Shown: one piece after another, positions 1 to 64,000 of the stretch
Numbering within the stretch: the first letter of the stretch is position 1
Layout of the letters: each line of letters begins with the position of its first letter
Source of the DNA: Chitinophagaceae bacterium
GTDB lineage: Bacteria; Bacteroidota; Bacteroidia; Chitinophagales; Chitinophagaceae
Assembly: GCA_023957755.1 (NCBI GenBank)
Contig: JAMLGT010000018.1
Location: 1-64,000, forward strand
DNA: 64,000 nt
Direction: 5' to 3'
Notes under the pieces: generated by a model
Databases searched by the model: none
Told to the model about the DNA's origin: nothing
The model's input: the letters and a program-made list of their open reading frames with translations, nothing else
Made by a program: the position numbers and the translations under genes

Positions 1-449
1 ACGTAAATCCTTAATCATTACCTCTATTTTTTATCAAAGCTCTTAATCGTATGGCTCTTCATACACACCCTGGTGTAGATTCGTTTAGAAAGTGAATATT
101 AAATATCCACCGTTTCCTCATAAATGCATTATCAGATTATTCATTGCAGTATGATTGCATTTGGTGATAATTGCGCCTTACCTCTGCATGGCTGTTGCCT
201 TCAATAGCCCTTTAGTTTACTAGTCTCCCTCCAGATACTACTATCTGTCATTCTGAAAATTGCTTCATTATTTTCGTAGTTAAGAATAGAACTAACAGGA
301 AGGAAAATTCCAAACAAAAAAATTGCATATCAAAAAAGTTAGAAAAATTATACTACTATTAGCCAAACATGTAAGATAGCTTCTCACAACATTTAAGAAA
401 TTAAATTATTTTTAGCACAAACAGCATCAAACCAAACGACTGTGTATCC
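1..449. other. Intergenic region, window left edge
   Basis: I see no convincing gene here; both strands are full of stops and the composition is AT-rich. Near the right end there is a TATTTTTA (407-414), a 7 of 8 match to the Bacteroidota -7 element TAnnTTTG, 35 nt before the next start codon. It could be the promoter of the membrane-protein gene at 450. No clear -33 TTG lies at the right distance. Confidence 0.4.
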
Positions 450-866
450 ATGAAAAATTCAAACTCCATTAAAATATTGTTGATAATTCAAGTATTAGTG
501 ATTGTGTTTCACTTAGCCATCATTACTAAGATAATACCCTATAATCTTGCCTGGGGTGGCCGAATAGAGAATGACAACCAAATGTTTGCTTTTGAGATCT
601 TTTCAATTTCTCTTAATTTGTTTTTAGCAATGGTATTACTCATGAAAGCCGAATACATAAGGCAGTACTTCAAGCCCCGAATTATCAAGTGGATCCTTTG
701 GTGTTTTATGTTTTTGTTTATTCTAAATACAATCGGAAATCTGTTGTCAAAAAATTATTTTGAAAAATTCCTTTCCATACTAACCTTGACCTCTGCCCTA
801 CTCATTTGGAAAATCATTGTACCCGGAAGCAAAAAAATTATTGAATCCATAAATAATCAGGAATGA
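450..866 (+). CDS. Small four-helix membrane protein, function unknown
   Basis: This 138-residue protein has about four hydrophobic helices: residues 8-28, 48-65, 80-98 and 105-125. It has charged loops and a Lys-rich C-terminus. I do not recognise the family. It has the size and layout of the small uncharacterised inner-membrane proteins common in Bacteroidota. It stands alone, with a 225-bp gap before the next gene on the same strand. The codon use looks coding and the reading frame is open from a well-placed ATG, so it is probably a real gene. No function is proposed. Confidence 0.6.
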   Translation: MKNSNSIKILLIIQVLVIVFHLAIITKIIPYNLAWGGRIENDNQMFAFEIFSISLNLFLAMVLLMKAEYIRQYFKPRIIKWILWCFMFLFILNTIGNLLSKNYFEKFLSILTLTSALLIWKIIVPGSKKIIESINNQE

Positions 867-1091
867 TTTTGCTACCGATTTAGTGTTTACAGAAATCAGG
901 ATTATCATCCTCCCTTATCTTAACCAATCTGATAATAAAATTACTACTACTGCATATAGTTATTCTCCCAATGTATGCTGTAGCTTACACCTGAGCTGGC
1001 TAAATTTATGCTTTAGATGAACCATTCATTTCTTCAAAAAAAAATCAATCAACCCAATGAAATCAACTAATTTCAGGTAACAAAAAATGGA

Positions 1092-1538
1092 ATGACTATG
1101 CCACAAATCAATCCTTATATCAACTTCAACGGGAACGCAGAAGAAGCATTCGAATTTTATAGATCAGTTTTCGGTGGTACATTCAAAAGAGTAATCCGTT
1201 TCAAAGACCTGCCTTCCGCAGGATTTGAAGTCACGGCTGCAGAGGCAGATAAAATAATGCATATCGCCCTGCCTATCGGCCACAATACACTAATGGCTAA
1301 TGATGTCCCTGAATTTATGGGACGGGTAAACGAAAATGAAAACAGAAGCAAGATTGCCGTCAGCGTAGAAAGCCGGGAAGAAGCCGACAGGATATTTAAC
1401 AAGCTATCAGAAGGCGGACAGGTGGAGATGCCTATTGGAGATAGCCTCTGGAATACCTACTTCGCCATGTTCAGAGATAAGTACGGTATTGAATGGGTTG
1501 TAGAGTACGACCCTAACTCCGATAATCCGGAAGGCTGA
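1092..1538 (+). CDS. VOC-superfamily (PhnB-like) protein
   Basis: This 148-residue protein belongs to the glyoxalase/bleomycin-resistance/dioxygenase fold, in the PhnB/3-demethylubiquinone-methyltransferase-like branch. Diagnostic stretches are the opening INPYINFNGNAEEAFEFY, the YRSVFGG turn, the central MHIALPIG strand and the closing FRDKYGIEWVVEYD. These proteins are about 140 residues and form beta-alpha-beta-beta-beta dimers. The substrate is unknown and the usual His/Glu metal ligands are incomplete in this branch. Translation may start at the ATG at 1092 or at the second ATG at 1098; the family resemblance begins at the second. The gene is monocistronic. Confidence 0.8.
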   Translation: MTMPQINPYINFNGNAEEAFEFYRSVFGGTFKRVIRFKDLPSAGFEVTAAEADKIMHIALPIGHNTLMANDVPEFMGRVNENENRSKIAVSVESREEADRIFNKLSEGGQVEMPIGDSLWNTYFAMFRDKYGIEWVVEYDPNSDNPEG

Positions 1539-1731
1539 AAAATAAGCCGGAAGACTGATAATAATCCCGAAGAAGTATTATTTCCGAATTACTAACTATA
1601 TACTATACACGTAACGTGATAAGCGACAGAAAAATACAGCTACATCCTGTGTGACCCTCGCCATCACCGCTATTGGATAAGGATAAACTACCTTAGCGAG
1701 ATAAAAGATTATCCTGATAATTCAATAGGTT

Positions 1732-2376
1732 GTGAATTTACTACGCCGACACTGGTACGATTTAGGAGGAGCTTTAGCAATCATCACCTTGCTATTAGTG
1801 TATAGTTTCCGTGCAAGCCTTTCAGATTATCAACTGCTGATGTGGTTAAATCTGGTTACATTATTTCTACATCAAATAGAAGAATACAGGTTGCCCGGCA
1901 CCTTTCCCGGGATGATCAACAGCGCTATGTTTCACAGCGATACGCCCGACCGCTATCCACTTAACACACAGACCTCCTTCATCGTCAATGTAAGCATCGG
2001 ATGGACACTCTATCTGCTTGCTGCGCTTGCAGGTAGCAGCATGGTGTGGTTAGGAATGGCTTCTATTATGGTATCGCTCGGGAACATTATTGCACATACC
2101 TTCCTCTTTAATATTAAAGGAAAGACAATCTATAATGCAGGGTTAGCCACTTGCTGGCTGCTCTTTGTGCCCTGTGTATTTTTCTTCTTTAAGATCATCA
2201 TCCGGGAAGGCCTTGCAGGTACCACAGATTATATCATAGGAATCCCGTCAGGCATCCTTATCAATATTTTCGGTGTGCTCAAACCCATTCAATGGCTGGC
2301 AGACAGGAACACCACTTTTGCTTTCCGCAACAGTCAGTTATTAGCGGAAGACCGTAAAGAGTCCCCCGGGGCATAA
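1732..2376 (+). CDS. HXXEE domain membrane protein
   Basis: This 214-residue protein has about six membrane segments and carries the HQIEEY sequence early (about residue 46), which is the motif naming the HXXEE domain. A second conserved histidine (AHTFLFN, about residue 125) fits the same family. The biochemical role of HXXEE proteins is not established; the buried His and Glu suggest metal binding or a membrane enzyme. Translation appears to start with GTG at 1732, since no ATG is available upstream in frame. The gene is isolated, 193 bp from the VOC gene and 187 bp from the DUF2975 gene. Confidence 0.7.
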   Translation: MNLLRRHWYDLGGALAIITLLLVYSFRASLSDYQLLMWLNLVTLFLHQIEEYRLPGTFPGMINSAMFHSDTPDRYPLNTQTSFIVNVSIGWTLYLLAALAGSSMVWLGMASIMVSLGNIIAHTFLFNIKGKTIYNAGLATCWLLFVPCVFFFFKIIIREGLAGTTDYIIGIPSGILINIFGVLKPIQWLADRNTTFAFRNSQLLAEDRKESPGA

Positions 2377-2493
2377 CAAAATCCTGCAATCCAGTTATGT
2401 ATCGCTTGTACCCGACTAGCCTGAATTAGGATCCGTTGCCATCAACCCGGTATTCAGCGGATAACTATTCTCCGAGAATATTTTTTTTTGATT

Positions 2494-2538
2494 ATAAACA
2501 TTTATTTATTGTTTATCAATAAATATTTATTACTTTTA
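2494..2538 (+). promoter_or_regulatory. Promoter with embedded palindromic operator for the DUF2975-XRE operon
   Basis: TTG (2509-2511), 19 bp, then TACTTTTA (2531-2538) matches the Bacteroidota -33/-7 promoter pattern except for the last base. A perfect 14-bp palindrome, AATAAATATTTATT (2518-2531), lies between the two boxes. An inverted repeat ATAAACA / TGTTTAT with a 9-nt spacer (2494-2516) covers the -33 box. Predicted transcription start is near 2545, leaving a short leader before the ATG at 2564. The placement suggests repression by steric occlusion, plausibly by the XRE protein of the same operon; that last step is inference. Confidence 0.5.
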
Positions 2539-2563
2539 CTCTGTCATTTAAAAACATATTACG

Positions 2564-3100
2564 ATGTCAAAAACAAACAATTTCGTATTCTGGGCATTAT
2601 ACGTTGTAGCCTGGCTCCTATTCGTGGGTCTCAGTATTGAAGCGGGAGGCCTTTTAGTAAACTTTTTTTTCAGCATCTTCAAACCGGAATTCGTGTCAAG
2701 GCTATATCAGAAACTCGACTTAACTCAAATGTACAAGAGTAGCCAATGGGTATTCTTTGGGATGTACGGGTTCATTCTGTGCATTGCTATACTGAAGGCT
2801 TATCTGTTTTATATCGTAATCAGGTTAATGCACAAAATGGATTTGACCAGCCCCTTCAGCACTTTCGTGGCAGCACAGATTATGCGTATCAGCTATTTCA
2901 CGCTGTCAATCGGCTTGTTGAGCTTCATTGCGAGACAAACTGCTAAGAACCTCACGCATTACGGCTTTGCCACTGAATCGCTCAGTCAGTTCTGGGCCGA
3001 CAGCCTGGCGTTTATTCTGATGGGTGCAGTAGTCTATATTATTGCAGTCATTTTCAGAAAAGGAGTCGATATTCAAAACGATAGTGAATTAACCATTTGA
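2564..3100 (+). CDS. DUF2975 membrane protein
   Basis: This 178-residue inner-membrane protein has four predicted helices (about residues 10-35, 60-88, 107-130 and 145-165). It matches the DUF2975 family in size, topology and the FSTFVAAQIMRISYFTL-type central segment. DUF2975 proteins are of unknown biochemical function and are almost always encoded next to a very small XRE-type regulator, as here: the downstream gene starts 3 nt after this stop codon. The pair is likely a membrane sensor or effector with its own repressor, by analogy with the YoaS/YozG arrangement. Confidence 0.8.
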   Translation: MSKTNNFVFWALYVVAWLLFVGLSIEAGGLLVNFFFSIFKPEFVSRLYQKLDLTQMYKSSQWVFFGMYGFILCIAILKAYLFYIVIRLMHKMDLTSPFSTFVAAQIMRISYFTLSIGLLSFIARQTAKNLTHYGFATESLSQFWADSLAFILMGAVVYIIAVIFRKGVDIQNDSELTI

Positions 3101-3103
3101 GCC

Positions 3104-3319
3104 ATGCCAATAATTGTAAACTTAGACGTGGAGATGGCCAAACGCAAGATGTCGCTCAACGAACTCTCAGAAAAGGTAGGCCTTACTTTATCCAACCTCT
3201 CCATCTTAAAAACAGGGAAAGCGAGGGCTATCAGATTCAGCACCCTGGAAGCCATCTGCAGTGTATTGAAATGCCAGCCCGGCGATATTCTTGAGTATGT
3301 GGATGAGGATGGAAAGTAG
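3104..3319 (+). CDS. Small XRE-family transcriptional regulator (YozG-like)
   Basis: This 71-residue protein is essentially one Cro/C1-type helix-turn-helix domain. The first helix follows NLDVEMAKRKMSLNELSEKVG. The recognition helix is around LTLSNLSILKTGKARAIRFS, and the family tail is CSVLKCQPGDILEYV. It is translationally coupled to the DUF2975 gene, with 3 nt between stop and start. Such regulators usually repress their own operon, and the palindromes inside the promoter at 2494-2538 are natural candidates for its operator. Two overlapping starts exist (3097 and 3104 in different frames); only the 3104 frame encodes the HTH. Confidence 0.85.
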   Translation: MPIIVNLDVEMAKRKMSLNELSEKVGLTLSNLSILKTGKARAIRFSTLEAICSVLKCQPGDILEYVDEDGK

Positions 3320-3494
3320 TGTTTAATTCACACTCGCGCCATCCACTCAGAAGATTTTTAGGAAAAAAGAGATTTCATATACAGGGGAATTTGTGGGAAG
3401 CACAAGTGGCATTAGGTAACAGAAAGAATTTAAAACAAGTGTAATAAGTTCTAAACAAAAAACCTAAAGTGCCGGCCACCTTTCGCCTCTTTTA

Positions 3495-3553
3495 ACCGTT
3501 GGCTTTAGCCAACCGGAAGGAAAGACAACACCCCCGTTCGGCTTTAGCCGCAT
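3495..3553. repeat. Palindromic repeat family A, copy 1
   Basis: This is a 59-bp direct-repeat unit containing two small hairpins, GTTGGCT-TT-AGCCAAC and CGGCT-TT-AGCCG, separated by a linker. An identical unit lies at 3761-3819. The copies sit in the gap between the convergent XRE and ppc genes. Related hairpins of the GGCTTTAGCC/GGCTAAAGCC type also occur between them. Confidence 0.85.
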
Positions 3554-3601
3554 TTCACTAAGAATAATGTGGCTAAAGCCGTAAGAATTAAATTCTTATT
3601 C

Positions 3602-3619
3602 CGTTGGCTGAAGCCAACG
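3602..3619. repeat. Hairpin related to repeat family A
   Basis: CGTTGGCT-GA-AGCCAACG is a perfect 8-bp stem with a 2-nt loop, lying between the two long repeat copies. It has the same core as family A but a GA loop. Just upstream, GTGGCTAAAGCCG (around 3570-3582) is a further degenerate half-copy. The whole 3320-3848 gap thus holds about 330 bp of repeat-derived DNA and no supported gene; it may also terminate the convergent transcripts. Confidence 0.7.
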
Positions 3620-3760
3620 TTAATAACAAATAGTTGAAGTACTTTAAACACAGAATTACTTCAGCCAAAACGAGTAGTTGTGGTGGAAAGAGGCGATATG
3701 CAATTTGAAAATTCTGACTTAGGAAAGGGCAATCCGCACCAAACCTCTCAGAACCTTTTT

Positions 3761-3819
3761 ACCGTTGGCTTTAGCCAACCGGAAGGAAAGACAACACCCC
3801 CGTTCGGCTTTAGCCGCAT
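3761..3819. repeat. Palindromic repeat family A, copy 2
   Basis: This is an exact second copy of the 59-bp unit at 3495-3553, in the same orientation, ending 29 bp before the ppc stop codon. Identity over the whole unit, including the non-palindromic linker, implies recent duplication or conversion rather than independent terminators. Confidence 0.85.
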
Positions 3820-3848
3820 AAATAAGTACAATTAATTCCCTCATCCGC

Positions 3849-6422
3849 CTACGCAGAATTCCTTGCTGCATTGATAATCCCAAACGAACAGCGGGTTACT
3901 AATTTACCATACACACCTTCGCTCACGTCGCTAAGAGTGGAACTCTCAATCTCACGGATACGCGCCATTGCATACTGCTGAATAGTGAGTAGCGGGAGAA
4001 TTATTTTTTCGCGCATGGTAACCGACATGCGCTCCACTTCATAAGCCTCCATCAGATGCTGGTGCCCTGTCAATTTCAGAATGTATTGAACAGTAAGCTC
4101 ATATTCGTCAGCAATCATCTGCCAGAATGCACCAAACCTTTCACTGTCTCTTAAGTGTGCAGTCAGTGTGAGAAAACACTTCTGCAACGCCATTTCACAA
4201 TTATCTATCAGGGCACGAAAAAAGAGAGAACTTTTATACAAATCTTGTAAACGGCCTAACTGCCCGGCAGCCTCTGCCTTTTGCAAAGCCGTACCCACAC
4301 CATAAAAACCAGTCACATTCTGTTTGAGCTGACTCCAGGAAGCTACAAATGGAATCGCCCGCAGATCATCCATCGTCATCTTGCCACTTCCTCTCTTTGT
4401 AGGACGGCTGCCGATGTTTGTATCGCTATAAAACCGCAATGGGCTTATCTCTAACAGATAATCCATAAATCTCGGATGCGCTTTCAACCGGCTGTATGCG
4501 ATAAAACTATTATCTGCAATTTCCTGAAGCAACTGCTCATCGTCTGCACTCAGGGTGGATTCCTTTTCAGTAAACAATTCATTTGCAATACCGGCATGCA
4601 CTAACTGCTCCAGATTGTATTGGGCTGACTCTACCGTACCAAAATTGGAACTTATAGTCTGGCCCTGCACAGTAAGTTGTATTTCGCGGCAGGCGATATT
4701 CTTCCCCTGGCCTGCATAGAATCTATGCGTCTTGCCTCCGCCTCTGGCTGGAGGGCCTCCCCTACCATCAAAGAAGATCACCGAAATACCAAACTGCTTC
4801 GAAACAGCAGACAAGGTTTCCTTGGCCTTGTAAATACTCCAATTGCCCATAAGATAGCCCCCATCCTTGCTGCCATCCGAAAAGCCAAGCATCACCACCT
4901 GTGTATTGCCACGCTGTTCCAGGTGCTTGCGATAGGTGCCATTGCGATATAACGCTTCCATTATGGCGCCTGCCTGCTTAAGATCTTCAATTGTTTCAAT
5001 TAGTGGCACTATATCCACCGCAAGTGTCTCCCTTTGCCATCCACTCATCAGAAATAACGCATATACCTGCATGATATCAAGTGGGGAAGTGGCATGACTG
5101 ATAATATATCTGTTACACCCTACCTCTCCATTCATCATCTGCACATTCTTCATCATGCGCATACTGGCCATTGTATCGTCAAGAGTAGCTTCTCCGAATG
5201 AGATTCCATTCACTTCCTTCGCATTTGCTGTCAGCCAGCTAATCTTCTCTTCTTCCCCCATCTCCCCGTATCCTGAAGGCACAAGCGACAACCGTTCCAG
5301 CTCCGTAAATAATTTTTTATGAATACTGCTATCCTGTCTTATATCCAGCACAGCGAAGTATAATCCGAAAATATGAATCTTAAATATCAGATTATCCACC
5401 AGATGCAGGAATAATCCATCATGCCGCTCTACCACAATCTTACGCACCTGATACATCGTATCCAGAAGTTCTTCCTTGCTAATGGAAGTCTGCCTGTCGG
5501 GAATGAAAACATTCTCATAGAGTTTACTTTCAAGTGCCACGAGCAACTCCTCAACCCCCTTGAAGGTAAGCCGCCGCCTGAGTCTGCGCAACTGTAAATA
5601 ATAACACTTAAGGATACCTCCACGCAGTGCCAGCGCCACTTTCCATGTGGCATCCGAATTTACAAACGGGTTCCCGTCGCGGTCGCCCCCCGGCCAGAAC
5701 CCCATCCTGACTACCGGATTATAGACATTCACAATATCCGGGAACGATCGTTTGAGTGATACCATAATATTGGCGCACGCATCATAAAAAACATTTTCTA
5801 AAAACCATACCAGCCGCACTGCTTCATCATACGGCGAAGGCTTTTCCTGTTTGAAAAAAGGGGTTTTCCCCAATTGTTGCAGATAAGTATTTACCAGCAC
5901 GGTATCATTATGTTGCAAGGCCTTAGAGAGGTCGCGGATAATTCCCAATACCTCTTCAGGATAAAATTGTGTAGGATGTGCCGTAAGTACAGGCTGCACC
6001 GCGAAGGACTTCAGTTTCTCACCAAGTGCGTGTTCCGATTTATTCTGAGCTACCTGCATTTCTAATTGCTTCAATGTACCCTTACCTGCCATATCATTGA
6101 CTTTGCTAAAAGCTGCGTCTTCCAGCGCATCAAAAAGCACTACCTGCCGCTCGGTGTATTGCACAAATCGAAATAGTAAATCATTCTGAAGTTGTATTGA
6201 ATCAAAGCCTTCTCTCTGCTTAAAAAATTCCTCAATAATCCGGACCGGGCTCGATCCTTTCGCAAACTCTTCCTCACAATAGTTCTGAAACAGAGATAAG
6301 AGTATTCCTGTCTTTTCTATCTTCTGAAAAGGCAGCGACATAAACAGACTGTTATACAACTGAAATTTTAGTGCTACAAAATTTCTGAACCGGTCCACAT
6401 AAAAGTTATCCGAGGTACTCAT
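3849..6422 (-). CDS. ppc: Phosphoenolpyruvate carboxylase
   Basis: The enzyme carboxylates phosphoenolpyruvate with bicarbonate to oxaloacetate, an anaplerotic reaction feeding the TCA cycle in the cytoplasm. At 857 residues it is close to the usual 880-900. Visible signatures are the catalytic-His region VLTAHPT (about residue 150), the GGDRDGNPFVN loop (about residue 245), GFSDGSKDGGYL (about 512) and the glycine-rich FFDGRGGPPARGGG loop (about 552). The conserved QGQTISSNFG follows. The extreme C-terminus ends in ...NAARNSA rather than the classic QNTG. The gene lies 105 bp downstream of lon on the same strand, with a hairpin (6436-6459) just before the start. Confidence 0.97.
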   Translation of the reverse strand: MSTSDNFYVDRFRNFVALKFQLYNSLFMSLPFQKIEKTGILLSLFQNYCEEEFAKGSSPVRIIEEFFKQREGFDSIQLQNDLLFRFVQYTERQVVLFDALEDAAFSKVNDMAGKGTLKQLEMQVAQNKSEHALGEKLKSFAVQPVLTAHPTQFYPEEVLGIIRDLSKALQHNDTVLVNTYLQQLGKTPFFKQEKPSPYDEAVRLVWFLENVFYDACANIMVSLKRSFPDIVNVYNPVVRMGFWPGGDRDGNPFVNSDATWKVALALRGGILKCYYLQLRRLRRRLTFKGVEELLVALESKLYENVFIPDRQTSISKEELLDTMYQVRKIVVERHDGLFLHLVDNLIFKIHIFGLYFAVLDIRQDSSIHKKLFTELERLSLVPSGYGEMGEEEKISWLTANAKEVNGISFGEATLDDTMASMRMMKNVQMMNGEVGCNRYIISHATSPLDIMQVYALFLMSGWQRETLAVDIVPLIETIEDLKQAGAIMEALYRNGTYRKHLEQRGNTQVVMLGFSDGSKDGGYLMGNWSIYKAKETLSAVSKQFGISVIFFDGRGGPPARGGGKTHRFYAGQGKNIACREIQLTVQGQTISSNFGTVESAQYNLEQLVHAGIANELFTEKESTLSADDEQLLQEIADNSFIAYSRLKAHPRFMDYLLEISPLRFYSDTNIGSRPTKRGSGKMTMDDLRAIPFVASWSQLKQNVTGFYGVGTALQKAEAAGQLGRLQDLYKSSLFFRALIDNCEMALQKCFLTLTAHLRDSERFGAFWQMIADEYELTVQYILKLTGHQHLMEAYEVERMSVTMREKIILPLLTIQQYAMARIREIESSTLSDVSEGVYGKLVTRCSFGIINAARNSA

Positions 6423-6435
6423 GTATCTGAAATTA

Positions 6436-6459
6436 AATACCCTCCATTGAGAGGGTATT
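6436..6459 (-). terminator. Hairpin between lon and ppc
   Basis: A 9-bp perfect stem (AATACCCTC / GAGGGTATT) with a 6-nt loop lies 69 bp after the lon stop and 13 nt before the ppc start codon. On the minus strand it is followed by an AT-rich TAATTT tract, so it may be a weak terminator for lon. Because it sits in the position of the ppc ribosome-binding region, it could also be a translational control element. The sequence does not decide between the two. Confidence 0.45.
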
Positions 6460-6527
6460 CAAAATTAATGATTATCGTCAGACGTGCCTCACGAAGCCCA
6501 CAGGCCATACGACTGTTATGTGGCGCC

Positions 6528-8933
6528 TTAATCAACCAATGCCTGATCCAGCACCTGGTTCATAGTTTTTACATAGTGAAACTCGAGTCCCTTGATAAAT
6601 TCAGAATCGATCTCTTTTACATCTTTTTCGTTCTGTACCGACATCAGTATTTCGCGCATACCTGCCCGTTTTGCAGCCAGCACCTTTTCTTTGATTCCAC
6701 CTACCGGGAGCACCTGTCCACGAAGTGTAATCTCACCGGTCATGGCCAGATAGGGCTTCACTTTGCGTCCGGTAAAGGCTGAAGCCAATGCTGTCATCAT
6801 AGTAATGCCTGCACTGGGGCCATCCTTTGGCGTAGCGCCCTCAGGTACATGAATGTGTATATTTTTATTAGTAAATACTGAAGGATCAATTTTGTATTTC
6901 TTAGCATTCGACTGGAGATAGCTGAGTGCCGTAGTAGCGCTTTCTTTCATCACATTTCCCAGATTGCCTGTGAGTCGCAATTCCCCTTTCCCATTGTCCG
7001 AAGCGGTTGCTTCAATAAAGAGAATATCGCCTCCGACATACGTGTACGCCAGGCCGACAGCTACTCCGGGCATGTGAGCCATCTTGTAGGTCTCATTGCT
7101 ATATCTTGGGTTACCCAGATATTTTTCCACATCTGCTACCGACAGTGAAGTCTTCAGTCTGCCTTTGTCTATAAACTCCTTCGCCAGCTTTCGCATGACA
7201 GATGCCAACATACGATTCAATTCCCGTACACCACTCTCGCGCGTATAGTCCTGGATAATCTTCTCAATCACTTTATCCCCTATCTTGAACGACTGTTTCT
7301 CCAGTCCATGCGCTGCTTTCTGCTTGGGTATCAGATGGCGTTTGGCTATCTGTATTTTTTCTTCTGTAGCGTAACCGTTCAGGCTGATAATCTCCAGACG
7401 ATCACGCAAGGCCGGTTGTATTTCCTGGAGAGAGTTGGCCGTAGTGATAAACAGTACTTTGCTCAGATCATATTCTACCTCCAGATAATTATCATAGAAT
7501 GAGTTATTCTGCTCAGGATCCAATACTTCAAGCAATGCAGAAGAAGGATCTCCTCTAAAATCTGACCCCACCTTATCTATCTCATCAAGAATAATGACGG
7601 GATTTGAGGAACCCGCCTTGCGAATAGACTGAATAATCCTGCCGGGCATAGCCCCAATATAGGTTTTCCTGTGTCCGCGAATCTCACTTTCATCATGCAA
7701 TCCACCCAGGCTTACCCGCACATATTTCCTTCCGATTGCATTTGCAATACTCTTCCCCAGCGATGTTTTACCAATTCCCGGAGGGCCCACAAAACACAGG
7801 ATAGGGCTTTTCATATCCCCCTTCAACTTCAGCACTGCCAGGTATTCCAACAAACGCTCTTTAATCTTATCCATGCCGTAATGGTCATGATCCAATATTT
7901 GCTTTGCTTTCTTCAGATCATACTCATCTTTTGTCACATCGTCCCAGGGCAGGTCGAGCATCAGGTCGAGGTGATTATATATCAGCGAATAGTCAGGTGT
8001 GGATGGATGCATCCTTTCCAGCTTTTCAATGCCTTTTTCAAAAGAGTCTTTAGCAGTTTTAGGCCACTTTTTAGCCTCTGCACGTTTTTGGAGTTCCTTT
8101 ACCTCTTCCAGATTCTCGCCTCCCAATTCTTCGCGGATAGCTTTGAGTTGTTGTTGCAGAAAATAGTCTTTCTGTTGCTTGTCCAGTTCGGCTCTGGTCT
8201 TGGTGGTCACCTTATTTTTTAGCTCTGCATACTGTAATTCAGTTTGGAGCAGATTGAGCAATAATTCGGCCCGCTGTCTTGGATCGTCGATTTCCAATAA
8301 CTTTTGCTTCTCAGTGATAGAGCTATTGAAATTGCTACTTATGAAGTGAATCAGAAAAGAAGGGTTCTCAATATTCTTGAGAATAATATTTGCCTCGGAT
8401 GGCACATTGGGAGATAAGCGGATAATCTCATCTGCCAGGTCTTTAATTGAAGCCACCATGGCTTCAAAAGATTCATCATTCTGATATTCATCGTCGGGGA
8501 GTACTTTCACCTTTGCCCTGAAATAGGGGTCTTCACTCACGATTGCTCCCATCTCAAATCGTGTTTTCCCCTGCATGATCACTGTCAGCCCGCCATCAGG
8601 CATCCTGATGGTTTTAATAATTCTCGCTACTGAGCCCACTTTTGCCAGATCATCAGCCTTGGGCTCCTCCACATTGCTATCTTTCTGAGCCACCACCCCT
8701 ATCAGTTTATGCTCTTTGTATGCATCATTCACTGCTTTGATGCTTTTTTCCCTCCCGGCAGTAATGGGGATTACCACCCCGGGAAACAACACTGTATTCC
8801 GTAATGGCAAAATGGGTAATTCATCGGGCACTTCTTCGTTCCCATTCCCCTCCTCTACACCTTCATTCAGCGGAATAATCGGCATAAATTCCATCTCGTC
8901 CTCAGCCGCCATCTTAAAAAAATTATTATTCAT
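6528..8933 (-). CDS. lon: ATP-dependent Lon protease
   Basis: Lon is a homohexameric cytoplasmic AAA+ serine protease that degrades misfolded and regulatory proteins. The 801 residues show the full order: N-terminal substrate domain (about 35-230), coiled-coil linker, AAA+ module with Walker [10 protein letters not shown] (about residue 388) and Walker [10 protein letters not shown], then the protease domain. The catalytic Ser is in PKDGPSAG (about 705) and the catalytic Lys in [14 protein letters not shown] (about 747). Length matches LonA. The ATG at 8933 precedes a short acidic leader typical of Bacteroidota Lon. No CIRCE-like or other heat-shock operator is evident upstream. Confidence 0.98.
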
Positions 8934-9265
8934 CAGGATATATAATTCTTCACTCTATTTTTCGTTATTAAAAAACGACAATTAGTCTGTCGCAGTATGT
9001 TTTCAATTTTGATGCCACACGACATTTTGTAACTTATTTGGCAGAAAAGAGATTTCTACTGCTAGGTTGGCAGAAAATTATCAAAACGGGCTGCTTTTTT
9101 AGACACATACATGGTAATATTATTTAAATTGTCTGAAAATGGATCCTATCGGGGGTAAAGGAACAATCATAGAAGGTAAAAATGCAACTATCTTATAATC
9201 AGTCATATATAACTAACTAAAGGAGACCCTGACAGGGTAATCACAAGAGGTTGCTCCCATCAGGA
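8934..9265. other. Divergent regulatory region between lon and the histidine kinase gene
   Basis: This gap of about 330 bp holds the promoters of two divergent genes. No perfect TAnnTTTG element is present near either start. Small inverted repeats are visible: CGACA / TGTCG (8976-8992, spacer 7) on the lon side and ACCCTG-A-CAGGGT (9226-9238) 27 nt before the kinase ATG. The latter could be an operator but is short. I see no gene. Confidence 0.4.
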
Positions 9266-11434
9266 ATGAATAATCGAAAAAAAGATTATATTCTAAGCTC
9301 TTCAACTATGAGACGATTCCTAAACAAAATATCTATAACTCATACACTCCTGGGGCTTTACATCTTCCTGGCAGCGACGCTCTTGTATATCAGAGTCTCG
9401 GAGTCAGGGGAGCTAAAACCTGTCAACAAAGAACTTGACCAACTCGTTGAGACATCCTCTATTCGTAAGGAATTGCTTTCACAGGCACAAAAAAGCATGT
9501 ACCTGGCCCGCATGTATTCTATTGAAATGCTCTTCCAGCGTACTGAGGAAGAGATACCATTACTCCAGAAAAAAGTAAGAGTTGAGTTTACAAAATTTGC
9601 CTCCACATTGTCTGCTTTTGAAAAGTTGATCACTACCCCTGCAGAAAGCCAACTCTTTGACAGCGTAATGGTGGCCTATAAAAATCTAAAATCTAAAAGA
9701 GAAGAGGCTTTCAAATTTTTAGACGAAAAAAAACTCGATGCAGTAACTGATGTCGACAAAGAAATCCGGGAGTCACTATTCCCGGCTCTGGAGCAATCTC
9801 ATTATCGGCTTTCCCTACTCACTTCACAGACCGACAAGCAAACGGAGACTGCCTTGCGTGACCGAATTACATACACACAACAACTTAGCAGGATTGCGGC
9901 TACCTTAATTGTCATTCTATTGATAGTGTTTGGGATTATCCTGCTCCTGAATCACGTGGCAAATAGTAAGAACAGAGCGCGCCTTCGCGAGAGCGAAATC
10001 AGATACAGGACTTTCGTTGAAAAAACGCATGACTTCGTTAGTCGTATTGATCAAAACGGAGTCATCACATTTGCCAACAACAAAGTAAAGGAACGACTTG
10101 GATACAAAGACGAAGACCTTGCCGATTTGAAACTAATTGATATAGTCGATGATGAATACAAAGAATACCTCATTGAACTGGTGAATGCTCCCAAAACCAG
10201 GCCGGAACAAAAAATATTCTGCGTATTAAAATCAAAGACGGGAGAAAAAATATTTATTGAAGGCAGCCTGATTTGGAAATTCAGAAATAACAAATTTGCA
10301 GGTGCCACCACCTTTTTTAATGATGTTACCGAAAAGGTATTGTTACAGAAATCGCTCCGTGACTCAGAAAATAAATTCAAGCAACTCTTCGATTTGGCTC
10401 CTACAGCCATGTTTGCTTTTGATCCCGACTCTCTCCTCTTCGTGCAGGTAAACGCATCTGCAATCCTTCTCTATGGATACACACGTGAGGAGTTCCTGAA
10501 AAAAACAATCATGGACATCCGCCCTTACGAAGAAGTAGGACGCACTTCTGAGGCAATCAGGAAGATTATCAAAGAAAATCAGATACATCAGCAAACCTAT
10601 ACCCACCTGAAAAAAGACGGCACCCGGATGGATGTGGAAGTATATGGATCAAAAATCGTATTGAACGACAAACCCCTTATTATGTCGTCCATTACCGACA
10701 TTACTGAGAAGAAGCTGAACGAAAACAGGATCAATCAGGCAATTCTGAAAACACAGGAAGACGAACGTTATGAAATTGGAGGAGAACTGCATGACAATAT
10801 TTGTCAGATACTGGCAGCTGCCAAAATGAGTCTGGGACAAATGAAAAACAAACTGACACCCGAAATTGCACAGGCTTACCAACAAACAATGGACTCCATC
10901 ATCCTGGCAACCGATGAAACCCGAAACCTGTCGCACCGACTCGCCCCTGTATTCTTCCAGAAAGGCTCTCTGAAAGATGCAATTGAAAGGCTGATCGGCA
11001 CATTCAACATACTCAACAACTACCAGTTCTCTTTTTACTTTGACAAAGCATTTGAGACCTATCCTATTGATCAGGAGCTACAGTTAAACCTTTACCGTAT
11101 CATCCAGGAAGGGGTCCGGAATATTATCAAATATGCACAGGCTACTGAAATAAAACTGGATCTGGTATTGCACAAGAACAATTTGCGACTGCTGATTTCA
11201 GATAATGGAATTGGTTTTGATCCTCAGGAAATTACTGCTGGAATCGGTCTTGCCAATATGCGGCGCAGGGCTGAATTCTTCTCGGGAAAAATGAACTTAT
11301 ACTCAAGCCCGGGTGAAGGAAGCGAAATTGAAATCATCATTCCGATGCAATTTTCCAAAAAAACAACCAAAAATACAGACCAGCCGGATGCCAGGCCGAA
11401 TACAGCTACTGACCTGCCTTTGGGCTTGAGTTAA
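9266..11434 (+). CDS. Membrane PAS-domain sensor histidine kinase (NarX/DegS type)
   Basis: This sensor kinase has 722 residues from the ATG at 9266; a TTG at 9251 would add five. In order: TM helix (about 30-46), a roughly 165-residue helical extracytoplasmic domain, TM helix (about 212-230), two PAS domains (about 240-360 and 370-485), a HisKA_3 dimerisation domain with phosphoacceptor His in GGELHDNICQ (about residue 509), and a HATPase with DNGIGFDP and the ANMRRRAEF lid. This architecture normally signals to a LuxR/NarL response regulator. None is adjacent, so it is an orphan kinase. Its stop codon overlaps that of the convergent TonB receptor by 4 bp. Confidence 0.92.
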   Translation: MNNRKKDYILSSSTMRRFLNKISITHTLLGLYIFLAATLLYIRVSESGELKPVNKELDQLVETSSIRKELLSQAQKSMYLARMYSIEMLFQRTEEEIPLLQKKVRVEFTKFASTLSAFEKLITTPAESQLFDSVMVAYKNLKSKREEAFKFLDEKKLDAVTDVDKEIRESLFPALEQSHYRLSLLTSQTDKQTETALRDRITYTQQLSRIAATLIVILLIVFGIILLLNHVANSKNRARLRESEIRYRTFVEKTHDFVSRIDQNGVITFANNKVKERLGYKDEDLADLKLIDIVDDEYKEYLIELVNAPKTRPEQKIFCVLKSKTGEKIFIEGSLIWKFRNNKFAGATTFFNDVTEKVLLQKSLRDSENKFKQLFDLAPTAMFAFDPDSLLFVQVNASAILLYGYTREEFLKKTIMDIRPYEEVGRTSEAIRKIIKENQIHQQTYTHLKKDGTRMDVEVYGSKIVLNDKPLIMSSITDITEKKLNENRINQAILKTQEDERYEIGGELHDNICQILAAAKMSLGQMKNKLTPEIAQAYQQTMDSIILATDETRNLSHRLAPVFFQKGSLKDAIERLIGTFNILNNYQFSFYFDKAFETYPIDQELQLNLYRIIQEGVRNIIKYAQATEIKLDLVLHKNNLRLLISDNGIGFDPQEITAGIGLANMRRRAEFFSGKMNLYSSPGEGSEIEIIIPMQFSKKTTKNTDQPDARPNTATDLPLGLS

Positions 11435-13893
11435 ATATCAAACGGCACCGATATCTTTATACTCACATTTCTTCCCACTCCATAAATTCCATGATGACCA
11501 CGAGGGTCATGAGGATATTCTTCAAAATACTTAAGCCTGCTCAGGTGCGACTGGTAAGCCGTATTCAATATATTATTGCATAATACAGAGAGGTGAAAAA
11601 GCTTCTTACCCTTCTTTCCCATAATATCTGCACCACTTCCAAAATTCACCAACTGGTACCCGGGTGTACGGCTCTCAGTCTCGTTCAACGCATAATACCG
11701 GTTTTGGGCAGCAAACACCTCCATCTGCAGTTTGATAAAAACATTCTTCAGTCCATGCCACTCTGCAAAGTTGGCTCTCAGTTCTGATCTGCCCTGTACC
11801 GGAGGTATAAATGGAAGATACTTTTCATCGGAGCTGATGATATGCCCTGCAGAGCCGGTGTTCCTGGCAAAAATAAACGACAGTGAATTTTCAAAATGCA
11901 ACCAGTCTAACGGGTGTGGATGCACGTCAATAAGAAATTCACCACCCCATAAATGGGCTCTTGCAGCTATATACTTAAAAGTCTCGTAACCCGGTACAAT
12001 CACTGAATCTCCTCCACTTGAAGCGAATACTCTGGAATTAAAAATATAATTCTGAATGTGGTTATTGAAAAATTCTGAAGTAATCGTCAGATGTTTGGAG
12101 TTGTAGGTAACCCCTACATCCTGCTGGAAGCTAAATTCCGGTTTCAATGCTTCATTCCCTAACTGATACATCCGCGATCCTGCATGGATACCGTTAGCAG
12201 TCAGTTCAGTGATATTGGGGGCGCGGAAACCTCGTGCCATATTGAATTTAAGATTCCACTTCTCACTTAGCCGATATGAAAGTCCCACACTGCCGCTCAG
12301 CCCGCCAAATGTATGATTAAAAGGCGCAAAGATCCTTTCTGCTCCTACAGTGTCCGCTCCGGTAACCGGTGTAGTCTCGCCTCCTGATTCTCTCACATAC
12401 AGCGCATCTGACCTGATATGCCTTGAGTCAAATCGAATACCTCCATCTATTTCCACCTTATCCAAACTGATTCTCCCGAAAAGCAATGGCCCCACATCAA
12501 ATTGCCTGTATTCAGGAATCAAAAACTCACTCCCGCCCGTAATCTTGTTGTGTTGCAGCAATCCATTCACCCCACCTGTGATATGCAGATTACCGATCTT
12601 TCCCGAAAGATATTTCATATCATAGGTTAACGTAGAAAGCCCCAGCGAAAGCTCCGGATCATTGGTTTCCAACGATTCGAATTCTTTCCTCCCATTGTGC
12701 TGCCAACCGATTACAGCTGCAAGCCGGCCGCTTCCGGCTCTCACACTCGTATTATTATATACAGTGAAATGTTGTACTAACTGATGCACCGGCGCAATCC
12801 TGTACGACCGCAATTCGCGTGGAGTCGCAATTTCATAATCATCATCAGTTACAGGTTTCAAAAATTTCCTCGTCGCCGAATCTCTCTTTCCATCAGGTAT
12901 TTCCTGAAGAAGGCTCAGATAGGAAGCCCCCATCCGGCTATATCCCCATGATTTATTAAGTGTGGACTGATAGAATACTGACGACTGCTGAAAGCCTGTA
13001 TTATAGACACGCCCATCGATCCGGTTTCGATAATCGGCTGCCATCTTCTGCGTGCCTACAAAACTCCAGTTAAACGGGCCTGTACCCCTTGCCAGATTCA
13101 CAGATCCTTCCATCAGGTTATTATTTGTCTGATACTCGACTGACACAGCCCCCCTTCCATTCTCTGAAGGCATTATCCGTTCAGGAAACAGATTGACAAT
13201 CCCGGCCAGCGCATCCGAACCATATAAAAGGCTGGAGGGTCCTTTTATCACCTCCGCCCTGTCCACCGTATTCTCGTCAATCTCCACACCATGTTCATCA
13301 CCCCACTGCTGTCCCTCGAGGCGAATTCCATCAAACAGGGTAACCACCCTGTTGAAACCTAATCCTCTGATAAAGGGCTTCGCCACATTAGGTCCCGTTG
13401 TTACTGCGGATACCCCGGGTACATTGGCAATTACATTGATAATATTGGTACTCAGGCTTTGCTGTAGCAATTGCCTGGGTACACTCACTATCGGCAGCGG
13501 ATTTCGCTTAAGGGTGGTAGCCTGCGACAATCCGGTAATCACTATTTCCTTCTCCTCTGTCACTGACACTTCAAGCCGGAAGTTCACCTGAAGCGATTTA
13601 TTGAGTTGCAGGGAGACGACTTTGGTTTTATACCCTGAAAAAGATGCCTCTACATAATAATTCCCTTCTGGTAAATCAGTAATAAGATACTTTCCATCGT
13701 CGCCTGCCACACTACCTCGCCTGAGATCAGGAATATACACTGAAGCACCTGGCAAGGGATTCCCTGTCAAGTCGGATACAATTCCGGATAAAGCGTGGGA
13801 ATTGGCTGATTTCTGCGCAGCCACATTATTGCTTAATATATTGAGGACAATAGCCATAGCTATTGCCACATGAGCCCTGTAAAATAATTTCAT
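11431..13893 (-). CDS. TonB-dependent outer-membrane receptor with carboxypeptidase-like N-terminal domain
   Basis: The protein has 820 residues. A signal peptide ending around NVAAQ is followed by a carboxypeptidase-regulatory-like domain (GIVSDLTGNPLPGASVYIP, about 38-115). Next come a TonB plug (PFIRGLGFNRVVTLFDGIR and the KGPSSLLYGSDALAGIV strand, about 130-245) and a 22-strand barrel ending in an aromatic-rich strand. The plug sequence GVSAVTTGPNVAKPFIRGL resembles ZnuD-type metal or haem receptors, but the ligand cannot be fixed from sequence. The small Cys/His exported protein 46 bp upstream is probably co-transcribed and supports a metal-related role. Confidence 0.88.
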   Translation of the reverse strand: MKLFYRAHVAIAMAIVLNILSNNVAAQKSANSHALSGIVSDLTGNPLPGASVYIPDLRRGSVAGDDGKYLITDLPEGNYYVEASFSGYKTKVVSLQLNKSLQVNFRLEVSVTEEKEIVITGLSQATTLKRNPLPIVSVPRQLLQQSLSTNIINVIANVPGVSAVTTGPNVAKPFIRGLGFNRVVTLFDGIRLEGQQWGDEHGVEIDENTVDRAEVIKGPSSLLYGSDALAGIVNLFPERIMPSENGRGAVSVEYQTNNNLMEGSVNLARGTGPFNWSFVGTQKMAADYRNRIDGRVYNTGFQQSSVFYQSTLNKSWGYSRMGASYLSLLQEIPDGKRDSATRKFLKPVTDDDYEIATPRELRSYRIAPVHQLVQHFTVYNNTSVRAGSGRLAAVIGWQHNGRKEFESLETNDPELSLGLSTLTYDMKYLSGKIGNLHITGGVNGLLQHNKITGGSEFLIPEYRQFDVGPLLFGRISLDKVEIDGGIRFDSRHIRSDALYVRESGGETTPVTGADTVGAERIFAPFNHTFGGLSGSVGLSYRLSEKWNLKFNMARGFRAPNITELTANGIHAGSRMYQLGNEALKPEFSFQQDVGVTYNSKHLTITSEFFNNHIQNYIFNSRVFASSGGDSVIVPGYETFKYIAARAHLWGGEFLIDVHPHPLDWLHFENSLSFIFARNTGSAGHIISSDEKYLPFIPPVQGRSELRANFAEWHGLKNVFIKLQMEVFAAQNRYYALNETESRTPGYQLVNFGSGADIMGKKGKKLFHLSVLCNNILNTAYQSHLSRLKYFEEYPHDPRGHHGIYGVGRNVSIKISVPFDI

Positions 13894-13939
13894 AAAATTT
13901 TAGAATTGGAATTCAACTGAAAAATGAGATAACTGTAAT

Positions 13940-14278
13940 TCAGATGAATACCGGAGGGGCTCGCAGCGAAAAGAATTCTACAAATGAGGATACGTAAACC
14001 TGATTCAGGTCTTCCTGATACTCATGGTAGCACCTGGGGGCCGGATTAACAACAGCTTCAAAATAATAATAGTAAGGTGCATTTACCACATTGCCATTAC
14101 AAAAGCAATCGATCCCTGTAGCGCTGACAGACACTTTGCCGTCTGTATGCGTCAATAAAACTGACTGGTCTTTGTGATCGGCAAACAATGAATGCAAAAC
14201 CGAGGTGGGCGTATTACAAAAGACGAATACGCTGAGCAGAAACAGGCCTGCAATATTTCTAAAATACCGGTTGTGCAT
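13940..14278 (-). CDS. Small exported Cys/His-containing protein upstream of the TonB receptor
   Basis: This 112-residue protein begins with a signal peptide-like helix (residues 3-22). It then carries LHSLFADHKDQ and, after a short strand, GIDCFCN, followed by a tyrosine cluster (APYYYYFEA) and a third cysteine (APRCYHE). A GTG at 14284 would add two residues. Small proteins of this layout (H-x3-F-x2-HxD, later C-x-C) are often found directly upstream of metal-type TonB receptors in Bacteroidota; that is from memory of genomic context, not a search. A periplasmic metal-handling role is inferred. The gene is 46 bp from the receptor and probably in its operon. Confidence 0.65.
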   Translation of the reverse strand: MHNRYFRNIAGLFLLSVFVFCNTPTSVLHSLFADHKDQSVLLTHTDGKVSVSATGIDCFCNGNVVNAPYYYYFEAVVNPAPRCYHEYQEDLNQVYVSSFVEFFSLRAPPVFI

Positions 14279-14331
14279 TACCACAAAATAACGGAAACAA
14301 AATAGAAAAATTTATTAAAGAGCATGATAAA

Positions 14332-16320
14332 TCAACTCTTTTCTTCCGGATATACCCTTTTTAGAGCCAGTTTTCTGATGGGAGCTACTATCAGAGGGAA
14401 CTTTTCTACTGTCACATTGCTCATTTCCAGGCCAAAGCCTTTTTCCTCGCTTAGGCTGGTATGTTTCAACAGAAAATAAATTTTCATTACCAGCCTTTCG
14501 AAGAAGGGCAATTCATTATCCTGCGACAGAAACTTTTCCAAAACAATGAACTGTAAGTCGCCTGGCACTGCATTCTCCTGAAGCAGCGGATATCTTACCG
14601 GGATATTCAATTCCTTACTCTCAATCATTTCACGGACAATTTTCCTAAACATAATACTTATTCGCGGCTCACGCCTGAATCCCAGTTTCAGCTCTATCCT
14701 GATTATCTCATTAGGCACGATGGTCTCCACTAAATAATCCGCAGTATATGGATCATCCTGCGTGTCCACATGCACCAGCCAGTAAATATCGGCCCTCTTA
14801 GGTTTCTGGCTCAGGATACTGTAGATTATCTTATGCTCCACCTCATGCGGATTATCTGCGCTTGTCAGATACACCAGATGGGTAGCATACTTGGGCACTG
14901 TAGTGTCATTCGTCAGCTCCTGTATGGCAGGCAAATACTGGTCTAACTTTACAAACTCCACATAGCGATTCTTGATTTTACGGGCCTTGAACCATACAAA
15001 CATGATACTAAACAATACACCGCCCATAACCAGCGTAACAAAACCTCCATGAGGAAACTTATCAAGCAAATTGGCTACAAGAAAACTGAGTTCAATAGTC
15101 AGATACACAAACAGGTACAGATAAATAAGGAATCTCGGCGTACGTCTGGAAATAAGGTAGTTTGCAAAAAGTATAGAAGTCGCCAGCATACACAAAGTAA
15201 TCGCCAGGCCATACGCCCCTTCCATATTGGATGAGGTACGGAAATATAAAGTAATGGCCGCGCACCCTATGAACAGCATCAGGTTGATCCGGGGAATAAA
15301 CAACTGCCCTCGCTCCTCTGTAGGATAATTAATCTTGAGCTTTGGCCACAGATTGAGGCGCATACTCTCACTGATCAGGGTAAAGGAACCACTGATGAGT
15401 GCCTGGCTGGCAATAATAGCTGCAATGGTAGCTATAACAATCCCTATCAATCTGAAATCTTCATGCATGACTCCGAAGAAAGGATTAAAACCACTATCTA
15501 TTATTTCTTTTGTAAATACCTTTCCATTATGATGTGACAGTAGCCATGCACCCTGGCCCAGATAATTCAGTATTAATGCAGTCTTCACAAAAATCCACGA
15601 CACTCTAATATTCTTTCTTCCACAATGTCCAAGATCACTGTAAAGCGCCTCTGCCCCTGTGGTACAAAGAAATACTGCCCCCAGAATCCAAAAGCCATTG
15701 GGGTATAATACTAAAAGATTAAAAGCATAATAAGGATTGAAGGCTTTCAGAATATAAACTCCGTCAAAGATGTGAATCACCCCTAACACTGCCAGCATTA
15801 AAAACCACAAAAACATTACCGGGCCAAAGGTTTTGCCAATAGTAGCAGTACCAAATTGCTGTGTAAAAAATATAGCGGCCAGTATCGCCACCACAATATA
15901 GACTATCGTATCCTGACCCACATGGCTGAATGCCGGTATCTGCTTCAACCCTTCTATAGCCGAAGTAATCGAAATTGAAGGTGTAATCATTCCATCGGCT
16001 AGCAGGGAAGCGCCCCCGATTATCGCAGGAAACAACAACCACTTTTTTTGACGACGCACCAGCGCATACAACGAAAAGATTCCGCCCTCACCATTATTAT
16101 CGGCGCGCAGTGTCAGAATAATGTACTTTATAGTTGTTTGCAGCGTGAGCGTCCAGATGACACAGGAGACCGCTCCAATGATGAGCTCGGGAGAAATCAT
16201 CTTATCCCTGATGATGGCATTTAGTACATACAGAGGCGATGTACCGATGTCGCCATAAATAATACCAAGTGCAATCAGCAGCCCCGCACCTGAAAGCCTG
16301 TTAAGAAAATTCTTACTCAC
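14332..16320 (-). CDS. kup: Low-affinity potassium transporter Kup
   Basis: A K+/H+ symporter of the inner membrane, 662 residues, with 12 predicted helices followed by a cytoplasmic domain of about 200 residues. The diagnostic start GIIYGDIGTSPLYVLNAI (about 19-36), the ADNNGEGGIFSLYALVRR loop and the LLADGMITPSISITSAIEG segment are all present. Length fits the family (about 620-670). Translation starts with GTG at 16320; no in-frame ATG fits upstream. The gene lies between the small Cys/His protein gene and the POT gene, and is separated from the latter by a terminator. Confidence 0.96.
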   Translation of the reverse strand: MSKNFLNRLSGAGLLIALGIIYGDIGTSPLYVLNAIIRDKMISPELIIGAVSCVIWTLTLQTTIKYIILTLRADNNGEGGIFSLYALVRRQKKWLLFPAIIGGASLLADGMITPSISITSAIEGLKQIPAFSHVGQDTIVYIVVAILAAIFFTQQFGTATIGKTFGPVMFLWFLMLAVLGVIHIFDGVYILKAFNPYYAFNLLVLYPNGFWILGAVFLCTTGAEALYSDLGHCGRKNIRVSWIFVKTALILNYLGQGAWLLSHHNGKVFTKEIIDSGFNPFFGVMHEDFRLIGIVIATIAAIIASQALISGSFTLISESMRLNLWPKLKINYPTEERGQLFIPRINLMLFIGCAAITLYFRTSSNMEGAYGLAITLCMLATSILFANYLISRRTPRFLIYLYLFVYLTIELSFLVANLLDKFPHGGFVTLVMGGVLFSIMFVWFKARKIKNRYVEFVKLDQYLPAIQELTNDTTVPKYATHLVYLTSADNPHEVEHKIIYSILSQKPKRADIYWLVHVDTQDDPYTADYLVETIVPNEIIRIELKLGFRREPRISIMFRKIVREMIESKELNIPVRYPLLQENAVPGDLQFIVLEKFLSQDNELPFFERLVMKIYFLLKHTSLSEEKGFGLEMSNVTVEKFPLIVAPIRKLALKRVYPEEKS

Positions 16321-16438
16321 CTAATGGAATTAGTTATTAAAAGTAATTAAAGAAATAACACACCGGCTGATTGAGAATATAAAATTATTGATAAGTGGTA
16401 TCCATACTCTCATGGCATGAATGGCAAGGTATCTAATC

Positions 16439-16469
16439 AAAAAGTCCCGAAGCTGTTCGATTCGGGACT
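16439..16469 (-). terminator. Rho-independent terminator after the POT transporter gene
   Basis: Read on the minus strand, a 9-bp perfect stem (AGTCCCGAA / TTCGGGACT) with a 9-nt loop is followed directly by a run of five T. It begins 19 bp after the stop codon at 16489. Confidence 0.85.
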
Positions 16470-16488
16470 ATAATAATTTCATTTCACT

Positions 16489-18033
16489 TTATCTGATACC
16501 CCTCATCATCCTGAGTAATATACCACTCAGTGCAAACAGGATAACAGCAGCTATACCTGTCATAATTATGAATACCATAAAGAAATCGTATAGCGTTACA
16601 ATCTGGAACCCAAGGATGCTGGGAGTCACCCCGCCACCTTCGCCGGCACCTGACGGAATCAAAGCACTCAGTGCACCAGCCAGTTTGTTGGCAGCTGCAT
16701 TAGCCAGAAACCATGTGCCCATTAAAAGTGATGAAAACCTTATGGGTGATAATTTTGAAACCATCGAAAGGCCTATCGGAGAAAGGCAGAGTTCGCCCAT
16801 TGTATGGAGCACATACAATCCTATCAGCCACCACATTGCCACCTTAGCTGTGCTATCTACTCCCTTCACTGCAAAGGCAATCACTACATAACCCAGGCAA
16901 AGTAAGGTAAGGCCCATTGCCATCTTTCTTGGCGAAGGTGGTTCCATATTCCGCTTACCCAATTGGGTCCATATCCACGAAAATAAAGGAGCAAGGGTAA
17001 TAATTGCCAGTGGATTCACCGACTGAAACCAGGAAGCCGGCATCTCCCAATTAAAAATATGCCTGTCTGTCTGGCGTTCGGCAAAGATGGTCAGGGAGGC
17101 ACCCGCCTGCTCAAAAGCACTCCAGAAAAATATTACGAAGAAAGCAAGGATAAAGATGACCCATATACGGCTGCGCTCTTCCTTAGTAATGCTCTTATCC
17201 CATAGAATAATAGCTGGCACAATAATCATCGATCCAAAAATCAGGTATCCTATCAAATCCAGGTCTGATTTAAAAAGGCTTTTGAAATTGAGTAGGAAGA
17301 AAATCAACAAAATCGAACCGATTATCATTACAATACTTGACATATCCAACTTCTTCACCGGCCCTCCTATCGGGTGCCCGTCTTCTTCATTAACCAGATA
17401 TCTGTCTTTAAATACAGAAAAGGTAATCACACCAAGAATCATTCCGATACAGGCTGCAAGGAATCCCCATTGGAATCCAATATTTTCACCAAGTGCACCA
17501 CAGATCAACGGAGAGAAAAAGGCGCCAAGGTTGATACCCATATAGAAGATGGTAAAGGCAGAATCCACCCTGTGATCACCCTTTGGATACAACTGGCCTA
17601 CCATCGTGCTGATGTTCGGTTTGAAGAATCCGTTACCCACAATCAGAAACGTAAGTCCTGCCCACATCATCGTAACCGAACTTCCGCTGCCGCCCGAAAT
17701 CGCCAGGTCACTTCCGCTGCTCCCTGAAATACTCGCACTTATAAACAATAGAAACTGGCCGATAGCCATCAGGATACCACCCGTCATGATACTTCGCCGG
17801 TTTCCGAGGTACCTATCGCTCAGATAGCCTCCTAACAGAGGAGTCAGATACACAAGCCCCGTATAGCTTCCGTATATGGTAGAGGCATCCTGATCGGAGA
17901 ACATCAGCTCCTTGATCATGAACAAAACAAAAATGGCACGCATTCCATAATAGCTGAAACGCTCCCACATTTCTGTAAAAAATAGTAGGTACAACCCTTT
18001 AGGGTGACCTGTCTTGACTGTTGATTGGGACAT
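16489..18033 (-). CDS. Proton-dependent oligopeptide transporter (POT/PTR2 family)
   Basis: A major-facilitator symporter importing di- and tripeptides with protons. The 514 residues contain about 14 helices. The family signature ExxER is visible in TEMWERFSYYGMRAIFVLF (about residue 16). The second PTR2 signature is around FTIFYMGINLGAFFSPLICG, and a conserved helix-10 region LGELCLSPIGLSM is present as TMGELCLSP. The nearest bacterial relatives are DtpT/YclF-type. It is monocistronic, with a probable -7 element TATCTTTC at 18069-18076 on the minus strand and its own terminator. Confidence 0.95.
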   Translation of the reverse strand: MSQSTVKTGHPKGLYLLFFTEMWERFSYYGMRAIFVLFMIKELMFSDQDASTIYGSYTGLVYLTPLLGGYLSDRYLGNRRSIMTGGILMAIGQFLLFISASISGSSGSDLAISGGSGSSVTMMWAGLTFLIVGNGFFKPNISTMVGQLYPKGDHRVDSAFTIFYMGINLGAFFSPLICGALGENIGFQWGFLAACIGMILGVITFSVFKDRYLVNEEDGHPIGGPVKKLDMSSIVMIIGSILLIFFLLNFKSLFKSDLDLIGYLIFGSMIIVPAIILWDKSITKEERSRIWVIFILAFFVIFFWSAFEQAGASLTIFAERQTDRHIFNWEMPASWFQSVNPLAIITLAPLFSWIWTQLGKRNMEPPSPRKMAMGLTLLCLGYVVIAFAVKGVDSTAKVAMWWLIGLYVLHTMGELCLSPIGLSMVSKLSPIRFSSLLMGTWFLANAAANKLAGALSALIPSGAGEGGGVTPSILGFQIVTLYDFFMVFIIMTGIAAVILFALSGILLRMMRGIR

Positions 18034-18110
18034 TAGTTGGACTTAATTGAAAGTGTGTTAATTGATGTGAAAGATAGAAAAAAATATGCTCACGACTGAT
18101 TTTTTAAATT

Positions 18111-18716
18111 TTATTCTTTGTGGGATGGATTCAGATATATAATGTCGGCTATCTCCACCGGCCTGATAAATGAAGTGCCATCCGATGGGCTTGCATGAAT
18201 ATTTCTCACCGCATTCATTCCTTTGATGACTCTGCCAAAAGCTGCATAGCCCAGGCCATCCGGATTGGCAAGTCCACCATAATCATACGCCGGCTGATCG
18301 CCTACACAAATGAAAAATTCAGTACTTCCGGAGTTTGATGATGTCCGTGCCAGAGAGATTGTCCCATTCAAATGCCTGATCCCGGTCTCTTTGGTAGTTT
18401 CGAGCGGAATACCCGGTAAAGCCCCTAATAATTGAGGATTCGACTGGTAAATCCCTCCCTGAATCAATTCTGATTTAAAAGCATTAGATGGCTGGTCTTC
18501 CTCCTTGAGTACCCGATAAAAGGTACTCTTCTTATAATATCCTGAATCCACGTACTTTAGAAATGCTGCTACCGTCTGCGGTGCCTTTTGAGGATATAAT
18601 TCCACCAGTATCTTTCCATAGGTGGTTTTTATTTCAACTGTAGGATTAGAGTACTCCTGCTTTCCACCACAGGAAACAAGTAACAACAAAAGAGCCCCGG
18701 AAAAAATTTTCTTCAT
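18111..18716 (-). CDS. Cyclophilin-type peptidyl-prolyl isomerase, lipoprotein
   Basis: The enzyme catalyses cis-trans isomerisation of X-Pro bonds, probably assisting folding in the periplasm. The protein (201 residues) starts with a lipoprotein signal, lipobox LVSC at about residue 17, followed by GG. The cyclophilin fold begins at VEIKTTYGKILVELYPQKAP and carries FYRVL, GTISLART and the FFICVGDQP segment. An upstream in-frame ATG at 18740 gives an 8-residue polar extension that would spoil the lipoprotein signal. A GATATTTG (18738-18745, minus strand) resembling the -7 box also favours the start at 18716. Confidence 0.9.
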   Translation of the reverse strand: MKKIFSGALLLLLVSCGGKQEYSNPTVEIKTTYGKILVELYPQKAPQTVAAFLKYVDSGYYKKSTFYRVLKEEDQPSNAFKSELIQGGIYQSNPQLLGALPGIPLETTKETGIRHLNGTISLARTSSNSGSTEFFICVGDQPAYDYGGLANPDGLGYAAFGRVIKGMNAVRNIHASPSDGTSFIRPVEIADIIYLNPSHKE

Positions 18717-19217
18717 AGAACCATTGCTTTCCTGATTCAAATATCCTGATAAACTGTTTCAGTACGAAAATTAAATTTACGGGTTTCATGAAGGCCTGTA
18801 CTTAGACGCTTCCTTTGTAATTTCTCACTCCGTCCTAAACATAATAAGTAATAGCTGACAGACGTTAATAACTGAAATTAACCCTGAAACCCAAAAAAAC
18901 TGTTGCACCTATGATTGTTAAAGAAATTGTAGTGGAGTTGCTCATAGCTACTCACATTATCCTGTATCTGCAATACAGAAGAGAAAAAGCAAAATCCTGA
19001 TAACATCAAATCATCGATTGCAGTCCGGAAAAAGCTGTTTAAAGGCCAAAACTAACTGCTCTGTTATAGTGCTTCTGCTGTCATCGGCACTTCATGGTAT
19101 TCTTATGCCACAAAACTCCTTTTTCTAAAAATAGAAAGAGCAAACCCGCTTAGGAATTTGCTCTTATTCACGTTATCTGTCCTGTACTATACAGCAGGTA
19201 CTGTGCAGGTTCAAAAT
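18717..19217. other. Intergenic region between the cyclophilin and mscL genes
   Basis: The region of about 500 bp holds the cyclophilin promoter at its left end and the mscL terminator at its right end. A 29-codon plus-strand frame starting ATG at 18911 and ending 19000 could encode a small amphipathic peptide with a hydrophobic core. It has no visible promoter and I do not call it a gene. Nothing else is recognisable. Confidence 0.4.
19136..19165 (-). terminator. Terminator hairpin after mscL
   Basis: A 9-bp perfect stem (AAGAGCAAA / TTTGCTCTT, loop 12) is followed on the minus strand by a T-rich tract. It lies 53 bp downstream of the mscL stop. Confidence 0.7.
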
Positions 19218-19595
19218 CTATTTTTTTGTCTTCAACTCATCCCTGATTTCCATCAGCAACTGATCTGTGCTTGATGGGCCTGGGGCAGCTGCTTGCTCTT
19301 TCTTCTTCTCCAATCTTTGCATAGCTCTGATCATCATAAAGATGACAAACGCATATACCAGAAATTTGATCACAGCGGCGAGGAATGTGCCATATTTTAC
19401 AGCTCCCCAATGCAATTTGCCGATTTCATCTACTCCCACAGCATTAAGAGCAGGAGTCAACAACAGGGGAGTGAGAATATCATCCACAAAAGACGACACA
19501 ATAGCGCCGAAAGCAGCACCCAAAATTACTGCCACTGCAAGATCCATTACATTACCTCTCAATGCAAATGTCTTAAAATCCTTAAGGAGACTCAT
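19218..19595 (-). CDS. mscL: Large-conductance mechanosensitive channel MscL
   Basis: MscL is a homopentameric inner-membrane channel that opens under membrane tension to release solutes during hypo-osmotic shock. The 125 residues have the N-terminal amphipathic helix (MSLLKDFKTFALRGNVMDLA), TM1 with the gate stretch AVAVILGAAFGAIVSSFV, a periplasmic loop, TM2 (FLVYAFVIFMMIRAM) and a charged C-terminal helix. Length is slightly below the 130-150 usual range but complete. It is monocistronic with its own terminator. Confidence 0.97.
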   Translation of the reverse strand: MSLLKDFKTFALRGNVMDLAVAVILGAAFGAIVSSFVDDILTPLLLTPALNAVGVDEIGKLHWGAVKYGTFLAAVIKFLVYAFVIFMMIRAMQRLEKKKEQAAAPGPSSTDQLLMEIRDELKTKK

Positions 19596-19692
19596 AATTG
19601 TAAAGATTTAATTAATTAATAAATAGGATCCGGTAACCAGTTTATCCGGACTTTGTTCAAATGTATTTTATTTTTACAAATGTGGCTCAGGC

Positions 19693-19722
19693 AAAAAAAA
19701 TGGCTCAAAACATTTTGAGCCA
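19693..19722 (-). terminator. Rho-independent terminator after frr
   Basis: On the minus strand, a 10-bp perfect stem (TGGCTCAAAA / TTTTGAGCCA) with a 2-nt loop is followed by eight T. It starts 22 bp after the frr stop codon. This is the clearest intrinsic terminator in the window. Confidence 0.92.
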
Positions 19723-19744
19723 TCAACAGTAAATTATCCGGGAA

Positions 19745-20305
19745 TCAGACCACCATGATTTCTTTTTCTTTTACCTCCAGATACTTATCCACTATTCCAA
19801 TATACTTATCGGTCAGGCCCTGAATTTGCCCTTCATAGTCTCTTGCAGCATCTTCGCTCAACCCTTCCTTTTGTTGTTTCTTGATTTGCTCAATTAGGTC
19901 GCGGCGAATACTGCGTACTGACACCTTTGCCTGTTCGCCTTCTGCATTACTTTTCTTTACCAATTCCTTTCTTCTTTCCTCAGTAAGCGGTGGCAGAAAA
20001 AGGCGGATGATATTGCCATCGTTCTGAGGATTAATGCCAATATTTGACGCAATTATAGCCCTCTCGATAGGTTGAAGCATATTTTTTTCCCAGGGCTGTA
20101 CGGTAAGCGTCCGGGCATCCATCACACTGATATTTGCTACCTGGCTTATAGGGGTAGGACTACCGTAATAATCTACCACCACTCCATTAAGAATGTCGGG
20201 TGATGCCTTACCTGCCCTGATCTTTGAGAGCTCAGATTCCAGATGGTTAATTGTTTTCTGCATCGCGGTCTTGGCAGATGCTACTATTTCATTTTCGCCT
20301 GACAT
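19745..20305 (-). CDS. frr: Ribosome recycling factor
   Basis: RRF splits post-termination ribosomes together with EF-G. At 186 residues it has the standard length. Signatures are ELSKIRAGKASPDIL, VVVDYYGSPTPISQVANI, the TLTVQPWEK turn and the C-terminal helix region EERRKELVKKSNAEGEQAKV. In most bacteria frr sits next to pyrH; here it stands alone between mscL and a wecA-like gene. A perfect -7 box lies 31 nt upstream of the start. Confidence 0.98.
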   Translation of the reverse strand: MSGENEIVASAKTAMQKTINHLESELSKIRAGKASPDILNGVVVDYYGSPTPISQVANISVMDARTLTVQPWEKNMLQPIERAIIASNIGINPQNDGNIIRLFLPPLTEERRKELVKKSNAEGEQAKVSVRSIRRDLIEQIKKQQKEGLSEDAARDYEGQIQGLTDKYIGIVDKYLEVKEKEIMVV

Positions 20306-20336
20306 AAAAAATCATTTTTCCTTTTCGTAAAGGTTG

Positions 20337-20344
20337 CAAATCTA
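20337..20344 (-). promoter_or_regulatory. Promoter -7 element of frr
   Basis: TAGATTTG on the minus strand is a perfect TAnnTTTG match, with 31 nt to the frr ATG. No TTG is seen 19 bp further upstream. This is a conventional leader length, in contrast to the genes with only 4 nt. Confidence 0.6.
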
Positions 20345-20389
20345 CGAAATCAGTTATTCAGAAAAAATCCGGACTGTAAATTTCAGAAA

Positions 20390-21538
20390 TCAGATAGCGC
20401 TCGACTCCTGCTCTACCTTTTTGCCATTGAGTGTAATCACCTTGTGTTCCTTCTGTATCACAGGTTCTTTTAACACCACAGTGTTCTTCCCGGGTACTGC
20501 ATGGATAATGCGTTCCTTACTATAATAGACAATACCTATAGCAGCAAGAGAAGCTCCTGAAAGTGCAAGCATCACCGAAGTAGTTCCCATATCCCTGAGG
20601 AAATAGGCAAGCGCTACAAAAGCGATATTGGCCACAATGCAAACACCGACAATTCCGGTATGCCTGAAACCGATATCCAGTAAAAAGTGGTGGATATGAT
20701 TTCTATCCGGACTAAAAGGAGAGCGGCGATTAAACACGCGAATTGCCACTACTCTTAAAGTATCAAAAAGTGGCACTATCAGGATAGCGAAACCAATTGC
20801 GGGAGCAGATGCAATCGGCAATGCTGACGCAGGATCGCCTGCCGTAATAATAAAGCGAATTACAAAGATCGAATTCAGGAACCCAATCAGGAGTGATCCG
20901 GTATCCCCCATGAATATCTTTGCAGGGCTAAAGTTATATATAAGAAATGCCAGAAGGCTCCCTACCAGCGAGATGGCCATTACTGCATATAATGCCTGGC
21001 CGGACTGATAAAAGTATAGCCCGAATATCAATGAGGTGAATACTCCCAACGAACCCGCAAGGCCATCCACGCCATCAATCAGATTAAATGAATTAGTGAT
21101 TACAATAATTGTAAATACAGTAAGTAAGAGACTCACAGTGGGAGCCAGTTCGTGAATACCAAAAAGACCGTACATATTCTGAATCTGAATACCACCAAAC
21201 TTTATGATAATCCCTGCCGCAAACAATTGTCCCAGAAATTTCTTGGAAGCAGAAAGGATTAGGATATCATCCTTGATACCCAGAAAAAAGAGTACCAGGC
21301 AGGCAGCTACGAAGTACTGGAGTGAGCCGCCGGCCCCTACCGGAGTGCCGATCAGAGTAGCAATCATCAATCCCGCAAAGATGCCAAGGCCGCCCAGCGT
21401 AGGGATCACCTTTTTATGGACTTTACGCCCGTTAGGTTCGTCAAATAATTTTTTCTGAACTGCTAATTCTATTATTACCGGAATAGAAAAGAAGGTTATG
21501 AGAAAAGCCAGTCCACCGCTTAAAAAAACATTTTCCAT
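20390..21538 (-). CDS. MraY/WecA-family undecaprenyl-phosphate sugar-1-phosphate transferase
   Basis: An integral membrane enzyme of 382 residues and about 10-11 helices. It transfers a GlcNAc-1-phosphate-type headgroup from a UDP-sugar to undecaprenyl phosphate, the first step of a polysaccharide. Family residues are clear: KKVIPTLGGLGIF, the NSFNLIDGVDGLAG loop with catalytic aspartates, FMGDTGSLLIGF and the HIHH motif in DRNHIHHFLLDIG. The HIHH motif and the absence of the murein cluster point to the WecA/TagO/Rfe branch rather than MraY. No other polysaccharide genes are adjacent. Confidence 0.92.
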   Translation of the reverse strand: MENVFLSGGLAFLITFFSIPVIIELAVQKKLFDEPNGRKVHKKVIPTLGGLGIFAGLMIATLIGTPVGAGGSLQYFVAACLVLFFLGIKDDILILSASKKFLGQLFAAGIIIKFGGIQIQNMYGLFGIHELAPTVSLLLTVFTIIVITNSFNLIDGVDGLAGSLGVFTSLIFGLYFYQSGQALYAVMAISLVGSLLAFLIYNFSPAKIFMGDTGSLLIGFLNSIFVIRFIITAGDPASALPIASAPAIGFAILIVPLFDTLRVVAIRVFNRRSPFSPDRNHIHHFLLDIGFRHTGIVGVCIVANIAFVALAYFLRDMGTTSVMLALSGASLAAIGIVYYSKERIIHAVPGKNTVVLKEPVIQKEHKVITLNGKKVEQESSAI

Positions 21539-21705
21539 ACCTAACAGTTATTAATAATTTTCTACATTAAGTTACCAACTGTGCTTTCTAACGAGGTGGC
21601 TTTGGTCGGGTAACGGATAATTTTCAATAATAAAATTAATTATTCCTAATTTCAATAAACGCCCTGAAGCGTGGATTTATTTTAATCATCCGGCCCCTGC
21701 CGAAA

Positions 21706-22788
21706 TCAACCCTCTATCTTTTCATCCACTCCCATGTCAATATTCCTTTTCTTCAGTGGATTTTTACGGATATCTTCATAAAAATCACGCCTTCTAAAAA
21801 TATCAATCCCCTCAAAAATTGCAGCAGTCAGCGAAGTGGAATCTGCAATTCCTTTCCCCGCAATATCAAAGGCTGTTCCATGGTCAGGGCTTGTTCTCAC
21901 AAAACTGAGTCCTGCAGTGAAATTAATTCCTTCTTCAATCGCCAGTGACTTAAAAGGAATCAACCCCTGATCATGATACATTGCCAGTACTGCATCAAAC
22001 CTGTTGTGATAGTGACGGGCAAAGAAACCATCTGCTGCAAAAGGCCCTTCCACAATCAGATTATGCTGGCGTGCATCCTTAATTGCCGGCCGGATAATCT
22101 CTTCTTCCTCAGATCCGGTAAGCCCCTCATCACCTGCATGAGGATTCAGCGCCAGAACCGCGATCTTAGGACGCTGCACATTAAAATCTTTCTTTAAAGA
22201 ACTATTCATCAGGAGCAACTTGCTCAATATCTCTTTCCTATCGAGGTGGCTTGCCACTTCTTTTACCGGAAGATGCTCCGTAACCAACCCCACTCTGAAA
22301 CTTCCGGCAGCCATTAACATCAACACTTCCTCAGCATCAAAAAAATTCTTCAGAAAAGGTGTATGGCCCGTAAATGGGAATTCCTCACTGTAAATGTTCT
22401 TCTTATTAATCGGAGCGGTAACTAAAATGTCAACATCGCCGTTCTTAACAGCATTTGCGGCAGCTAAAAGAGATTGCCTGGCGTATTTGCCTCCTTCAGC
22501 GTTCAATTCACCCGGCCGAATGGCAACTTCCTCTTCCCAACAATTGTAAATGTTAACCTGCTTCTGATTTAATCTGGAGAAATCCCTGAGAGCAGTGTAA
22601 TTAAAATTATAATCCGATAATCCCTTTTTATAAAAGTTAAAAAGACGGTTACTTCCAAAAACCACCGGAGTACACCATTCTGTCAGCCTGCTGTCTGATA
22701 AAGACTTGATTATCACCTCCGGCCCGATGCCATTGATATCTCCACAGGTCAGTCCCACTACGGGTTTCTTATTAGGCACGGTATTCAC
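21706..22788 (-). CDS. pdxA: 4-hydroxythreonine-4-phosphate dehydrogenase
   Basis: PdxA oxidises 4-phosphohydroxy-L-threonine in the DXP-dependent branch of pyridoxal-phosphate synthesis. Its signatures are GDINGIGPEVIIKSL, TAPINKKN, the metal and substrate stretch ALNPHAGDEGLTGSEE, and MYHDQGLIPFK, then FVRTSPDHGTAFDIAGKG. At 360 residues it is slightly longer than the usual 330. The start is GTG at 22788; a second GTG at 22779 is possible. A TCAGTTTG (22790-22797, minus), one mismatch from the -7 box, sits so close to the first GTG that the second is a serious alternative. The gene is divergent from recD. Confidence 0.95.
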   Translation of the reverse strand: MNTVPNKKPVVGLTCGDINGIGPEVIIKSLSDSRLTEWCTPVVFGSNRLFNFYKKGLSDYNFNYTALRDFSRLNQKQVNIYNCWEEEVAIRPGELNAEGGKYARQSLLAAANAVKNGDVDILVTAPINKKNIYSEEFPFTGHTPFLKNFFDAEEVLMLMAAGSFRVGLVTEHLPVKEVASHLDRKEILSKLLLMNSSLKKDFNVQRPKIAVLALNPHAGDEGLTGSEEEEIIRPAIKDARQHNLIVEGPFAADGFFARHYHNRFDAVLAMYHDQGLIPFKSLAIEEGINFTAGLSFVRTSPDHGTAFDIAGKGIADSTSLTAAIFEGIDIFRRRDFYEDIRKNPLKKRNIDMGVDEKIEG

Positions 22789-22942
22789 TCAAACTGAACT
22801 ATTTATTTAACGCTTGCAAGGTAGTGAATTAATTTTTCTTTTTATGCTCAAATTGAAAAATTCTTTAATCTTTACCTTGAAAAACCTATATGTTTTTTAA
22901 AGCATTACAACAGAAAGATAGTATTCTCTACCAACGAATAAT

Positions 22943-22950
22943 TATATTTG
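22943..22950 (+). promoter_or_regulatory. Promoter -7 element of the recDCB operon
   Basis: TATATTTG is a perfect TAnnTTTG match ending exactly 4 nt before the GTG start of recD. Transcription is therefore expected at or within a few nucleotides of the start codon, giving a leaderless message. A convincing -33 TTG is not visible. Confidence 0.6.
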
Positions 22951-22954
22951 AAAG

Positions 22955-24673
22955 GTGCCGGTATTAACTGAAAATTTCGACAAAACTAGTTTCCAGTTCG
23001 CTGAATATTTCCCCGAATATATACGGCCTTACTTCTACACGCTCTGGGCCAAACTAAAAGACGGACATATTTGTGTAAAAGAGAACGAGGTCACCTCAGC
23101 CGACTGGTCTGCCCTCTTTCCAAATTATAAACCTAAAGAGGATCTCTCAGAATTTATTTCTGAAAATGACACACATACTCCTATCATCGAGTCAGCCGGA
23201 AATCTGTATCTGCAACGATACTTTAAGTATGAAACAACTATCATCCGGAAAATCCATTCCTTGATTAAAACGGAAGTAAACCCCGTCCTTTCATCTGATA
23301 CCACCCGCCTTTATAATGCACTCTATCCATCAGATGAAGAAACCGACTGGCAGGCCGTTGCCACGGCTGCTGCACTGATACAATCTTTTTGCATCATCAC
23401 GGGTGGACCCGGCACAGGAAAGACCAGAACAGTGTCGAACATTCTGGCATTGTTGCTTACAGAAAATCCCGACCTGAAAATAGCGCTGGCAGCCCCTACA
23501 GGCAAAGCCGCTGCCCGCATGACTGAAAGCATTAAAAACAATGCCGCACATTATCCGGAAAAAATCAGACAAACATTCGACTCCCTGTCTCCTTCCACCA
23601 TACACAGATTGCTGATACCAATAAAAGACTCGATTTACTTTAAACACCAAAAGGGGAACCCCCTCCCCTACGATGTGATTATCATTGACGAAAGTTCAAT
23701 GATTGACGTGGCGCTCTTCGCCAAACTCCTCGACGCCATACCCGAATCGGCCAGGCTGATTCTCCTGGGCGACAAGAACCAGCTTGCCTCTGTGGAAGCA
23801 GGCAGTCTGTTTGGCGACCTTTGCTCCCTTCCCGAAGCGCTTAACCAATTCAGCAAAGAATTCATTGGGAGAGTGTCTGCCCTTTACAACAGGCCGCTGC
23901 CCTCTTTAAATGCACCTGTGCCACTTAGTGATCATATAGTAGAACTCCAAAAAAGTTATCGCTTCGACGACAACAGAGGTATCGGAAAACTCAGCCGCAT
24001 CGTGATTAATGAAGATGTAAAAGGGTTTGAAACTTTTATGCGGGATAAAGATGATATTGTAACGATTGACTTCACTTACGATGCACACCTGTTTCACCAG
24101 TTGATCGACAAATTTGAACTCTTTATCAGGGAGCCTGATATCCCGACTGCAATTAAATTAATGAACAAATGCCGCGTGTTGTGTGCCACACGCTTTGGAC
24201 GATTCGGATTATACCAGACAAACAAAAGAATAGAGGCTTATCTGGAAAAGAAAGGGCTGATAAGATGCAACAGGCTTTACTATGAAAACCGCCCCATCAT
24301 CATCACACAAAACAACTATGAACTGAAAGTATATAATGGCGATACCGGAATCATCAGAACAAATAGTGAAGGCATTAAAAAAGCCTTTGTGGAAACCGAA
24401 TCAGGTATCGCAGAAATTAATCCTGTACTATTAAACTATGCAGATACTTCTTTTGCCATTACCATCCATAAAAGCCAAGGGTCTGAGTTTGACGACATTG
24501 CAGTAATGCTACCCGAACACGATGCACCTATCCTCACCAAAGAGTTAGTATATACAGCCATTACCCGCGCTAAAAAACGGGTACTGCTCCAATCTGCAGC
24601 GCAGGTGTTGAAAGATGCGATGCAGCGGAGAGTGCAAAGAGGTAGTGGACTGCATAACCGATTTGACCCATAA
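22955..24673 (+). CDS. recD: Exodeoxyribonuclease V alpha subunit (RecD helicase)
   Basis: RecD is the 5'-3' helicase motor of RecBCD, a superfamily 1B enzyme working on double-strand DNA ends. The 572 residues show an N-terminal RecB-interacting domain (1-110), Walker A GGPGTGKTRTV (about residue 148), AAPTGKAAARM, Walker B VIIIDESSMIDVALF, GDKNQLASVEAG, and C-terminal motifs FAITIHKSQGSEFD and ELVYTAITRAKKR. Translation begins with GTG at 22955; no ATG is near. recC follows after 11 bp. Full-length compared with E. coli RecD (608). Confidence 0.95.
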   Translation: MPVLTENFDKTSFQFAEYFPEYIRPYFYTLWAKLKDGHICVKENEVTSADWSALFPNYKPKEDLSEFISENDTHTPIIESAGNLYLQRYFKYETTIIRKIHSLIKTEVNPVLSSDTTRLYNALYPSDEETDWQAVATAAALIQSFCIITGGPGTGKTRTVSNILALLLTENPDLKIALAAPTGKAAARMTESIKNNAAHYPEKIRQTFDSLSPSTIHRLLIPIKDSIYFKHQKGNPLPYDVIIIDESSMIDVALFAKLLDAIPESARLILLGDKNQLASVEAGSLFGDLCSLPEALNQFSKEFIGRVSALYNRPLPSLNAPVPLSDHIVELQKSYRFDDNRGIGKLSRIVINEDVKGFETFMRDKDDIVTIDFTYDAHLFHQLIDKFELFIREPDIPTAIKLMNKCRVLCATRFGRFGLYQTNKRIEAYLEKKGLIRCNRLYYENRPIIITQNNYELKVYNGDTGIIRTNSEGIKKAFVETESGIAEINPVLLNYADTSFAITIHKSQGSEFDDIAVMLPEHDAPILTKELVYTAITRAKKRVLLQSAAQVLKDAMQRRVQRGSGLHNRFDP

Positions 24674-24684
24674 GCGAAGCCACC

Positions 24685-27600
24685 ATGTCGGAGACAAAAC
24701 TATATATCAAAGGATCAAACTCCCTTACAAAACTTGCAGGAGAATTCTGCCGGGATATTGGCAATCAGAAAATGTCAGTATTTCAACCACTATATATTAT
24801 CACGCAAACCGAAGGTATGAACAGCTGGCTCAAGACGCAAATGGCCGAAAGAGCCGGAATAGCGGCGAATATCAGCTTTCTGAAACCCAACGACCTGATC
24901 AATAAAATCTACTACCTCCTTGGAGGGCAATATCAAAAAACACTTTCCAGGCTTGATATCCAATGGTTGATTTACGACACCCTTGACAACGAAGACTTCA
25001 TGCACCATTTTCCACATGTCGCCTCCTATTATCATAAGGATGGGCTAATCGACAATATTAAAAGAATAGCACTGGCGCGGCAGGTGGCAGACCTCTTTGA
25101 CCAATACCAGGTGTATCGTTATGAAATGCTTGAAAAATGGAACCACGAAGCACAAACCACACACGACCCTGAAGAGAAGTGGCAGCTTACACTCTGGAAT
25201 ATTATTAGAAATAAAGCAGGAGCGCAGTTCCCTGACAAAGCCACTATTCGCCATTCCATCCTGGATAATCTGAACAGGAAAGAGGCTATAGACAGCCTTG
25301 CAGCAGCCATGCCTGCAATTTACCTCTTTGGCACCAGCCTGATTACCGGGTATCATCACGAAATCTTATTGGGCGTATCACAACATATACCCATATACGT
25401 ATATCTGCCAAACCCTGCTCCGGGGATTTACTGGTACGAGGATCCGGGCAGAAAATCCCTCTTTTACCAAAGAAAGAAAAAACAGGAGCCTGACACCGCT
25501 GCACAGGGAAACAGCCTGCTCACCGATTGGGGAAAGCTCACCCAGAACACCTTCAGGCTATTTTTTAAAGATGATTCCACTATCAATAATTATGAAGACT
25601 TTGAAGAGGTGGTGGAGGCAAATACACTTCTGGGCGCTATCAGAAGCACAATACACAGGCATGAGACTCCTGAGAAGAATTATTTCACACGTGAAATGCT
25701 GAATGATTATTCAGTAACTATTCATTCCTGCTTTTCTCCACTCCGTGAAGTGGAGGCTTTATACAACTTTGTCATCAAGCTGCTGAACGATAATCCCCAA
25801 AAATATTCCTTGCGCGATATTATTGTTCAGGTCACCGACATCAATAAATACGCCTCCTGCATCAGGGCCGTATTCGACAATGCCCCCTACAGACTCAGAT
25901 ACGAAATAGCAGATGAATCCTTAATTGCTTCTGACAGCATTAGCCAGGCGCTGTATTCCATACTGACTATCGAGCAGGGAGATTTTACCTCTGAGAAAGT
26001 ACTGCAACTGCTCGACTACTCCACCATCCGCGATCATTTCAGAATATACGACTCAGGCCTCATTCGCAGGGTCGTTTCAGCGGCCAACATCCGGCATGGC
26101 ATCAAAGGAGAACAGGCTGACGATACCGTCTATGTCAGTTGGGACTATGGCCTTAAAAGGATTATGTATGGTATTTGCATGAGTGATGAAACAGAAATCG
26201 GTATAGGCGACAGCAGCTTTTTTACAGTGGACCTGGTAGAGAGTAGTGCTGCAAGTGAAGTGATTCACTTCGTTAGCTTCATTGAAAAATTAATTCATTC
26301 TATTCAGGAGAGAGACACAATACGAACAGTGACAGAGTGGATACAATACGTATATGAAGTACTGGACAACCTGCTTGCAGACCGGGAAACCGAAACGGAC
26401 AATGAGTATCACCTGATCAATAACCAGTTGCAAGAGATGATTTCATCAGGCAATCTCTTTGAAGAAAAAATCAGTTACGCTGTGTTCCTCCGACAATTCT
26501 TACCGACACTCGAAGAGAGCTCGCGCAGTGCCAACTTCGGGCGTGGGGGAATTACCTTTTGTTCACTGATTCCCATGCGGAGTATTCCTTTTAAGGTAGT
26601 AGCTATGCTAGGGATAGATGCCGACAAATTCCCAAGAAAGCCCGTTAAGACCGGCTTCAACCTGATGGAGAACCATCCGTTACCAGGCGACAGGAATGTG
26701 AAAATCAACGACAAACACCTGTTTCTCGAAACACTACTCAGCGCTGAGGAGAAACTATTTATCAGCTATATAGGGCAGCGTATAAAAGACAATACCACTA
26801 AACCACCTTCTATTCTGATTGACGAATTAATTTCTTTTATCGAGGCGGCCTCCGAAATGGATGATGTGGGGGATATCCTTGTAACCAAACAACCGTTACA
26901 CGGTTTCAGTAGCAAATACGGACACGACGACCGTTATTATACTTACCTGCTAGGGTCTGACTCTAAAAAGGAAATCGGCCAGGAAATCCAAAAAGAAGAA
27001 ACGGACAATAATACAATCACGATTGAATCACTCTATCGTTTCTTTTCAGATACAGTGGCCTATTATTATAATAATGTCCTGGGAATTTATTTTGATGAAC
27101 AAGCGGTAACACTTCCTGAAACAGAAATCTTTGAAATGGACGCACTCGAAAAATGGAAGGTGAACCGGCAACTGCTTTACTCAGAGCAGGACGAACTGAA
27201 TACTTTTATCAGAACCTCCGTAAAAACGGGATTAATCCCACTAAAGACCGGAGGAGAATATGCCGTGCACAGCATCCGGTCTGAATACGAAGACACCATT
27301 TCAAAATTCACTGAGGAAAGAAACGGACTTGATCCCGAAAAGAAAAATCTCGTATTCACTACCCACGGTATCACTGTGACCGGAACTATTGAAAACGTCT
27401 TTGGCGACAAGGTGCTGATCCCCAATCTTTCGAAGAATCCCGGAAAAGCCCAATTAAAAGCTCTGTTATATGCGCTGTTGGCACAAGCAACGGGAAGCGG
27501 CCTTACAGTCTGTCTGATTCACGATGGGAGGAGCCGCGCCGCCTGCCAGTTGCAGACTGATGCAGCCACTGAAATTCTTATGCAACTAGTCAAGATTTTT

Positions 27601-27819
27601 AAATCAGGATGCAATGACATACTCCTGTTTAATATCTACTGGATGAAAGACAAAGGGGACCTGGGTAAAAAAATAGAATTCACATCGGAAAGCAATCCCT
27701 ATTATCCACTTGCAATGCGCGACAGACTAAGTGGCAAAGACACCACACAATTGTTCAATCAATATAGTGAAATAGAAAAGTTACTAAAAGAAAAAATTAA
27801 TTTGATTTTTAATGCCTGA
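24685..27819 (+). CDS. recC: Exodeoxyribonuclease V gamma subunit (RecC)
   Basis: RecC is the Chi-recognising and strand-splitting subunit of RecBCD. At 1044 residues it is slightly shorter than E. coli RecC (1122). The N-terminal helicase-like fold shows IITQTEGMNSWLKTQMAER and the NISFLKPNDLI segment. The central part contains FLRQFLPTLEESSRSANFGRGGITFCSL-type sequence and VAMLGIDADKFPRKP typical of RecC. As in the family, no Walker A or nuclease motif is intact. It lies between recD and recB and overlaps recB by 8 bp, implying translational coupling. Which Chi-like octamer it recognises cannot be told. Confidence 0.92.
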   Translation: MSETKLYIKGSNSLTKLAGEFCRDIGNQKMSVFQPLYIITQTEGMNSWLKTQMAERAGIAANISFLKPNDLINKIYYLLGGQYQKTLSRLDIQWLIYDTLDNEDFMHHFPHVASYYHKDGLIDNIKRIALARQVADLFDQYQVYRYEMLEKWNHEAQTTHDPEEKWQLTLWNIIRNKAGAQFPDKATIRHSILDNLNRKEAIDSLAAAMPAIYLFGTSLITGYHHEILLGVSQHIPIYVYLPNPAPGIYWYEDPGRKSLFYQRKKKQEPDTAAQGNSLLTDWGKLTQNTFRLFFKDDSTINNYEDFEEVVEANTLLGAIRSTIHRHETPEKNYFTREMLNDYSVTIHSCFSPLREVEALYNFVIKLLNDNPQKYSLRDIIVQVTDINKYASCIRAVFDNAPYRLRYEIADESLIASDSISQALYSILTIEQGDFTSEKVLQLLDYSTIRDHFRIYDSGLIRRVVSAANIRHGIKGEQADDTVYVSWDYGLKRIMYGICMSDETEIGIGDSSFFTVDLVESSAASEVIHFVSFIEKLIHSIQERDTIRTVTEWIQYVYEVLDNLLADRETETDNEYHLINNQLQEMISSGNLFEEKISYAVFLRQFLPTLEESSRSANFGRGGITFCSLIPMRSIPFKVVAMLGIDADKFPRKPVKTGFNLMENHPLPGDRNVKINDKHLFLETLLSAEEKLFISYIGQRIKDNTTKPPSILIDELISFIEAASEMDDVGDILVTKQPLHGFSSKYGHDDRYYTYLLGSDSKKEIGQEIQKEETDNNTITIESLYRFFSDTVAYYYNNVLGIYFDEQAVTLPETEIFEMDALEKWKVNRQLLYSEQDELNTFIRTSVKTGLIPLKTGGEYAVHSIRSEYEDTISKFTEERNGLDPEKKNLVFTTHGITVTGTIENVFGDKVLIPNLSKNPGKAQLKALLYALLAQATGSGLTVCLIHDGRSRAACQLQTDAATEILMQLVKIFKSGCNDILLFNIYWMKDKGDLGKKIEFTSESNPYYPLAMRDRLSGKDTTQLFNQYSEIEKLLKEKINLIFNA

Positions 27820-30800
27820 CCCGTCGATATCGCAAAACGGATTTGAAAAATTTGATGCCTATACCACTGCCATAGCAGGAAAAAATCTTGTGGAAGCAAG
27901 TGCAGGGACCGGGAAAACTTTTTCCATAGGCATTCTTGCGCTCCGGCTGATCCTGGAGCAACCGGTATCTATAAAAGAGATTCTTCTGGTCACTTTTACC
28001 AACAATGCAGTATCTGAACTTGAAGAAAGAATCAGGCTCTTTATCAAACTGGCACACGACTATCTTGTAAGCGGGAAAGCACCGCCAGCCCACATCAGAC
28101 AAGTGATTGAAAACTGTATAGAGAGGGGAATTCAGCCATCCGAATTGCAGCAGAAACTGAAAGATGCAATGCTCTTTCTGGACGAGCTTTCTGTGATGAC
28201 TATTCATAGTTTCTGCCTCCAGAGCCTTACGAATCAGTCGTTTGAGACCGGTCAGTTATTTGGAGGTGAACTAATTTCTTCTCTTGACGATATTTACCTG
28301 CGCTACATACGCAACTTCTGGCGGAAGCATATTACCACATTGCCATTATCCTTGTATGAAATACTGATGGCTGAAGGGTACTCAATGGAGACTATCCTCA
28401 AAATACTCAAGGAACATGCGGCAGGGAAGCATTATTTCTACTACGACCCCGGGCAGCAATACACTTTTGATGCAAGCGCTATCGACACAGCACTCATCAA
28501 TTCACAGAACCTGAACCATCAAATACAAACTCTGAAAGATCAGTACACGCAGGTCATAATCCATTACCGTCAGGCTATTGAGGAAAAGCTAAAGACCAAC
28601 AGATATGCCAGGAAAGCCTTTATTGAAGACGGACTACTGGACGATCCTGAAAAAATACTGAACACACTCAGTACGGATAACCCAAAGGGTTATTATCAAC
28701 TTCTGGATGACTGGGATATCAACAAGCTGGCACAGCAGTGGAAAGAACTGCACACAAAGGCAATGCTCAATTCATCGGCTCTTGTACAACAACTAAATTG
28801 TTTTGCCATCCGGGAGGTGGGCAAAGACATTTCCCAACATCTCTCTTCCGGAGGCATCCTTTCATATAACGAACTCATCACCAACCTTCATACTGCAATT
28901 ACAGGTGCCAATAAAGAGACAATCTGCTCACAACTGCGTACGCAATATAAGGCTGTGTTTATTGATGAATTTCAGGATACAGACCGCAAACAATACGAAA
29001 TATTCACTACAGCCTTTGGCGATGATACTATATTATTTTTCATAGGTGATCCCAAACAATCCATTTACGCATGGCGCCAGGCTGATATTTATACTTATTT
29101 CGAAGCACGTCATTATGTGGATCACTGCTACAGCATGAATACTAATTACAGGTCGACCCCTGATCTCATTCGTGCAATGAATCGCTTCTTTCTTCCTACA
29201 CCCGACTTTGACACTTTTCACTTCGGCACGCAACAGGAAAGTGTAAAGTACCTTCCGGTAGATGCGCCGGCCCAAAGCGACAAGGGGGTACTACACTACG
29301 ACGGAAAACCTCTCACTCCAATGCAAATATTCAAAGCCGGAAACTGGAATATAATACAGCAAGAGACCGGGAGGCTGATTTTGCAATTACTCACTGATGA
29401 AAAATTCAGGATTGTTCGTAATGGACAACAGTATAGAATCTATCCACGCGATATAGGTATTCTGGTTCGAAGCAAAAAGCATGGCCAGGCAATTAAAGAC
29501 AGGTTGAACGAAATAAATCTTCCTTCTGTATTTATTTCAGACCAGACGATTATGCAAACGGAAGAGGCAAAGGGTATGTTGCTCCTTCTGAAAGCCATTT
29601 TCAATCCCGATATCCGTCTTATTCAAACAGCACTTACTGCCACCTTCACCGGTTTGAGCAGCAGTGAGATATTAAAATTGAACAATGAGAATCTGGTAAC
29701 GCTATTCAAAGAATACAAATCAAAATGGGAAGCACAGGGTGTAAATGTGGCGCTCTCAGCCTTTCTCACTGATTTTGGCATAAGAACCTACCTCACAAAT
29801 CCTGATACTTCTAACGGGTTACGGATTATTACTAACGTGAATCAACTTACGGAACTGCTTTTCAGAACGGAATATCAGAAACGACTTAAACAGTTGGAAC
29901 TGATAGACTGGATGCAACGCGCCACCGAAATGGAACTGATAGAAGAAGACGACAAACTCATACGCCTTGAAAACGATTCGGATGCTGTCACTATTTCGAC
30001 CATCCACTCTGCAAAAGGTCTCCAGTATCCTATAGTGATTGCTACACAATTGGATATGGACACCAGTCTGAGAAACGGCTATACCTCACTCTACATCAGA
30101 GAAGATATTGCAGACCAGGCTTTCGAGCCATTCCGCAGAAAGTACGTGTATATCCCCGTGGCTGACCTTGAGCGCAAAGGCCTGACCCAAATAGCCGAAG
30201 AGCAACTGGAACAGGAAAACAGAAGGCTCCTCTATGTAGCAGTAACCCGTGCGGTATATGGTTGCTTTATTTTCAAAAACACATACAAACTTTATAATAA
30301 TACAGGGCTGGCACACATCACCGACAAATTGCAGGCACTGGAAGAAGATCTGCCTGAAAATCTGATCCGTATATCAGAAGTTGAAGAAATCAATGCACTA
30401 TTTCAAATCACATCCGCTCCTTATCGTGCACAAAATGCCAACAACCCGATTCCTGCCAGGGTAGATGATAAATTAAAAATTAAGGATTACAACTGGCAGT
30501 TTATGAGTTACTCCGGGCTAACAGAAAAATCTGAGGTCGCTCCACCGCAGATAGAAGAACTGGCTTCAGCGCCGGATGAATATGACACATTTGTTTTCGA
30601 ACGATTAAAAAGAGGCCCGGTGACAGGCACCATGATCCACGAAATATTTGAGAAGATAGATTTCACCGATAATCAGCGCCATGACTACATCATTGCAAAT
30701 GTGGTGCAGCACTATACTTCTTCCGGAAGAGACGACTACCGCAAATTTCTGCCCGTACTCATCCACCACGTGCTCCATGCAGTGATCCCCGCAAATGGTC

Positions 30801-31294
30801 ATCCTTTTTTATTGAAAGATGTAAAAAGCAGTCAGCGTGCCCGCGAATTGGAATTCGATTTCTCAATCAACCGACTTCAACCCACGGCAATCAGGGAATA
30901 CGGGGTAAAAGTGATGGATAAGATTATCAGACTGCGAACCGATTTTACTATGAAAGGGATGATGAATGGCTTCATCGACCTTTTTTTCGAACACGAGGGC
31001 CGATATTATGTACTCGACTGGAAAACAAATTTCCTTGGAAACAAAGTGTCTCACTACACCGGAGAATCGTTGGAACAGGCGATGGACGAGTGGAACTATC
31101 ATCTGCAATACCTGATTTACACCCTTGCCGTAAAGAAATATCTGAAGCTACGCCTTGGCACGTTCGATTACAACACTTTTGGCGGGGTGATTTACTGTTT
31201 CGTAAGAGGCATGCGGGCCGGAGAAGATGCAGGAATCTATTGCTACAGGCCTAAGGAGGAAGATTTGGAGTTGCTGGAGGCCGTCATCAAATAA
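27812..31294 (+). CDS. recB: Exodeoxyribonuclease V beta subunit (RecB helicase-nuclease)
   Basis: RecB is the 3'-5' helicase and the only nuclease of RecBCD. The 1160 residues contain Walker A EASAGTGKTFSIG (about residue 28), Walker B VFIDEFQDTD with GDPKQSIYAWR, and the late motif ISTIHSAKGLQYPIV. The C-terminal nuclease has TMIHEIFE, GFIDLFFEHEGRYYVLDWKTN (catalytic Asp and Lys, about residue 1067) and QYLIYTLA. All catalytic nuclease residues are present, so the complex should be active. Length matches E. coli RecB (1180). It is the last gene of the operon; a short hairpin follows at 31300-31319. Confidence 0.95.
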   Translation: MPDPSISQNGFEKFDAYTTAIAGKNLVEASAGTGKTFSIGILALRLILEQPVSIKEILLVTFTNNAVSELEERIRLFIKLAHDYLVSGKAPPAHIRQVIENCIERGIQPSELQQKLKDAMLFLDELSVMTIHSFCLQSLTNQSFETGQLFGGELISSLDDIYLRYIRNFWRKHITTLPLSLYEILMAEGYSMETILKILKEHAAGKHYFYYDPGQQYTFDASAIDTALINSQNLNHQIQTLKDQYTQVIIHYRQAIEEKLKTNRYARKAFIEDGLLDDPEKILNTLSTDNPKGYYQLLDDWDINKLAQQWKELHTKAMLNSSALVQQLNCFAIREVGKDISQHLSSGGILSYNELITNLHTAITGANKETICSQLRTQYKAVFIDEFQDTDRKQYEIFTTAFGDDTILFFIGDPKQSIYAWRQADIYTYFEARHYVDHCYSMNTNYRSTPDLIRAMNRFFLPTPDFDTFHFGTQQESVKYLPVDAPAQSDKGVLHYDGKPLTPMQIFKAGNWNIIQQETGRLILQLLTDEKFRIVRNGQQYRIYPRDIGILVRSKKHGQAIKDRLNEINLPSVFISDQTIMQTEEAKGMLLLLKAIFNPDIRLIQTALTATFTGLSSSEILKLNNENLVTLFKEYKSKWEAQGVNVALSAFLTDFGIRTYLTNPDTSNGLRIITNVNQLTELLFRTEYQKRLKQLELIDWMQRATEMELIEEDDKLIRLENDSDAVTISTIHSAKGLQYPIVIATQLDMDTSLRNGYTSLYIREDIADQAFEPFRRKYVYIPVADLERKGLTQIAEEQLEQENRRLLYVAVTRAVYGCFIFKNTYKLYNNTGLAHITDKLQALEEDLPENLIRISEVEEINALFQITSAPYRAQNANNPIPARVDDKLKIKDYNWQFMSYSGLTEKSEVAPPQIEELASAPDEYDTFVFERLKRGPVTGTMIHEIFEKIDFTDNQRHDYIIANVVQHYTSSGRDDYRKFLPVLIHHVLHAVIPANGHPFLLKDVKSSQRARELEFDFSINRLQPTAIREYGVKVMDKIIRLRTDFTMKGMMNGFIDLFFEHEGRYYVLDWKTNFLGNKVSHYTGESLEQAMDEWNYHLQYLIYTLAVKKYLKLRLGTFDYNTFGGVIYCFVRGMRAGEDAGIYCYRPKEEDLELLEAVIK

Positions 31295-31299
31295 TGAAT

Positions 31300-31319
31300 T
31301 GCAGATACCACTATCTGCA
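31300..31319 (+). terminator. Possible weak terminator after recB
   Basis: TGCAGATA-CCAC-TATCTGCA forms an 8-bp perfect stem starting 5 nt after the recB stop. The following sequence lacks a good T tract, so termination is only possible. Confidence 0.35.
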
Positions 31320-31420
31320 TTAAAGAGCTAATTTGAGGATGGCTTATTCACTATTCCTCCTCTTGTACACCTTGCAAAATCTTACCAATAACTTTAAATC
31401 AACCCAAATAAACCCTTTAC

Positions 31421-31428
31421 TATATTTG
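31421..31428 (+). promoter_or_regulatory. Promoter -7 element of glyS
   Basis: TATATTTG is a perfect TAnnTTTG match 7 nt before the glyS ATG, so the mRNA leader would be at most a few nucleotides. No TTG lies at the canonical distance. Confidence 0.6.
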
Positions 31429-31435
31429 CAGCCTT

Positions 31436-32893
31436 ATGGCAAACGAGAACAATTTTCAGGATATTATCGCCCATTGCAAGGAATATGGGTACATTTTTCC
31501 ATCCAGTGAAATCTATGACGGGCTGAGTGCCGTATATGATTATGGTCAGAACGGAGTACAACTTAAGAAAAATATCCGCGACCAGTGGTGGAAAAGCATG
31601 ACCCAGCTACAGGACAATATCGTGGGCATTGATGCAGCGATCTTCATGCATCCGCTTACCTGGAAGGCAAGTGGACACGTGGACAATTTCAGTGACCCGA
31701 TGATCGATAACAAAGACAGCCAGAAGCGCTACCGTGTGGATCATCTGATAGAAGGGCATGCCGAAAAACTGGAACAGGAAGGCAGGAAAGACGAAGCACA
31801 GGCATTGCTTAGCCAAATGGATTCGCTGCTGGCAAAAGATGACTTTTCGGCATTGAAAGAACTCATCCTAAGTAATGGAATTGTATGTGCGGTAAGTGGC
31901 ACCGCAAACTGGTCAGATATTCGCCAGTTTAACCTGATGTTCGAAACTCAAATAGGTAGTGTAAGTGGAGAGGCCGACACCATTTACCTGAGGCCGGAAA
32001 CTGCTCAGGGTATCTTTGTCAATTTTCTCAATGTGCAGAAAACAGGGCGAATGAAAATACCATTCGGCATTGCGCAGACAGGCAAAGCTTTCAGAAACGA
32101 AATCGTTGCACGCCAGTTCATCTTCCGGATGAGAGAGTTTGAACAAATGGAAATGCAGTTTTTTGTGCGCCCAGGCACCGAACTAGACTGGTATGCCCAC
32201 TGGAAAGCGGAACGGAAGAAATGGCACGAATCGATTGGAATACCTGCTGATAAGTTACGTTACCACGACCACGTAAAGCTGGCACACTATGCCAATGCCG
32301 CGGTAGATATTGAATATGAATTCCCTTTTGGCTTCAAGGAACTGGAAGGCATTCACAGCCGTACGGATTACGACCTGAAACAGCATCAGGGGTTGAGCAA
32401 AAAGAAAATGCAGTACTACGACAACGATCTGGATGAAAATGGTAAACCTTATGGAAACTACATCCCTTATGTGGTGGAAACTTCAGTTGGGTTAGACCGT
32501 TTGTTTCTTGCGGTAGTTTCAATGTCATACAAAGAAGAGAAATGGATAAAAGAGGATGGCACCGAAGACAGCCGTGTGGTAATGCGTATTCCTCCCAAAC
32601 TGGCTCCATACAAACTGGCGATACTACCTCTGGTAAAAAAAGACGGACTTCCTGAAATAGCCCGTGATCTGATGCACGAATGCAAAGAATTCTTCCATAC
32701 TTTTTATGAGGAAAAAGACAGTATCGGCAAACGCTACAGAAGGATGGATGCCATAGGTACACCTTACTGCGTTACGGTTGACCACCAAACCAAAGAAGAC
32801 CATACTGTTACCATTCGCGACCGCGATAACATGACCCAGGAAAGAATCCATCTGAACGATGTGATACAAAAAATCAGAGAGGCCATCAAATAG
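31436..32893 (+). CDS. glyS: Glycyl-tRNA synthetase (homodimeric type)
   Basis: The enzyme charges tRNA-Gly. It is a class II synthetase of the single-chain alpha2 type, 485 residues, not the bacterial alpha2beta2 GlyQ/GlyS type. Class II motif 2 is clear in GIAQTGKAFRNEI with FRMREFEQMEMQFFV. The motif before it, YLRPETAQGIFVNFLNV, is diagnostic of GlyRS, and motif 3 is in VETSVGLDRLFLAV. The C-terminal anticodon-binding domain (about 360-485) begins near PKLAPYKLAILPL. The start is fixed by the family and by the promoter 7 nt upstream. Confidence 0.97.
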   Translation: MANENNFQDIIAHCKEYGYIFPSSEIYDGLSAVYDYGQNGVQLKKNIRDQWWKSMTQLQDNIVGIDAAIFMHPLTWKASGHVDNFSDPMIDNKDSQKRYRVDHLIEGHAEKLEQEGRKDEAQALLSQMDSLLAKDDFSALKELILSNGIVCAVSGTANWSDIRQFNLMFETQIGSVSGEADTIYLRPETAQGIFVNFLNVQKTGRMKIPFGIAQTGKAFRNEIVARQFIFRMREFEQMEMQFFVRPGTELDWYAHWKAERKKWHESIGIPADKLRYHDHVKLAHYANAAVDIEYEFPFGFKELEGIHSRTDYDLKQHQGLSKKKMQYYDNDLDENGKPYGNYIPYVVETSVGLDRLFLAVVSMSYKEEKWIKEDGTEDSRVVMRIPPKLAPYKLAILPLVKKDGLPEIARDLMHECKEFFHTFYEEKDSIGKRYRRMDAIGTPYCVTVDHQTKEDHTVTIRDRDNMTQERIHLNDVIQKIREAIK

Positions 32894-32994
32894 GAAAAGC
32901 GTGATTGTCATGCCCGCTGTCATGAGCAGGTTGTCGAGGGACACAAACCCATGACTAATACCGGTTCAACTTCAGTATCCAACCTGGTCTCTCA

Positions 32995-35900
32995 CTATTT
33001 TTTCTGTACTTTCAAAGTAGTCACTTTTTCTCCATCCGAAATCTGTAACAGATAAATACCCGGAGTTAGCTGGAATTGATCTATCGGCAATGAAACCGTT
33101 CCTGTTCGTAAGCCTAAATGCCAACTGCCAATCCTGGCTCCAATTATATTAAAGAGGACAGCAGAAACCGGTCTCAAATCCTTATTGTTTAATACAATAG
33201 TAATCACATCCTTAACCGGATTACCTGCAAGCGAAACAAAGTTGCCGATTCTCTGATAATTGATCCTGACTACCGGGCTATAAGTAAAGTGGCCATCATT
33301 GTCTGTCATCCTGAGTCGATAATAATTAGCCCCTTCCGCTACATTTTTATCAGTATAGCTATAGGAAACAGTACTTCCGGATTCCTGAATAGCCGGGATA
33401 TTTTGAATGGCAGAGAAATGATTGCCGTCATTACTGCGCTCCACATCAAATCCTCTAAAATTATACTGCCTGCTAACCTCCCAGTCAAGCACGGCCTCTG
33501 CTCTTTCATTTAATTTTCCGGTAAATGATATCAGGGTCACCGGGAGTACAAAGGATTCATCAACCAGGAAGAACTTGGAAAATCCTGTAAAATCACCTGT
33601 AAACACGGCATTGGTTCCCAGCATGGTGACAGTTGGAGTGACAATTATTGTATTGGACGAATTTACATCACTCAAATTCACAGCAGAAGTTTTCGCAATT
33701 TTCAGGTTGGCCGGATCTTTCCCATTCAACTCATCTGCAGTGAAATACAACGATAAAGAATAGCTGGTATTACTCCCATTTGCCGAAGGCGCAATCTGGA
33801 ATACTTTGGCAGACCTGCTGCCTGCATCCAGTGGCACCCATGTAGTTCCGGCACTCACCACCGACACCTGTACACATCCGGGTTCGGCACTTAAATTTTT
33901 AATATTGGCTATTATCTTGCCGGAGCTGCTATAAAAATAATCATCACTCCCAATCCCCAGGAACTCAGTTTGGGTTCCGGATGTGGAGGTCTCTACCTCA
34001 GTACCTGTCACATCCAATCCAAAACGGATTTGTGGTTTATATCCACTACCATAATAATTAATTGAAGTAAATCCAGTACTACAGTCGATCCCCCCTTTCA
34101 GGATAAAATTAGCCTGAGTTGAGCTTCCACCATCACTGTAAAATGCTACATTATCTGCTCCCGAACCAGTGGAAGAACTAAAACAGTATTCAACCACGAT
34201 ATTACTAATACCATCCCACTGATAAGGAGTAGAAAAAGTGAATGTATTCCAACCTGCTATTGTGCTTAAAGAAGGATTTGAATATACAGTTGTAAAATTG
34301 CTCCCCAATATAACACCTCCATCAACCAAATAATCTGAAGAGCTTTGGCCTACCTTAATCGTGAAGTTATTGAAACTACCGGTGGACTTTTTGGAACTTA
34401 TGTAGAGTTGCATTGAACTAATTGCTCCGCTGGTTAAACCCGCTGCAGACAATTCAGATGCTTTATATAAAAACTGTCCTCTTTCTTTTTGATTACCCGA
34501 ATTAAAAGGTTCTGAAGCATTCGTAGTATATTGACCAACCAGATAAACGCCCGAACTTGTGCTGACAGGTGCAGCGTCATGATCATCTATATGCAGGGTA
34601 AGGGTTGGGTTTATTGTACCTTTTACTGCATCGCCTCCTGTATTCAGGGTAAAGTTGATAATGATGGTTTCTGATGGTTCCACATTTGCGTCATCAAAAA
34701 CACGGACGGTAAATTCCTTTGGACTATTGCTTCCTGCTGCAAAGGTCAGTACATTCCCAGGCGAAGAAAAGTCTCCATTGGTGGTCACTTCATAGTCAAG
34801 TCCTCGAGTGGCAGTACCACTATATGAAAGTGTAGCATCTGCAGAAGCAGTAGGCGCATCTCCAATAGTCAGGCTGTATGTATAGTCTTTATATTTCCTG
34901 CAATCGACCTGCGCATTGCTACTTTCAGTAACGACGGCAGATGCTACATTAAAGTTTATCACAGGGCCACACGACGTAAGGCCCGGAGATGCGAGAAGGC
35001 TCGCCCTGCCGGGTAATGTCATTGCCGCTTGCACACGCGCCTTCTGACCGTTAGTGAATAGCGTGTAGCAATAGGTATAAGCCATAAAATTATGCTCAGT
35101 ATTTTTGTTATATAAGGTGCCTGTACAAGAGTTCGTACCTGTACGGCAGGTAAAATTAATCACTCCTGAACTGTTAGAGTTTTTTGAAACAGGGTCTGTA
35201 TCACACACCCTGTCGCCATCCGACGCACAATCTGTATTTGCAGGACAGGCTGTACTCACCTGTGATCCTTCAAAAACATGATACAGAGAAAAAGCGTGGC
35301 CAATTTCATGCGGTAATGTCTTCGCTCCTGATTTCATTTGTGTAGCCAACATTACAGTACCATCCAAATTTGCCGGCGCCCCCGCAAAATAGGCATATCC
35401 TGCAGTGAACTGACCTGACGTGCCATCCTTTCCATCTATCTTATTCACTACCCAGATATTATAATAATTCGCAGGATCCCACCGTGCAAAATTCTTTATC
35501 TGCAGTTCTGGAACACCATCAGAATTATTGGCATTAATTCCTTTATCAATATAATTCGGAATACCAGATGCATCCACTCTCTCAATACCGTTTGTGTATC
35601 CGCATGAAGGTGTACTTTTTGCCAGCACAAATTGTAATTCCATATCTACAATACCACCACCTCCTTCCGGGGCTTCCATCCCCGGATAGGTACCTGCATA
35701 AACCTGATTCAGGTACCCAATAGCACCCATGATATCTGCATCACTGGGGTTATATAAACTTCCAACCGCACCTCCTGTATGCATCACGTGCACTACCACC
35801 GGAATAGTGTAAACCACCTTGGGGCCGCGCATATTCTCCGGATGGGCTGCAATATAATTTCGAATATATTGCTCGTTTTCCTCTAACTGACCTACAAATT

Positions 35901-36015
35901 GTGGATTTGCTAATTTGAGTGCTTTCATTTTTGAATCGAACCCACATAAAGGTTGGGAACTTGCTGTAATTGAAAAAGAGAGACCAGCAATTAGAAACAT
36001 TAAAATTCTTCTCAC
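32995..36015 (-). CDS. Secreted M43-type zinc metalloprotease with Calx-beta domain and T9SS sorting signal
   Basis: The protein (about 1006 residues) starts with an Arg-rich signal peptide when read from the GTG at 36015; a TTG at 36066 and an ATG at 36000 are alternatives. The catalytic domain (about 55-350) has the metzincin site HEIGHAFSLYH (about residue 234). This resembles pappalysin/cytophagalysin M43 peptidases, with several cysteines and the GLTSCG end. A Calx-beta-like domain (about 370-475) and a beta-rich domain (about 480-670) follow. The final 80 residues (NPVKDVITIVL..., GIYLLQISDGEKVTTLKVQKK) form a type A type IX secretion sorting domain. It is probably exported or surface-attached; the substrate is unknown. 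Confidence 0.9.
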   Translation of the reverse strand: MRRILMFLIAGLSFSITASSQPLCGFDSKMKALKLANPQFVGQLEENEQYIRNYIAAHPENMRGPKVVYTIPVVVHVMHTGGAVGSLYNPSDADIMGAIGYLNQVYAGTYPGMEAPEGGGGIVDMELQFVLAKSTPSCGYTNGIERVDASGIPNYIDKGINANNSDGVPELQIKNFARWDPANYYNIWVVNKIDGKDGTSGQFTAGYAYFAGAPANLDGTVMLATQMKSGAKTLPHEIGHAFSLYHVFEGSQVSTACPANTDCASDGDRVCDTDPVSKNSNSSGVINFTCRTGTNSCTGTLYNKNTEHNFMAYTYCYTLFTNGQKARVQAAMTLPGRASLLASPGLTSCGPVINFNVASAVVTESSNAQVDCRKYKDYTYSLTIGDAPTASADATLSYSGTATRGLDYEVTTNGDFSSPGNVLTFAAGSNSPKEFTVRVFDDANVEPSETIIINFTLNTGGDAVKGTINPTLTLHIDDHDAAPVSTSSGVYLVGQYTTNASEPFNSGNQKERGQFLYKASELSAAGLTSGAISSMQLYISSKKSTGSFNNFTIKVGQSSSDYLVDGGVILGSNFTTVYSNPSLSTIAGWNTFTFSTPYQWDGISNIVVEYCFSSSTGSGADNVAFYSDGGSSTQANFILKGGIDCSTGFTSINYYGSGYKPQIRFGLDVTGTEVETSTSGTQTEFLGIGSDDYFYSSSGKIIANIKNLSAEPGCVQVSVVSAGTTWVPLDAGSRSAKVFQIAPSANGSNTSYSLSLYFTADELNGKDPANLKIAKTSAVNLSDVNSSNTIIVTPTVTMLGTNAVFTGDFTGFSKFFLVDESFVLPVTLISFTGKLNERAEAVLDWEVSRQYNFRGFDVERSNDGNHFSAIQNIPAIQESGSTVSYSYTDKNVAEGANYYRLRMTDNDGHFTYSPVVRINYQRIGNFVSLAGNPVKDVITIVLNNKDLRPVSAVLFNIIGARIGSWHLGLRTGTVSLPIDQFQLTPGIYLLQISDGEKVTTLKVQKK

Positions 36016-36249
36016 GGGAGTGTTATTAAAGGTTTTGAGGATTGCGTCTTGAAATTTTACTTTCAAAGGCGTTTTGGTTAATGCTAAGTAAATGTAAATC
36101 TTTTTAGCATATTCTTAACCTTTAAAAATAAGAAGGCCCGATTTAACTATAATCAAGACTCTCAAAAAAAAATCAGATTCGGTACCCTTTACTATTTAGA
36201 GTCTCCAACCAGGGACTTAATAAAACTATAGAAGCGACTGCATCGCATC

Positions 36250-36993
36250 CTAACCATAAAGCTCAAACTTGATTGACTTTTTGTCGTATCCTCTGTCAGT
36301 AAGGTTTTTGTATGCATCATTGATCATAAACTTCCATCCACATAGATAGAATAAGGCAGGCTTAGGTGTATCGCCGCTCTGACTGGCTTTGGTATCACAA
36401 ATCTCTTCATATACCGGATGCACATAACCTGTGCGTCCGTCCCATTGTTCACGGCTGAGCGTAGGGATGAAGCTGAATTTCTCCATTTCTTCATCTAGTT
36501 GGCTGAGTTCATCATAGTAGAGTAAGTCTCTTTGTGTGCGGCAACCATAAATCAGGTAAATATTCTGATGTGGTTTCTGAGCCTGCCTCACATCCTGAAT
36601 CATGCTTCGAAAAGGGGCAAGGCCGGCACCGGTACAGATAAGAAACAAATCGGTATCGAGGGTCTCGGGGAGGGTAAAGAATCCATGAGGACCTCTGAGT
36701 GAGAGTTGTGAACCCACTTTGACTTCACTAAATAAATATGTGGTGCCTGCTCCTCCTTCCAGCAGCGCCACCAGTAATTCGATCACATTAGAATCTCCGG
36801 GATTGTTTGCAATAGAGTAGCTGCGCCATCTCTGTGCAGGACGTTCACCAATAGGCAGGTCAAGGGTCACAAATTGTCCGGCCACAAAATCAAATTTTTC
36901 ACTATCCTCTACCCGGATAAAATACCGGCGGGTATTCCATGTTTCCTGAATAATGTCAACCACCGTACCTTTCTGCCATTGCGGAGGAGCCAT
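36250..36993 (-). CDS. Ferredoxin/flavodoxin-NADP(H) reductase-like flavoprotein
   Basis: This 247-residue protein has the FNR fold: an FAD-binding barrel (about 5-105, with FVAGQFVTLDLP and the FAD motif RWRSYSIAN) and an NAD(P) domain (LICTGAGLAPFRSM, YGCRTQRDLLYYDEL, and C-terminal LCGWKFMINDAYKNL). It should move electrons between NADPH and a small carrier. Its partner is not encoded nearby. The open frame extends upstream to 37422, but that extension runs antisense through the sulfatase gene and lacks any domain. The ATG at 36993 gives the family N-terminus (MAPPQWQKGTVVDI). The C-terminal YG ending resembles the plant-type FNR aromatic end. Confidence 0.85.
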   Translation of the reverse strand: MAPPQWQKGTVVDIIQETWNTRRYFIRVEDSEKFDFVAGQFVTLDLPIGERPAQRWRSYSIANNPGDSNVIELLVALLEGGAGTTYLFSEVKVGSQLSLRGPHGFFTLPETLDTDLFLICTGAGLAPFRSMIQDVRQAQKPHQNIYLIYGCRTQRDLLYYDELSQLDEEMEKFSFIPTLSREQWDGRTGYVHPVYEEICDTKASQSGDTPKPALFYLCGWKFMINDAYKNLTDRGYDKKSIKFELYG

Positions 36994-37086
36994 AGATTTG
37001 ATTTTTTTTGAAAAATACAAAAATTTTCTCTCTCCACATGCTGCACGAAAAACCATCTGGGTTTTCCTAATACACCGGCTAATTGC

Positions 37087-37094
37087 TACCTTTA
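37087..37094 (+). promoter_or_regulatory. Putative -7 element of the sulfatase-GH2 operon
   Basis: TACCTTTA matches TAnnTTTG at 7 of 8 positions and ends 4 nt before the ATG at 37099. The same 4-nt spacing is seen at recD, msrC, gpmI, gldB and nadE. It therefore either makes the first ATG a leaderless start or places the second ATG (37132) behind a leader of about 31 nt. Confidence 0.4.
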
Positions 37095-37098
37095 AACT

Positions 37099-38694
37099 AT
37101 GAGCCTTTTTACGTTTAGAACCTATAAAACAATGATCAGAAAAAGTATCTTCCTGGTTTCCCTTTCGTGTATCACCTTCATAATTCAGGCTCAGAAACGG
37201 CCTAATATTGTACTTATCATCTCCGATGATCATTCCTATCAGACCATCAGTGCATATGGCAGCAGGTTGATAAAGACACCGGGAATCGACCGCATTGCAC
37301 AGGAGGGGGCGAGATTTGATCATGCCTATGTCACCAACTCTATCTGCGGACCCAGCCGGGCTGTAATCGTCACCGGAAAATATAGTCATAAGAATGGATT
37401 TAAGGACAATGAGACATCTCACTTCGAGGCCGGCCAGCGCACATTTGTAAGTGAGCTTACCCGCAATGGTTATCAGACTGCATTAATTGGAAAATGGCAT
37501 CTGGGCGACCAGCCTCAGGGATTTTCCTACTTCAAGATATTTCCCGGAATGGGTCAGTACTATAATCCTGACTTTATTAATATGTACGGAAGCAGGGTCA
37601 GGGTGGAAGGGTATGGCACTACCCTGGCTGAAGACTTTGCAGAAGAATGGCTCGATGGCAGAGACACCACAAAACCATTCTGCCTGATACTGGGCCAGAA
37701 AGGCGTACACCGTACCTGGGTGCCAGATATACAGGACTTGGGCAAATTCGATAATGTCGTTTTCCCTATCCCTCCAACCTTCTACGATGATTACTCCGGA
37801 CGTAAAGCAGCAGCCGTTCAGGATATGACTATTGAGAAGACACTCCAGATGGGATACGACCTGAAAATGTTTGACAGTGCCGTACAGAAAGACAAGATGG
37901 GTTATATCGCCCGGATGAATCCGGCGCAACGTGCAGCCTTTGACGCTTATTACGACCCCATCTATGCAGACCTTAAATCACGTCAACTATCCGGCAGGGC
38001 GCTGACCGAATGGAAATACCAACATTACATGCGCGATTACCTGAGCAGTGTCCTTTCATTAGATCGAAATATCGAAAGAACACTGAACTATCTGGATGCG
38101 CATAACCTCACAGACAATACCATTGTCATCTATCTTTCTGACCAGGGGTTTTATATGGGCGAACATGGCTGGTTCGACAAGCGCTGGATGTATGAAGAGT
38201 CTTTTAGAACACCAATGGTCATACGTTACCCGGGAGTCATTAAACCAGGGTCTGTCCACAACGATTTTATCCTCAATCTAGATATTGGCCCTACCCTACT
38301 CGAAGCCGCAGGGCTAAAAATTCCCGAGGATATGCAGGGTGCCTCATTCCTCCCTTTACTCAAGGATGAGAAGAAAGGCTGGAGAGACGCAATGTATTAT
38401 CATTACTACGAAAACGGCGAACACAGTGTATCACCACACTTTGGTGTCAGAACTGAAAGGTATAAACTCATCAGGTTTTATAAAAGAGTAGAAAGCTGGG
38501 AATTATACGACCTGAAAAAGGATCCTAACGAAATGCACAATATCTTCGGGCAGAAAGGAACCAGAAAAATAACGTCTAAAATGATGCAGAAACTTATGGA
38601 CCTGATTATCAAATACGACGATAAAGAAGCAATGCAAATCTTTAAGACACTCATTCACAAAGATCCGGCACCCGTATTAAAACCTGTACCTTAA
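37099..38694 (+). CDS. Secreted sulfatase (S1 family, formylglycine-dependent)
   Basis: The enzyme hydrolyses sulfate esters, probably from a sulfated glycan. The 531 residues have a Sec signal (IFLVSLSCITFIIQAQ) and the N-terminal calcium site NIVLIISDDH. The active-site motif CGPSR (about residue 83), with the GKYSHKNG continuation, has the Cys converted to formylglycine by a maturase. GKWHLGD and the DNTIVIYLSDQGFYMGEHG metal motif follow. A DUF4976-like C-terminal region ends the protein. Closest in style to GlcNAc-6-sulfatase or iduronate-type S1 enzymes, but the exact substrate is open. A second ATG at 37132 gives a tighter signal peptide. The GH2 gene follows 28 bp later, presumably co-transcribed. 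Confidence 0.92.
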   Translation: MSLFTFRTYKTMIRKSIFLVSLSCITFIIQAQKRPNIVLIISDDHSYQTISAYGSRLIKTPGIDRIAQEGARFDHAYVTNSICGPSRAVIVTGKYSHKNGFKDNETSHFEAGQRTFVSELTRNGYQTALIGKWHLGDQPQGFSYFKIFPGMGQYYNPDFINMYGSRVRVEGYGTTLAEDFAEEWLDGRDTTKPFCLILGQKGVHRTWVPDIQDLGKFDNVVFPIPPTFYDDYSGRKAAAVQDMTIEKTLQMGYDLKMFDSAVQKDKMGYIARMNPAQRAAFDAYYDPIYADLKSRQLSGRALTEWKYQHYMRDYLSSVLSLDRNIERTLNYLDAHNLTDNTIVIYLSDQGFYMGEHGWFDKRWMYEESFRTPMVIRYPGVIKPGSVHNDFILNLDIGPTLLEAAGLKIPEDMQGASFLPLLKDEKKGWRDAMYYHYYENGEHSVSPHFGVRTERYKLIRFYKRVESWELYDLKKDPNEMHNIFGQKGTRKITSKMMQKLMDLIIKYDDKEAMQIFKTLIHKDPAPVLKPVP

Positions 38695-38722
38695 CCACCC
38701 ATTTACATAACTTATACCTGAA

Positions 38723-40756
38723 ATGAAAATAAATACTTTCCTCACTTTTACTTTTCTTTTATTTCTGAGCCATACACTCTATGCGCAAAGAGACACGATC
38801 TCATTCAATGACAACTGGCAGTTTGCCATCTACCCCGATGGCACAAAAGTCAATACCGACCAACCACTGCCTGATGCAAGAATCGTAACCCTGCCCCACA
38901 CCTGGAATGTGGAAGACAAAAACCAGAACCACTATGGATGGGGATGGTACCAGAAAACATTTGATGTACCGGCTTCCTGGAAGCATAAACATATAGTGCT
39001 TGAATTCGGCGCTATCAACCATTCCTCAATCTTTACGCTGAACGGCAAAAAGATAGCAGAAAACACCGGAGATGGGTTTAACAAAATCACTATACCCCTG
39101 AATGGGCATATCAATTTCGGAAAAGAAAATGTGCTGAGAGTGATGGTCAATAATTCCTATTCAAATTATAAAGTACCGTTTGGCAGCTCCTTCGACTGGC
39201 CTAATGATGGAGGCATCATTCGCCCTGCTCAACTCATTGTAAGCGATAAACCTGCTGCTGCCTTTATTCATGCTACACCTGTGATAACTCCCGACTTCAA
39301 GAGCGGGAAACTAAACCTGAAACTGGGATTTGATAAGCCGGCAAAACTTACATGGGCCGTCACCATTACTGAAGAAAACCAGCCCACACGAAAAGTAGTG
39401 TTTAACCAGACAGTTACTCCTGAATGGACGGGCAGCACAGCGCAAACAAATATCACATTGCCTGATATTCATCTCTGGCACTTCGACTTCCCCAATCTGT
39501 ACAAAGTGGAAGTGACCATTTATTCCGGTAAAAAAGCAACAGATAAAATAAGCACCGTAATTGGTTTCAAAGAATTAAAACTGAAAGATGGTAAGGTCTA
39601 TCTTAATGGTGAGCATGTGAAACTTATGGGGGTGGAGTGGACTGCAGGCTCAAATCCGGATTATGGATTTGCAGAACCCGACAGTGTCATCCGCGCGATG
39701 GGAAAACTAATGAAAGATGTCAACAGCATCTTTACCCGCCAGCATTTTCAGCAGAGCGAAGTGTTTTACGACTTCTGCGATCGAAACGGCATTCTGATAC
39801 AGCAGGAGGTGCCGCTCTGGGGGCCTGAAACCCCCGGAAATGATACAATTCTTGAAGTGGCTACACGGCAACTGGAAACCATGATACATACACTGTACAA
39901 TCACACCAGTATCTTCTCATGGGGTGTAGGGAATGAACTGCGCGGAAGAGATGCAGACATAAAACAAATGATCGGCAAACTGCTCGACCAATCCCGAAAG
40001 ATGGACCCTACCCGATACACTGCCTATGTCAGCAACTCACTTACCTGGGGATTCTATAACTCACCCAACTTCACGCCTGATGCAGCTGCCGAAGGTGACT
40101 ATCTGATGATGAATGAATATGGCGGAAGCTGGTGGCAATTGCCAACCGGACGCATTGGCGCTTATCTGGATAGTATTCATGCCACTTACCCTTCGCACGC
40201 TTTTTTCATCTCTGAATTTGGGCTGTGCGAACCTAACTTCCGAGGTGGCGACCAGAGAAGGCTGGAAGATATTATCTACCACATGGCCATGTACGAAAGC
40301 AGGCCTTTTGTAGAAGGCGCTATTTACTTTGACCTTACCGATTACCGCACCCATTATCCCGGCACAAATGACGAGGATAAGTACAGAAGGCGTGTGCACG
40401 GTATCTACGATATGTATGGCAATCCCAAGCCATCGATGAGCGTGTTGAGGGAATACACTTCTCCCATCGAGGTACAAACCCTCAGTTCTTGGAAGAAGGG
40501 AAAACTTACAGTAACAGCTTTTGGAAATATCGGACTTCCACAACACACTATCAAAGGATATAAACTCTACCTGAGCAGCCGCACAGACAACTGGAAAGAA
40601 ACCAAAGCCTACGACATACCCGAAACAAAACCGGGCGACCAGGTACAGATCGAAATTGACGACTTATTTAATGGCGGAGGCATTGTTACAGTAACGCGAC
40701 CCAATGGATATGTCGTTTCGCAAAAAAACTTTAGCTGGGAGCCCAAAGACCAGTAA
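38723..40756 (+). CDS. Secreted glycoside hydrolase family 2 enzyme
   Basis: This 677-residue enzyme has a signal peptide ending at LYAQ. The GH2 order follows: a sugar-binding jelly roll (about 25-180, TLPHTWN and GWGWYQKTFDVP), an immunoglobulin-like domain (about 185-285), then the TIM barrel starting at YLNGEHVKLMGVEW. The acid/base Glu is in WGVGNELRG (about residue 403) and the nucleophile Glu in FISEFGL (about 497). These fit beta-galactosidase/beta-glucuronidase-like GH2 enzymes of the shorter kind. Next to a sulfatase it probably trims sulfated oligosaccharides in the periplasm. No SusC/SusD pair is present, so this is not a full utilisation locus. Confidence 0.92.
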   Translation: MKINTFLTFTFLLFLSHTLYAQRDTISFNDNWQFAIYPDGTKVNTDQPLPDARIVTLPHTWNVEDKNQNHYGWGWYQKTFDVPASWKHKHIVLEFGAINHSSIFTLNGKKIAENTGDGFNKITIPLNGHINFGKENVLRVMVNNSYSNYKVPFGSSFDWPNDGGIIRPAQLIVSDKPAAAFIHATPVITPDFKSGKLNLKLGFDKPAKLTWAVTITEENQPTRKVVFNQTVTPEWTGSTAQTNITLPDIHLWHFDFPNLYKVEVTIYSGKKATDKISTVIGFKELKLKDGKVYLNGEHVKLMGVEWTAGSNPDYGFAEPDSVIRAMGKLMKDVNSIFTRQHFQQSEVFYDFCDRNGILIQQEVPLWGPETPGNDTILEVATRQLETMIHTLYNHTSIFSWGVGNELRGRDADIKQMIGKLLDQSRKMDPTRYTAYVSNSLTWGFYNSPNFTPDAAAEGDYLMMNEYGGSWWQLPTGRIGAYLDSIHATYPSHAFFISEFGLCEPNFRGGDQRRLEDIIYHMAMYESRPFVEGAIYFDLTDYRTHYPGTNDEDKYRRRVHGIYDMYGNPKPSMSVLREYTSPIEVQTLSSWKKGKLTVTAFGNIGLPQHTIKGYKLYLSSRTDNWKETKAYDIPETKPGDQVQIEIDDLFNGGGIVTVTRPNGYVVSQKNFSWEPKDQ

Positions 40757-40838
40757 TACCTGCAAAACGCTTTATTGGTTATACCAAAGTGGTGTAATGC
40801 TTCCTATCTTCAAGTAGTGAAACCAGCCATGAATACCT

Positions 40839-40846
40839 TAAATTTG
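40839..40846 (+). promoter_or_regulatory. Promoter -7 element of ffh
   Basis: TAAATTTG is a perfect TAnnTTTG match, 23 nt before the ffh ATG, leaving a conventional short leader. No TTG is seen 19 bp upstream. Confidence 0.55.
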
Positions 40847-40869
40847 CCGCCTGAAAATAAGCAACTGAT

Positions 40870-42192
40870 ATGTTTGAATCTTTAAGTGAAAAGCTGGACA
40901 GTGCCTTTAAGAACCTAAAAGGGCACGGGCGAATTACAGAACTGAATATCGCGGGAACCGTAAAGGAAATTCGTCGCGCATTAGTGGATGCAGACGTAAA
41001 CTATAAGATAGCCAAGGAATTTACTGATACCGTAAAGGATAAAGCACTCGGCGAAAAAGTATTGAATGCCGTGAGTCCGGGCCAACAGATGGTAAAGATA
41101 GTGAAGGACGAACTGGCCGCATTGATGGGAGGAGAAGAGGCTACATTCAACATCACAGGCAATCCGGCTATCATACTGATTGCAGGTTTACAGGGTAGTG
41201 GTAAAACCACTTTCAGTGCCAAACTGGCTAATTACCTGAAGGCCAAAAAAGCCAAAAGCCCACTGCTGGTAGCAGCAGACGTGTATCGCCCTGCAGCGAT
41301 AGACCAGTTGAAAGTACTCGGTGAGCAAATCGGTGTAGAAGTTTATAGCGAACCTGAAAATAAAAATGCAATCGCTATTGCTGAAAATGCAATTAAGGAA
41401 GCCAAGTCAAAGAATAAGAACGTCATCATCATTGATACTGCCGGCCGACTGGCCATCGACGAAGTAATGATGAATGAAGTAGCGGGTATTAAGAAGGCTG
41501 TTAGTCCCGGTGAAATCCTGTTCGTAGTGGACAGCATGACGGGCCAGGATGCGGTGAACACCGCTGCGGCATTCAATGAAAAACTTGACTTTTCGGGTGT
41601 GGTGCTCACCAAACTGGATGGCGACACTCGTGGAGGTGCAGCGATATCTATCAGATACACAGTAAAGAAACCCATTAAGTTTGTCAGCAGTGGAGAGAAG
41701 ATGGATACCCTCGATGTATTCTATCCAGAGCGGATGGCACAACGAATCCTGGGAATGGGAGATATCGTGAGCCTGGTAGAAAAAGCACAGGAGCAATTCG
41801 ATGAAGAACAGGCCAGAAAGCTGGAAAAGAAAATCAGGAAAAATCAGTTCGACTTTGAAGACTTCAAAACCCAGATACAGCAGATCAAAAAAATGGGCAA
41901 CCTCAAAGACCTGATGGGCATGATACCCGGTGTGGGCAAGCAGATTAAAGATGTGGACATCAACGATGATTCATTCAAAGGTATCGAAGCCATGATCAAT
42001 TCTATGACTCCACAGGAACGTCAAAATCCCGATATTCTCAATAATAGCCGTAAACAAAGGATAGCCGCCGGTAGTGGTAAAGACATTCAGGAGCTCAATC
42101 AGTTTCTAAAGCAGTTTGAGCAGATGAAAGGCATGATGAAAATGATGAATAAGATGCCGGCAGGAAGGATGATGCCGGGGATGAAACGTTAA
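40870..42192 (+). CDS. ffh: Signal recognition particle protein Ffh
   Basis: Ffh binds signal sequences of nascent membrane proteins and docks at FtsY. The 440 residues show the N domain (MFESLSEKLDSAFKNLKGHG, 1-90), the SRP GTPase with G1 GLQGSGKTTFSAKL (about 104), ADVYRPAAIDQL, DTAGR (about 190) and TKLDGDTRGGAA, and the methionine-rich M domain (about 295-440) that binds SRP RNA and signal peptides. The C-terminus is a run of Met/Lys/Gly. It converges on cmk with 13 bp between the stop codons; the short stem ACCGG / CCGGT (42197-42215) spans the junction. Confidence 0.98.
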   Translation: MFESLSEKLDSAFKNLKGHGRITELNIAGTVKEIRRALVDADVNYKIAKEFTDTVKDKALGEKVLNAVSPGQQMVKIVKDELAALMGGEEATFNITGNPAIILIAGLQGSGKTTFSAKLANYLKAKKAKSPLLVAADVYRPAAIDQLKVLGEQIGVEVYSEPENKNAIAIAENAIKEAKSKNKNVIIIDTAGRLAIDEVMMNEVAGIKKAVSPGEILFVVDSMTGQDAVNTAAAFNEKLDFSGVVLTKLDGDTRGGAAISIRYTVKKPIKFVSSGEKMDTLDVFYPERMAQRILGMGDIVSLVEKAQEQFDEEQARKLEKKIRKNQFDFEDFKTQIQQIKKMGNLKDLMGMIPGVGKQIKDVDINDDSFKGIEAMINSMTPQERQNPDILNNSRKQRIAAGSGKDIQELNQFLKQFEQMKGMMKMMNKMPAGRMMPGMKR

Positions 42193-42205
42193 TCAGACCG
42201 GACTA

Positions 42206-42889
42206 CTATGCCGGTTGCATTCGGCCTTTTACAATTTTCAACGCTGCCTGCAATTGTTCTTTTTCAGAAAGGTGTGTATTGTCCAGCACAATTGCATCAT
42301 TAGCCTTTCTTAACGGGCTAACCTCCCGGTTACTGTCAATATAATCTCTGAGCTCAATGTTAGCCTTCACCTCCTCTATAGTGATGTTGGGGTTTTTATC
42401 ATACATTTCAGCAAAGCGCCGTTCTACTCTTACGGCCTCATCTGCTGTCATAAAAATCTTTACCTCTGCCTTAGGAAAAACTGTAGTTCCTATATCTCTG
42501 CCGTCCATTACAATTCCTTTCTTCTCACCCATCTTCTGCTGCGCAGCCACCGCAAAGGATCTGATTTCTTTTACGGCTGCCACCTCCGAAACTTTTTCTG
42601 CTACTACGATGTCCCTGATTATATACTCCACATTCTCACCATTCAAATGCATTTCAGATTTCTGAGTGACAGGGTTTGTCTCAAAATGCAATTCGATATT
42701 TCCCAGTGCCTCCTGTACCTGGAGAGAATCGTTCCAATTTTGATTATTCCTTAGAAAATACAAGGTTATAGCACGATACATGGCTCCACTATCTATATAA
42801 ATATACCCGAGCTCTTTGGCCAATGCTCTCGCCAGCGTACTCTTTCCACAGCTTGACAGCCCATCTACCGTCACTATAATTTTCTTACC
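42206..42889 (-). CDS. cmk: Cytidylate kinase
   Basis: CMP kinase phosphorylates CMP and dCMP to the diphosphates. The 227 residues begin MGKKIIVTVDGLSSCGKSTLA, where the P-loop is DGLSSCGKST (Ser replacing the usual Pro and Gly spacing). They continue with YIDSGAMYRAIT, the DGRDIGTTVFP motif and the Arg-rich lid RVERRFAEM. The reading frame extends 22 residues further (to 42955), but that stretch is hydrophobic and out of family. A GATTTTTG (42900-42907, minus), one mismatch from the -7 box, 10 nt from this ATG, supports the shorter start. Confidence 0.96.
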   Translation of the reverse strand, partial: GKKIIVTVDGLSSCGKSTLARALAKELGYIYIDSGAMYRAITLYFLRNNQNWNDSLQVQEALGNIELHFETNPVTQKSEMHLNGENVEYIIRDIVVAEKVSEVAAVKEIRSFAVAAQQKMGEKKGIVMDGRDIGTTVFPKAEVKIFMTADEAVRVERRFAEMYDKNPNITIEEVKANIELRDYIDSNREVSPLRKANDAIVLDNTHLSEKEQLQAALKIVKGRMQPA

Positions 42890-43127
42890 CATCACTATGC
42901 AAAAATCAAGAAAATAGAGGAAGACACAAAAAAGGAATTTTCTCAGTAGTTCCATAAAGAAAATCTCTTTTACAGTGACTTTATCGATATTTTTCGCCTA
43001 AAATTTTATGTTAAAACATCGGGTTCGAAGGACTTTTAGAAGTTGATAGTCTTATTTTGTTTTTTCTTTCAGAAATTTACGATTCATTAAAATGGGAAAC
43101 CCTTTCTGAAGGAACCGATAAATTGAG

Positions 43128-43766
43128 ATGATAAAAAGAATTTTACCCCTGTTAACTGCCGGCTTGTTTTTTTTCTCCACAGCAAAAGCTCAGTTTGAAT
43201 CTTACAGAGATTCTGTAGTGCAGCTATACGGCGTGGTGATGTCGTCTGACAGCCTGGCTGCGCTACCCGGTGCCAGTATAATGGTTATAGGCCGTAATCA
43301 GGGTACTATTACCAACGATCAGGGAGTGTTTTCGATAGTAGTATTAAAGGGAGACCAGCTCGAGTTTTCAAGTATTGGATACAAGAGTTTCCTTTTCACT
43401 GTGCCTAAAAGTTTAGAAGGCAATCAGCATAGTATGATCCAACTGATGGTACAGGACACTGTGCATCTGCCTGCTACCATTATCAAAAAATATCCATCGC
43501 GGGAAGAGTTCGAACGCGCATTTGCCACTACAGAAATTCCAGACACAAAGGAAGAGGTAGCCCGGAGAAATATGTCGGAAGCCAATCAGCGTGCACTAAT
43601 GAATGCCTACCCAATGAGCGGACGGGAAGGTGGGCAATATATAATGCAACAAAATGTCCGCAAATATTATAGTGCCGGACAGTTGCCTCCCCAAAATATC
43701 TTTAACCCATTTGCATGGGCCGAATTTATCAAGTCGTGGAAACGCGGGGACTTTAAGAAAAAATAA
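43128..43766 (+). CDS. Exported carboxypeptidase-regulatory-like domain protein
   Basis: This 212-residue protein has a signal peptide (ending around STAKAQ) and one carboxypeptidase-regulatory-like beta-sandwich (about 30-110; VQLYGVVMSSDSLAALPGASI and the FSSIGYKSFLFTVP strand). The tail of about 100 residues contains YPSREEFERAFATTEIPDT and NAYPMSGREGGQYIMQQNV and I cannot assign it. It is not followed by a TonB plug or barrel, so it is not a receptor. Proteins of this build recur in Bacteroidota and are probably periplasmic or outer-membrane-attached. The gene is monocistronic and converges on an LD-carboxypeptidase. Confidence 0.75.
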   Translation: MIKRILPLLTAGLFFFSTAKAQFESYRDSVVQLYGVVMSSDSLAALPGASIMVIGRNQGTITNDQGVFSIVVLKGDQLEFSSIGYKSFLFTVPKSLEGNQHSMIQLMVQDTVHLPATIIKKYPSREEFERAFATTEIPDTKEEVARRNMSEANQRALMNAYPMSGREGGQYIMQQNVRKYYSAGQLPPQNIFNPFAWAEFIKSWKRGDFKKK

Positions 43767-43778
43767 GGCCTTATTTTT
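43759..43778. terminator. Bidirectional terminator palindrome
   Basis: AAAAATAAGGCCTTATTTTT is a perfect 20-bp palindrome that includes the stop codons of both converging genes (43764-43766 plus strand, 43771-43773 minus strand). Read either way it gives a stem with a GGCC loop and a terminal T run, so it should terminate both transcripts. Confidence 0.75.
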
Positions 43779-44682
43779 CTGAAAGTACAGTTCCTGCTTT
43801 ACCGACCTCCAGTGTATAGGCTGCACCCACTTTAAGTGCATAATTCTCTGTCTGGTGGCCCACTGGAAAATTAAAGCAAACAGGATAGTCGTACTCTTTC
43901 ATTATATCCCGAATTACTTCCTCCACACTCTGACCGAAAGGATTGTCGGTATCTTTCATATCACTGAAGCGGCCTACCACCATACCTCTCAACTTCCTGA
44001 GATTTCCGCTACGTTTCAGGTGATACATCATTCGGTCGATACTGTAAATATATTCACCTGTGTCTTCAATAAAAAGAATTTTGTTTTTCATATCGGGCAT
44101 CGATGGCGTACCAATAAGATTCACCAAAAGCATCAGATTACCACCTACTAAAGTGCCTGAGCACTTGCCCTTATGATCAAACGGATGCGTATCAGCATGA
44201 TAATGCGCTTTCTTTCCTTCAAGTGCATCCAGCAGGCTTTGTACATACTCATTGATCCCCTCCCCTTCATCAAAGGCCGCAGCCATTGGCGCATGGAGCG
44301 AACCGATATTGTACTTAGTATAGATGTGGTTCAGAAACACAGTGATGTCGCTGAATCCGATTAACCATTTGGGTTGTTTTACGAACTTCTTAAAATCCAA
44401 ACCATCTACAATCCTGATGGAGCCATAGCCTCCTCTTACAGAAAGAATCGCTTTCACTTTTTCATTATCCAGCATCTTCTGCAAGTCGGCCTGCCTTAAT
44501 TTGTCATTACCCGAGAAATAATGAAATCGGTGGCCGGGTGTTCTGCCCATTAGCACCCTATATCCCCTTGCCTTCAGCACCTCGATACATTTGGCAAATT
44601 TTTCATCAGGCATATAGCCGGCCGCAGCTATCAACCCAATGGTATCACCTGGCTTCAGATAGGGTGGTAATATTGTCTTCAT
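43771..44682 (-). CDS. LD-carboxypeptidase (peptidase S66), cytoplasmic copy
   Basis: S66 serine peptidases cleave the L,D-bond of murein tetrapeptides during recycling (LdcA) or detoxify microcin-like nucleotides (MccF). The 303 residues lack a signal peptide and start KPGDTIGLIAAAGYM. The nucleophile Ser is in WLIGFSDITVFL (about residue 112), after the SVRGGYGSIRI loop. The Glu/His pair is expected in FIEDTGEY and FPVGHQTENYAL. It is 28 bp downstream of a second, divergent S66 paralogue, forming a two-gene operon. Confidence 0.9.
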   Translation of the reverse strand: MKTILPPYLKPGDTIGLIAAAGYMPDEKFAKCIEVLKARGYRVLMGRTPGHRFHYFSGNDKLRQADLQKMLDNEKVKAILSVRGGYGSIRIVDGLDFKKFVKQPKWLIGFSDITVFLNHIYTKYNIGSLHAPMAAAFDEGEGINEYVQSLLDALEGKKAHYHADTHPFDHKGKCSGTLVGGNLMLLVNLIGTPSMPDMKNKILFIEDTGEYIYSIDRMMYHLKRSGNLRKLRGMVVGRFSDMKDTDNPFGQSVEEVIRDIMKEYDYPVCFNFPVGHQTENYALKVGAAYTLEVGKAGTVLSEK

Positions 44683-44710
44683 TTTCTGTATTCATTTTCC
44701 CGTTAAAATA

Positions 44711-45727
44711 TTATTGTAAGGAAACTAGTTCAGCACTGTTATCATAAACTGAAAGCTTGTGAGGCATTCCGCACTTCAGCGCATAGTTCACCCTAATATG
44801 CCCTACCGGAAAGTCGAAACAAACAGGATAGTCAAATTGCTTCACTTTCTCCATCACAATATCATATAGAGTGAGTCCGAACTCTTCCCCTTCGTCATCC
44901 TTCTTAATTGTAAACCCTCCGATGATAAGGCCCTTTAATTTATCCAACTTACCCGCCCGCAGGAGATTCCATAGCATACCATCTAACCGGTAAAGATATT
45001 CTCCCACATCTTCAATAAACAGGATTTTGCCATCGGTCTTAATATCCGATCTGCTATCGCTTACCATCTGAAGTAGTGACAGATTTCCTCCTACCAGCTT
45101 GCCGACAGCTACGCCGGTACGATTTTGCAAGGCTGTTCCGGCTGTATATTTCATCTCCTCTCCCAGGAGGCACCTGCGAATAGAGTCGATCGAATCTAAC
45201 TGCTCTGGAGTACCTCTGCTCTCATCCTTCAGAAAGCTATTGCACATCTTGGAATGAATGGAAGGTATATTCAGCCTGCTGTTAAGGAGCAGATGGATGG
45301 CTGTAGCATCGCTGAAGCCCATTATCCATTTTGGCTTTTTTTTGAATCTGCCGAAATCGATACGATCCAAAATTCTGATAGCTCCATATCCACCCCTGCC
45401 GAGCATGATGGCATCTACAGCATCATCATCAATCATCTGCTGGAAGTCTGCCGTGCGCTCCTCATCAGTTCCCCCGAAAGTAAAATCCCGCATCCCCACC
45501 GTTTTCCCGGTCTTTATCACAAATCCCCACTCCTGCATTTTTCGAATTGCAGGTTCACATTCTTCAAGAGATATATGTCCGGAGGGGCAGGTGATTCCAA
45601 TAGTGTCTCCCGGTTTCAGGTATCGCGGGCGTGCCGCACTCTCCTCGTCGGGATCGCCCGATTTACCAATCAGACCAAGAGAGGCAATAAACGGGATGGA
45701 AGTGTGCAGAAAGTCTTTGCGATCCAT
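44711..45727 (-). CDS. LD-carboxypeptidase (peptidase S66), probably exported copy
   Basis: This is a second S66 peptidase of 338 residues. It shares the fold landmarks KPGDTIGITCPSG, GRGGYGAIRILD, WIMGFSDATA (nucleophile Ser about 133), FIEDVGEYLYRLD and FPVGHIRVNYALKCG with its neighbour, but sequence between these has diverged. It has an extra N-terminus (MDRKDFLHTSIPFIASLGLIG) resembling a weak signal or anchor. The two copies may act in different compartments, one on periplasmic murein peptides and one on recycled cytoplasmic ones; that is inference. Confidence 0.88.
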   Translation of the reverse strand: MDRKDFLHTSIPFIASLGLIGKSGDPDEESAARPRYLKPGDTIGITCPSGHISLEECEPAIRKMQEWGFVIKTGKTVGMRDFTFGGTDEERTADFQQMIDDDAVDAIMLGRGGYGAIRILDRIDFGRFKKKPKWIMGFSDATAIHLLLNSRLNIPSIHSKMCNSFLKDESRGTPEQLDSIDSIRRCLLGEEMKYTAGTALQNRTGVAVGKLVGGNLSLLQMVSDSRSDIKTDGKILFIEDVGEYLYRLDGMLWNLLRAGKLDKLKGLIIGGFTIKKDDEGEEFGLTLYDIVMEKVKQFDYPVCFDFPVGHIRVNYALKCGMPHKLSVYDNSAELVSLQ

Positions 45728-45820
45728 TCAGGCATTCGATTAGTTCTGAGCGTAAATGTAAACTATTTCGTACGCACATTCAGCGAGTCCATACATGAAT
45801 TTTCCTTCTCTGGCTCTTTC

Positions 45821-46132
45821 TGGCGCAAGCGTCCGCTTGTGCCGTAAACAACCAATACTCTCTTTTCTAGCGCAGGCATCTCGCTTGTGCTGTAAACACC
45901 TAATACCCTTTCTCTGGCGCAAGCGTCTCGCTTGTGCCGTAAACTTCTAATACCACTTTCTGGCGCAAGCGTCTCGCTTGTGCCGTAAACACCTAATACC
46001 CTTTCTCTGGCGCAAGCGTCTCGCTTGTGCCGTAAACAACCAATACCCCCTTTTCTAGCGCAAGCGTCCCGCTTGTGCCCTAAACTTCTAATACCACTTC
46101 TCTGGCGCAAGCGTCTCGCTTGTGTCATAAAT
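45821..46132 (+). repeat. Tandem array of seven 47-bp palindromic units (family B)
   Basis: Seven copies start at 45821, 45868, 45915, 45961, 46008, 46056 and 46103, spaced 46-48 bp. Each has a 29-30 bp core, consensus TGGCGCAAGCG-TCT-CGCTTGTGCC-GTAAAC, that folds into a 10-bp stem with a 3-nt loop. The linker of about 17 bp is itself conserved in three variants (ACCTAATACCC, TTCTAATACCA and AACCAATACCC), which excludes CRISPR spacers. Copy 2 has an A-U closing pair instead of G-C, a compensatory change. The array fills the divergent gap between an LD-carboxypeptidase and metG. Open frames across it are translation artefacts of the repeat. Confidence 0.9.
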
Positions 46133-46262
46133 ACTTATTTCCAAAATCTAATCCCAAACACTTATCAAAAGACCTTTTATCCATAAACAAGATTTTAATC
46201 CTGGTCTCAGGATAATTTAATGTGCTGTTGTATCAGGTTTTATTCAGGATAATCTTTTAGGC

Positions 46263-46284
46263 AGCACAAGCGGACGCTTGCGCT
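46263..46284 (-). repeat. Solitary inverted copy of family B
   Basis: The sequence reads, on the minus strand, AGCGCAAGCGTCCGCTTGTGCT. Its closing pair is A-U, as in array copy 2. It lies about 130 bp outside the array and points the other way. Confidence 0.8.
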
Positions 46285-46330
46285 ATTGATAAATTTTTTC
46301 TAAGCCTTACCAGGTCTTATCTGAATTATC

Positions 46331-46354
46331 CGGCACAAGCGAGACGCTTGCGCC
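46331..46354 (-). repeat. Second solitary inverted copy of family B
   Basis: A perfect core copy on the minus strand (GGCGCAAGCGTCTCGCTTGTGCCG). Its flanks do not share the array linker, so only the palindrome itself was duplicated here. Confidence 0.8.
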
Positions 46355-46400
46355 ATTGGTGCTACTGTTACTTTATTTTCCGGACTTATCCTGTTTTCTC

Positions 46401-46430
46401 TGGCGCAAGCGTCTCGCTTGTGCCGTAAAC
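46401..46430 (+). repeat. Solitary direct copy of family B next to metG
   Basis: A full 30-bp core identical to the array consensus, including the GTAAAC end, 64 bp upstream of the metG promoter. Together with the two inverted copies it makes ten copies in 610 bp. Confidence 0.85.
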
Positions 46431-46493
46431 TTTCAACCCTTCAGCCAAACCCATTCCAAGAAAAAGTTTTTTCGGATTCGCAAACACTCCTTT

Positions 46494-46523
46494 TTGTGAT
46501 ACAAGCTCATTCGGGTAATTTTG
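46494..46523 (+). promoter_or_regulatory. Promoter of metG
   Basis: TTG (46494-46496), a 19-bp spacer and TAATTTTG (46516-46523) match the Bacteroidota consensus perfectly. The ATG of metG is 20 nt further on. This promoter excludes the longer in-frame start at 46418, which would lie upstream of transcription. Confidence 0.8.
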
Positions 46524-46543
46524 CACCATTAATTTTTCAGCAG

Positions 46544-48634
46544 ATGAGTGATCCGTCAAGATATTTAGTTACCGCCGCCCTTCCATACGCCAACGGGCCA
46601 TTACACATTGGCCACCTGGCAGGATGCTACCTTCCGGCAGATATTTTTGTCCGCTACCTGAGAGTAAACCGAAAGGATGTAAAGTTTGTAGGTGGCAGTG
46701 ATGAACACGGGGTACCGATTACCATCCGGGCTATGCAGGAAGGCAAAACACCTCAGGAAGTAGTAGATCATTATCACGCCATCCTGAAAAGCTCGCTGGA
46801 AAACATGGGAATCAGCTATGATATCTATAGTCGCACGTCGCAGCCCATTCACCATAAGACATCACAGGAATTTTTTCTGAACCTTTATAACAAAGGATTA
46901 TTTGAGGAAAAAGAATCAGCACAGTACTATGATGAAAAGGTAGGTGTTTTCCTGGCAGACCGCTATATCACCGGCACTTGCCCTATATGCGGCAATCCCA
47001 ATGCCTATGGTGACCAGTGTGAAAAATGTGGTTCTTCACTCAGTCCCGACCAATTGATCAATCCACACAGTACACTCAGTGATGCAGTGCCTGTAAAGAA
47101 GATCACCAAACACTGGTATTTTCCACTTCAGCAATATGAACCCTTCCTGAAAGAGTGGATATTGGAAGGACATAAAGAATGGAAGAATAACGTATATGGC
47201 CAATGCAAAAGCTGGCTCGACAACGGACTACAATCCAGAGCCATGACCCGCGACAGCAACTGGGGAATCAAAGTGCCACTTCCGGATGCCGAAGGCAAAG
47301 TGCTCTACGTATGGTTTGATGCACCTATCGGATATATCTCGGCCACCAAAGAGCTGACAGATGACTGGGAGAAATATTGGTGTGACCCCAATACAAAACT
47401 CTATCACTTCATCGGTAAAGACAATATTGTATTTCACTGTATTATCTTCCCGGCTATGTTGAAGGCCCATGGCGACTTCGTGTTACCGACTAACGTACCG
47501 GCGAACGAATTCCTGAACATTGAAGGAGATAAAGTGTCCACGAGCCGCAACTGGGCTGTATGGATTGATGAGTACCTTAAAGACTTTCCGGGCCAGCAGG
47601 ATGTACTTAGATATGTCCTTTGTGCCAATGCTCCTGAAACAAAAGATAATGACTTCACGTGGAAAGACTTCCAGGATCGCAATAACAGCGAACTCGTAGC
47701 CAATCTTGGAAACTTCGTGAACCGCACTTTTGTGCTGATGCATAAATTGTGCGGAGGCAAAGTGCCTCCATTACACGGAGAAGTGGCTACCGAAGAAGAC
47801 CAGCAAATGATTAACGCTTTTGCAGAAACAAAACAGAAAGTGGGCAGCCTCATCGAGCAGTTCAAGTTCAGAGAAGCGCTCAGCGAAATCATGGAACTGG
47901 CGCGCAAAGGCAATAAATATATGCAGGACAAAGAGCCCTGGATTCTTGCACGGCAATTAGACGCAAATGGCAAAGTAGAAGAAACGGCTCAGAAGAAAAT
48001 AGACATGTGCATCCACGTATGTCTGCAATTATGCGCGAATCTGGCCATACTGATTTATCCCTTTATGCCCGACACCTCCAAGAAGATGCTGAAGATGATG
48101 AAAGTGGTGCAACGTATGTTGTTCTGGGAGAATGCAGGCAAGGCCAAACTCCTGAGTGTGGGGTACAGCCTGCGTGCGCCTGAACTGCTTTTCAGAAAGA
48201 TTGAAGACAGCGAGATAGAAGCCCAGTTAGAAAAACTAAAAAGCGGAACTGCAAAAGCAAAGGAGAAAAAAGAAGCGGCTTCGGCAACTACTTATACTCC
48301 ACTAAAATCTGAAATCACCATAGATGATTTTGGCAAACTGGATTTCCGTACAGGCACTATTCTGACGGCAGAAAAAGTGGAAAAAGCAGATAAACTGCTC
48401 AAACTTGAAATCGATCTGGGATTTGAAAAAAGGACAATTCTCTCAGGCATTGCACAGCATTTCACCCCCGAAGAAATTATCGGACAAAGGGTAGTCGTAG
48501 TAGCGAACCTTGCTCCCAGAAAGATGCGGGGAATTGATAGCAACGGTATGATATTGATGGCAGAGAATCATGAAGGAAAATTATTTTTTGTATCACCGGG
48601 CGAAGTTGTAGGCAACGGATATACGGTGAGGTAG
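46544..48634 (+). CDS. metG: Methionyl-tRNA synthetase with C-terminal tRNA-binding domain
   Basis: A class I synthetase charging initiator and elongator tRNA-Met, 696 residues from the ATG at 46544. HIGH motif: [10 protein letters not shown] (about residue 21). Zinc knuckle: [18 protein letters not shown] (about 145). The KMSKS-equivalent is KVSTS in [13 protein letters not shown] (about 330). The last 115 residues, after a charged linker rich in Lys, Ala and Glu, form the EMAP/Trbp111-type domain ([37 protein letters not shown]). The frame continues 42 residues upstream through a family B repeat, but promoter and family alignment reject that extension. Confidence 0.97.
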
Positions 48635-48697
48635 CTTCCCTAAATATCAGAGTCCACTTTGGTGTTTATCCTCTCAGAAAAAGCGAACATTACCAAA

Positions 48698-48727
48698 TTG
48701 CAGGCCGACAATGAAAGATTATCTTTG
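48698..48727 (+). promoter_or_regulatory. Promoter of the OsmC-family gene
   Basis: TTG (48698-48700), 19-bp spacer and TATCTTTG (48720-48727) match the consensus perfectly; the leader to the ATG at 48769 is about 35 nt. Confidence 0.75.
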
Positions 48728-48768
48728 AGGCCGTTTAATAAACATTCACCAATCAAATTTCACACACG

Positions 48769-49188
48769 ATGAGTAAGTATGCAATCGCCACCTGGCGCGG
48801 TACAGGCAAAGAAGGTAAAGGATCCATATCCACCGAAACACAGGTACTGAGTAATTCCCCATTTACCTTTGCCACACGTTTTGGTGAAGCGAAGGATGGC
48901 ACCAATCCTGAAGAACTCATAGCCGCTGCACATGCAGGATGTTTTTCAATGAAACTGAGTTTCGTACTCAATGAGGCAGGGTTCACAGCAGAAGATATTG
49001 AGACCCGTTGTGATATCAGTTTCGCTGATGGCGCTATCAGCAAATCACACCTTTCGGTAAGGGCAAAGGTGCCTGGCATTTCTCCACAGAAATTCAAAGA
49101 ATGTGCTGAAAATGCAAAAGTAAATTGTCCTATTTCCAAATCACTCAATAGCAAGATTGAAGTGACAATGGATGCTGTGTTGCATTAG
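48769..49188 (+). CDS. OsmC/Ohr-family peroxiredoxin
   Basis: Thiol peroxidases of this family reduce organic hydroperoxides. The 139 residues contain both catalytic cysteines: AAAHAGCFSMKL (about residue 60) and AKVNCPISKSL (about 125). The N-terminus MSKYAIATWRGTGKEGKG and the TNPEELIAAAHA stretch are typical of the OsmC subgroup (YhfA/OsmC) rather than Ohr. It sits between metG and a methionine-sulfoxide reductase gene, giving a small oxidative-damage neighbourhood, though each gene has its own promoter. Confidence 0.92.
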   Translation: MSKYAIATWRGTGKEGKGSISTETQVLSNSPFTFATRFGEAKDGTNPEELIAAAHAGCFSMKLSFVLNEAGFTAEDIETRCDISFADGAISKSHLSVRAKVPGISPQKFKECAENAKVNCPISKSLNSKIEVTMDAVLH

Positions 49189-49351
49189 TATTCCATTGCC
49201 TTTTCAAAGCGTTGAGGTTTCGTTTCCTGCACGAAAGCACATTTTTATCCGGTACACATTTTCTCAATCCGGCAACCTGAACAGCCGGGTAACATGGCAT
49301 TCAATTGATAGCTGAGTAGAGATTTTGGAATGGCTGTCCTTAAATCTACCC

Positions 49352-49359
49352 TACCTTTG
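49352..49359 (+). promoter_or_regulatory. Promoter -7 element of the msrC-cdd1 pair
   Basis: TACCTTTG is a perfect TAnnTTTG match ending 4 nt before the ATG at 49364. It predicts a leaderless transcript. The nearest upstream TTG (49325-49327) is 24 bp away, longer than the usual 19. Confidence 0.6.
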
Positions 49360-49363
49360 CCCT

Positions 49364-49837
49364 ATGGCAGAAGACCTTACTATTATCAGCGGAGACAAGA
49401 CGGCACAATATCAATCACTTATTCCTCAAATCAGGGGACTACTCGATGGAGAACCTGACCTTATCGCCAATCTGGCTAATATTTGTGGTGCGTTGAAAGA
49501 ACAGTTCGACTGGCTATGGGTAGGATTTTATTTGGTAAAAGGTAGCGACCTGGTACTCGGCCCCTTTCAGGGCCCGGTGGCTTGCACAAGAATCAGAAAG
49601 GGCAAAGGCGTTTGTGGCACAGCCTGGGAAAAACGCGAGACACTGATAGTGCTGGATGTAACTAAATTTGCCGGACATATCGCGTGCAACAGCACTTCAA
49701 GATCAGAAATCGTATTGCCTGTAATCAGAAACAACGAGGTGGTAGCGGTACTGGATGTGGACAGCACCATGCCCGCGCACTTCGATGAAACTGACCGTCA
49801 ATTTCTAGAACAGATTATAGCCTTAATTCATTTCTAA
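49364..49837 (+). CDS. msrC: Free methionine-(R)-sulfoxide reductase (GAF domain)
   Basis: fRMsr reduces free L-methionine-(R)-sulfoxide using a GAF-fold active site. The 157 residues have the three family cysteines: GPVACTRI, GKGVCGTAW and GHIACNSTSRSEIVLPV, at the spacing (10 and 24 residues) of E. coli YebR C84, C94 and C118. WLWVGFYLVKG and VLDVDSTMPAHFDETD complete the GAF core. The start at 49364 fits the family and the promoter; an upstream TTG at 49325 does not. A Cdd1-like gene follows after 26 bp. Confidence 0.93.
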   Translation: MAEDLTIISGDKTAQYQSLIPQIRGLLDGEPDLIANLANICGALKEQFDWLWVGFYLVKGSDLVLGPFQGPVACTRIRKGKGVCGTAWEKRETLIVLDVTKFAGHIACNSTSRSEIVLPVIRNNEVVAVLDVDSTMPAHFDETDRQFLEQIIALIHF

Positions 49838-49863
49838 CCAACGCCCTTCCACACATCCAACTT

Positions 49864-50139
49864 ATGTCCTTAACACAAACCATAAAAGAACTGACCCTTA
49901 TTCCTGGTATTGGTAAATCAATTGCCACTGACCTGTACAATATAGGCATCAGGCATGTGGACGATCTCCGTGGCCAGGATCCAGAGGTGCTCTTTAAAAC
50001 CTCTAATGAATTTGCAGGATGTATTCAGGACAGATGCCTGCTCTATACATTCAGGTGTGCCGTATATTATGCAGAAACGCCGCGCGAATTACAGGAAGCA
50101 GAAAAATTAAAATGGTGGAACTGGAAAGACAATCGATAA
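49864..50139 (+). CDS. Cdd1-like helix-hairpin-helix protein
   Basis: This 91-residue protein matches the Cdd1 family (named for a Clostridioides difficile pathogenicity-locus neighbour). An N-terminal helix-hairpin-helix (ELTLIPGIGKSIATDLYNIGI, about 10-30) is followed by VDDLRGQDPEVLF. A Cys-containing helix (FAGCIQDRCLLYTFRCAVYYAE) and a WWNWKD tail end it. The HhH suggests DNA or nucleotide binding, but the family's role is not known. It is probably co-transcribed with msrC. Confidence 0.85.
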   Translation: MSLTQTIKELTLIPGIGKSIATDLYNIGIRHVDDLRGQDPEVLFKTSNEFAGCIQDRCLLYTFRCAVYYAETPRELQEAEKLKWWNWKDNR

Positions 50140-50297
50140 CCCAATGGATTGATTAATCTATAACCGAATGATTATACCTATTCACGCCGGAAGTTCTCTT
50201 TCACGTGATTTATTTCAGGATTTGTCCGATCCAAAATTCTTAAAAAACAGAACCATTGATTTTCGAGCTGATAATTTATTGATTGCCCTGTCAGGTG

Positions 50298-50389
50298 AGG
50301 CTAAGGCTTGCCGGGCATAGACTTTACACTTATTACCCTACCCGGAAGAGCAGGGCCAATAAAGTCTCATTCACCAAGGGCTTTAGCCT
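50298..50389. repeat. Family C palindromic element, copy 1
   Basis: A 92-bp nested palindrome: outer arms AGGCTAAGGC / GGGCTTTAGCCT, inner arms AGACTTTA / TAAAGTCT, and a CCCT / AGGG tip in CTTATTACCCTACC...GCAGGGCC. A related 90-bp element lies at 62408-62497 with the same layout and clear sequence similarity. Confidence 0.75.
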
Positions 50390-50516
50390 TCTTTGAGAAG
50401 GAACGCAATCCACCTGGGGTGGAGTAAAGTAACTTCCTCTCCTTTGTCTAATCCCGACCCTTTACCAAGATGGGTTCCTTAACCCAGCTTGACCACATGT
50501 CTCTACTCAAGCAGAG

Positions 50517-50578
50517 AAATTTCCCCTCCGCCACAGGCAATGCAGGCCTGCGCCCTTCATTGCGCCTGACAGAAATTT
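50517..50578. repeat. Long hairpin element (family D)
   Basis: Outer arms AAATTTC (50517-50523) and GAAATTT (50572-50578) enclose a stem CAGGCAATG (50534-50542) / CATTGCGCCTG (50558-50568, 2-nt bulge). CAGGCCTG, a perfect palindrome, lies at the tip (50543-50550). Only one copy is in the window. Confidence 0.6.
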
Positions 50579-50659
50579 GATTCCAAAAAGTAAATTCTGT
50601 ACGTCTGAAAACTAGTTTTCATCCACCATTTCTTTTTTGGAACTTCGTCAAGCGGGGTG

Positions 50660-52132
50660 TTATCGGCTCTTCTTCACTCCGATCCTGAATCCGTAATTTA
50701 CAAGATGTTCCCTGATTGGATAGGTGTTCTGATATGAAGATAAAATCTGGTAACTGAACACAGGGCCCATACTCCAGTTCACACGTGAACCTTTAAAATC
50801 GATAAGCGTACCAATATTTCCATTGACATTAAATCTCCTGAGCAAATCAGGGTCCTCTACAAAATTCCTCGTATCGCTGGATACCACAAATGAATTAGCA
50901 TCCAACAAGGCCAACGGCTCAACAGCGGACATCACAATCACCCTGACATTATCATTTTCATACACCTTCCAGTCGACACCCAGCGGCATAGACAATGTCA
51001 GACGGTAGTTATTCAGATTCATCTTGCCGGCATTTCCTTTGTTGCCATAATAAGTCATATAGCTCTTATTGGATAATGCGCCCTCTCTGTTTACAAACGT
51101 TACTGAGGCAAATGTCGGGTGTACAAAGTCGGCCTTGATTTTATATCCTGAATAGGTGACATGTGCTCCTGTACGCGCTGAAAGCACGTCATTGATCTTA
51201 TAGATTGCATCTGCCCCACCCTGAATACCTGCAAGCGAGCGCTTACTGATATCAAAACCTACAATATTACTGTTGGCCAACAGACTCTGGGATTGCGGTG
51301 CCTGAATATCTATCTTGTTTAAATGTGCATTAGCCACAACCGGGGCCACAAAGAATTCCCATTGCGCCTTTCTTACTTTAGCGGCCTGCTTCTTAGTGGC
51401 AGCCGCACTGGCAACTCCCGCAGCCGCTACTGTGGCTTCTGAAATAAGTCTGGAGAGTACAATCTTTTTCGTTTCAGGTAATTCAGGCATCACTCCATCA
51501 GACAATCCGGATACTGTCAGATCGGCAATCCCACGCAAACCATAATCCTGTAATACTCCTTTATCTGTTACAGGTACAGATGGGATATTATCCTTATCGG
51601 CACTTTCACTAACCGGAACAGCAACTTCAGAAGCTTTCACAGGTTTATGTTCATCCGGAACGGTTTCAGCACGCTCAATTGTCTGGTTAGGACGCATAAC
51701 AGAATTATCATCCGGCGGCAGAGAAGGCACTGCTACCCTTTCCGCCAGGCCTGCCTGATTATTCTTCCTGCGCTTATCAGTGGGAGCCTGTTTGCTCAAA
51801 ACCATTGTGGCAGATTGGCTCTTTGAATAATCCTTTGCCTTACTATTCAGATTGACAGTTTGCGGATCAATCGGCCCTTCAACTGTAAGTTGTTTATTAT
51901 TTTGTGCTTCAGCCTGAAGTGCATTTTCTTTAACCTGTGGCTGATGTGAACTTCCAATCCAGACGAGACTGATAAGAATCACCAGTCCCATCCCTAATGA
52001 CGGCCATTTGCTTCCGGGGCGTAAATTATTATATATCCCGTTCCAAACGCGTTCACTGGGTACTAGGTAAAACTTGTCGGCCTGTTCCCTGATCAAGTCT
52101 TCAAACTCATCCGTGTCAAATCTCCCATCCAT
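50660..52132 (-). CDS. Membrane-anchored protein with beta-barrel-like domain, partner of the ECF sigma gene
   Basis: This 490-residue protein has three parts. First is a short N-terminal region of about 45 residues with LIREQADKFYLVPSERVWNGIYNNLRP, typical of Bacteroidota anti-sigma-like proteins. Then come one TM helix (LGMGLVILISLVWIG, about 46-60) and a long Pro/Ala/Lys-rich linker (65-260). The last 230 residues are strand-rich with alternating hydrophobic residues, resembling small outer-membrane barrel (PorT-like) domains. It follows the ECF sigma gene by 42 bp. A role in controlling that sigma factor is inferred from context. How one protein spans with a helix and also carries a barrel-like domain is unresolved. 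Confidence 0.7.
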   Translation of the reverse strand: MDGRFDTDEFEDLIREQADKFYLVPSERVWNGIYNNLRPGSKWPSLGMGLVILISLVWIGSSHQPQVKENALQAEAQNNKQLTVEGPIDPQTVNLNSKAKDYSKSQSATMVLSKQAPTDKRRKNNQAGLAERVAVPSLPPDDNSVMRPNQTIERAETVPDEHKPVKASEVAVPVSESADKDNIPSVPVTDKGVLQDYGLRGIADLTVSGLSDGVMPELPETKKIVLSRLISEATVAAAGVASAAATKKQAAKVRKAQWEFFVAPVVANAHLNKIDIQAPQSQSLLANSNIVGFDISKRSLAGIQGGADAIYKINDVLSARTGAHVTYSGYKIKADFVHPTFASVTFVNREGALSNKSYMTYYGNKGNAGKMNLNNYRLTLSMPLGVDWKVYENDNVRVIVMSAVEPLALLDANSFVVSSDTRNFVEDPDLLRRFNVNGNIGTLIDFKGSRVNWSMGPVFSYQILSSYQNTYPIREHLVNYGFRIGVKKSR

Positions 52133-52174
52133 TTCTTTCTCTTCAGGTATTTTTGGGTTTATTACAATTTGCAG

Positions 52175-52750
52175 TTAGATTTCACCTGAAACCATCTTCA
52201 ATTTTTCCTTCGGTTTAGTCAGAATTTTTTTCTTTATCAATATGTCCTCCAACAAACTCTTTGCTCTTGTATATTGCGACCTGCTGGTACTTTCTCCTAT
52301 TTCCAGGATTGTTCCAATCTCTTTGTGTGAGAAACCTTCAATTGCATACAAGTTCAATACCGTCCTGTAGCCCAATGGCAACATACGAATACACTCAACC
52401 ACCTGTTTTGCCTGCAAAAGAGAGGGAATTGAGTAATCTCTGATACGCACTTCTTCCGCATAGGCCAATGACACACTCTCTGCAAACTTTTTATTCTTTT
52501 TCAGATGATTGATACAGGTATGCACCATAATCGTTCTGACCCAACCTTCCAAAGAACCTTCACCCTTAAACTGGTGAATCTGACTGAATACTTTCATGAA
52601 CCCCTCCTGCAGCATATCTTCTGCATCTTCCTGATTTCTGGCATACCGATAACACACGCCAAGCATTTTTGCACTGTGACGCTTATAAAGCGCTCTTTGT
52701 GCTCCTGGCAGGTTTTCCCGGCACCCTTGGATCATTTGCTCCTCAGTCAT
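52175..52750 (-). CDS. RNA polymerase ECF sigma factor
   Basis: A sigma-70 of the extracytoplasmic-function class, 191 residues from the ATG at 52750. Region 2 (about 15-85) shows RALYKRHSAKMLGVCYRYARNQEDAEDMLQE with the core -10-binding helix FKGEGSLEGWVRTIMVHTCIN. Region 4 (about 125-175) has LPLGYRTVLNLYAIEGFSHKEIGTILEIGESTSRSQ. An upstream ATG (52786) adds 12 residues that do not fit the family. A TATCTTAG (52773-52780, minus) one base off the -7 box lies just upstream of 52750. It forms an operon with the membrane-anchored protein. Confidence 0.93.
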   Translation of the reverse strand: MTEEQMIQGCRENLPGAQRALYKRHSAKMLGVCYRYARNQEDAEDMLQEGFMKVFSQIHQFKGEGSLEGWVRTIMVHTCINHLKKNKKFAESVSLAYAEEVRIRDYSIPSLLQAKQVVECIRMLPLGYRTVLNLYAIEGFSHKEIGTILEIGESTSRSQYTRAKSLLEDILIKKKILTKPKEKLKMVSGEI

Positions 52751-52894
52751 TATGGGTATTAGTTTAACCCCACTAAGATAAGACAAATAATTCCAAAATT
52801 TGCTGCATGGAAAAATTGGATTTTTTTACATTATGATACTAACTGCCTATGTATCATAAGAATAGGCAGGACAGGATAAGCCTTAAAAAAGCAA

Positions 52895-53389
52895 TTATTT
52901 TTTCCTGATCAGGCTGTCAGCAGGGTATTTGGCTTCCATTGCTGCCCTGGCTTGGTCGGCCCACGCGAAAATTTCCTTCTTCTGATCGTCAGAGAGTGAG
53001 GTGCCTGAATGCATCACAGTATAGCCTTTCACAGGCATTTTACCTTCTTCAATCTCTTCTCTGATTTCGCGCAACTTCTTGTACTGGCGGTAGAGCGGAT
53101 AGCTTCCAATTGCAGAGAAGTTCAGCTCTCTTCTGCCTTCCACAATATGGTCGTGCAATATCCACCGGGCCGGTTGCACATTCCAATACCAGGGATACTT
53201 AATCTCATCACTATGGCAGTCGTAGCAGGAGTTTTTAAAAGTGGACATTACATTCTCCGGCACCTCAAAAACATGGTTGACAGCCAATTCCTCAGGGTGA
53301 ATATCCACCACTTTGTCGGGCCTGAAAAACTGAATCACTATAAACGCAAGTACAATAATAAAAAGCAGCGCTTTGACAATCTTTCCCAT
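52895..53389 (-). CDS. Haem-binding domain protein (membrane-anchored)
   Basis: This 164-residue protein begins with a TM anchor (LLFIIVLAFIVIQFF, 8-22). It carries one c-type haem motif, NSCYDCHSDEIKYPWYWNVQP (about residue 54), followed by EGKMPVKGYTVMHSGTSLSDDQ, matching the Bacteroidota haem-binding domain family. The Met in GKMP is a likely axial ligand. It would face the periplasm. It is 5 bp downstream of gpmI on the same strand and is probably co-transcribed, although the functions look unrelated. Confidence 0.9.
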   Translation of the reverse strand: MGKIVKALLFIIVLAFIVIQFFRPDKVVDIHPEELAVNHVFEVPENVMSTFKNSCYDCHSDEIKYPWYWNVQPARWILHDHIVEGRRELNFSAIGSYPLYRQYKKLREIREEIEEGKMPVKGYTVMHSGTSLSDDQKKEIFAWADQARAAMEAKYPADSLIRKK

Positions 53390-53394
53390 TTGAT

Positions 53395-54915
53395 TTAGTT
53401 TTTATTAAACAAGGTTGTTCCGGTCATTGCTTCCGGTATCGGAAGATTCATTAATTGTAAAATGGTAGGTGCCACATCTCCTAATTTCCCGGGTTGCAGC
53501 TCCAGTGCCCCTGCACCTATAACGAAATAGGGCACCAGGTTCTTTGTATGTGCCGTATTAGGCGTGCCATTCTCATTGATCATATAATCCGCATTGCCGT
53601 GGTCTGCCGTCAAAAATATGGTATATCCACTCTCCAATGCAGCAGTAACTACTTTTTCCACACACTGATCCACGGTCTCCACCGCCTTCACTACGGCATC
53701 CCAAACTCCGGTGTGTCCGACCATGTCGGCATTGGCAAAATTGAGGCAGATAAAGTCGGCGGTCTTATTCTTTATCTCCGGCAGTAACGCGTCTGTCACC
53801 TCCCTTGCACTCATCTCAGGCTGAAAATCATAGGTAGGCACCTTGGGCGAAGGAATCATTATCCTCTTTTCCCCCTCAAAAGTTTGTTCCCTGCCTCCAC
53901 TGAAGAAGAAAGTAACATGAGGGTATTTTTCGGTCTCCGCAATCCGGATTTGCTTCAAATGATGATGCTCCAATACTTCCCCAATCGTACTCGTAAGGTC
54001 CTGATTATTAAAGATGTTATGTACGTTCCTGAAAGTGTGGTCATAGATTGTCATCGTGGTGTAGTAAAGATTCAAAGGTGTCATCTCCTGTTCGGGAAAT
54101 GCCCGCTGGGTCAATGCTTCAGTAATCTGCCGGCAGCGGTCTGTTCTGAAATTAAAACAAATCACTGCATCATCTTCCTTAATTGCTGCATCTGCAACCG
54201 TGTTGTGCACAATAGGAAGTATAAACTCATCCGTAACACCTTCTTCATAAGATTGCCTTACCGCATCAAGTACATCGCTTACCTGTTTACCCTCTCTTTT
54301 CACCAACGCATCGTAAGCCTTCTTAATCCGCTCCCAACGTTTGTCGCGATCCATAGCATAGTAGCGCCCTACAACGGTAGCAATCTCACCGGTCGTCTTA
54401 TCAAGATGCTGTTGCAGATCAGTAAGATATCCAATTCCACTTTTAGGATCCGTGTCTCTCCCGTCAGTGAAAGCATGAATCTTTACCTTTTCGATTCCCC
54501 TGTCCTTACAAATCTTCGTGAGCGCTTTTAGATGATTGATATGCGAATGCACACCCCCATCGCTTACCAGGCCCATCAGATGAAGGGTTTTACCATGATC
54601 CTTTGCATAACTCAACGTATCATTCAGTGCAGTATTTGCTTCCAGCGACCCGTCCTCTATAGCTATATTGATTCGCTCAAGTTCCTGATACACAATCCTT
54701 CCGGCACCAAGGTTCAGATGCCCCACCTCACTATTTCCCATCTGGCCTTCAGGTAATCCAACAGCCCTGCCGCAGGTAACCAGCGTGCTATTGGGATATT
54801 TACTGTAAAGGGAAGAGACAAACGGTGTTTTGGCAGCCCGGATGGCATCACTCTTTGCAACCTTTCCCAGCCCCCATCCGTCCATTATAATTAAAATAGC
54901 TCTGTTATTTTCCAT
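53395..54915 (-). CDS. gpmI: Phosphoglycerate mutase, cofactor-independent
   Basis: The enzyme interconverts 3- and 2-phosphoglycerate through a phosphoserine intermediate with two Mn ions. At 506 residues it has the family length. The nucleophile Ser is in GQMGNSEVGHLNLGAGR (about residue 61), preceded by IIMDGWG with the first metal Asp. Other metal and substrate motifs are SDGGVHSHINHL, TDGRDTDP, FNFRTDR, NFANADMVGHTG and TADHGNADYM. A perfect -7 box ends 4 nt before the ATG. Confidence 0.98.
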   Translation of the reverse strand: MENNRAILIIMDGWGLGKVAKSDAIRAAKTPFVSSLYSKYPNSTLVTCGRAVGLPEGQMGNSEVGHLNLGAGRIVYQELERINIAIEDGSLEANTALNDTLSYAKDHGKTLHLMGLVSDGGVHSHINHLKALTKICKDRGIEKVKIHAFTDGRDTDPKSGIGYLTDLQQHLDKTTGEIATVVGRYYAMDRDKRWERIKKAYDALVKREGKQVSDVLDAVRQSYEEGVTDEFILPIVHNTVADAAIKEDDAVICFNFRTDRCRQITEALTQRAFPEQEMTPLNLYYTTMTIYDHTFRNVHNIFNNQDLTSTIGEVLEHHHLKQIRIAETEKYPHVTFFFSGGREQTFEGEKRIMIPSPKVPTYDFQPEMSAREVTDALLPEIKNKTADFICLNFANADMVGHTGVWDAVVKAVETVDQCVEKVVTAALESGYTIFLTADHGNADYMINENGTPNTAHTKNLVPYFVIGAGALELQPGKLGDVAPTILQLMNLPIPEAMTGTTLFNKN

Positions 54916-54919
54916 CTGT

Positions 54920-54927
54920 CAAAGCTA
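54920..54927 (-). promoter_or_regulatory. Promoter -7 element of gpmI
   Basis: TAGCTTTG on the minus strand is a perfect TAnnTTTG match, 4 nt from the gpmI ATG, predicting a leaderless transcript. Confidence 0.6.
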
Positions 54928-55019
54928 TTGTATTCATTGTTTTATTCCTTAATAGAAATTATATTTATGATAAATTTTGTCTGGCAACAGGTCATCTTCA
55001 ACCCCCAAAAAAGTAAAAG

Positions 55020-55397
55020 ATGATAAAAACATTTTCTCTACTTCTGACTTTTCTGATGAGTTCGGTCGGCTTTTCGCAGTCCACATCTTCAGAGATAATT
55101 CAGGCTTTCCGTACCGGAAATGCCGAAAAAGTATCAGCTTATTTCGACAACTCTCTTGAAATAACTGTGGACAAACACAATAAGGTATATAAAAAATCAG
55201 ATGCTGCTACTTTTATTTCGGGCTTTTTTTCGGAGAATAATGTCAAAGATTTTAAGGTACTTCACCAAAGTGAAAGTGGTGGTTCTTTTTATTGTATAGG
55301 CAATCTGGTTACATCTTCCGGAACCTTCCGAACCACTTTCTATGCAAAGGAAAAGGGCGGGAAGACGGTAGTGCAGGAAATCCGGTTTGAAAAATAA
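55020..55397 (+). CDS. DUF4783 exported protein
   Basis: This 125-residue protein has a signal peptide ending at GFSQ. It is a small alpha+beta fold of the NTF2-like kind: EIIQAFRTGNAEKVSAYFDNSLEITV, then a FFSENNVKDFKVLHQ helix-strand and three closing strands (GSFYCIGNLVT, FRTTFYAKEK, VVQEIRFEK). It matches the Bacteroidota-specific DUF4783 family, of unknown function, often found near pilus- or gliding-type housekeeping genes. It is divergent from gpmI and followed by the SUI1 gene 94 bp later. Confidence 0.85.
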   Translation: MIKTFSLLLTFLMSSVGFSQSTSSEIIQAFRTGNAEKVSAYFDNSLEITVDKHNKVYKKSDAATFISGFFSENNVKDFKVLHQSESGGSFYCIGNLVTSSGTFRTTFYAKEKGGKTVVQEIRFEK

Positions 55398-55491
55398 GCC
55401 TGGCATTAAATCACCAATCCGGAATTGCGAAAGCACCTCCCGGATAAATTTTTCTTTGCCACATCGATTACCTTCTTTTAATTTGGTCTTT

Positions 55492-55836
55492 ATGAAGAAG
55501 AAAAACAGGAACAATGCATCCGGAATCGTGTATTCTACCAATCCGGACTTTACTCCCCCGGTCGAAGATGAAGACGATTACACGCCACAACCGATAGCAA
55601 CTCAGGAAATAAGAATAAGGCTCGATAAGAAGCAACGGGCAGGCAAGGTAGTTACACTCATCATCGGATTCGTCGACACCGATGAAGCTATTGAATCAAT
55701 CGGCAAGGAGATCAAAAAGTTTTGTGGTACCGGAGGCAGCGCTAAAGATGGCGAGGTATTGCTTCAGGGAGATTTCAGAGAGAAATCACTCCAATGGCTC
55801 AAAAAGAAAGGCTATACCAAAAGCAGAATCATCTGA
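55492..55836 (+). CDS. SUI1/YciH-family translation-factor-like protein
   Basis: This 114-residue protein is homologous to eukaryotic eIF1 and bacterial YciH. After a disordered N-terminus (1-45, acidic EDEDDYTP) comes the SUI1 fold: IRIRLDKKQRAGKVVTLIIGF, then the EIKKFCGTGGSAKDGEVLLQG loop and WLKKKGYTKSRII. In bacteria YciH is thought to affect initiation fidelity. The frame extends upstream to 55387, overlapping the DUF4783 gene, but the ATG at 55492 begins the family sequence. It converges on gldB. Confidence 0.92.
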   Translation: MKKKNRNNASGIVYSTNPDFTPPVEDEDDYTPQPIATQEIRIRLDKKQRAGKVVTLIIGFVDTDEAIESIGKEIKKFCGTGGSAKDGEVLLQGDFREKSLQWLKKKGYTKSRII

Positions 55837-55873
55837 ACTGCCTCATGCATCTGCCAGCTAAAGCGAAGGACAA

Positions 55874-56920
55874 CTAACCCTTAGGCTTATACTTAGAACG
55901 CTCATATACTTCCCGCGCCGGAACCTTCATGAGTGAATCAGGCGATACATCGGGAAACTTCTGCATGAATTTCTTTACGATCTGAAGCCCGGTGAAACTT
56001 CCCAGATTCCCCGGAGAAGACTCTCCAAATTCCTGGGTTTTGGGACTTTGTCCGATGTAATTCTTAATTACATCCTGGTCAGAGGAATTCAATAAATCAT
56101 TATTCAGGAAAAAATCCCATATGACTGCTTCATTGCTATATGCACCCTTTAACTGATCCGGAGTGTAGCCAAATACCGAAGCCTCATCCACACCGGGCAG
56201 GAATAATTCCAACAGGTAATATCTTCTGCCACTGTTCACTATCTGCTCTATCAGCGAGAAAGCCCGCCCATCCTGAGGAAAGATATCATCTGCAATATTC
56301 TTCATGCTATTCACCGGAATATTCCCGGGCGTAAAAGTCTGAGAAATATATTTCGGATAGAGTGCCATCCCCTCATCACTTTGATAAAAGGAAAAGTCTT
56401 GCCCCAGATGCAACTGCAATCCTACCCCTATACCTGCATTGGTTAACACATCGCCCTGCAAACCATAAGAAGTCATAAAAAAAGCATCCATTGGCCCTAT
56501 GTAGGTAATCACCTTATTGGGAAGCGGATAATCCGGAAAGTAATATTTTACATGTTGCAACCCTTTCTTTATCCCTTCAGCCCATTTATCAAAGTTGCTG
56601 TACAATACCTGTGCTGAATCAAATACCGGCCGGTAATCTCTGAGAAACTGTTTCAATGCAACCCGCTCCATACTACCTTCGCTCATTACACTATCAGGTT
56701 GCAGGCCCAATATATGCATAAGGTAATCGTTAAGGAAACCGGGATATTTTTGTTGTAGTCCGGACAGGCCGTCAGAAAGGTTATTAGTATCCAGTTTGAA
56801 AAAATCCTGATCGAATCGCGCCACTTTCAGTTCCACTTTGATGGAAGATACATCAGGCGCCTTACTCCGGTTGCAGGCCACCAGGGATATCACTAAGCAT
56901 ATAATAATCAACTTCTTCAT
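55874..56920 (-). CDS. gldB: GldB-like gliding motility lipoprotein
   Basis: GldB is a lipoprotein needed for gliding in Flavobacterium. The 348 residues begin with a lipoprotein signal (lipobox LVAC, Cys at about 16). They continue with VARFDQDFFKLDTNNLSDGL and LQQKYPGFLNDYLMHILGL, typical of the family, and the later central LLELFLPGVDEASVFGYT region. The adjacent divergent nadE gene supports the call, since gldB and nadE are neighbours in many Bacteroidota. gldC, which often accompanies gldB, is absent here. GldB-like proteins also occur in non-gliding species, so motility is not proven. Confidence 0.85.
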   Translation of the reverse strand: MKKLIIICLVISLVACNRSKAPDVSSIKVELKVARFDQDFFKLDTNNLSDGLSGLQQKYPGFLNDYLMHILGLQPDSVMSEGSMERVALKQFLRDYRPVFDSAQVLYSNFDKWAEGIKKGLQHVKYYFPDYPLPNKVITYIGPMDAFFMTSYGLQGDVLTNAGIGVGLQLHLGQDFSFYQSDEGMALYPKYISQTFTPGNIPVNSMKNIADDIFPQDGRAFSLIEQIVNSGRRYYLLELFLPGVDEASVFGYTPDQLKGAYSNEAVIWDFFLNNDLLNSSDQDVIKNYIGQSPKTQEFGESSPGNLGSFTGLQIVKKFMQKFPDVSPDSLMKVPAREVYERSKYKPKG

Positions 56921-56924
56921 CCGG

Positions 56925-56932
56925 CAAAAATA
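56925..56932 (-). promoter_or_regulatory. Promoter -7 element of gldB
   Basis: TATTTTTG on the minus strand is a perfect TAnnTTTG match, 4 nt from the gldB ATG. It shares the 61-bp gap with the nadE promoter. Confidence 0.6.
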
Positions 56933-56947
56933 GGAATGTAGATTGCA

Positions 56948-56977
56948 TTTGAAGCAGGAGCGAATCCTCTAATTTTG
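56948..56977 (+). promoter_or_regulatory. Promoter of nadE
   Basis: TTTG (56948-56951), an 18-bp spacer and TAATTTTG (56970-56977) form a good Bacteroidota promoter. The -7 box ends 4 nt before the nadE ATG, whose position is certain from the protein. The mRNA should begin at or next to the start codon. Confidence 0.75.
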
Positions 56978-56981
56978 CACC

Positions 56982-58658
56982 ATGAAAATATTTGTGGCAC
57001 AGCAGAACTACATTATTGGTGACCTTAAGGGAAATACAACAAAAATTATTGAGGCTATTCACATGGCAAAAACCCAGGGAGCCGACCTGGCTGTATTCAG
57101 TGAAATGAGTATCTGTGGCTATTCTCCGCAAGATCACCTGCTGGTAAAAAGCTTCATTACCGAAATCGAAAAATGTGTGCATGAAATTAAAGCCCACACC
57201 TACGACATTGCTGTAATTGCAGGCGCTCCCCGCCCTAACACCGGAACCACCGGCAAAGCACTCTTTAATTCTGCTTACTTCCTATACAATAACGAAGTGC
57301 AGGCAATCATAGACAAGACCTGCCTGCCAAACTACGACATCTTCGATGAAGACCGTTATTTCGAGCCCGCAACAGAATGGAAAGTAATAACTTTCGAAGG
57401 GAAAAAGATTGCGCTTACTATCTGTGAAGACATCTGGAATCTGGGCAACCACCCACTCTACAGGCATTGCCCTATGGAGAAACTCATGGAGCAACAACCC
57501 GATCTGATGATTAATATTTCAGCTTCGCCATTCAACTACCGTCGCACTGACGAACGAAAAGAAACGGTAAGCCGGAATGTACTGAAGTATCATCTGCCAA
57601 TGGTATATTGTAATGCTATCGGCGCACAGACAGAGTTGATATTTGACGGTGCCTCACTTGTATTCGATAAGCATGGAAAGCTCAACCACAAGCTTGCTCA
57701 ATTTGACGAAGACTATCAATTGGTCACTCTTACCCCGGATGGCACTTTCGAACATCCTACACCGGTAAATTTTACGGAAAACAACTCAGTCATTCAGAAC
57801 CCCGACCACTACCATGCGGATGTGAATCTTTCACAAATGAAAGAAGCAATCCTTCTGGGAATCAGAGATTACTTCAAGAAAACAGGACTTACCAAAGCCA
57901 TTATCGGCAATAGTGGTGGAATAGACAGTGCAGTCACCATCGCACTGGCCTGCGAAGCACTCGGAAGTGAGAACGTGTTCTCCATACTCATGCCCTCTCA
58001 ATTCAGCAGTGACCACAGCATTAAAGACGGAAAGCAACTTTCTGAAAATCTGAAATCTCCGTTTTATATAATACCAATCGAACCGGTATATCATCGCTTT
58101 CTGAACGTGCTGGATCCGGTATTCAGCAAACTCCCCTTCGGGGTTGCTGAAGAAAATATTCAGGCCAGAACCCGGAGCACCATCCTGATGGCAATTGCTA
58201 ACAAGTTAGGATACACGTTATTAAACACCAGTAACAAAAGTGAGCTATCTGCAGGTTATGGCACACTCTATGGAGATATGGCAGGAGGGTTATCCGTCCT
58301 TGGAGACTGTTATAAAACCCAGGTATATGGACTTGCCGGCCTGATTAATTCAGAAAAGGAAATTATCCCCCAAAACATTCTACACAAAGCTCCTTCCGCA
58401 GAACTCCGTCCGGATCAATATGACCAACAGAGTCTCCCTCCCTACCCTGTACTGGATGCCATCCTCTATCAACTCATTGAATGTTTCAAATCAGAGGACG
58501 AGATTGCTTCTTTGGGATATGAGCCGGTAATTGTGCGCAAGGTGGTAAACTTATTAAACCGTGCAGAATTTAAGCGTCATCAGTTCTGTCCCATACTAAG
58601 GGTCTCTCCAAAAGCCTTCGGCAGCGGAAGAAGAATCCCTGTGGTCAACCGATTCTGA
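56982..58658 (+). CDS. nadE: Glutamine-dependent NAD+ synthetase
   Basis: The enzyme makes NAD+ from deamido-NAD+ using ammonia released from glutamine. The 558 residues have two domains. The nitrilase-like glutaminase (1-270) carries its Glu (FSEMSICGYSPQD), Lys (DKTCLPNYDIFDEDRYF) and Cys (LTICEDIWNLG). The synthetase (280-558) has the PP-loop GNSGGIDSAVTIAL (about residue 310), MPSQFSSDHS and NTSNKSELSAGYGTLYGD. Both active sites are intact. The TonB receptor gene starts about 108 bp downstream. Confidence 0.97.
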   Translation: MKIFVAQQNYIIGDLKGNTTKIIEAIHMAKTQGADLAVFSEMSICGYSPQDHLLVKSFITEIEKCVHEIKAHTYDIAVIAGAPRPNTGTTGKALFNSAYFLYNNEVQAIIDKTCLPNYDIFDEDRYFEPATEWKVITFEGKKIALTICEDIWNLGNHPLYRHCPMEKLMEQQPDLMINISASPFNYRRTDERKETVSRNVLKYHLPMVYCNAIGAQTELIFDGASLVFDKHGKLNHKLAQFDEDYQLVTLTPDGTFEHPTPVNFTENNSVIQNPDHYHADVNLSQMKEAILLGIRDYFKKTGLTKAIIGNSGGIDSAVTIALACEALGSENVFSILMPSQFSSDHSIKDGKQLSENLKSPFYIIPIEPVYHRFLNVLDPVFSKLPFGVAEENIQARTRSTILMAIANKLGYTLLNTSNKSELSAGYGTLYGDMAGGLSVLGDCYKTQVYGLAGLINSEKEIIPQNILHKAPSAELRPDQYDQQSLPPYPVLDAILYQLIECFKSEDEIASLGYEPVIVRKVVNLLNRAEFKRHQFCPILRVSPKAFGSGRRIPVVNRF

Positions 58659-58766
58659 GGGATGTTTAACGTACCACAAAACCGTTTTTCACTTTCGTCA
58701 ATTTTGCACAACCAAAAGTGTCTATATTGCACTGCTAATTATGCTTTTCATAAATCCATCTGCCTT

Positions 58767-60974
58767 ATGCGACAGATATTCTTTGTGGTGTTAGCCCTCT
58801 TTCCTTTCACACATACTTTAGGACAAAAAGATACCATTGATGAAAAAACAATGGATGCTGTAATTGTTTCCCTCAGCAAATGGCAACAAAAGCTTAACGA
58901 AGTCCCCAACAAAGTAGTAAAGGTTACCAAACCAGACATCATCAGAAACAATCCTCAAACATCGGCTGACCTGCTTGGACAAAGTGGTGCCGTATTTATT
59001 CAGAAAAGTCAGCTAGGCGGCGGCAGTCCCATGATCAGAGGTTTTGCGACCAACCGTGTATTAATTGTAGCTGACGGGGTGAGGATGAATAATGCAATTT
59101 ACAGAAGTGGAAATCTCCAGAATGTAATCAGTATCGACCCGCTCAGCATTGAAACGGCAGAAGTCATCTTCGGCCCGGGTTCCATCATCTATGGTAGCGA
59201 TGCCATTGGCGGCGTAATGGATTTTCACACTATTGACCCTAAGTTTTCAAACACTAAGAAAACCCTGATTACAGGGAGTGCACTTGCACGCTACTCCACT
59301 GCAGATAACGAGCAAACAATACATGCTGACATCAATGCCGGTTGGCAAAGATGGGCGCTCGTCTCTTCCTTTACTCACAGCAGCTTTGGCGACCTGAAAA
59401 TGGGAAAGCATGGTAAAGAAGGTGAAGAAAATTATCTGAGGCCTGAATATGTAAAAAGAATCAATGGCAAGGACAGCATATTTAAAAATGACGATCCCCG
59501 AATACAACGTTTTAGCGGCTACGACCAGACCAACCTGCTACAAAAAATAAGCTTCAGGCCTGATGCAAACTGGAATCTCACCTATAGCTTTACTCACGCA
59601 CGTACAGGAGACGCCCCCAGATACGACAGACTAATTCAATACAGAAATGGTGCACTACGCTTTGCTGAATGGCACTATGGGCCCATGCTCTGGAATATGC
59701 ACACACTCAATGTGCTCCACACAAAAAAGTCTCGTATATATGACAAAACCAAACTCACCATAGCCTATCAGGACTATGAAGAAAGCAGGATAGACCGCAC
59801 ACGGAACAAAACCAGCAGGAACATTCAGACAGAATTAGTGGATGCATTCAGCATCAATCTGGATGCTACCAAAACTCTGAAACAGGGAGAAATATTTTAC
59901 GGATTGGAATATGTTTCAAACAAAGTAGGCTCTACAGGCGAAGTGGAAGATATTATATCCGGCACCACCGCTGCCGCTGTGAGCCGCTATCCTGACGGTA
60001 GCAAATGGCGGACACTTGGCCTCTACTCAAGTTATAAAATTAATCTTCACCCCAAGCTGACCCTTACTTCAGGACTCAGATACAGTTACAATACACTCGA
60101 TGCCGAATTTGACAAGACATTTATTCCATTCCCATTCGAAAAGGCAAAAACCAGAGACGGGGCGCTGACCGGCAATGCAGGAATCGTTTTCCGTCCAGAT
60201 GCTACCTGGCAGCTAAATGCTAATATTTCCACCGGCTACCGAATGCCCAATGTAGATGACATAGGCAAACTATTTGAAAGCGTTCCGGGAAATGTCACCA
60301 TGCCCAACCCCGAACTCACCCCTGAATATGCCTGGAACTTTGAAATCGGTATTGTAAAAAATGTCGATAATAAATACAGAGTCGAACTCAATGCATTCCA
60401 CACGATTTTGAGCAATGCTATCGTTCGGCGGCCGGGCACATTCAACGGGCAAGACAGCATTCTCTTCGATAACGTGATGAGCCGGGTAGAAATGCTGCAA
60501 AACGTAGCCAGTGCCCATGTATCAGGCGTACAGGCAGCCGCAGACATAACCCTCGGAGCAGGAGTATCATTACGGTCAAATGCTAACTGGTTAACCGGAA
60601 AAGAAACTGATGACAGCAAAGATGAACAGGTGGCCCTACGGCATGCACCGCCATTTTACGGAAGCACTGCACTGAGATACAGGCAATCAGGATTCTTTGC
60701 AGAATTTTCATGGATTTATAATGGCGCTGTTACCAACAAAAACCTCTCGCCTTCAGAACAGGGAAAAGGTTATATGTATGCAAAAGATACTAACGGATTA
60801 CCCTATTCGCCGGGATGGTACACACTCAACCTGAAAGCCTCGTTCAGGGCAACTAACAACCTCACCCTCACTGCCGGATGGGAGAACATCACCAATCAGC
60901 GATACAGGCCTTACTCATCAGGAATTGTGGCAGCAGGATCCAATCTGATTTTTGCAGTAAGAGCAAACTGGTAA
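58767..60974 (+). CDS. TonB-dependent receptor, haem/hemin-receptor-like
   Basis: The outer-membrane receptor has 735 residues from the ATG at 58767. It has a signal peptide (FFVVLALFPFTHTLGQ), a plug (about 40-160) with SPMIRGFATNRVLIVADGVRM, NAIYRSGNLQNV and FGPGSIIYGSDAIGGVMDF, and a barrel ending GSNLIFAVRANW. The plug resembles haem/hemoglobin/lactoferrin receptors (HmuR, HasR type). The ligand is not certain and no haem-transport partners are nearby. The longer frame from 58662 adds 35 residues without signal-peptide character and is rejected. CAATTTTG (58699-58706) is a weak candidate -7 element. Confidence 0.88.
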   Translation: MRQIFFVVLALFPFTHTLGQKDTIDEKTMDAVIVSLSKWQQKLNEVPNKVVKVTKPDIIRNNPQTSADLLGQSGAVFIQKSQLGGGSPMIRGFATNRVLIVADGVRMNNAIYRSGNLQNVISIDPLSIETAEVIFGPGSIIYGSDAIGGVMDFHTIDPKFSNTKKTLITGSALARYSTADNEQTIHADINAGWQRWALVSSFTHSSFGDLKMGKHGKEGEENYLRPEYVKRINGKDSIFKNDDPRIQRFSGYDQTNLLQKISFRPDANWNLTYSFTHARTGDAPRYDRLIQYRNGALRFAEWHYGPMLWNMHTLNVLHTKKSRIYDKTKLTIAYQDYEESRIDRTRNKTSRNIQTELVDAFSINLDATKTLKQGEIFYGLEYVSNKVGSTGEVEDIISGTTAAAVSRYPDGSKWRTLGLYSSYKINLHPKLTLTSGLRYSYNTLDAEFDKTFIPFPFEKAKTRDGALTGNAGIVFRPDATWQLNANISTGYRMPNVDDIGKLFESVPGNVTMPNPELTPEYAWNFEIGIVKNVDNKYRVELNAFHTILSNAIVRRPGTFNGQDSILFDNVMSRVEMLQNVASAHVSGVQAAADITLGAGVSLRSNANWLTGKETDDSKDEQVALRHAPPFYGSTALRYRQSGFFAEFSWIYNGAVTNKNLSPSEQGKGYMYAKDTNGLPYSPGWYTLNLKASFRATNNLTLTAGWENITNQRYRPYSSGIVAAGSNLIFAVRANW

Positions 60975-61177
60975 CAGAGAGACTTCGTTTCCCTGTTTGT
61001 TCAAGACTGAAATGGATTTTCATGTCATTTATTGTCTGCTTATGGAGGAGCATTAGTATCTGCATATTTTTTGGCAACCTTATTGCCGTAATTCTTTCTG
61101 AGAAGAAGAATTTCATTATTTTCGAAAAATAGTTAGATAAACAACTATCTTTACGAAAGCAAAAAATAATAGTTTTT

Positions 61178-62353
61178 ATGGAAGCATATATTGTAGCAGG
61201 GTACAGGACTGCAGTTACTAAATCAAAGAAAGGAGGGTTTCGTTTTTATCGTCCGGATGACCTGGCAGTAGAAGTTATCAATAAGTTGATGGCTACAGTG
61301 CCACAGTTAGAGAAGGAAAGAGTGGACGACCTGATTGTAGGCAACGCTGTTCCTGAAGCAGAGCAGGGATTGCAAATCGGCAGAATGATAAGTGTAAGAG
61401 CATTGGGGATTCATGCACCGGGAGTAACTGTAAATCGTTATTGTGCAAGCGGTCTGGAAACCATCGCTATTGCCACAGCCAAAATCAGGGCTGGTATGGC
61501 CGATTGCATTGTGGCGGGCGGTGTAGAAAGTATGAGCATGGTTCCTATGATGGGATGGAAACCTTCACCTGCCTATTCAGTAGCCAGTGAAACACCAGAC
61601 TATTATGTGGGCATGGGGCTGACAGCAGAAGCGGTTGCAAAAGAATACAATGTGTCCCGTGAAGATCAGGATGCATTTAGTTATAGAAGCCACCAGCGGG
61701 CTCTGAATGCCATTAAGAATGGATATTTCACCAGCGGCATTATGCCTATCACAGTTGAGCAAACCTATCTGGACAAAAACAACAAGATTCAGAAAAAATC
61801 TTATGTAGTAGATACAGATGAAGGCCCCAGGGCTGATACTTCGCTGGAGGTATTGAGCAAATTAAAACCTGTATTTGCAGCAGGTGGTTCTGTCACAGCA
61901 GGCAACTCATCTCAGACCAGCGATGGCGCTGCCTTTACCATCGTGATGAGCGAGAAGATGATGAATGAACTTGGCCTGAAGCCCATTGCGAGGATTGTGA
62001 ATTGTGTGTGTGGAGGGGTGCACCCCAGAGTAATGGGATTAGGCCCCATCGAAGCTGTCCCCAGAGTGCTCAAACGCGCCGGCATGACACTCAATGATAT
62101 AGATCTGGTAGAATTAAATGAAGCGTTCGCTTCACAAAGCCTTGCGGTAATCCGCACACTCGGCCTGGATCCTGAAAGGGTAAATATCAATGGGGGTGCT
62201 ATTGCATTAGGGCATCCACTGGGCTGTACAGGAGCCAAACTTACCGTACAAATTATCCACGATATGAAGCGGCTGAACAAAAAATACGGAATCGTTACAG
62301 CATGTGTGGGCGGTGGCCAGGGTATTGCAGGCATCATCGAAAACCTTTCCTGA
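61178..62353 (+). CDS. Acetyl-CoA C-acyltransferase (thiolase)
   Basis: The enzyme cleaves 3-ketoacyl-CoA with CoA, or condenses acetyl-CoA. The 391 residues have the nucleophile Cys in TVNRYCASGLETIAIA (about residue 90). The substrate loop is in VAGGVESMSMVPMMG. The His/Cys pair is in INGGAIALGHPLGCTGA and TACVGGGQGIA. The sequence is closest to FadA-type thiolases of Bacteroidota fatty-acid oxidation. No hydroxyacyl-CoA dehydrogenase partner is in the window. TATCTTTA (61146-61153), one base off the -7 box, is 24 nt upstream. Confidence 0.95.
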   Translation: MEAYIVAGYRTAVTKSKKGGFRFYRPDDLAVEVINKLMATVPQLEKERVDDLIVGNAVPEAEQGLQIGRMISVRALGIHAPGVTVNRYCASGLETIAIATAKIRAGMADCIVAGGVESMSMVPMMGWKPSPAYSVASETPDYYVGMGLTAEAVAKEYNVSREDQDAFSYRSHQRALNAIKNGYFTSGIMPITVEQTYLDKNNKIQKKSYVVDTDEGPRADTSLEVLSKLKPVFAAGGSVTAGNSSQTSDGAAFTIVMSEKMMNELGLKPIARIVNCVCGGVHPRVMGLGPIEAVPRVLKRAGMTLNDIDLVELNEAFASQSLAVIRTLGLDPERVNINGGAIALGHPLGCTGAKLTVQIIHDMKRLNKKYGIVTACVGGGQGIAGIIENLS

Positions 62354-62407
62354 TTGAGTATTTCACCTACGTTTATCATTTTCTTCTATTGTTGTCCGAT
62401 TAAGTTG

Positions 62408-62497
62408 GACTAAAGCCCACCAGGCTTAGGTTTTATATTTATTACCCTACTCTTTAGGATAGGGCTATGAAAGTCTTACTCAACCAGAGCTTTAGTC
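62408..62497. repeat. Family C palindromic element, copy 2
   Basis: A 90-bp nested palindrome with perfect 9-bp outer arms GACTAAAGC (62408-62416) / GCTTTAGTC (62489-62497). The centre, TTATTACCCTACTCTTTAGG and ATAGGGCTATGAAAGTCTTA, aligns with the element at 50298-50389. It lies between two genes on the same strand, thiolase and symporter, where it may act as a terminator. Confidence 0.75.
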
Positions 62498-62593
62498 ACA
62501 TTTTGAATAATTTAACGGGACAATGATAATTCTCTACATATTATATTAATCGACAAAGGCCACTGTAATAAATTAATTTCTGCTCCGCAGCCA

Positions 62594-62623
62594 TTGCATT
62601 AAGCGTCTGTTTCCTTAGTTTTG
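62594..62623 (+). promoter_or_regulatory. Promoter of the dicarboxylate/amino-acid symporter gene
   Basis: TTG (62594-62596), 19-bp spacer and TAGTTTTG (62616-62623) match the consensus perfectly. The ATG at 62643 follows after 19 nt. Confidence 0.8.
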
Positions 62624-62642
62624 ATACCATACAAGACTGACA

Positions 62643-64000
62643 ATGAACAAACGAAAGAGCGGACTCCTGGTATTGGCTACTCTCACAATTGCTGCCATTT
62701 TCCATGTACTTGATATTTATGATATAGCATCATTCAATCCCACTTTCCTAAAAGTATTGAGGTGGATATTTATCGCATCTCTCATGCTCTTTGCTATTTA
62801 TAAAAAATCACTAACCACATGGATACTTTCAAGTATGGTTGTAGGGGTAGAGATAGGGCTCGACTTTCCCGAAGTAGCTAAGAACCTCAAGGTACTTAGT
62901 AACATTTTCCTCCGGCTTGTAAAAACAATTATTGCTCCTATCCTGTTTTCAACTCTTGTGGTAGGTATTGCAGGGCACTCCGACTTGAAGCAGGTAGGCA
63001 GAATGGGATGGAAGTCAATCGTATATTTTGAGGTGGTAACCACTTTAGCACTTATCATCGGGCTTATCGCCATCAATATTACACATGCGGGTGTGGGCAT
63101 TGAGATTCCTGCCGGTTTCCATGAAGAACTACCGGTAACACCTCCACAAACATGGCAGGACGTGATTCTCCATATATTCCCTGAAAACATTATCAAATCA
63201 ATGTATAATGGCGACGTGCTGCCGATTGTCGTGTTCAGTGTCATCTTCGGGATTGCATTGGCTATGTTGAGCGAGCAGAAAAGAAAACCACTGCTTTCTT
63301 TCAGCGAAAGCCTGGCAGAAACCATGTTCCGCTTCACCAATATCATTATGCACTTTGCTCCTTTCGGAGTTGGAGGCGCTATTGCCGTTACTGTAGGCCA
63401 CCTGGGGGTGGATATTCTTTTCTCCCTGGTAAAGCTGTTATTGACATTGTATGTGGCGCTGATAGTATTTGTGGGTGGCGTACTGCTTACCATTGCGCTT
63501 GCATTGAAAATACCGATAAAGCAATTTATCAAAGCAGTATCCGAACCGGTTTCCATTGCATTCGCCACCACCAGTTCTGAATCTGCGCTGCCTATTGCGA
63601 TGGAGAATATGGAAAAGTTTGGTGTACCGCGCAAGATTGTGTCATTTGTATTACCCACAGGCTACACCTTCAACCTCGATGGCACTACACTTTATCTCTC
63701 ACTAGCCAGTGTCTTCGTAGCGCAGGCAGCAGGCATTCACATGCCCTTTGGGCAGCAACTATTTATGGGTCTTACTCTGATGCTTACAAGTAAAGGAGTA
63801 GCAGGTGTACCCCGTGCCTCTCTCGTCATACTGATAGGCACAGCAGCTTCATTTGGATTACCACTCTGGCCTATCATGGCTATACTAGGAATTGACGAAC
63901 TGATGGATATGGCCCGAACGTCGGTCAACGTAATAGGTAACACCCTGGCGAGTTGCGTTATCGCACGATGGGAGGGTGAATTTGACCATGAAAAAGCGCT
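62643..64000 (+). CDS. Dicarboxylate/amino acid:cation symporter (DAACS family), cut by window end
   Basis: The open frame starts ATG at 62643 and runs off the window without a stop after 452 codons. It encodes an inner-membrane symporter for C4-dicarboxylates or glutamate/aspartate. The first two helices precede the conserved LRLVKTIIAPILFSTLVVGI, then TTSSESALPIAMENM (serine-rich hairpin HP1, family motif SSS(T)LP). Next come PTGYTFNLDGTTLYL, equivalent to NMDGT in helix 7, and MLTSKGVAGVPRASLV (HP2). The DctA/GltP length of about 430 plus an N-terminal extension of about 40 means only the C-terminus is missing. Confidence 0.93.
   Translation, partial: MNKRKSGLLVLATLTIAAIFHVLDIYDIASFNPTFLKVLRWIFIASLMLFAIYKKSLTTWILSSMVVGVEIGLDFPEVAKNLKVLSNIFLRLVKTIIAPILFSTLVVGIAGHSDLKQVGRMGWKSIVYFEVVTTLALIIGLIAINITHAGVGIEIPAGFHEELPVTPPQTWQDVILHIFPENIIKSMYNGDVLPIVVFSVIFGIALAMLSEQKRKPLLSFSESLAETMFRFTNIIMHFAPFGVGGAIAVTVGHLGVDILFSLVKLLLTLYVALIVFVGGVLLTIALALKIPIKQFIKAVSEPVSIAFATTSSESALPIAMENMEKFGVPRKIVSFVLPTGYTFNLDGTTLYLSLASVFVAQAAGIHMPFGQQLFMGLTLMLTSKGVAGVPRASLVILIGTAASFGLPLWPIMAILGIDELMDMARTSVNVIGNTLASCVIARWEGEFDHEKA

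Follow-up and report, generated by a model that had tools for sequence, protein, structure and literature searches.

The window analysed here is a stretch of 64,000 nt from a Chitinophagaceae bacterium (contig JAMLGT010000018.1 of assembly GCA_023957755.1). Inspection of the upstream regions in the window bears out the placement of promoter boxes described in the original prediction (Table 1). A perfect TAnnTTTG box lies exactly 4 nt before the ATG of nadE, gpmI, gldB and msrC and before the GTG of recD, and the glyS box at 7 nt and the one-mismatch box at 4 nt from the sulfatase gene were likewise located as claimed. In a relative whose nadE is 76% identical (L082), the region upstream of nadE also seems to contain a box in the opposite orientation, with 4 nt between it and a gldB-like start. 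Among the 37 ATG-start window genes considered, the other perfect boxes found within 60 nt of a start lie at distances of 20, 23, 31 and 37 nt. TAnnTTTG is not in excess in the window, with 42 occurrences observed versus 55.7 expected; the signal here is one of placement, not abundance.

Table 1. Promoter boxes close to start codons in the window, with the genes that follow them
Feature	Gene position (strand)	Box	Box position	Distance to start codon	Pfam match and remarks
recD-like helicase gene	22955-24673 (+)	TATATTTG	22943..22950	4 nt to GTG 22955	RecD-like helicase
glyS gene	31436-32893 (+)	TATATTTG	31421..31428	7 nt to ATG 31436	class II tRNA synthetase; glyS is the name given in the original prediction
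sulfatase gene	37099-38694 (+)	TACCTTTA (7/8 match)	37087..37094	4 nt to ATG 37099	sulfatase
msrC gene	ATG 49364, stop at 49837 (+)	TACCTTTG	49352..49359	4 nt to ATG	GAF protein; msrC is the name given in the original prediction
gpmI gene	53395-54915 (-)	TAGCTTTG	54920..54927	4 nt to ATG 54915	gpmI
gldB gene	55874-56920 (-)	TATTTTTG	56925..56932	4 nt to ATG 56920	GldB
nadE gene	56982-58658 (+)	TAATTTTG	56970..56977	4 nt to ATG 56982	NAD synthase
gldB/nadE divergent region	56921..56981	both facing boxes		each at 4 nt	61 bp between start codons

Distance between box and start codon across the genome

A count of box-to-start distances across the genome, compared with shuffled sequences, had been proposed as the test of a preferred 4-nt spacing. 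We sampled 1.664 of the 3.67 Mb of this genome (3,665,499 bases in 35 contigs), as 80 stretches (1.6 Mb) plus the window. Genes were called as long open frames, each beginning at the first ATG that follows the preceding in-frame stop; the count therefore covers long genes that have an ATG and lie entirely within a stretch. Of 1,072 genes called, nine had less than 120 nt of upstream sequence and were dropped, leaving 1,063 for analysis. For distances of 0 to 14 nt between the box and the ATG, the numbers of genes were 0, 0, 1, 1, 21, 5, 6, 2, 4, 1, 3, 1, 2, 2 and 3. The outcome of the proposed test is thus a sharp peak at 4 nt, where the 21 genes compare with a mean of 0.58 and a maximum of 3 in 100 dinucleotide shuffles of the same regions. 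Shuffle means at other distances were about 0.5-0.9, with 0.44 at distance 0, and six altered motifs gave 0 or 1 genes at distance 4. Distances 0-3 together hold two genes, the same background level as in the shuffles, and a second, broad mode is present at 15-25 nt, with 3 to 10 genes per distance. Overall, a perfect box was found at 4-6 nt in 32 of the 1,063 genes, at 7-13 nt in 15 and at 14-60 nt in 141.

Four of the 21 distance-4 genes are the window's own; outside the window the count is 17 of 1,026 sampled genes. In a subset of 487 genes with unambiguous starts, in which no GTG or TTG separates the ATG from the upstream stop and the next 25 codons are free of another ATG, 10 have the box at distance 4. 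Raw counts of box-ATG pairs in the whole genome, made without gene calling, gave 84 at spacing 4, 35 at spacing 7 and 24 at spacing 1, the latter two serving as controls with the same reading-frame relation as spacing 4. Subtracting the mean of the two controls from 84 suggests that about 50 ATG genes in the whole genome would carry a box at 4 nt.

All but one of the 21 genes (L035:994-1494) match a Pfam family, among them UvrD-like helicase, MnmG, RlmN-like, PdxJ, polyA-polymerase-like, serine dehydratase and SCO1 families; their Pfam matches include no ribosomal protein family. The variant TAnnTTTA, to which the sulfatase box of the window also belongs, lies at 4 nt in 5 of the 1,063 genes, with a median of 2 per distance.

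The weakest of the 4-nt cases is recD, which starts with GTG. This GTG is the sole ATG, GTG or TTG from the upstream stop to 20 codons downstream, and none of the four other full-length homologues has a box 4 nt before its assigned ATG. Genome-wide, the box followed by 4 nt and GTG is not in excess (31 occurrences versus 44 for the reversed control), and the proposal that GTG starts form an equal part of the 4-nt class was rejected for want of such an excess.

Promoter-like features of the 4-nt boxes

In F. johnsoniae promoters, G is reported to be avoided at the two nn positions of the box, and 4 or 5 nt separate the box from the transcription start (PMC6847099). The 4-nt boxes conform to the resulting TAHHTTTG pattern of sigma-ABfr promoters: G occupies 1 of their 42 nn positions (0.02), compared to 0.06 in boxes at 14-60 nt and 195 of 944 positions (0.21) in boxes inside genes. 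Similarly, the base right after the box is C in 0.62 of the 4-nt boxes, 0.49 of the 14-60 nt boxes and 0.20 of those inside genes. Both differences between 4-nt and inside-gene boxes are significant, with Fisher P values of 0.0013 for G at nn and 5e-5 for C after the box. Both the 4-nt and the leadered class show an AT-rich stretch 4-7 nt upstream of the box. None of the 21 4-nt genes has another perfect box at 10-110 nt, compared to 188 of the 1,042 others.

Two observations weigh against a promoter reading. T directly precedes TA in 45% of leadered boxes versus 19% of 4-nt boxes, the latter being only 21. The TTG of a -33 TTTG element, located 19 nt upstream of the box, occurs in 9 of 141 leadered boxes, where it is weak, versus 0 of 21 4-nt boxes, a number too small to judge; this element is also described as weak in F. 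johnsoniae (PMC6847099). Positions -14 to -9 relative to the start codon are 53% A in leadered genes; in the 4-nt class, whose box occupies this region, the figure is 38%. The spacer of 4 nt is rich in C and poor in A (A 20% and C 43%, versus 35% and 18%).

With the F. johnsoniae spacing of 4 or 5 nt, a box 4 nt away from the start codon would place +1 at the A of AUG. Together with the peak at 4 nt, this spacing points to promoters placed such that the start site would coincide with the start codon, as in leaderless genes. We consider it highly probable that the boxes are ordinary -7 elements of the Bacteroidota primary sigma factor (sigma-ABfr type), with transcription predicted to start on the start codon's first base. 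Initiation by RNA polymerase would fall on the A of AUG, 5 nt downstream of the box, giving an mRNA devoid of a leader, and the ribosome would then have to begin on a 5'-terminal AUG. Translation from a terminal AUG would be expected from established work on leaderless mRNAs. The spacing is carried over from a member of another family and would be expected to apply here by analogy, and the messages would in that case be leaderless and translated from the terminal AUG. On the sequence evidence, the leaderless reading of the 4-nt genes is very likely, and a leader of 1-2 nt is indistinguishable from none. Both the sharp 4-nt peak, far above chance, and the reading as leaderless or nearly leaderless messages are supported.

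Three other readings of the peak can be weighed against the same data. The 4-nt box could act as a translation signal of a leadered mRNA and be no promoter at all: it sits at a place fit for a ribosome-binding motif, and non-Shine-Dalgarno upstream signals are reported in Bacteroidota (PMC6847099, PMC9581028). However, the 4-nt boxes bear the base marks of leadered promoters, and orthologues have the same motif far upstream instead. The 4-nt genes also avoid near same-strand upstream genes, one of the 21 having such a neighbor less than 20 nt away versus 181 of 840 box-less genes. We regard a pure translation signal as very improbable.

It is also improbable that these are real promoters whose start site is off by 1-3 nt, resulting in a tiny leader or in partial loss of the AUG, with the protein starting at a later codon. 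The F. johnsoniae spacing of 4 or 5 nt and the 11 of 1,063 genes with a box at 5-6 nt would fit such a shift, but distances 0-3 stay at background while the peak stands at 4, as expected if the AUG must remain intact, and the starts of orthologues line up with the ATG used. Finally, a TAA or TAG in the box is in frame at 4 nt, and the upstream stop lies inside the box in 9 of the 21 genes, which could make the peak an artefact of choosing the first ATG after a stop. The chance of this is negligible: the same frame effect at distances 1, 7 and 10 yields just 0, 2 and 3 genes, and the raw counts obtained independently of gene calling peak at 4 too.

Placement of the box in orthologues and related genomes

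The original prediction held that a wrong start call could not explain the spacing in nadE and gpmI. Such an error does not account for the spacing in these two genes, nor in msrC, as their starts line up with those of their orthologues. In relatives, the gpmI and msrC boxes lie either 4-6 nt or at least 13 nt from the start. Among 29 msrC loci from other genera, a perfect box lies 4 nt before the ATG in eight and before a GTG in one (L277); one further box is at 5 nt, one at 6 nt and none at 7-12 nt, the nearest box is at 13-38 nt in six loci, and 12 have no box within 70 nt. Two of these loci, L277 and L282, have no ATG and were read by eye from 60 nt upstream. In L277, GTG replaces ATG with the box still 4 nt away, a possible leaderless GUG start similar to that proposed for recD.

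For gpmI, the 29 orthologues from other genera comprise five with a perfect box at 4 nt, two with one at 5 nt and five with a one-mismatch box at 4 nt, all ending in TTTA (L142, L147, L158, L161 and L168); nine have a box only at 17-60 nt, eight have no box, and none has one at 6-16 nt. Of 59 nadE homologues, 25 partial or distant ones were set aside; in the 34 examined, the box is at 4 nt in five and at 7 nt in one. The five include the nearest named homologue, L081 from a Chitinophagaceae MAG, which is nearly the same species (95% identity in the best segment). For gldB, an ATG could be assigned in 27 orthologues, 1 of which has a 4-nt box; two further orthologues lack such an ATG. The absence of a perfect 4-nt box from most orthologues of gldB (26 of 27), gpmI (24 of 29) and msrC (20 of 29) counts against the leaderless reading. 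These comparisons suggest that the exact spacing has been kept or regained in several genes despite differing upstream DNA and would elsewhere have been replaced by a long leader. On the gpmI tree, the box label (a perfect box 4 or 5 nt away or a one-mismatch box at 4 nt, the eight box-less rows being left out) needs six changes, of which at least three are forced by well supported branches. No clustering of the label was seen on this tree, 112 of 500 shuffles being equally low.

The spread of the arrangement was assessed in 36 chosen genomes of 198, namely every genome of the family (eight) and of the order (five more), 14 of the remaining 36 in the class and nine from other classes. Spacing 4 exceeds both spacings 1 and 7 in all 27 genomes of the class, the present one included (23 at P<0.01), three of which (G041, G045 and G154) were picked partly for their high rank. 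In other classes this holds for 8 of 9 genomes (4 at P<0.01), a biased figure since these were picked partly for a high count. The spacing-4 excess is absent from G016. Among the 49 class genomes in the even draw of 198, spacing-4 matches outnumber the reversed pattern in 44 (24 at P<0.01). A leaderless class specific to this lineage was therefore rejected, the excess being found class-wide.

Gene-level counts in 400 kb of G115, from the same family, gave 10 of 279 genes at distance 4 and at most 4 at every other distance, with a box at 4-6 nt in 14 genes versus 29 at 14-60 nt. In 400 kb of G101, from another class, distance 4 holds 3 of 261 genes, too few to judge alone. When the spacing-4 count is divided by the average of those at spacings 1 and 7, the highest ratios are 7.5 in G144, 5.5 in G115, 3.7 in G041 and 3.5 in G072. 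Some genomes may use the 4-nt arrangement far more than others.

Relation to known leaderless genes and significance

Leaderless mRNAs have been mapped in other members of the phylum, whereas in this genome they are predicted from sequence. In F. psychrophilum, 5.5% of the mRNAs of 890 CDSs are reported as leaderless (PMC9723704); in F. johnsoniae, leaders exceed 10 nt in 87%, so that some 13% do not (PMC6847099); and in B. thetaiotaomicron, about 3.7% of 5'UTRs are shorter than 10 nt (PMC7366714). As far as these accounts describe them, the three species resemble the present case in phylum, in -7 box and in that a minority of their mRNAs have a very short leader or none. An exact spacing of 4 nt and a change of state from one orthologue to another are seen here and were not met in the available text of those accounts. 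A search of titles and abstract openings, mostly of freely available papers, found none describing a 4-nt peak between TAnnTTTG and ATG.

Leaderless genes are also described in Actinobacteria and Deinococcus-Thermus, where a Pribnow-like box lies some 10-12 bp ahead of the start (PMC3160421). As here, a promoter box directly precedes the start codon in these groups, but the share of genes is larger and the sigma factor and box are different. Of 37 Bacteroidetes/Chlorobi genomes in the same survey, which used an E. coli-type box, only 1 is reported to have been assigned leaderless genes (PMC3160421), and the StartLink authors characterize the FCB group by AT-rich non-canonical RBSs (PMC9581028).

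The "distinct class in this lineage" of the original prediction does not stand, as the 4-nt excess spans the class and earlier mapping had shown leaderless mRNAs in both Flavobacterium and Bacteroides. These data show no sign of a special mechanism beyond ordinary leaderless initiation, and the 4-nt genes, as predicted here, are of a kind already known in the phylum and recognised from their upstream DNA. The genome encodes bS21, reported to have a role in hiding the anti-Shine-Dalgarno (PMC10783764), although its presence says little alone; the 16S rRNA, sought for its anti-Shine-Dalgarno, was not found in this assembly.

A broader reading is that genes in Bacteroidota would tend either to lack a leader, with transcription starting on the A of AUG, or to have one of at least about 9 nt, short leaders being disfavoured and orthologues jumping between the two states. 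We consider this rather unlikely. Its odds are lowered because boxes at 7-13 nt exceed the shuffles (15 of 1,063 genes versus about 5) and look like promoters too, with C after the box in 0.80. If true, two initiation routes would exist side by side, picked by promoter placement, and the leaderless share in some genera, such as that of G115, would clearly exceed the few percent known from mapping in model species.

Surveys and gene finders have taken Bacteroidota as users of AT-rich leaders (PMC9581028) or have called leaderless genes there in few genomes (PMC3160421). A rule of TAnnTTTG, 4 nt and ATG would allow candidate leaderless genes to be listed throughout the group directly from genomes and would aid start-codon annotation. 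The 4-nt genes would also provide natural test cases for initiation on a bare AUG by ribosomes whose anti-Shine-Dalgarno is reportedly hidden (PMC10783764).
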